In this document: one piece after another, positions 1 through 24,182 of the stretch
How the letters are laid out: each line of letters starts with the position of its first letter
Numbering within the stretch: position 1 is the first letter of the stretch
DNA from: a virus
Strand: one strand, 5' to 3'
Length of the DNA stretch: 24,182 nucleotides
IMG/VR virus record: IMGVR_UViG_3300042294_004558
Location: 1-24,182 of that record
Translations under genes and position numbers: made by a program
Notes under the pieces: model-generated
Databases searched by the model: none
What the model was told of the DNA's origin: nothing
What the model saw: the letters and a program-made list of their open reading frames with translations, nothing else

Positions 1-144
1 GATATATTACCTGAAATAGTAACTACTCGTGATAGTGGATATAAAGCCGTTAAATACGAAAAAATAGTTCCTTTATTAATTCAAGCAATTAAAGAACAAC
101 AGGAACAAATTAAAGAGTTACAAGATATAATCAAAAATAAATAA
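1..144 (+). CDS. Tail fibre protein, C-terminal end (partial; S74-type chaperone tail)
   Basis: Only the last 47 codons are present; the gene enters from the left edge and stops with TAA at 142-144. The fragment reads YEKIVPLLIQAIKEQQEQI followed by a Lys/Glu/Gln-rich helix. That is the usual ending of the intramolecular chaperone (peptidase S74 type) found at the C-terminus of phage tail spikes and fibres. In that family the domain drives trimerisation of the fibre and then cleaves itself off. The catalytic Ser-Lys dyad would lie upstream of the window, so self-cleavage cannot be judged. The stop codon overlaps the start of the next gene (TAATG), which suggests translational coupling within a host-recognition operon. 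Family assignment rests on the short end alone. Confidence 0.72.
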   Translation, partial: DILPEIVTTRDSGYKAVKYEKIVPLLIQAIKEQQEQIKELQDIIKNK

Positions 145-1490
145 TGACCTTACCATTATCCGGAAGTTTAGGAATGAATGACATTAGGACTGAGCTGGGA
201 ATACCATCTCAGACTTCTTTTGCATTAGCTTCTGCATCTTTAGGATTATTTGTTGCTATAAATCAAAACTCATTTTATAAACCAACACCAAGTGCTCCAT
301 TTACAATTAGTAGTTGGTATGGATATAATCATGCTGCTGTTGGTGCTTCTCCATCAGTAACACCATCAATAACTAGAACACCAAGTATAACTCCTACTGT
401 TACTGTTAGTAGAACACCTTCATTAACACCGTCTATTACACCATCAATTACAATTACACCTTCAATTACAAGAACCCCATCATTAACTCCATCAATCTCA
501 ATTACTCCATCAATTAGTATTACTCCAAGTATTACTAGAACACCAAGTATTACACCTTCAATTAGTATTACACCTAGTATTAGTGTAACACCTTCAATAT
601 CGATTACTCCAAGTATTACACCAAGTATATCAATTACTCCTAGTATTAGTATAACACCTTCAATTACAAGAACACCATCATTAACACCTAGTATTAGTAT
701 TACACCATCAATATCAATAACACCATCAATTACTAGAACACCAAGTTTAACTCCATCAATTTCAATTACTCCATCAATTAGTATTACTCCAAGTATTACA
801 AGAACACCAAGCATAACACCTTCAATCTCAATAACTCCTAGTATTAGTATAACACCATCAATTACTAGAACACCAAGTTTAACTCCATCAATCTCAATTA
901 CACCTAGTATATCAATTACACCAAGTATTACAAGAACACCTTCAGTAACACCTTCAATTTCTATAAGTAGAACACCATCAGTAACACCTTCAATTTCTAT
1001 AAGTAGAACACCATCAGTAACACCTTCAATTTCTATAAGTAGAACACCTTCATTAACACCATCAATTTCTATTAGTAGAACACCTTCATTAACACCTTCA
1101 TTAACACCTACTAGAACTCCATCTGCTTCCCCAGCAGCAGAAAAAACAGTCAATTGGTCAGCGAATGGTATTACAGGATGTACAGGTAACTCTTTTTCAA
1201 TTCAGAAAAATGCTACTACTATAGCTTCAGGTGGAACGGATGATAGTGGAACATTTACTGTAGTTGTTGGAGATACTATTATTGTAAGTCATCAAATTGG
1301 TCCAAAACCACCAGCATCACCAGCTATATGTAAAGATGCTTCTGCTAATATTGGTACTACAAACGGAGGAGGCCAATATGCATCTCAATCAGCAAGTGGA
1401 GCAAATGCATCAGCAACAGCAACTTACACAATAGTGTCAGGTACAGCTTCAACAATTTATATGGTTGCTGGATTTGGTGTAACTACTTAA
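144..1490 (+). CDS. Tail fibre-like protein with long Pro/Ser/Thr repeat stalk
   Basis: 448 residues in three parts. Residues 1-68 form a compact N-terminal module (MTLPLSGSLGMNDIRTELG, ending SSWYGYNH) of the kind seen at the start of small tail-fibre-associated proteins of T4-like phages, probably the virion attachment part. Residues about 69-330 are a low-complexity stalk of TPSIT, TPSISI and TRTPS units, with an Arg at regular intervals. Residues about 331-448 are Gly/Ser/Ala/Thr-rich and look beta-structured, plausibly the distal receptor-binding tip. It has no membrane segment or signal peptide. The start overlaps the upstream stop by one base. The repeats are perfect enough at DNA level in places to change length by recombination. 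Role as an adhesin is inferred from position and architecture; no receptor can be named. Confidence 0.7.
   Translation: MTLPLSGSLGMNDIRTELGIPSQTSFALASASLGLFVAINQNSFYKPTPSAPFTISSWYGYNHAAVGASPSVTPSITRTPSITPTVTVSRTPSLTPSITPSITITPSITRTPSLTPSISITPSISITPSITRTPSITPSISITPSISVTPSISITPSITPSISITPSISITPSITRTPSLTPSISITPSISITPSITRTPSLTPSISITPSISITPSITRTPSITPSISITPSISITPSITRTPSLTPSISITPSISITPSITRTPSVTPSISISRTPSVTPSISISRTPSVTPSISISRTPSLTPSISISRTPSLTPSLTPTRTPSASPAAEKTVNWSANGITGCTGNSFSIQKNATTIASGGTDDSGTFTVVVGDTIIVSHQIGPKPPASPAICKDASANIGTTNGGGQYASQSASGANASATATYTIVSGTASTIYMVAGFGVTT
351..1130 (+). repeat. Pro/Ser/Thr-coding low-complexity repeat tract
   Basis: Degenerate in-frame repeats built from units coding TPSISI, TPSIT and TRTPS, with synonymous codons (tca/agt for Ser, act/aca for Thr) mixed between copies. 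The mixing means most of the tract is diverged at DNA level while the peptide pattern is kept, which argues for selection on the protein stalk. The same tract is free of stops in an antisense frame. Confidence 0.85.
933..1076 (+). repeat. Four near-exact 36-bp tandem repeats
   Basis: Four consecutive 36-bp units start with AGAACACC at 933, 969, 1005 and 1041, each coding RTPS(V/L)TPSISIS. Units 1-3 differ at a single base and unit 4 at a few more; a diverged fifth unit follows at 1077. They lie in frame inside the fibre stalk, so gain or loss of a unit changes stalk length by 12 residues without a frameshift. Confidence 0.85.
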
Positions 1491-1502
1491 TTTTAACACA
1501 TT

Positions 1503-2066
1503 ATGATAAATAAAAATAATTTATTAAATACGTTTCTTTACTCTACTGATTCTAAAGGTATATTTAACCATATACTAAATGAATCTTTAAATATTAATGG
1601 ATATGTTTTAAAAAATAGAACTGGAGTAAATTATTTAGAATTATGGTATCCTAATAATGATTGTATAATGGATAATCCTGATTATATTCTTGTATATTCT
1701 CAAGAATTATTAGATATTAATTATAATTCAATTTTAATAGGTGGATTAGGATTAGGAATTCAAGCATATGTTTCTCAAGATTTTGCACAAGTTGATGTTG
1801 TTGAAATAGATCAGAATGTTATTGATATCAATAATGAACTAGGCTATCTCAATAGTAATGTAAATATTATAAATGATGATATTTTGACATACACCCCAAC
1901 AAAAACCTACGATATAATTGTTTTGGATATATGGTGGGAAGGATTAACAGAAGAACTAACAGATACATTAACAACTAAATATTTACCTTTTGTAAATGAG
2001 GGAGGATTTTTATATTTTCCTATAAATTTAGGTGTGTTATCAAATAAGATAAAGATTCTTAAATAA
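1503..2066 (+). CDS. SAM-dependent methyltransferase-like protein (spermidine synthase-like fold)
   Basis: 187 residues. The second half carries the signature of a class I Rossmann-fold SAM enzyme: a glycine-rich loop ILIGGLGLGIQA (77 onward), an acidic residue ending strand 2 (VVEID, E101), an NDD (124-126) where the adenine-binding acidic motif belongs, and DIIVLDIWW (137-145) as the motif IV strand. The spacing resembles spermidine synthase-type proteins, but it is much shorter than those enzymes (about 280-300 aa). The first 70 residues are unlike a polyamine-binding domain by eye. The gene follows the fibre gene after 12 bases and has markedly AT-rich codons. It could modify a virion protein or a small molecule; the substrate cannot be read from sequence. 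An inactive Rossmann-fold structural role is the alternative. Confidence 0.65.
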   Translation: MINKNNLLNTFLYSTDSKGIFNHILNESLNINGYVLKNRTGVNYLELWYPNNDCIMDNPDYILVYSQELLDINYNSILIGGLGLGIQAYVSQDFAQVDVVEIDQNVIDINNELGYLNSNVNIINDDILTYTPTKTYDIIVLDIWWEGLTEELTDTLTTKYLPFVNEGGFLYFPINLGVLSNKIKILK

Positions 2067-2092
2067 ATTTGGTTGTCTCCTAAAAAGTATAT

Positions 2093-2100
2093 ATATTTAT
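2093..2100 (+). promoter_or_regulatory. Candidate late-promoter octamer ATATTTAT, upstream of the 59-aa gene
   Basis: Copy of the octamer shared by nine intergenic sites, 39 bases before the ATG at 2140. It sits inside a perfect inverted repeat (GTATATA at 2087-2093, TATATAC at 2098-2104). Promoter function is inferred from recurrence and placement. Confidence 0.4.
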
Positions 2101-2139
2101 ATACGACAACTAATTTAATCAATCTTTAAACAAAAATTT

Positions 2140-2319
2140 ATGGCAACAATATTAATTATCATTTTTTGCACCGCAGTAGCAGCATTGGGAGCTAATTACG
2201 CAATCAAACATTTTTCATATTCAGAAGAAGAAGAAAGAATACCTGTAGAAAATTATGATTTAATTAATCCTAAAAAAGCCAAAACTAAAAAAGTAACCAA
2301 ATCGAAAACAAAAAAATAA
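2140..2319 (+). CDS. Small membrane-anchored protein (59 aa)
   Basis: ATG at 2140 opens 59 codons ending TAA at 2317-2319. Residues 2-22 are a hydrophobic segment (ATILIIIFCTAVAALGANYAI) long enough for one membrane span. An acidic stretch follows (EEEE at 29-32), then a strongly basic Lys-rich tail from residue 45. No family is recognised. It starts a cluster of four small genes, lies 39 bases after a candidate promoter octamer, and is followed after 4 bases by another gene with the same plan (N-terminal span, charged tail). The pair might be a lysis accessory, an envelope-interacting or a minor virion pair; nothing in the sequence decides between these. The coding call rests on the start context, composition and tight packing. 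Confidence 0.65.
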   Translation: MATILIIIFCTAVAALGANYAIKHFSYSEEEERIPVENYDLINPKKAKTKKVTKSKTKK

Positions 2320-2323
2320 AATT

Positions 2324-2608
2324 ATGACTATTTTTATTATTTCAGCTTTAGTAGCTGTAGCAGCAATTTTTGCCTTAATGAAATTTGGCAAAATCGAAGA
2401 CAAAGACGGAAACAATATCCCTGATGTTGTTGACACTAAAATTAAACAAACTAAAGAAGTAGCTAAAGAAGTTAAAGCTCGTGCTAAACGTGTATCTGAA
2501 GAAGCTGCTGATGTAGTTAAAGCCGTTAAAGAAGTAGCTAAACAAACAAAAGATGTTGTTGAAGCAACTAAAGGCGATAAAAGAAAAGGTAAAAAAGCCT
2601 CTAAATAA
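2324..2608 (+). CDS. Small membrane-anchored protein with Lys/Ala-rich helix (94 aa)
   Basis: Residues 3-19 form a hydrophobic N-terminal span. Residues 26-37 read DKDGNNIPDVVD, resembling a calcium-binding loop of the dockerin/thrombospondin-3 kind. Residues 38-94 are almost entirely Lys, Ala, Val and Glu with heptad-like spacing (KEVAKEVKARAKRV), predicting a long amphipathic helix and a very basic end. This YtxH-like layout is common in small envelope proteins but carries no specific function. It follows the 59-aa gene by 4 bases and precedes the Cys-rich gene by 15, so the three are probably co-transcribed. Not recognised beyond this. Confidence 0.7.
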   Translation: MTIFIISALVAVAAIFALMKFGKIEDKDGNNIPDVVDTKIKQTKEVAKEVKARAKRVSEEAADVVKAVKEVAKQTKDVVEATKGDKRKGKKASK

Positions 2609-2623
2609 ACAAATTAACTAGTT

Positions 2624-2848
2624 TTGAACAAGTTAGTAGAGATAGCCAAAGCTTGGATAATAGCAGCTAATCCCTCACCAGAAGAAGAAAAAAAAGCATT
2701 GTCTCGTTCTGCTATATGTGACGAATGTCCTGAAAAAAAGCATAACGATCATTTAAAATTCTTTTACTGTGATGAATGTGGTTGTCCTTTATCCAAGAAA
2801 ATCTACTCTCCTATTAACTCATGTCCCTTAAAAAAATGGAAAATCTAA
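2624..2848 (+). CDS. Small Cys-rich, zinc-ribbon-like protein (74 aa)
   Basis: The start must be TTG at 2624: an in-frame TAA lies at 2615-2617 and no ATG occurs in the first part of the frame. Cysteines fall as CxxC at 32 and 35, CxxCxC at 49, 52 and 54, and a last Cys at 67 in a CPLKKW ending. That pattern fits one bound zinc. Proteins of this size and ending recur in T4-like phage tail regions, but I know of no assigned role. The reading frame overlaps the next gene. Rarely used TTG may keep expression low. Confidence 0.7.
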   Translation: MNKLVEIAKAWIIAANPSPEEEKKALSRSAICDECPEKKHNDHLKFFYCDECGCPLSKKIYSPINSCPLKKWKI

Positions 2849-3111
2849 AAAAACAACTAACACAAGAAGAAATTGATGCAATTAAAGACTTACAAGCACA
2901 ATACAACAAAGCTGTATTTGAATTAGGAAGTGTTGAAGCACAATTACATTATTTATTAGCTCAAACTGAATCTTTAAAAACTGAAAAAAATAGTATCTTA
3001 AGTGATATGAATAAAATTGGTGATAAAGAAAAAGAATTAGTAGATTCTTTACAAGAGAAATACGGAGCCGGTAATATTGACTTAGCTTCTGGGGAAATTA
3101 CCCCACTCTAA
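2821..3111 (+). CDS. Small coiled-coil protein upstream of the sheath gene
   Basis: 96 residues from ATG 2821, or 91 from the in-frame ATG at 2836. The second start is attractive because it follows an A-rich stretch and gives MENLKKQLTQEEIDAIKDLQ, a natural beginning. The protein is nearly all helix with heptad spacing up to about residue 80, then ends with EKYGAGNIDLASGEITPL. That ending (YGxGxIxLxxGEhxP) recurs in small proteins near tail genes of T4-like phages. It overlaps the Cys-rich gene by 28 bases (13 from the second start), implying coupled translation. It may be an assembly chaperone or scaffold, by analogy with prefoldin-like helical hairpins; this is inference. Confidence 0.75.
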   Translation: MSLKKMENLKKQLTQEEIDAIKDLQAQYNKAVFELGSVEAQLHYLLAQTESLKTEKNSILSDMNKIGDKEKELVDSLQEKYGAGNIDLASGEITPL

Positions 3112-3141
3112 TCAATTTTTTCGTTTTGTATGTTTTTTTAG

Positions 3142-3149
3142 ATATTTAT
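3142..3149 (+). promoter_or_regulatory. Candidate late-promoter octamer ATATTTAT before the sheath gene
   Basis: Octamer copy 47 bases upstream of the sheath ATG, preceded by a T-rich stretch. The tube gene has exactly the same 47-base spacing. The long A-rich leader fits a highly expressed gene. Confidence 0.5.
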
Positions 3150-3196
3150 TAATAGACAAATTCTATTTAAAATAAATTAATAATTAATCATACAAA

Positions 3197-4918
3197 ATGG
3201 CAGAAAAAATTATCTCCCCTGGTGTTTTCCAAATTGAATCAGATCAGAGTGCGTATACTCAAGGTCCTCAAGTTGTAGGTGCCGCTATCATAGGTCCAAC
3301 TGTAAAAGGTCGCCCAATGGTACCTACTTATGTTACCTCATTTAGCGAATTCCAATCTATATTTGGTGAAACATTTAAAAGTGCTTCATATTATTATGAA
3401 TACTTTACCTCTTTAGCAGCTAAAGATTACTTCCAAAACGGAGGTCAAACATTATTAGTAACCAGAATTATTAGTGGTTCGGCTAATATTAGTACTTATG
3501 CAACTGCAAACGTAGCTGCTTTAAATGCTAATAGTAGTGTAACCGCTTCATTTACCCTAGAAACTTTAGCTTGGGGTGATCAAATGAATAATACCTCTAG
3601 TTTATCTGCAGGTGCTTTAGCAAGTGGTTCAGCTGATAACGTTCGATATGAGATTACAAATGTTAATACCGGTTCAGGTGTATTTACTTTAGTAATTCGT
3701 CGTGGTGATGATAATAATGCTCAACCTAATATTTTAGAAACATGGGCTAATTTATCATTAGATCCACAATTACCTAACTATGTTTCTCGTGTAATTGGTG
3801 ATTTAAAACCAGTATATGATGTAACTAATGGATTTGTAAATTTTACAGGTTCATTTGCAAACGCTTCTCAATATGTACGCGTTGCATCTGTTACAACTCC
3901 TAACGTAGATTCAATTGATAATAACGGATTTTACAAATCAGGATCATATAGCGGTAGCTTACCTAACTTAGGTAGTGGTTCATTTGGTGGTTCATTTGCT
4001 GGTGGTGTTGCTGCAACAACTACTCAACAAAGAATGAATGAAGATATTACTGCAACCAATATTCAAGGTTACAGTCCAAACGATTATTTAAATGCATTTA
4101 CATTATTATCAAATCAAGACGAATATCAATTCAATATATTATTAGCTCCTGGTGTTGGTTTAGATGGTTCAGCTGCTGATAATGCAATTTCATGTGTTGA
4201 ATCAAGAGGTGATGCTATAGCAATCGTAGATAATGGAATATATGGTACTTCAATTACAGCTGCTACAACAAATGCTGCTGGTCAATCAAGTAACTATGGT
4301 GCTACTTATTATCCATGGGTTCAATTATTTAGCACAAACCTAGGTAAAGTTGTATGGTGTCCACCTTCAGTAGTAATGGGTGGTGTTTATGCATTTAACG
4401 ATCAAGTAGGTGCTGAATGGTTTGCTCCAGCAGGTTTAAACCGTGGTGGTATTCCATCAGTAGTAAGAGCTGAACGCAGATTATCTCAATCAGATCGTGA
4501 TACATTATATTCAGCAAATGTTAATCCATTAGCTACCTTCCCAGGTAACGGTGTTGTAGCATTTGGTCAGAAAACATTACAACGTAAACAAACATCATTA
4601 GATAGAGTAAACGTACGTCGTTTATTAATTTCATTAAAAGGATTTGTTGGAAACGTAGCTCGTACATTAGTATTCGAACAAAATACAGCAGTAACAAGAA
4701 ATCGTTTCTTATCACAAGTTAATCCATACTTAGAATCAGTAGTACAACGTCAAGGTTTATTCGCATTTAAAGTAGTAATGGATGATACTAATAATACACC
4801 TGATGTAATTGATAGAAACCAATTAGTAGGTACAATTTATATTCAACCTACTAAAACAGCTGAATTTATCATATTAAACTTTAATATCCTTCCAACTGGA
4901 GCTCAATTCCCAGCATAA
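3197..4918 (+). CDS. Contractile tail sheath protein (T4 gp18-like)
   Basis: 573 residues (T4 gp18 is 659). The start, ISPGVFQIESDQSAYTQGP followed by AAIIGPTVKGRP, is the classic sheath N-terminus whose strand swaps with neighbouring subunits. The C-terminal third is the conserved sheath core: RVNVRRLLISLKGFVGNVAR, FEQNT, then NRFLSQVNPYLESVVQRQG and FKVVMDD. It ends with GTIYIQPTKTAEFIILNF, the strand used for inter-subunit linkage. The middle (about 95-290) is Ser/Gly/Thr-rich and variable, as expected for surface-exposed domains. In T4-like virions the sheath wraps the tube and contracts to drive it through the envelope. It is the sole gene between a promoter-like octamer and a strong terminator, which should give an insulated, abundant transcript. 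Confidence 0.96.
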   Translation: MAEKIISPGVFQIESDQSAYTQGPQVVGAAIIGPTVKGRPMVPTYVTSFSEFQSIFGETFKSASYYYEYFTSLAAKDYFQNGGQTLLVTRIISGSANISTYATANVAALNANSSVTASFTLETLAWGDQMNNTSSLSAGALASGSADNVRYEITNVNTGSGVFTLVIRRGDDNNAQPNILETWANLSLDPQLPNYVSRVIGDLKPVYDVTNGFVNFTGSFANASQYVRVASVTTPNVDSIDNNGFYKSGSYSGSLPNLGSGSFGGSFAGGVAATTTQQRMNEDITATNIQGYSPNDYLNAFTLLSNQDEYQFNILLAPGVGLDGSAADNAISCVESRGDAIAIVDNGIYGTSITAATTNAAGQSSNYGATYYPWVQLFSTNLGKVVWCPPSVVMGGVYAFNDQVGAEWFAPAGLNRGGIPSVVRAERRLSQSDRDTLYSANVNPLATFPGNGVVAFGQKTLQRKQTSLDRVNVRRLLISLKGFVGNVARTLVFEQNTAVTRNRFLSQVNPYLESVVQRQGLFAFKVVMDDTNNTPDVIDRNQLVGTIYIQPTKTAEFIILNFNILPTGAQFPA

Positions 4919-4947
4919 GGAATTAAAGTTAAACAAATAACTAAAAC

Positions 4948-4980
4948 AAAGCCTTAACGAAAGTTGGGGCTTTTGTTTTT
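4948..4980 (+). terminator. Rho-independent terminator after the sheath gene
   Basis: An 11-bp stem (AAAGCCTTAAC at 4948-4958 with GTTGGGGCTTT at 4963-4973, two G-U pairs) closed by a GAAA tetraloop at 4959-4962. A T-rich run (TTTTGTTTTT) follows directly. It lies 29 bases after the sheath stop. Confidence 0.88.
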
Positions 4981-4988
4981 ATTTTCGT

Positions 4989-4996
4989 ATATTTAT
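4989..4996 (+). promoter_or_regulatory. Candidate late-promoter octamer ATATTTAT before the 62-aa gene
   Basis: Octamer copy only 14 bases before ATG 5011 and directly downstream of the sheath terminator. If it acts as a -10 element, the transcript would have a very short leader. Confidence 0.42.
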
Positions 4997-5010
4997 AATA
5001 GTAATAGATT

Positions 5011-5199
5011 ATGATTTACCAAGTACAAATGCAATTCATCCCAGGTTTAGATCAAATTTGGGTAGCTCAATTAACACCAGAAGATCCAATTTATCAATAT
5101 GATAATGAGGAAGAAGCAGTAGTAAAAGCTAATGAACTTCAAGCAGCTGATGAGACTGGAAGACAGTATCGTGTACAACAACTAGAAGTAGTAGAATAA
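5011..5199 (+). CDS. Small acidic protein between sheath and lectin-like gene (62 aa)
   Basis: Unrecognised. It begins MIYQVQMQFIPGLDQIWVAQ and ends in YRVQQLEVVE; the middle is Glu/Asp/Ala-rich, so the protein is acidic, with predicted strand-helix-strand character and no Cys or membrane segment. It reads as a real gene: it has its own octamer just upstream, neighbour-like codon use, and a 10-base gap to the next gene. It shares a putative transcript with the LamG-like gene, so it could assist or accompany that protein, but there is no direct evidence of function. Confidence 0.62.
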   Translation: MIYQVQMQFIPGLDQIWVAQLTPEDPIYQYDNEEEAVVKANELQAADETGRQYRVQQLEVVE

Positions 5200-5209
5200 T
5201 ACTTAATGT

Positions 5210-6001
5210 ATGCCCTTAACCTTATCAAATACAAGTGGTATTGGAAATTTTAAATTAGTAAACAATACTAATAGTGGTGGATTTATTACATCTGTTGGTG
5301 CTTCCATTGTTACAACAGGACTAATATTAAATTATAATATTAATGATCCTTCAAGTTACCCAGGTACTGGAGATACAGTTACCGATTTAACAGGAAGTAG
5401 TAATGCTACTTTATATAATTCTCCAACATATACATCCTCAGGTGGCGGTTACTTAACTTTCAACGGTACTGATCAATATTTAGGAACTAATACTTCATTA
5501 AATAATAAATTATCCCCAGTAAATACATCTAATATAATATCAATATTTGTATGGGCTTATCCTATGGATAATGGGGTTATTGTATCGGAGCAAGGATCAA
5601 CAAGTATAAATACAGGATGGCACGATTCTCAACTAGAAATGGTTGCAGGAACACTTAAGTTTTCAGTTTGGACTGGTGGTGTGCAAAATTTATCATCAAA
5701 TATATCAACTCCTTTAAATAATTGGTATTATATGGGATTCACGTATAACGGAACAAATTTAGTTGGATATGTTAATGGAGCTTCTGCTGTAACAAGTGGT
5801 ACAATTACAAGACAAACCCCATATAATAATGGTGGTGGTGTAGGATTATATTATGCGATAGCTGCTGTTGATGGTACAAGTTTAGGAGATGGAACATACG
5901 CTAATATGAGATTTGGTGGAATGCAAGTATATAATACAGCATTAAGCGCTGCAGATGTACTTCAAAACTATAATGCACAAAAATCTAGATTTGGACTGTA
6001 A
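5210..6001 (+). CDS. LamG/concanavalin A-like lectin-domain protein
   Basis: 263 residues. A short N-terminal segment (about 1-35) is followed by a laminin G-like jelly roll. The marks are LILNYNINDPSSYPGTGDTV (a modified LxLDAGNPxSYPGxG start), DLTGSSNATLYN, YLTFNGTDQYL, the W-containing strand IFVWAYP, WYYMGFTYNGTNLVGYVNG, and the closing GGMQVYNTALSAADVLQNYNAQKSRF. In phages such domains usually bind glycans and occur on fibres, decoration proteins or sheath appendages. The gene sits between sheath and tube, which are adjacent in T4, so it looks like an inserted virion-surface module. No catalytic residues are evident. A decoration or adhesion role is likely but inferred. Confidence 0.8.
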   Translation: MPLTLSNTSGIGNFKLVNNTNSGGFITSVGASIVTTGLILNYNINDPSSYPGTGDTVTDLTGSSNATLYNSPTYTSSGGGYLTFNGTDQYLGTNTSLNNKLSPVNTSNIISIFVWAYPMDNGVIVSEQGSTSINTGWHDSQLEMVAGTLKFSVWTGGVQNLSSNISTPLNNWYYMGFTYNGTNLVGYVNGASAVTSGTITRQTPYNNGGGVGLYYAIAAVDGTSLGDGTYANMRFGGMQVYNTALSAADVLQNYNAQKSRFGL

Positions 6002-6009
6002 AAATATTA

Positions 6010-6017
6010 ATATTTAT
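6010..6017 (+). promoter_or_regulatory. Candidate late-promoter octamer ATATTTAT, distal copy before the tube gene
   Basis: First of two octamer copies in the 137-base gap before the tube gene, 121 bases before its ATG and only 8 bases past the LamG-like stop. It may be a second start site or chance in a very AT-rich gap. Confidence 0.28.
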
Positions 6018-6083
6018 TGATAACTATTAAATAAAACAAAGAATAAAATTAAATTAAATATTATAGTTTTTTTATTTTTTTAT

Positions 6084-6091
6084 ATATTTAT
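6084..6091 (+). promoter_or_regulatory. Candidate late-promoter octamer ATATTTAT, proximal copy before the tube gene
   Basis: 47 bases before the tube ATG, the same spacing as at the sheath gene, and preceded by a long T-rich stretch. The next two bases (TA) also match the sheath site. The better candidate of the two for driving the tube gene. Confidence 0.5.
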
Positions 6092-6138
6092 TAACGTAAT
6101 AATTAATAACTAAGATTAACAATTAAAACAAAGATAAA

Positions 6139-6627
6139 ATGCCAGTATTAGACGCAAACGAAATAATGTTTACAGCTTTTGAGCCGAAAGTAGCCAATCG
6201 CTTTATTATGTATATTGACGGTATCCCCGCATATTTAATTAAAAAAGCATCAGCTCCAGGATTCGAAGCAAATGAAATTATATTAGATCATATCAACGTA
6301 TACCGTAAAATTAAAGGTAAAGTAAGATGGTCTGATATGACTTTAGAATTATACGACCCAATTACACCATCAGGTGCACAAGCAGTAATGGAATGGGCTC
6401 GTTTAGCTCACGAATCAGTAACAGGTCGTGATGGTTATTCAGATTTCTACAAGAAAGATGTAACTTTAAATATCTTAGGTCCAGTTGGTGATGTAGTAGG
6501 TGAATGGATTATTAAAGGTGCATTTATTAAAACTGCAAACTTTGGAGAATACGATTGGTCAAGTGGTGAAGCAGCTATTTCATTAGGTATAACACTAGCA
6601 ATGGATTATTGCGTATTGAACTACTAA
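6139..6627 (+). CDS. Tail tube protein (T4 gp19-like)
   Basis: 162 residues, essentially the length of T4 gp19 (163). The conserved pattern is clear: EPKVANRFIMYIDGIPAYLI near the start, KASAPGF, INVYRKIKGKVRWSDMTLEL, YDPITPSGAQAVMEWARL, then YKKDVTLNILGPVGDVVGEW and the final ANFGEYDWSSGEAAISLGIT. These map to the beta-barrel that stacks in hexameric rings to form the inner tube. In T4 it polymerises on the baseplate hub and contacts the tape measure inside and the sheath outside. It is the only gene between a promoter-like octamer and a terminator, as for the sheath, which suits two proteins needed in large equal amounts. Confidence 0.96.
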   Translation: MPVLDANEIMFTAFEPKVANRFIMYIDGIPAYLIKKASAPGFEANEIILDHINVYRKIKGKVRWSDMTLELYDPITPSGAQAVMEWARLAHESVTGRDGYSDFYKKDVTLNILGPVGDVVGEWIIKGAFIKTANFGEYDWSSGEAAISLGITLAMDYCVLNY

Positions 6628-6644
6628 TACTAAATCAATATATA

Positions 6645-6678
6645 AAAAGAGCTTACCTTTTGGTGAGCTTTTTTGTTT
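6645..6678 (+). terminator. Rho-independent terminator after the tube gene
   Basis: The stem AGAGCTTACC pairs with GGTGAGCTTT around a TTTT loop at 6658-6661, with two wobble pairs and flanking A/T pairs. The run TTTTTTGTTT follows. It lies shortly after the tube stop at 6627. Confidence 0.86.
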
Positions 6679-6683
6679 CTTAT

Positions 6684-6691
6684 ATATTTAT
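6684..6691 (+). promoter_or_regulatory. Candidate late-promoter octamer ATATTTAT before the gp26-like gene
   Basis: Octamer copy 26 bases before ATG 6718 and directly downstream of the tube terminator. The flanks TATATATTTATATACG match those of the site at 2093 exactly over 16 bases. Confidence 0.48.
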
Positions 6692-6717
6692 ATACGCACA
6701 AAAATTAAAAACGTTAT

Positions 6718-7476
6718 ATGTCTGAATTAAAGTTACCAACCGAACAAGTTACATTACCTTCAAAAGGTTTATTGTATCCAAAAGAAAATCCATTATCATC
6801 CGGAGTTATTGAGATGAAATATATGACTGCTAAAGAGGAAGATATCCTTACTAATAGCAATTATATTCGTCAAGGCACTGTTATTGATAAATTATTACAA
6901 GCATTAATTGTTACTCCAATTAATTATGATGATTTATTAGTAGGTGATAAAAATGCTATTTTAATATCTGCTCGTATTTTAGGATATGGTAAAGATTATA
7001 CATTTAAATATACTAATCAACTAGGAGAAGAAATAGAAGCAAATGTAGATTTATCTGGTTTAAAAGATAAAGAAATAGATGAATCATTATTTAAATCCGG
7101 TAAAAATGAATTTACATTTGAATTACCATTTTCTAAAAATGTAGTTACATTTAGATTATTAACACATGGTGATGAAAAAGATATTGAAGCTGAAATTAAA
7201 GGTTTAAAGAAAATTAATCCATCTGCTACATACGATGTAACAACTCGATTAAAATTCATTATTACTTCAGTAGAAGGAAAACATGATCAAAAATCAATAC
7301 GTGATTTTGTAGATAATTTCTTAATTGCTAAAGACGCAAGAGCATTACGTGAATATTATGCTCAAGTACAACCAGATATTGAATTAAAATACACTCCTGA
7401 GGATGAAAACTATACTGGGGAGGGTATAGATATTCCAATTAATCTTAACTTTTTTTGGCCTGACGCACGAATATAG
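6718..7476 (+). CDS. Baseplate hub/tail assembly protein (T4 gp26-like)
   Basis: 252 residues (T4 gp26 is 208). It opens with the family hallmark: VTLPSKGLLYP, then YMTAKEEDILTNSNYIRQGTVIDKLLQALI and DLLVGDKNAILISARILGYG. The middle has FELPFSKNVVTFRLLTHGDE and the end NLNFFWPDARI. In T4 this family (gp26, related to gp51) is needed to build the central hub, with a catalytic or chaperone-like role rather than a major structural one. Its position just before an 80-aa partner and the tape measure gene parallels the tail assembly chaperones of other phages. The last codons contain a run of seven T (7450-7456) where the frame of the next gene is already open, raising the chance of a fused product of about 335 residues. 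Confidence 0.82.
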   Translation: MSELKLPTEQVTLPSKGLLYPKENPLSSGVIEMKYMTAKEEDILTNSNYIRQGTVIDKLLQALIVTPINYDDLLVGDKNAILISARILGYGKDYTFKYTNQLGEEIEANVDLSGLKDKEIDESLFKSGKNEFTFELPFSKNVVTFRLLTHGDEKDIEAEIKGLKKINPSATYDVTTRLKFIITSVEGKHDQKSIRDFVDNFLIAKDARALREYYAQVQPDIELKYTPEDENYTGEGIDIPINLNFFWPDARI

Positions 7477-7483
7477 GTTTATA

Positions 7484-7726
7484 ATGTTTGCTCAAATCCA
7501 TGATATAGTATTTCATGGTAATGGTGGATTTGATTGGGAAACTATTTATAATATGCCTATTTGGCTTCGTCGATTTACCTTTAATAAAATTAAAGAACAT
7601 TTTGAAAAACAAAACGAAGAAAATGAAAAACAGCAAAACATGTTAAATAATAAACAAAATGCTCGTAAAGAAATAGCGCGACCTAATATAGCTCCAACGT
7701 ACACAACGAAAGCTCCTAAAAAATAG
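7484..7726 (+). CDS. Small tail-assembly partner protein next to the tape measure gene (80 aa)
   Basis: The conserved-looking core is HDIVFHGNGGFDWETIYNMP followed by IWLRRFTFNKIKEHFEKQ; after residue 45 the protein is a polar, Lys/Gln/Asn-rich tail. Similar short proteins with a GGxxWxxVYxMPxxLRRF-type core follow gp26-like genes in T4-like phages, and I believe they act with it in tail assembly. An AGG at 7475-7477 lies 6 bases before the ATG, so independent initiation is plausible. However the frame is open back to 7430, inside the upstream gene, and would allow a +1 or -2 frameshift fusion at the U7 run. The stop codon lies inside the terminator-like hairpin at 7708-7734. Confidence 0.78.
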   Translation: MFAQIHDIVFHGNGGFDWETIYNMPIWLRRFTFNKIKEHFEKQNEENEKQQNMLNNKQNARKEIARPNIAPTYTTKAPKK

Positions 7727-7734
7727 GGGCTTTC
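7708..7734 (+). terminator. Hairpin overlapping the stop of the 80-aa gene (terminator-like)
   Basis: An 11-bp stem (GAAAGCTCCTA with TAGGGGCTTTC, one G-U pair) around an AAAAA loop. The stop TAG forms part of the 3' arm. The arm ends TTTC with no long T run, so it may terminate weakly, or protect the mRNA end, before the tape measure promoter octamer at 7736. Confidence 0.62.
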
Positions 7735-7735
7735 A

Positions 7736-7743
7736 ATATTTAT
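7736..7743 (+). promoter_or_regulatory. Candidate late-promoter octamer ATATTTAT before the tape measure gene
   Basis: Octamer copy 21 bases before ATG 7765 and one base after the preceding hairpin. This hairpin-then-octamer order repeats the arrangement after the sheath and tube genes. Confidence 0.46.
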
Positions 7744-7764
7744 ATAATGTAATATTATACTAAT

Positions 7765-10299
7765 ATGGCTGAAGAATTAGATAAAAAATTAGATAGTTTT
7801 AATAATGAGCTAAATAAAATTTCAGATCGCATAAAAGATTTTGGAATAGTTTTAGAAGATAATTTAGCTGGAAAACTACAGGATAGTATTAATGCTGCTA
7901 AGGGTTTATCTGAACCTTTAAAAGATGCAGCCTCAATTACTAAACAATTAAATACTTTATCTTCTGCTAATGAAACTCTTATTGTTAGAAGAAAAGCAGC
8001 AGAAGAATCATATGTAGCAGCACTAAAAAAAGGAAATAAAGCACAAATTGAAACTACTGAAGAAAAATATGAACAATTACGTGCCCAATTAAATATTTCT
8101 TTATCTTTAGAAGATCAAGTAAGAAAACTACAAATTATTGCTGAAGAAGAAGAAATAATAACAAAGGAAAAACAAAAACAAAATTCTCTTGAAAATAGTA
8201 TAGGAAATGCTTTATCAAAATCTTTTGGTATTACCAAGAATAGTATTAAAGAAATGTTTACACTATCTGGTATATTTGCATTAATATTATCTAAAGCACT
8301 TGAATTTAATAAAACATCAGTTGAATTAAGTAAAAATTTAGGATACGCTGGTGGAAAAGCAGATAGAATGTTATATGGTCTAGCTGCTAGTTCTGTTGCC
8401 TCTAGTAATTTAAATTTAAATTCAAAAGCAGCAGCTGAAGCAATAGGACAAATAGCTGAATCTACAGGATATATAGCTGAATTTTCTCAAGATGCTTTAG
8501 AAACCCAAATAATGTTAACCAAACAATTTGGTTTAACAGGAGCAGAAGCAGCAAGAATATATGAATTATCTGTACTAACAGGAAAATCATCATCCCAAGT
8601 AAATGATGAAATGGTTGGTGCTTTTGTAGCAACAAGAAATCAATTAAAAGTTGGTGTTCCTTTTAAAGCAACAATAGCAGCAGCTGCTAAAGTATCAGGT
8701 CAACTAGCAGCAAATTTACAAAATAATCCTGCATTGATAACAAAAGCAGTAGTACAAGCAGCTGCTTTAGGTACTACCTTAGAACAAACAGCTAGTCAAG
8801 CTGAAAAATTACTTGATTTTAGTTCATCTATTGAAAGTGAATTAAAAGCAGAATTATTAACTGGAAAGCAATTAAATTTAGAAAGAGCAAGAGCAGCAGC
8901 ATTAGCTGGTGATCAAGTAACATTAGCTCAAGAATTAAATAAAAATGTTGGAAGTTTAGAAGACTTTCAAAAAATGAATGTATTACAGCAAAAAGCATTA
9001 GCTGAAGCTGTAGGCTTAACTGCTGACCAATTAGCAGAACAATTAAAAAAACAACAAATTGCAAAAGAAACTGGTAAATCAATTGCCGAACAAAATAAGG
9101 AAGAATTATTAGCTGCACAAAAACGTCAAAATTTACAAGATATGTTTAATGCTGCTGTAAATAAATTATCAGATATACTAACAGTAATTGCTAGTGGCCC
9201 TATTGGAATGTTACTTTCAGGTCTTGCTAGTATATTAAGTAATACTTATTTATTTTATGGTGCATTAGCATTAGTTGCTGCTTTAAAATTTACTAACATT
9301 ACAAATGCTTTTAAAGAAGTAGGTGGTATTGGAGATAAATTAAAAGGATTACTAGGTGGTGGTGGTGCTAAAGATAAAACGGCTGAAGCAGCAACAAAAG
9401 GAGCAGAAGCTGGAACAAAAGTAGGCGGTACAGGTAAAGCTGGTGATGGAATAAAAAATACCTTAAAAGGAATATCTGCAGGTGTTTCATCATTTTCACA
9501 AGTAAAACCTTCTGACATATTAAAACTTTTAGGAACTTCTTTAGCCTTAGTAGCTTTAACACCAGCAATACCAGGATTATTATTATTACAATTAGTAAAT
9601 GGAAAATTAATTCAAGGAGCTTTAACAGGATTAGGACAAGGATTAACAGCATTTGGTGCTGCAATGTCAACAGGAGTAGCTGCCTTAGGACTTGCCGCAT
9701 TAGTAGCAGCAGCAGTAGGGTTAGGATATGCTTTAGGATTAGCAGCTCCCGCAATAGAAGCTTTTGGTAAAGGAATAGCAGCTATATTTGATTCATTTGC
9801 TAAAATGGATATAGGCCAAATATTATTAATAGGACCAGCACTTGCTAGTATAGGAATAGGTATGATATCATTAGGAGCAGGAGCTGTAGCAGGTAGTGTA
9901 GGAGCATTAATTGCTGTAGGAATAATATCAAAATTAGCAGAAAAAGGAGATCAATTAAATGTTACTGCAACTGCTCTTCAAAACATGGCAACTGCCTTAA
10001 CCCAAGTATCTTCAGCATTAGCCGGAATTGATGTTAGTAAATTAGATGCTTTAGATAATTTTGCCTCTAATAGATCTAGTGAATCAATAGTAGGTGGTAT
10101 AACTGATTTTATAACTGCACCTATTAAATCAGCAGGAGAATCAATTGGTAATGGAGGTAATGATATGACTCCAATGATAACAGCAATAAATGAAGTTAGA
10201 GCAGAAGTTGCTAAATTAGCAAATCGTCCAATTAATATTAATATGGATGGTAAAAAAGTAGGCAGTGGATTAACACAAGGGTCTTATAAAGTAGCTTAA
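7765..10299 (+). CDS. Tail tape measure protein
   Basis: 844 residues, very rich in Ala, Leu and Gly. Residues 1-150 are charged and coiled-coil forming. Residues about 150-470 are a long helical region with Ala/Gln-rich repeats. Hydrophobic stretches lie near 471-510, 585-612, 627-665 and 685-722, with a Gly/Lys/Thr-rich linker at about 530-565. The end, INEVRAEVAKLANRPI followed by DGKKVGSGLTQGSYKVA, is a typical tape-measure C-terminus. Such proteins line the tube and set its length, and their hydrophobic parts are thought to enter the host membrane at ejection. By the usual ratio of about 0.15 nm per residue the tail would be roughly 125 nm. Position after the gp26-like pair supports the call. 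It corresponds in role to T4 gp29, though direct homology is not visible by eye. Confidence 0.87.
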   Translation: MAEELDKKLDSFNNELNKISDRIKDFGIVLEDNLAGKLQDSINAAKGLSEPLKDAASITKQLNTLSSANETLIVRRKAAEESYVAALKKGNKAQIETTEEKYEQLRAQLNISLSLEDQVRKLQIIAEEEEIITKEKQKQNSLENSIGNALSKSFGITKNSIKEMFTLSGIFALILSKALEFNKTSVELSKNLGYAGGKADRMLYGLAASSVASSNLNLNSKAAAEAIGQIAESTGYIAEFSQDALETQIMLTKQFGLTGAEAARIYELSVLTGKSSSQVNDEMVGAFVATRNQLKVGVPFKATIAAAAKVSGQLAANLQNNPALITKAVVQAAALGTTLEQTASQAEKLLDFSSSIESELKAELLTGKQLNLERARAAALAGDQVTLAQELNKNVGSLEDFQKMNVLQQKALAEAVGLTADQLAEQLKKQQIAKETGKSIAEQNKEELLAAQKRQNLQDMFNAAVNKLSDILTVIASGPIGMLLSGLASILSNTYLFYGALALVAALKFTNITNAFKEVGGIGDKLKGLLGGGGAKDKTAEAATKGAEAGTKVGGTGKAGDGIKNTLKGISAGVSSFSQVKPSDILKLLGTSLALVALTPAIPGLLLLQLVNGKLIQGALTGLGQGLTAFGAAMSTGVAALGLAALVAAAVGLGYALGLAAPAIEAFGKGIAAIFDSFAKMDIGQILLIGPALASIGIGMISLGAGAVAGSVGALIAVGIISKLAEKGDQLNVTATALQNMATALTQVSSALAGIDVSKLDALDNFASNRSSESIVGGITDFITAPIKSAGESIGNGGNDMTPMITAINEVRAEVAKLANRPININMDGKKVGSGLTQGSYKVA

Positions 10300-10307
10300 C
10301 AAATTTA

Positions 10308-10315
10308 ATATTTAT
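10308..10315 (+). promoter_or_regulatory. Candidate late-promoter octamer ATATTTAT before the 78-aa gene
   Basis: Octamer copy 25 bases before ATG 10341, nine bases after the tape measure stop. No terminator hairpin separates it from the tape measure gene. It would serve the baseplate operon that runs to 17021. Confidence 0.44.
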
Positions 10316-10340
10316 ACTAAACAATTAAACACAATAAATT

Positions 10341-10577
10341 ATGGGATTATTAGATAAATTAACCTCAAGTATCTTAGGCTTAAAAGGTGAAACACCAGTA
10401 AATTTTGGAGTAGATCCACTTCCTCCAGGTTCATTACATGATGAATTTTCTACTACAGGAAAACCAAATGTAAAATGGAGAACTATTAGTGGTAATGGTC
10501 CAAAACCTCAACCATCTCGCTTAGATATTGGTGATAGTAAAGACAAATACAAGCCAACAAGTAAATATACTGGCTAA
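10341..10577 (+). CDS. Small polar protein at the head of the baseplate operon (78 aa)
   Basis: Unrecognised function. It begins MGLLDKLTSSILGLKGETP, a possible short amphipathic helix, then becomes polar and Pro/Gly/Lys-rich with PLPPGSLHDEFSTTGKP and a basic end (KDKYKPTSKYTG). No Cys, membrane span or known domain is evident, and most of it looks disordered. It is separated by 9 bases from the large baseplate gene and shares its putative promoter. Similar short proteins occur at this place in related uncultured phages as far as I recall, so it may be a minor virion or assembly factor; this is inference from context. Confidence 0.65.
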   Translation: MGLLDKLTSSILGLKGETPVNFGVDPLPPGSLHDEFSTTGKPNVKWRTISGNGPKPQPSRLDIGDSKDKYKPTSKYTG

Positions 10578-10586
10578 ATCTAGGTA

Positions 10587-12917
10587 ATGGCTCTTATAGA
10601 TTTAAAAACTGATTTAAAATCACTAAAATACGGTAGAGACGAACTTGGTGGTGGTAATAGTGGTCAACCATACATTCAATCCGATATTAATTTAGGCAAT
10701 CAAACTGTTAAAAAAAACGATGATGGCTTAATTAGAGGAGGTGCGGTTGGGGCTGCTAAGGCATCGACTAACGATTTACTTCGCATAGGAAAATTCTTAA
10801 AGGATGCTCCAAAGGGACCGTTATTTATTATAAAACAAGTCGGTTTACAATTATCTAATCCAAAACTAGAAAGCAGACAATTTACTACAGATCGTTCTAC
10901 TAGAGGACTAGGATTATTTACAAATATTGGTAATCTCATTGCTAATACTGCAAATCGTATTTCTAATGAAATAGGACCTACTCGTGTATATAATTTAGGC
11001 GTTAATACTGCTCTACAGATACCTGTTAATGCCTTTGGTGTACACTTTAATAGACATGGTTTATTACCTACTCAGGATGATCAAACAAAATATTTAGCTG
11101 TTGTTACAGCTAATAATAAAAATGGTAATAATAGATTAACAAAATTAACTACTAAATTTACTTTAGGGAATGTAGTTCCAAGAGATGGTACTTTAAATAC
11201 ATCACCAACAAATAAAGGATTTGGTATTCTTAGTAGTGTTGTTAAAACAGCAAGTAAAATATTTGGATTTAAAAATCCATTACCTTCACTAGATGCGAAT
11301 CAAACAATAGCTGATTATATAGGTGGACCTGGTTCAACTTATGGTATAGGAAGAACTAGAATTGCACGATACGATAATACTGCAAATTATACTCTTATTG
11401 AATTAGCTAAACAACAATCTAAATTCTTTGCAGGAAATACTCGTGAAGGTACTATTAATGATGAAGGAAATGCTGCTGCCGTTCCATTAGAAATGGACCC
11501 TAGGTTTTATCCAATTACAAACGGTACTTTATTTACATCTTCTTCTTTTAGTAGAGAACGTTTTACAGGTGCTAATGCACTTACAACTTTAGGTTCATCT
11601 TTAAAAAATAGATCAGCAACAGATCCACAAAATTTAAAAAATGATTTAAGTGGTTCATATCACTGGAATACTAAAAAATCTAGTATTATAGATACAGGTT
11701 CATTAGGAGTATCAGAACAATATGGATTAAATGCTGAAGAAATTGGTTTACCTTCACTTAGCCAAATTAATCAAAATGTAATCCCTGATAATTCAGTTAA
11801 TCCTAAATTAAAAACTTACCAAAAATTAAAAGATGCTATAGATAATACTATTTTAGATGGAAGTAATTTTAGTGGTAGTATTGGGTATAATCCTGGAGTA
11901 AGAGAAAAATATCCTATAAACTATTATAATACTTTAGGAGTATCTACTCAATATGGAAATGAAGTATTAGGTGGAAATAACATAGATCCTGAAAATCCAT
12001 TATATTCACCAAAATATAAATCAACAGTTGATTATAGCGGTAGTATTAAACCTGAAGAAAAATATAATACAATAAAAAATTCAGTAAATGAATTATCTAA
12101 TAAACAATATCTTCTTCCCGGAGGATCAACACCTTTTGAAACAAACGTTACTGATGATACAGGACATTTTTTATTAAGTAGAGCAGGTTCTGATAGTGAA
12201 AGAGTAGGTTTAAATAGAACCTCTGAAAATTTTAAATATTACGGTGAAGGCAATATATCAGATAATTATGACAAAATAACATATAATAATACTAATATAC
12301 TTTCTCGAGAAGATTCAGATATTCTTCAAATAGTATTTAGAATAATAGGTCCTTTTAATCAAAGTATAGATCAAATTAACCTTTCAGCATATTTAAATGG
12401 TTTTAAAGATGATTTTAGTTCTACATGGAATGAAATAAATTATGCTGGTAGAGCTGAAAGTTTTTATGTGTATGATAAATTTAAACGTAATGTTTCTTTT
12501 AATTTACAAATACCTTGTTTTAATAGAGAAGAATTATTTGAAAAACATAGAGCATTAGGTCAATTAGCATCTACTACTGCTGGTCAATATAATAATAATT
12601 TTTTAGGAGGAGTTTTAATTAAATTAAATGTAGGTAACTATATATCTGGAGAATATGCTAAATTAGATAATTTATCATATAGTATTGTTGATAATGCTAC
12701 TTGGGATGTTAATTATCAATTATCTATGTATTTAGAAGCTTCATTCCAATTTACTATTATCCATCAGTCTTTACCTGAATATCAAAATAATAAAGGATTT
12801 TTTGAATATCTTCCTGATAATACTAAAACATATCTTTCTAAATCTAATAGAAGCCGTGAAGAACAAATTCAAGTAGCTAAATTTTTTGCTGCGGATAATA
12901 CAACAATTCAATTATAA
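10587..12917 (+). CDS. Large baseplate/tail-initiator candidate protein (776 aa)
   Basis: Starts MALIDLKTDLKSLKYGRDEL. Residues 1-300 include a hydrophobic-basic stretch and a conserved-looking VNAFGVHFNRHGLLP; the middle (about 300-560) is Asn/Ser/Tyr-rich and looks extended. The best-defined part is the C-terminal 200 residues, with YAGRAESFYVYDKFKRNVSF, IPCFNREELFEKHRALGQLA and GVLIKLNVGNYI. Its layout resembles the tube-like fold of tail-tube initiators such as T4 gp48/gp54: a beta-strand with KR, a helix of the EL-to-L kind, then a strand with GxxI. It lies between the tape measure gene and the LysM-like wedge gene, the expected place. Function as tube initiator or hub-tube adaptor is inferred; a purely structural baseplate role is possible. 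It is more than twice the length of T4 gp48 or gp54. Confidence 0.6.
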   Translation: MALIDLKTDLKSLKYGRDELGGGNSGQPYIQSDINLGNQTVKKNDDGLIRGGAVGAAKASTNDLLRIGKFLKDAPKGPLFIIKQVGLQLSNPKLESRQFTTDRSTRGLGLFTNIGNLIANTANRISNEIGPTRVYNLGVNTALQIPVNAFGVHFNRHGLLPTQDDQTKYLAVVTANNKNGNNRLTKLTTKFTLGNVVPRDGTLNTSPTNKGFGILSSVVKTASKIFGFKNPLPSLDANQTIADYIGGPGSTYGIGRTRIARYDNTANYTLIELAKQQSKFFAGNTREGTINDEGNAAAVPLEMDPRFYPITNGTLFTSSSFSRERFTGANALTTLGSSLKNRSATDPQNLKNDLSGSYHWNTKKSSIIDTGSLGVSEQYGLNAEEIGLPSLSQINQNVIPDNSVNPKLKTYQKLKDAIDNTILDGSNFSGSIGYNPGVREKYPINYYNTLGVSTQYGNEVLGGNNIDPENPLYSPKYKSTVDYSGSIKPEEKYNTIKNSVNELSNKQYLLPGGSTPFETNVTDDTGHFLLSRAGSDSERVGLNRTSENFKYYGEGNISDNYDKITYNNTNILSREDSDILQIVFRIIGPFNQSIDQINLSAYLNGFKDDFSSTWNEINYAGRAESFYVYDKFKRNVSFNLQIPCFNREELFEKHRALGQLASTTAGQYNNNFLGGVLIKLNVGNYISGEYAKLDNLSYSIVDNATWDVNYQLSMYLEASFQFTIIHQSLPEYQNNKGFFEYLPDNTKTYLSKSNRSREEQIQVAKFFAADNTTIQL

Positions 12918-12919
12918 CA

Positions 12920-13225
12920 ATGAATAGATACGATAATCCAACAATACTAACAACTCAACAAGGAAAACCATACTGGAAAGGAAAATCATATCCTAATATT
13001 CCTGTATCAGAATCTGATGCGTATGTTATAACATCAAGTGAAGATCGTTTAGATTTATTAGCTTATAGATATTATAATGATGCTACATTATGGTGGATTA
13101 TTGCTATGGCTAATAATAATTCTACTAAAGGATTAATGTATCCTGAACCAGGTACTCAATTAAGAATACCTACTAATTTAAATGCTGTGTTAGCATTGTT
13201 TAATGATTTTAATCTAGCTAGATAA
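12920..13225 (+). CDS. LysM-like baseplate wedge protein (T4 gp53-like)
   Basis: 101 residues. Residues 42-84 read EDRLDLLAYRYYNDATLWWI, then IAMANN, and PGTQLRIP. This is the phage version of a LysM motif, as in T4 gp53 and the short tail protein X of other myophages: an Asp-Arg pair, a YxD turn, a Trp-Trp pair, an Asn, and a PGxxLxIP finish. In T4, gp53 joins neighbouring wedges in the baseplate; in other contractile tails the LysM protein clamps the spike or hub. It is about half the length of T4 gp53 (196 aa), closer to the minimal LysM type. It begins 2 bases after the previous stop and ends 4 before the hub gene, so the three are one operon. Confidence 0.8.
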   Translation: MNRYDNPTILTTQQGKPYWKGKSYPNIPVSESDAYVITSSEDRLDLLAYRYYNDATLWWIIAMANNNSTKGLMYPEPGTQLRIPTNLNAVLALFNDFNLAR

Positions 13226-13229
13226 TGTT

Positions 13230-16200
13230 ATGTCAATATTTAAAAATACATTTAAACCAGAAATACGTAAATCTATAGGTGCTAGACAAACAGCAAACGA
13301 AAAGAGAACACCCCAAGCTATTCAATATTTAAATTCTCGTAACGCTTGGATCAGAATGACATCCAGTGTTAATGTTAGTGATGATAAAGGAGACTTAGCT
13401 AGTAAATATATTCTTCAAGGAGGAACACTTTACCAAAAAGATCTTAGATCTGGAGTAGGAGATAATGGTGCTTATAGTCTTAAAACTCCAAATGGTCAAC
13501 CAAATGACAGAGGTATTCGCCCAATGCCTGGTATCAATTCAATTGATGTAAAATCTAAATCAGCATATGGTTCATTACGTGAAGTAGTTGTAAATTTTCA
13601 AGTATGGGATATAAAACAACTTGAAGATTTAGAATTATTATATATGCGTCCTGGATATACTGTATTAATAGAATGGGGATGGTTACCTTATTTAGAAAGT
13701 GAAAGTAAAATTCAATATAACATTTCCCCCTACGAGAAAATGTTTACTGAAGGTACTACTAAAGAAATTATATGGAAAGATATTTTTCAAAAATCATTAG
13801 ATAATGGTGGTAATTACGATGCTATGTTTGGCTATGTTAAAAATTATAGTTGGGCAGCTCGTCCTGATGGAGGATATGATTGTAGTACAACTATAATTTC
13901 AATTGGTGAAATATTAGAATCATTAAAAGTTAATTTTTCTCCACAAAACTTAAAATTAGTTGAAGGTGGAAGTGGACTTATATTTACAAATATTACAGAA
14001 CAAACAATTAAACGATATAAAAAGAATATACTAGCAGGATTATTCTCTGAAATTTATGAAAAAGTAAATGCAAATAATGAAGGATCAAAAGAAGGAGTTG
14101 CTTTTGATCTAGAGGGGAGTAATTATTTTATTTTAACTAAAGAATTAAAAAATGTTACTGAATCAGAAGGAGATGATGATAAATTAGTAAATGAAAATGC
14201 TAATTCTAAACAAATATATATAAGATTAGGTAGTTTAATTGATATTTTAAATAAAAAAGTTTTACTTCAAGACAAAAAATCAAAACTTCCTGTTATTCAA
14301 TTTTCTTTAAAAGAAAGAGAATTTGATCTAACAGATTCTACAAAGAATCCAACTCATGAGTTATTATGTTTAGCTCACCCACTTCAACTTTCCGTTGATC
14401 CTACAATTTGTTATATTAAAAATTCAACTTGGGGAAATATTACACCTCAAACAGATGATCAAATAGATGCAACTTCAGGAAAAGATATTAGTAAATTTTC
14501 AAATAAGGATTATAGTAAAGACTTAACTGATATAAAAGCAGCTGCTGATTCAAATGATGCTTCTTCTGATAATGAAAATAAAATTTTAAGTATTGTTAAA
14601 CCTATAGCTAAACTTGGAATAAATGAATTAAGTGAATTAAATTCACAATGTCTTCAAAAATATAATAGAACTATATATTCTTTAATGGATAGTGCATTAT
14701 CTGGTGGAGAAATTGACCAAATTTTAACTGAAGGGGGTATTAGTGAAGATAGTTCAGTATATAAAGAAAGGCTAAAAGCAATTCAAACTAATTTTGTAGA
14801 AGAATTAAAAAAGAAAAAAGAAGAAACTAAGGAACTAGCAGAAGACGCTGCTTCCAATTCAAAATATTTAGATAGTAATGCACAAAATTTTTTTCTAGAC
14901 AATAAACCTTCCTTAGAACTAGGTATTATAGCAAATATATATGTTAATCTTCAATTTTTATATTCTTTATCATTAGATGGAGCTTTAGAATCTCAAGATA
15001 AAAAAGAAAAACAAGAAATAGCTATATATGATTTTTTTAAAAATATCATGTCTCAAATATCTGATTCTATAGGAAACGTAAATAATTTTGATATTCATGT
15101 AGATCCAACAGATAATATAGCTAGAATAATAGATATTAATTATGTTGATGAAATTTCTAGAGCTGATGCTTACAAAAATGCCTTTGTTTTAGAAGTTCAA
15201 GGTTTAAACTCAGTAGTAAGATCATATAAATTAGAATCACAAATATTTCCAGAACAATCAACTATGATTTCTATTGGTGCTCAAGCTAAAGGAGGAGCAT
15301 TAGGTGTTAATAGTAATACTTTAATAGATTTTAATAAAAATTTAGTTGATAGAATCCTACCAGAAAAAGTAGATGCAAATGTTACTATAGAAGATCAAGC
15401 TAGTGCTATTAGTGAACAAATAAGTGCTTTAGAAGAAAATTTAAAAACAATATATAATTTTCTTGGTGATACATCCTCATATCAAATACTTTTTACTGTT
15501 CCTTCTTTTGATGTTAATAGTGCTTCTACTTATAAAGGAGCTTTAAGAGATATTATAGCTTATTTTCAATCTTTTACTAACTCTAATTCAAAAAATAGAG
15601 CTATTATACCAACAAAATTATCCGTTGATATGGATGGAATTGGAGGTTTAGTTATAGGTCATTTATTTAGAATCCCTGAAAATTTACTTCCTAGAGGATA
15701 TAAAGGTTTAGGTACTGGATCTAAATTAGGATATATAATTACTGGAATCAGTCATAATTTAAATGGTAAAGATTGGACAACAGGAATAGAAGCACAAACT
15801 ATAATATTAGACGAACCTTCAGGAGAAGATGTTGGTTTTAAAGATATATTAAAAGACGCAACAACAGCATTAGTATCAGGAAATGTTGGAGCAGCCGTTA
15901 CAGAATTAACCACAGCAGTATCAATAAGTAATGCAAATTATAAATTAAATCCTCCATTAGGAAATAAATTATCTTCAGGACCTAATGCAATTGTTACTGC
16001 TGCTAAAAGTAGTCTTCAATTTAGTACAAAAGCTACATTTCCTAAACAAACAAACAATGGAAAAGTAGGTTGTGCTGCTGCTGTTAGTGTAATTTTCCTA
16101 AGAGCTACAGGAAGAAAAATAACTTCACCTAATAGTATAATATATAATACTCCAAATCAGTTTTATAAGGATATAGAAGCTAGCACTTTTACTCTATATG

Positions 16201-16517
16201 ATGTATTTTCTAAAGATACTAAAAATTGGAAAAAAAGATCAGATTTAAATACTGCAAAACCTGGAGATATTGTTGTAACATCCTCTGGAGGAAAAGGTGC
16301 AGGACACGTTGGAATAGTAAGTGATACTAAAAGTAATGATGGTAAAACATATGATATTATATCAAATTCATCAGGTGGATTTACTGGTAAAGTAAAGGAT
16401 CCTGCAAAAGCAGGATCTGTACAAAATAATTATAGTATAGCTAAATGGAGTTCAATAACTTCTAGAAATCCTTCTAAAACTGCAGCATTTGAATATATAG
16501 GACCTTTTAAAGTTTAA
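13230..16517 (+). CDS. Baseplate hub protein fused to a CHAP/NlpC-like peptidase
   Basis: 1095 residues. Residues 1 to about 855 look like a contractile-tail hub (T4 gp27 role): INSIDVKSKSAYGSLREVVV, YMRPGYTVLIEWGWLPYLE, AHPLQLSVDPT and, near 840, ISHNLNGKDWTTGIEAQTI. A charged helical insertion lies near 505-550 and a linker at about 855-930. The C-terminal about 160 residues carry a cysteine peptidase layout: VGCAAAVSVIFLRATG with Cys948, PGDIVV, GHVGIVSD with His1026 and IISNSSGG with Asn1046, a fitting Cys-His-Asn triad. Such domains cut peptidoglycan cross-links or amide bonds. T4 instead carries a lysozyme domain on gp5. The fusion therefore probably supplies the tail's own cell-wall-degrading activity during entry. 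It is nearly three times T4 gp27 (391 aa). Peptidase specificity cannot be told from the sequence. Confidence 0.82.
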   Translation: MSIFKNTFKPEIRKSIGARQTANEKRTPQAIQYLNSRNAWIRMTSSVNVSDDKGDLASKYILQGGTLYQKDLRSGVGDNGAYSLKTPNGQPNDRGIRPMPGINSIDVKSKSAYGSLREVVVNFQVWDIKQLEDLELLYMRPGYTVLIEWGWLPYLESESKIQYNISPYEKMFTEGTTKEIIWKDIFQKSLDNGGNYDAMFGYVKNYSWAARPDGGYDCSTTIISIGEILESLKVNFSPQNLKLVEGGSGLIFTNITEQTIKRYKKNILAGLFSEIYEKVNANNEGSKEGVAFDLEGSNYFILTKELKNVTESEGDDDKLVNENANSKQIYIRLGSLIDILNKKVLLQDKKSKLPVIQFSLKEREFDLTDSTKNPTHELLCLAHPLQLSVDPTICYIKNSTWGNITPQTDDQIDATSGKDISKFSNKDYSKDLTDIKAAADSNDASSDNENKILSIVKPIAKLGINELSELNSQCLQKYNRTIYSLMDSALSGGEIDQILTEGGISEDSSVYKERLKAIQTNFVEELKKKKEETKELAEDAASNSKYLDSNAQNFFLDNKPSLELGIIANIYVNLQFLYSLSLDGALESQDKKEKQEIAIYDFFKNIMSQISDSIGNVNNFDIHVDPTDNIARIIDINYVDEISRADAYKNAFVLEVQGLNSVVRSYKLESQIFPEQSTMISIGAQAKGGALGVNSNTLIDFNKNLVDRILPEKVDANVTIEDQASAISEQISALEENLKTIYNFLGDTSSYQILFTVPSFDVNSASTYKGALRDIIAYFQSFTNSNSKNRAIIPTKLSVDMDGIGGLVIGHLFRIPENLLPRGYKGLGTGSKLGYIITGISHNLNGKDWTTGIEAQTIILDEPSGEDVGFKDILKDATTALVSGNVGAAVTELTTAVSISNANYKLNPPLGNKLSSGPNAIVTAAKSSLQFSTKATFPKQTNNGKVGCAAAVSVIFLRATGRKITSPNSIIYNTPNQFYKDIEASTFTLYDVFSKDTKNWKKRSDLNTAKPGDIVVTSSGGKGAGHVGIVSDTKSNDGKTYDIISNSSGGFTGKVKDPAKAGSVQNNYSIAKWSSITSRNPSKTAAFEYIGPFKV

Positions 16518-16520
16518 AAT

Positions 16521-17021
16521 ATGGCTCTTAGAATACCAAAAAATTTAATAGTAACTTCAAAATATACTTCTGGAGGAGAATATATGTTTAAAAGTACTCA
16601 AAAAGAGTATAAAGGATATTATTATGAATTAAATGGAAATTTCTTTGCTGGAAAAGAATATAAATCAAATGCTAATGAATTGTTAAAAATTAATATAAAT
16701 AACATTAATCCTTTTTTATCAAGAGCATCAACATCAACATATGGGTTTTTATCTAATATTAAATTAAATAATATATCATCTATAGTAATTAATACATTAG
16801 CTACTGATAATGACCCAAATGTTGACAAATCAGGAGAAGATACTTATTATACTAGAAAAATAAATGAAACTCCTTATTCAATAAAACAAATTGACGAAGA
16901 AACATATATTAATACTTTAAAAAATCCCTTACAAAAATCAGTAATCTTAAAAGCAGATTATTCTAATATAGATCAAGCAGAACAACAAATTCCTGGTTTA
17001 AAAGCATTTTTGGGAATCTAA
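16521..17021 (+). CDS. Baseplate-operon protein of unknown function (166 aa)
   Basis: Starts MALRIPKNLIVTSKYTSGGE three bases after the hub stop, so it is translated with the hub gene. Residues 20-60 (YMFKSTQKEYKGYYYELNGN, then FFAGKEYKS) are Tyr/Lys-rich and strand-forming. The middle is Asn/Ile/Ser-rich and the end ADYSNIDQAEQQIPGLKAFL is helical. No Cys, membrane span or known domain. I recall similar proteins with the FFAGKEYKS-type motif at the end of baseplate operons of related uncultured phages, but without a function. A minor baseplate or fibre-attachment protein is the natural guess from position. The last gene of the tail module. Confidence 0.68.
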   Translation: MALRIPKNLIVTSKYTSGGEYMFKSTQKEYKGYYYELNGNFFAGKEYKSNANELLKININNINPFLSRASTSTYGFLSNIKLNNISSIVINTLATDNDPNVDKSGEDTYYTRKINETPYSIKQIDEETYINTLKNPLQKSVILKADYSNIDQAEQQIPGLKAFLGI

Positions 17022-17060
17022 TAAATTATTCGTACATTATAAATATAAAGGTTATGACAA

Positions 17061-18344
17061 ATGTTTTACATAGTAGAAAAGGCAGAGCAACTAGCTAAAT
17101 TACAAGATCTAGGAGATTGTTTTGTAAATTTCATCCCATTAAATAATAATTATCACCCAAATCTTACTGATTTGAGTTTAATTTATATTAGACCTATTAA
17201 TCATAAGAAGGGATGGATATTATGTATAAACCATACTGAGGCTTTTAAATTAAACAAAGAAAAAACATTACAACATTTATTTAATAATGTTGATAAAATG
17301 TTTGTTCCTCAAAAGAAGGAAGCATTATATCATTTCCCACATCCTGAAAAATTATATGATATTAATTTTATTGAATATATCAATTTAGATGATAATATAA
17401 TTACAAATAAATGCACCGATTTTTACTACAGATACCATTACAAAACACCAATAGTAAATTCACTAATCCCCATCAGTAAACACTATGAGGAACAAGAAAC
17501 TATATTTGATATGGTGCTACCAGTTATACACAAATATAGCGCAAATGATGCCATTTACAGGTTTAATAACGAATTAACCAGCGTGGCGTTCCACCGTATT
17601 GAGAAAAATGGAATAGCGTTGAATAAACAGTGCTTTATATCACAATATCTAGAATCTTTACATTATCCTGAATTTAATATTCATAAAGGTAAAATATACA
17701 CGCAATATAATTTATATACAACGACTTCACGTCCATCCAACAGGTTTAACGGCATTAATTTTGCTGCGTTGAATAAAACCGATAACGAGCGAGTATGCTA
17801 TGAACCATCTAATAACGCGTTCATAGAAATGGACTTTAGTGGATATCACCCTCGATTAATTGGTGAATTAATTGGTTTTCCTTTAATAGCTGATAACATT
17901 TATGAAAGTTTAAATGTAGGTAAAGAGGAAATGTTCCAAAATTTGTATGGTGGTATAAGAAAAGAATATAAAGACAAACCATTCTTTAAAGAAGCATCAT
18001 CTTATGTTGATGGAGTGTGGAAATTATTAAATAATGATGGAAAAGTCCATACTGTAAATAAAACGTTTAAATTAAACGAAATAGATACACCAAACCCAAC
18101 AAAAATATTTAACTATATTATTCAGAGTTGTGAAACATCAACAAACGTTAAAATTTTACTAAATATTTTAGACTACTTAAAAGATAAACAAACAAAATTA
18201 GTATTATACACATATGATGCGGTATTATTCGATTATTCAGAATCAGATGGCGCAGAATTATTACAAGAAATTAAAAAAATTATGAAATACCCTGTTAAAA
18301 CTAAAAAAGGAATAAACTATAAAGCGATGGAAAGTTATGCGTAG
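17061..18344 (+). CDS. Compact family A (Pol I-like) DNA polymerase
   Basis: 427 residues. Residues from about 215 carry the family A palm/fingers motifs: TTTSRPSNRFNGINFAALNK (TGRLSS...NLQNIP equivalent), motif A IEMDFSGYHPRLIGEL with Asp258, motif B K288-xxx-F292-xxx-Y296-G297, and motif C LYTYDAVLF with Asp386. Both catalytic aspartates remain. Oddities: the steric-gate Glu of motif A is His263, the His-Asp-Glu of motif C is Tyr-Asp-Ala, and the motif B Arg is not seen. The first about 190 residues show no recognisable 3'-5' exonuclease motifs, and the 5' nuclease is separate (20767). Neighbours are gp32-, UvsX- and gp41-like genes, so this is probably the replicative enzyme, unless a family B polymerase lies elsewhere. 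The start follows AAAGG at 17047. Codon use is less AT-biased in places than the tail genes. Confidence 0.85.
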   Translation: MFYIVEKAEQLAKLQDLGDCFVNFIPLNNNYHPNLTDLSLIYIRPINHKKGWILCINHTEAFKLNKEKTLQHLFNNVDKMFVPQKKEALYHFPHPEKLYDINFIEYINLDDNIITNKCTDFYYRYHYKTPIVNSLIPISKHYEEQETIFDMVLPVIHKYSANDAIYRFNNELTSVAFHRIEKNGIALNKQCFISQYLESLHYPEFNIHKGKIYTQYNLYTTTSRPSNRFNGINFAALNKTDNERVCYEPSNNAFIEMDFSGYHPRLIGELIGFPLIADNIYESLNVGKEEMFQNLYGGIRKEYKDKPFFKEASSYVDGVWKLLNNDGKVHTVNKTFKLNEIDTPNPTKIFNYIIQSCETSTNVKILLNILDYLKDKQTKLVLYTYDAVLFDYSESDGAELLQEIKKIMKYPVKTKKGINYKAMESYA

Positions 18345-18786
18345 CGTTGTTTTCGAGTATTCTGACATATTTATCTCGGATATATCAACCGAGAATATTT
18401 TGAACAAATTATTTTGCACATTTACATCACCCTCCGCGGTAGATGAAACTATAAGCACGATCAGTAGCAAATATTCAATATTATTTAACAAGATATTCGT
18501 TCTTGAATCTCCTGATTCTGATGAATTAGTCTGCACATATAATATTGACACGGGAAACGTATCATCTCAACCCCTCCCAAATACGATACTATTACATCGT
18601 AAAAAAGAATCTAATACATTATACACAATTAATGCATTAAATACTCTAATTAAATCCTTAAACGGAGGAGTGCTAGATACTCAGTATCGTATTAATTGGT
18701 ATGACTATAAGAACTGTATTCTCTTGACTACCGGAGAAGACCTTCGTAGATTAGATACTAAGATAAATAAAGTGGTCAATCTTTAG
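18337..18786 (+). CDS. Unknown protein overlapping the polymerase gene (149 aa)
   Basis: Not recognised. It begins MRSVVFEYSDIFISDISTEN and overlaps the polymerase end by 8 bases, so its translation is probably coupled to the polymerase. Visible segments are NILNKLFCTFTSPSAVDETI, LPNTILLHRKKESNTLYTIN, ALNTLIKSLNGGVLD and INWYDYKNCILLT. It has two Cys in non-zinc spacing, a mix of helices and strands, and no membrane span. The basic HRKKES stretch could touch nucleic acid. The position between polymerase and ssDNA-binding protein suggests a replication or expression-control accessory, such as a clamp-like, polymerase-partner or RegA-like factor, but no motif confirms any of these. Confidence 0.68.
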   Translation: MRSVVFEYSDIFISDISTENILNKLFCTFTSPSAVDETISTISSKYSILFNKIFVLESPDSDELVCTYNIDTGNVSSQPLPNTILLHRKKESNTLYTINALNTLIKSLNGGVLDTQYRINWYDYKNCILLTTGEDLRRLDTKINKVVNL

Positions 18787-18850
18787 TGATTGTCACAATA
18801 AAGGTTATTATATTCAATAGGTTATAAAATTAAAATTAAAAAGTTACATT
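18787..18850 (+). promoter_or_regulatory. AU-rich gp32-gene leader, possible autoregulatory operator
   Basis: Sixty-four bases before the gp32-like ATG. The first half can form small hairpins (ATTGT/ACAAT at 18789-18799). The second half is unstructured AAAATTAAAATTAAAAAG just before the start. T4 gene 32 mRNA has a similar layout, a folded 5' element then repeated UUAAA-type single-stranded sequence over the start, through which gp32 represses its own translation. Function here is by analogy only. Confidence 0.35.
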
Positions 18851-19675
18851 ATGGATTTATCATTAATTAAAAACAAGCTTGCAGGATTGCAGCAAAGCTC
18901 TCAACCGAGAGAAAAAGTGGATTACACTAAAATTTTTTGGAAGCCGAAAGTAGGTACTTATCAAGTACGTATTGTTCCTTCTAAATTCGACAAACAAAAC
19001 CCATTTAAGGAAGTTTATTTCCATTATGGTTTTACTAAAGGTCCTATTCTAGCATTAACTAATTGGGGTGAAAAAGATCCAATTGTTGAATTTGCTAAAT
19101 CATTACGCAAATCATCTGATAAAGAAGATTGGCAATTAGCAAGAAAATTAGATGCTAAAATGCGCGTGTTCGCACCAGTAATTGTACGTGGTGAAGAAGA
19201 ACAAGGTACACGTTTATGGGAATTTGGTAAAGAAATTTATCAACAATTATTAGGTATTGCAGCCGATGAGGATTACGGTGATTTCACTGATATTCAAGAC
19301 GGTCGTGACTTTACAGTTGAAGCAACTAATGGTGAGGTTGCAGGTCGTAGCGTAGTAAAATGTGCTTTACGTCCAAAACCAAAAACATCTCCAATCACTG
19401 ATAATGCTACTTTATTACAAACATTATTAGATGAACAACCTGATATCTTAACAATCAACAGAAGATATACCTTTGATGATTTAAAAACCATCTTAGAGAA
19501 ATTCTTAAACCCTGAAGATGATATCGAGGATAATGTTCCTGTAGTAGCAAACACAGTAGCTGATTCAGCTGAACCTTCGGATTTGCCTTGGGAAAAACCA
19601 GAAGCAAAACCATACACTTTAGAGAATGTCGCTCCTAAAGCAACTAATACAGACAAATTCGACGAATTATTTTAA
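18851..19675 (+). CDS. Single-stranded DNA-binding protein (T4 gp32-like)
   Basis: 274 residues (T4 gp32 is 301). The N-terminus MDLSLIKNKLAGLQQSSQ is a basic-hydrophobic arm of the kind used for cooperative binding. The core has KVDYTKIFWKPKVGTYQVRI and then VPSKFDKQNPFKEVYFHYGF, which opens the OB fold of this family; later blocks are GTRLWEFGKEIYQQLLG and RDFTVEATN. SLRKSS (about 95-100) resembles the Lys/Arg-Ser/Thr LAST motif. After about residue 215 the chain is acidic and Pro-rich, ending DKFDELF, the tail that contacts other replication proteins. It has one Cys only, so the gp32 zinc site is absent. It coats ssDNA and should work with the polymerase, UvsX and helicase encoded nearby. 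Confidence 0.88.
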   Translation: MDLSLIKNKLAGLQQSSQPREKVDYTKIFWKPKVGTYQVRIVPSKFDKQNPFKEVYFHYGFTKGPILALTNWGEKDPIVEFAKSLRKSSDKEDWQLARKLDAKMRVFAPVIVRGEEEQGTRLWEFGKEIYQQLLGIAADEDYGDFTDIQDGRDFTVEATNGEVAGRSVVKCALRPKPKTSPITDNATLLQTLLDEQPDILTINRRYTFDDLKTILEKFLNPEDDIEDNVPVVANTVADSAEPSDLPWEKPEAKPYTLENVAPKATNTDKFDELF

Positions 19676-19688
19676 CTAAAAACAAGTT

Positions 19689-20780
19689 ATGGCTAAGAAA
19701 GAAAAAAGTAGCTTAACTGAAGTAGTATCTAGATCATTGGGCAAAACCTTTGATTTAGATACATTTAAGAAATCCAAATTCTTAGATAAATCAGTTAAGT
19801 TTAAACCACAAAGGTGGATTCCATTATCTAAAGCATTCCAGGATGTTATTTCATTACCTGGTATTCCTTTAGGACACATTACATTATTGCGAGGCCATTC
19901 AGATACAGGTAAAACAACAGCAATGTTGGAAGCCGCTGTAAATGCTCAGAAAATGGGTATTCTACCAGTTTTTATTATCACTGAGATGAAATGGAATTGG
20001 GATCACGCTAAACAAATGGGATTTGAAATTAATGAAGTAGCTGATCCTGAAACAGGTGAAGTTATTGATTATAATGGATTTTTCCTTTATATAGATAGAG
20101 GTTCACTAAACACAATTGAAGATGTAGCGGCATTCATTGCTGACTTATTAAATGAACAAGCTACAGGTAAATTACCTTATGATTTATGTTTCTTCTGGGA
20201 TTCAGTTGGATCCATTCCATGTAGAATGTCTGTTGAAAAATCAACAAACAACAACGAGTGGAATGCAGGTGCAATGTCTCAACAATTTGGAAACTTTATT
20301 AATCAAAAATTAATTTTATCTCGTAAAGAAAATATTCCTTATACTAATTCATTAGTAGCTGTTAATAAGGTGTGGGTTGCAAAACCAAATTCACCAATGG
20401 AACAACCAAAAATGAAGAATAAGGGTGGAGATACAATGTTTTTTGATTCATCATTAGTAGTAACATTTGGTAATATCACAAATAGTGGTACCAACAAATT
20501 AAAAGCAACTAAAGATGGCAAAGACGTTGAATTTGCTAAACGCACAAAAATATCAGTTGATAAAAACCACGTTACTGGTGTACAAACTAAAGGTACAGTA
20601 ACAATGACAGTTCATGGTTTCATTGATGACGATAAAAGAGCAATTGACAATTACAAGAAAGAACATGCTGATGAATGGTTAAAAATTCTAGGTACTCTTG
20701 ATTTTGATCTAATTGAAGATAAATCAGAATGGAATGAAAGCAATAACGCTATAACTGATATTACAGATGGCGAAGAATAG
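19689..20780 (+). CDS. uvsX: RecA-like recombinase UvsX
   Basis: 363 residues (T4 UvsX is 391). Walker A is GHSDTGKT at 69-76, followed by FIITEMKWNWDHAKQMGF; its Glu matches the catalytic position after strand 2 in RecA-type ATPases. Walker B is DLCFFWDSVGS with Asp171. The loop MSQQFGNFINQKLILSRKEN and the block KGGDTMFFDSSLVVTF are characteristic of phage UvsX. It forms filaments on ssDNA, pairs homologous strands, and in T4-like phages starts recombination-dependent replication, displacing the gp32-type protein encoded just upstream. No UvsY is seen in this window. It starts after AAGTT, 13 bases past the gp32 stop, and overlaps the exonuclease gene by 14 bases. The acidic end is normal for the family. 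Confidence 0.94.
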   Translation: MAKKEKSSLTEVVSRSLGKTFDLDTFKKSKFLDKSVKFKPQRWIPLSKAFQDVISLPGIPLGHITLLRGHSDTGKTTAMLEAAVNAQKMGILPVFIITEMKWNWDHAKQMGFEINEVADPETGEVIDYNGFFLYIDRGSLNTIEDVAAFIADLLNEQATGKLPYDLCFFWDSVGSIPCRMSVEKSTNNNEWNAGAMSQQFGNFINQKLILSRKENIPYTNSLVAVNKVWVAKPNSPMEQPKMKNKGGDTMFFDSSLVVTFGNITNSGTNKLKATKDGKDVEFAKRTKISVDKNHVTGVQTKGTVTMTVHGFIDDDKRAIDNYKKEHADEWLKILGTLDFDLIEDKSEWNESNNAITDITDGEE

Positions 20781-21783
20781 ATTTGCATCATTATTAGCAG
20801 GTATTACTAATGAACCTGAAACCGAAAATACTTCAGTATTAATTATAGACGGTTTAAATACATTCCTACGTAACTTTTCAATTATAAACCACATCCATCC
20901 TTCAGGCCACCACATTGGTGGTCTGACTGGATTTTTAAAGTCACTAGGATATGCTATTAAAATGAATTCACCTACAAAGGTAATTATTGTATTTGATGGT
21001 GTAGGCGGTTCAAACGCTAAACGTAATCTATATCCAGCTTATAAAGCAAATCGTAATGCAGATCGCATTACCAATTATAAAATATTTAACAATAAGGAAG
21101 AAGAAAGTGAATCAATATCTGACCAAATGGAAAGATTAATTCAATATCTCCAATCACTCCCAGTTAGTTTAATATCAATAGATGGTATTGAAGCCGATGA
21201 TGTTATGGGATACTTAGCTCAAAAATACGAAAGTGTTGAAGATTGTAAAAGAGTAACTATAATGTCTGCTGATCAGGATTTCTTACAATTAGTAAGTAAT
21301 AAGGTTAATATTCATTCACCAACTAAAAAGAAAATATATGATATAGATAGTTTTACAGAAGAATATGGTATTCATCCTAGAAACTACTTATTATATAAAA
21401 CATTTATGGGTGATAAAGGTGATAATGTTCCTAAAGTAAAGGGATTAGGTGAAGATAAATTATTAAAAATTTTACCACAATTAAAAGGTCCTGCTCCTTT
21501 ACAATTAGAACCATTATTGGAATCATTAGATCCATACGATAAATGGGGGTCACAATTATTAAATTTCTCTCATCAACTCCGAATCAATTATCGATTAATG
21601 AATTTAAGAGATGTTCCTCTTTCAAACGAGAACATTGAAATTATTGAAAATTCTGTTGCATTTAAACGTGAATACAACAAACCGGGGTTTTTACATTTGT
21701 ACTATAAAGATAACTTAGGCAACGGCATCCCTAACGTTGAGACTTGGCTTTCAGAAGTGTTTGGTTATCTGAGTACGTTTTAG
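20767..21783 (+). CDS. 5'-3' exonuclease / flap nuclease (T4 RNase H-like)
   Basis: 338 residues (T4 RNase H is 305). Metal-binding acids typical of the FEN/Pol I 5' nuclease fold are present: IIDGLNTFLR with Asp28, IVFDG with Asp77, IEADDV with Glu142, Asp144 and Asp145, SADQDFL with Asp169 and Asp171, and GDKGDNVPKVKGLG with Asp216 and Asp219 leading into the helix-hairpin-helix. RNLYPAYKANR is the usual arch-region motif. It removes RNA primers and flaps from Okazaki fragments. Because the family A polymerase at 17061 has no such domain, this gene supplies the 5' nuclease that bacterial Pol I carries as a fusion. The start overlaps uvsX by 14 bases (ATGGCGAAGAATAG), implying coupled expression. 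Confidence 0.9.
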   Translation: MAKNRFASLLAGITNEPETENTSVLIIDGLNTFLRNFSIINHIHPSGHHIGGLTGFLKSLGYAIKMNSPTKVIIVFDGVGGSNAKRNLYPAYKANRNADRITNYKIFNNKEEESESISDQMERLIQYLQSLPVSLISIDGIEADDVMGYLAQKYESVEDCKRVTIMSADQDFLQLVSNKVNIHSPTKKKIYDIDSFTEEYGIHPRNYLLYKTFMGDKGDNVPKVKGLGEDKLLKILPQLKGPAPLQLEPLLESLDPYDKWGSQLLNFSHQLRINYRLMNLRDVPLSNENIEIIENSVAFKREYNKPGFLHLYYKDNLGNGIPNVETWLSEVFGYLSTF

Positions 21784-21807
21784 TACATTTAAGAATAAAT
21801 AAAAGTT

Positions 21808-23178
21808 ATGACTACACTAAACAGCTTAGAGAAGTACGGAACATCCTTCCAAATAAAAGTAATAGGAGCTTTGCTAACGCAAAGACAATTTTTACTTAAT
21901 ATTTTTGACTCCTTAGAAAGCGAATATTTTGGGAACACATCACATCAATGGATAGTTGATTTTATAATTAAATACTTCAGCGAATATCATACAATTCCAT
22001 CATTAGAAACATTATCTATTGAAGTAAAAAAGATAGATAATGAAGTATTGCGTATTGCTTTAACTGAGGCGCTACGTGAAGCATATAAAGCAGCTGATTC
22101 TAAAGATTTAGAATATGTTGAAACTGAATTCACATCATTTTGTGGAAACCAGCAAATGAAAAAAGCACTAATGACATCAGTTGATCTACTTAACATAGGA
22201 GATTTTGATGGTATTAGACGTTTGATCAATAATGCTATGAAAGCAGGTGAGGATAAGAATATTGGTCACGAATATGATTTAGATATTGAAACCCGATATA
22301 GAGATGATGATAGACATGCTATTCCATTTCCTTGGCCTACGTTTAATGAATTAACTCAAGGTGGAGTTGGTGGTGGAGATTTAGTTTTAATGTTTGGTAA
22401 TCCAGGTGGAGGTAAATCATGGGCTGTAATTGCTATGGGTGCCTTTGCTGCAGCATTAGGATATAATGTGTTACACTATTCATTAGAATTAGGTGAAGGT
22501 TATGTAGGTAAAAGATATGATGCTGTATTTTCAGGAATACCAGTTGATCAATTAAATGAACATAGAGCTGCTGTTGAAGAAATAGTTAAACAAGTAAAAG
22601 GTAAAATTGTAATTAAAGAATATCCTCCAAAAAGAGTATCTTTAGAAACAATTGAAGCACATATTCAACAATTAGAAAATCAAAACGAATTTAAACCTGA
22701 TTTAATTATTATTGACTATTTAGATTTATTAAAAGGTAAATCAAGAAAAGAACGTAAAGATGAAATTGATGATGTTTATACTGATGCTAAAGGTTTAGCT
22801 AAGGTTTTAAACAAACCAATCATATCACCTTCACAAGCTAATAGAACAGCATCAAAATCTAGTATTATTGAAGGTGATAATGCAGCCGGATCATATGATA
22901 AAATTATGATCGGTGATATTATTATTTCAGTAGCACGTAGAAAGAAAGATAAAGTAAGAGGAACAGGAAAATGGCACATTATGAAAAACAGATATGGTGC
23001 AGATGGTTTAACTTTTAATTCTACTATCGATACAGCAAACGGAAAAATAGTAATTGAAAGTTCTCCAACAGAAGATGATGATGAAGAAGGCGAAGCACCT
23101 AAAGTAGGATTCTCTAATTTTGATACAGACGATAGAGATATCCTAAAGAAAAAGTTTTTTGAACTAAATCAAAGATAA
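21808..23178 (+). CDS. Replicative DNA helicase (T4 gp41 / DnaB family)
   Basis: 456 residues (T4 gp41 is 475). Residues 1 to about 150 are the helical N-terminal domain (SFQIKVIGALLTQRQFLLNI), which in DnaB-type hexamers forms the primase-facing collar. The RecA-like motor has Walker A GNPGGGKS at 197-204, the H1a-type acid in HYSLELGEGYVGKRYDA, and Walker B LIIIDYLDLL with Asp303. It continues with PIISPSQANRTASKS (glutamine switch) and an arginine-rich SVARRKKDKVRG, then KNRYGADG, the arginine-finger region. The tail is acidic. It unwinds parental DNA 5'-3' at the fork. It starts after AAAAGTT, 24 bases past the exonuclease stop. No primase is in the window. Confidence 0.92.
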   Translation: MTTLNSLEKYGTSFQIKVIGALLTQRQFLLNIFDSLESEYFGNTSHQWIVDFIIKYFSEYHTIPSLETLSIEVKKIDNEVLRIALTEALREAYKAADSKDLEYVETEFTSFCGNQQMKKALMTSVDLLNIGDFDGIRRLINNAMKAGEDKNIGHEYDLDIETRYRDDDRHAIPFPWPTFNELTQGGVGGGDLVLMFGNPGGGKSWAVIAMGAFAAALGYNVLHYSLELGEGYVGKRYDAVFSGIPVDQLNEHRAAVEEIVKQVKGKIVIKEYPPKRVSLETIEAHIQQLENQNEFKPDLIIIDYLDLLKGKSRKERKDEIDDVYTDAKGLAKVLNKPIISPSQANRTASKSSIIEGDNAAGSYDKIMIGDIIISVARRKKDKVRGTGKWHIMKNRYGADGLTFNSTIDTANGKIVIESSPTEDDDEEGEAPKVGFSNFDTDDRDILKKKFFELNQR

Positions 23179-23183
23179 AATTC

Positions 23184-23202
23184 GTCCATAATATTTATGG
23201 AC
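23184..23202 (+). promoter_or_regulatory. Perfect palindrome enclosing the octamer before thioredoxin
   Basis: GTCCATAA (23184-23191) and TTATGGAC (23195-23202) form an exact 8-bp inverted repeat with a TAT centre. The octamer ATATTTAT is at 23191-23198, 20 bases before the thioredoxin ATG. It could be a promoter overlapped by an operator, or an RNA hairpin ending the helicase mRNA; no T run follows, so termination is unlikely. It marks the change from replication to nucleotide genes. Confidence 0.45.
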
Positions 23203-23218
23203 CCAACAAATAAAATTT

Positions 23219-23479
23219 ATGACAAGAGTAATAAAATTTTCAGCATCATGGTGTGGTCCATGTAAAATGTTAGCTCCAATATTCGATCAAGTTAGATCAG
23301 AAGTAAATGGAGTTTCATTCACTGATGTAGATGTGGATGCAAGTAAAGATCTTGCTTTTCAATATTCTGTATCTAGTGTCCCAACGGTTATAATCGAAAA
23401 AGATGGAGTAGTTGTGAATCGTTTTTCTGGTATTAAACCAAAAGGCGAAATAGTAAATTTAATAAATCAATATAAGTAA
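23219..23479 (+). CDS. Thioredoxin
   Basis: 86 residues, shorter than bacterial thioredoxins (about 105) because the N-terminal helix and strand are missing, a common phage form. The redox centre is SASWCGPCKML with Cys12 and Cys15. Asp residues of the DVDVDA strand (36-41) and the cis-proline loop SSVPTVII with Pro55 complete the fold. It ends in a normal C-terminal helix (GEIVNLINQYK). The cytoplasmic protein passes electrons to disulfide-forming enzymes. The next gene, 14 bases on, is a ribonucleotide reductase, whose active-site disulfide must be reduced after each turnover, so this is its likely partner. It might equally serve as a polymerase processivity factor, as in T7, where a family A enzyme is involved, but no binding loop was recognised in the polymerase. 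Confidence 0.94.
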   Translation: MTRVIKFSASWCGPCKMLAPIFDQVRSEVNGVSFTDVDVDASKDLAFQYSVSSVPTVIIEKDGVVVNRFSGIKPKGEIVNLINQYK

Positions 23480-23493
23480 ACTTAATTAACAAA

Positions 23494-24182
23494 ATGAACA
23501 AGATGGATATCACACAAGAGATCCTTAGTGACATTACTACTTACATGAAGTACAGTAAATATGTTCCTGAGAAACAAAGACGCGAAACATGGGAAGAATT
23601 AGTAACCCGAAACAAAGAAATGCATCAGGAAAAATATCCTGCATTAAAAGAAGAAATTGAAGAAGTATATAAACTAGTCTATGATAAGAAGGTATTACCA
23701 TCGATGCGTTCTTTACAATTTGCTGGTAAACCAATTGCATTAAACAATTCACGTATATTCAACTGTTCATTTTTACCAATTGATGATTATAGATCATTCT
23801 CAGAAGTAATGTTCTTGTTATTATCAGGTTGTGGAGTAGGTTATAGCGTTCAATCTCACCACGTTGATAAACTACCAGAAATTAAACGCCCAACTAAAAC
23901 CAAACGTTTCTTAGTAGGTGATAGTATTGAAGGATGGTCTGATGCTGTTCGTGCTTTAGCAAAATCATATTTTACAGGAGCTCCTATCCCTAACTTTGAT
24001 TTTAGAGATATTAGAGCTAAAGGTGCTCAATTAATTACTGTAGGTGGTAAAGCACCAGGTCCTGAACCATTAAAAGAATGTTTATTTCAAATTCAAAAAA
24101 TCTTTGATCGTAAAGAAAATGGAGATAAATTAACTTCACTAGAAGTACATGATATTATTTGTTATATTGCTGATGCAGTATT
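23494..24182 (+). CDS. nrdJ: Class II (B12-dependent) ribonucleotide reductase, N-terminal part (partial)
   Basis: ATG at 23494 opens a frame that stays open to the window edge: 229 codons, with the gene continuing. Residues 68-91 read LPSMRSLQFAG, then RIFNC, with Cys91 in the place of the first active-site disulfide cysteine. LLLSGCGVGYSVQ at 109-121 follows, and GDSIEGWSDAVRAL after that. This order is typical of the monomeric adenosylcobalamin-dependent ribonucleoside triphosphate reductase family. It makes dNTPs from ribonucleotides for phage DNA synthesis and needs no oxygen and no small subunit, but depends on host B12. T4 has a class I NrdA/NrdB enzyme instead. The thiyl-radical cysteine and the second disulfide cysteine lie beyond the window. 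The thioredoxin gene just upstream is the expected reductant. Confidence 0.86.
   Translation, partial: MNKMDITQEILSDITTYMKYSKYVPEKQRRETWEELVTRNKEMHQEKYPALKEEIEEVYKLVYDKKVLPSMRSLQFAGKPIALNNSRIFNCSFLPIDDYRSFSEVMFLLLSGCGVGYSVQSHHVDKLPEIKRPTKTKRFLVGDSIEGWSDAVRALAKSYFTGAPIPNFDFRDIRAKGAQLITVGGKAPGPEPLKECLFQIQKIFDRKENGDKLTSLEVHDIICYIADAV

Follow-up and report, generated by a model that had tools for sequence, protein, structure and literature searches.

A conserved intergenic octamer as a probable late promoter box in T4-like phages of Bacteroidota

In the late promoters of phage T4, a TATA box of 8 bp precedes the start site by one turn, and a -35 element is lacking (PMC2988020). The T4 sigma factor gp55 reads A-12, A-9 and A-8 of this box, TATAAATA, inserting three bases into pockets (PMC7892883). 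In T4-like cyanophages the late promoter sequence NATAAATA is found upstream of structural genes and is variable at its first base (PMC2984593), and the flavobacterial sigma-A promoter is composed of a TTG at -33 and TAnnTTTG at -7 (PMC9723704). No description of late gene control was found in the literature searched for the group considered here, T4-like phages of Bacteroidota bearing gp18, gp19, gp20 and gp23. In these phages, late promoters may use ATATTTAT as their -10-like box, and this octamer very probably marks the start of late transcription driven by a phage sigma factor.

The window, i.e., the whole stretch of 24,182 nucleotides analysed, is a 24-kb IMG/VR fragment in which a T4-like tail cluster (sheath, tube, gp26-like hub, and tape measure) is followed by replication genes. 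A preliminary description had listed nine intergenic copies of ATATTTAT and a single genic copy at 18367, all of which proved exact, and its range of 14-121 bases from the octamer end to the ATG was as measured. Based on gene calls made as greedy ATG open reading frames of at least 40 aa, the 935 intergenic bases contain nine copies, whereas dinucleotide-shuffled gaps give 0.46 on average, so the frequency in gaps does exceed the expectation from base composition. The octamer is the most frequent one in the gaps and ranks first among the 56 octamers that share its base composition. On both strands of the whole window the total is 11 matches versus 9.6 expected, which is not unusual in DNA that is ~70% AT. 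This total matches chance; the signal is one of location and strand. Nine of the ten forward copies are intergenic (binomial P ~2e-12), with intergenic DNA making up 3.9% of the window, and all nine are oriented toward the following gene. The sense to antisense ratio in the gaps is 9:1, the antisense copy (17039-17046, reverse strand, in the gap before the open reading frame at 17061) having been overlooked in the preliminary description. A sense TATAAATA at 17038-17045, upstream of the same frame (polA), is probably a chance occurrence, because it is not kept in relatives. A scan for E. coli-type promoters detected nothing above chance.

The nearest named phages, based on the sheath protein, are Flavobacterium phage immuto (50% identity) and Microcystis phage Mel-JY01, and sheath matches were detected in 569 IMG/VR stretches. 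Relatives were examined as IMG/VR loci, and near-identical contigs inflate some of the counts. The enrichment extends to the relatives: ATATTTAT is found upstream of the sheath gene in all 74 with a placeable sheath start, usually 42-47 b from the ATG, and the gaps of the tail loci contain 389 sense and 3 antisense copies (17.6 expected). In eight relatives the gap ratios of sense to antisense are 14:0, 12:0, 17:0, 15:0, 13:0, 11:0, 27:1, and 18:1. The same procedure applied as a control to the T4 late region recovered TATAAATA at 4:0, and 80 loci from Bacteroidota hosts showed no enrichment of the octamer (9:3, 8.4 expected). We considered whether the octamer could be a chance product of AT-rich intergenic DNA, as the base composition and the whole-window count might suggest, but the 1000 gap shuffles never yielded more than three copies, and the strand asymmetry and the conservation in 74 of 74 relatives leave this reading with practically no weight.

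The genes preceded by the box are of a particular class. Across nine genomes or long contigs (immuto being scored with A or C as the first base), the sheath, tube, gp26-like hub, tape measure, and 78-aa genes have the box in 9/9, and polA, SSB, RecA, exonuclease, and DnaB genes are never preceded by it. Late structural genes with the box and replication genes without it are the distribution expected of a T4-type late promoter. Beyond the tail genes, the box precedes the thioredoxin gene in the window and terminase, portal, GroES, and other genes in relatives, including both terminase and portal in the 182,846-b genome G001. In immuto, the box was found in 22 of the 30 gaps of structural regions versus 12 of 71 elsewhere (P = 9e-8).

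The preliminary description had supposed that a phage sigma factor reads the T4 box in flipped form, or that the site works bidirectionally. It is true that TATTTATA and TATAAATA are exact reverse complements of each other, but the sites run one way, the genes are co-directional, and there are no divergent units; both the bidirectional and the flipped reading were rejected on the strand counts. Read in the same direction, TATTTATA and TATAAATA share A-12 and A-8 and differ only at two adjacent central positions, so no flipped reading is required, and we regard a reversed or bidirectional element as extremely improbable. The sense strand of the relatives has 3 copies of TATAAATA and 218 of TATTTATA, i.e., the sequence used is not the TATAAATA/NATAAATA of T4 and the cyanophages.

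The flanks of the box provide a likely position for the start site. A profile of 136 sites is T-rich immediately 5' of the octamer, prefers A immediately 3', and is A-rich further downstream; 89% of the sites have a purine five bases past the octamer, and no -35-like element was detected in the profile. The octamer-to-ATG distances, compared across 93 gene families, are bimodal, with a leadered main class from ~14 bases and a second class at exactly 4 bases, in which 11 of the 93 families have a member (neighboring distances have 0-3 families). At a distance of 4, the A of the start codon coincides with the preferred purine, as would fit leaderless transcripts, and on this basis we infer a transcription start five bases after the octamer, which would place the box at approximately -12 to -5.

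With this rule a start can be predicted for each box of the window, all on the forward strand. The box at 2093..2100 precedes a 59-aa gene (2140; predicted start ~2105) and is shared with the nearest relative, G003, and that at 3142..3149 precedes the tail sheath gene (3197; ~3154), the site present in 74/74 relatives. The box of a 62-aa gene (5011) at 4989..4996 (~5001) is kept in G003. Two boxes precede the tail tube gene (6139), an upstream one at 6010..6017 (~6022) and a gene-proximal one at 6084..6091 (~6096); G003 also has two, and a tube box is present in 9/9 genomes. The boxes of the gp26-like hub gene (6718) at 6684..6691 (~6696), of the tape measure gene (7765) at 7736..7743 (~7748; with CTATTTAT in immuto), and of the 78-aa gene (10341) at 10308..10315 (~10320) likewise recur in 9/9 genomes, and that of the thioredoxin gene (23219) at 23191..23198 (~23203) is found in 6 of the 7 genomes with the gene, immuto being the one without it. 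The thioredoxin box lies inside an inverted repeat, GTCCAT-AATATTT-ATGGAC (23183-23205), which G003 retains almost whole and more distant relatives do not. The sheath promoters alone (window 3100-3175, and relatives) have a conserved TGCGTTTT ~20 b 5' of the box and TTATTAGGTCAATCC just 3' of it, perhaps the site of an additional regulator.

Three of the boxes lie directly behind terminator-like hairpins on the forward strand, as expected for separate transcription units: 3' of the sheath gene (4948..4973, ahead of the 4989 box), 3' of the tube gene (6645..6674, ahead of the 6684 box), and 3' of an 80-aa gene (7708..7734, abutting the 7736 box). The hairpin and box arrangement at the tape measure gene was found in most relatives. 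An element acting in RNA, such as a translation enhancer, a processing site, or a stability element of 5' leaders, would also always be located upstream of start codons, as the octamer is. However, the distance to the ATG ranges from 4 to >100 bases, the discrete leaderless class suits a start site and not a ribosome site, and the box frequently abuts a terminator hairpin, which together make an RNA element very unlikely. A late promoter is the reading we prefer, in which each late gene or short operon would have its own box, often just after the preceding unit's terminator, with transcription starting ~5 bases after the box and no -35 element.

The preliminary description had proposed a search for homologues of T4 gp55, gp33, and gp45, of which the clamp was recovered in relatives, gp33 was not, and for gp55 a sigma candidate was found. 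The window fragment has neither a sigma nor a clamp gene, and both are attributed to its phage from relatives; G001 is the only genome of the clade with A as the first base of the box in which the sheath box and the sigma gene are seen together. PHROG gp55 profiles did not detect the sigma gene in the IMG/VR relatives, and it was reached via immuto, in which a weak match to a T4 late-sigma profile (phrog_234, E 0.008) led to the gp118 family. This family is found in at least 600 IMG/VR stretches, and 29 of the 38 members searched match Sigma70 region 2 (Sigma70_r2; best E 3e-6). The candidate is present in both G001 and immuto, is 230-257 aa long with a conserved C-terminal part, and contains a conserved KAYSYFGTI/KAFSYFGTI that resembles region 2.3. 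Predicted structures have a pLDDT of 74 for the whole protein and 89 for the domain; most of their fold matches in the PDB, and nearly all of the top ones, are sigma factors, each individually weak (E 0.1-1), and a BFVD fold search reached E 1.8e-5, with named phage sigma factors from 4e-3. Sequence searches of the PDB returned unrelated weak matches or none, and a profile comparison of the family with T4 gp55 was not significant.

A gp45-type sliding clamp was identified by phrog_223 in G002-G004 (E 5e-7 to 1e-8), with orthologues in G001 and G005, and was not found in immuto; the Pfam profile DNA_PPF yielded nothing above the cut-off where the PHROG clamp profile succeeded. For gp33, the Trans_coact profile (PF16805) gave one sub-threshold match in G001 that is not widely conserved, though a diverged gp33 could escape such a search.

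The form of the box varies with the sigma-bearing lineage. Loci around the sigma gene have ATATTTAT at 225:18 in the G001 clade, whereas the immuto/marine set has CTATTTAT at 104:9 and ATATTTAT at 29:26. Because the second sigma-bearing lineage uses CTATTTAT, the core of the box is TATTTAT and the box is [A/C]TATTTAT, with the first base going with the lineage. Downstream of the sigma lies a small gene (MKLDLLKKLIKEAVKEAVREEL... in one clade and MNLEALRKLIREEMRTVIREELK... in the other) whose ATG follows the box at exactly 4 b; this spacing was counted in 47 and 73 members, respectively (loci L108-L187 and L257-L336), and predicts a conserved leaderless late mRNA. Mel-JY01, the record of which names a cyanobacterial host, encodes the sigma at 43% identity and has ATATTTAT as its top intergenic octamer (8:0, 1.0 expected); the presence of both despite the reported host suggests that the box tracks the sigma of the phage rather than that of the host. 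Box and sigma do not always occur together: the uncultured 484-kb phage LR756508.1 (L419, position 100339) has a sigma homologue, but the octamer is missing from 49 kb around its sheath gene, near which no box of the TATTTAT type was found.

Taken as a whole, we assign a probability of about 0.85 to a model in which the box is a late promoter element read by the phage-encoded sigma within a cascade, possibly with coupling to the clamp. Promoter activity, the reading of this box by this sigma, and clamp coupling are what we infer from the computed patterns. A phage-encoded region-2 sigma would act on the host RNA polymerase; the host sigma would first transcribe the phage sigma gene from a host-type promoter (TTTG, 20 bases, TATATTG), the phage sigma would then direct the late genes, and the gp45-type clamp of the same phages may, as in T4, link late transcription with replication. 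The idea of a phage-specific late promoter in the preliminary description thus finds good support in strand, location, conservation, the start-site signature, and a matching sigma candidate in relatives, and its flipped or bidirectional component falls away.

The likeness to T4 lies in an AT-rich, -10-like box of 8 bp that precedes the putative start by about one turn, an AT-rich downstream region, the lack of a -35 element, a single box for each late unit, and an encoded candidate phage sigma with region 2 and sliding clamp. Unlike in T4, the box is [A/C]TATTTAT at a putative -12 to -5 (-13 to -6 in T4), the sigma has 230-257 aa with its conserved C-terminal part (gp55 has 185 aa), no gp33 was found in the phages studied, and the gp55 profile match is not significant. 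As with the cyanophage NATAAATA, the box lies upstream of structural genes and has a variable first base, whereas its center in the same direction is TTT and that of NATAAATA is AAA. The late system would thus appear to work like that of T4, but a different box and a sigma not tied to gp55 at the profile level leave its membership in the T4 system unproven.

We tentatively suggest, at somewhat below even odds, that a large and environmentally widespread group of T4-like Bacteroidota phages, at least one member of which has a reported cyanobacterial host, uses its own sigma family for late transcription, not orthologous to gp55 and with a second domain, and that box and sigma have changed together. 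The joint change, with ATATTTAT in one clade and CTATTTAT in another, would imply either two origins of the T4 late-promoter logic or its reconstruction around another sigma. For a group spanning >600 IMG/VR stretches, the analysis supplies a late-promoter rule and a sigma candidate; the rule predicts start sites to the base and would make late genes recognizable in metagenomic contigs, and the joint natural variation of box and sigma is material for studying how sigma region 2 reads the -10 element.

Alternatively, the box could be a variant of the -7 element (TAnnTTTG) read by the primary sigma of the Bacteroidota host, with no phage sigma involved. The putative -12 to -5 position coincides with that of the flavobacterial sigma-A box (PMC9723704), at an equal distance from the start site, and about half of the sites read TATATTTA, which is near TAnnTTT. 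Unlike that promoter, however, the late box has the core TATTTAT, is not enriched upstream of host genes, and has no TTG at a fixed -33 spacing, whereas an early-type motif of immuto, TTG-N20-TATATTTAG, has the TTG at one spacing in 18/18 copies. The C-lineage box CTATTTAT also violates TAnnTTT, and the identical octamer occurs in Mel-JY01 with its reported cyanobacterial host. We therefore consider exclusive use of the host sigma unlikely and favor the phage sigma as the reader of the box. The host sigma may still do some of the reading, because many late sites share TATATTTA with the early-type promoter of immuto. This early-type motif occurs solely outside the structural regions and looks like a host-type early promoter, and a conserved host-type promoter (TTTG-N20-TATATTG) also precedes the sigma gene of the G001 clade. 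In the immuto genome (60-76 kb and elsewhere; L089-L092), the repeated TTG-N20-TATATTTAGGTAT, with 18 gap copies outside structural regions, is strikingly uniform.
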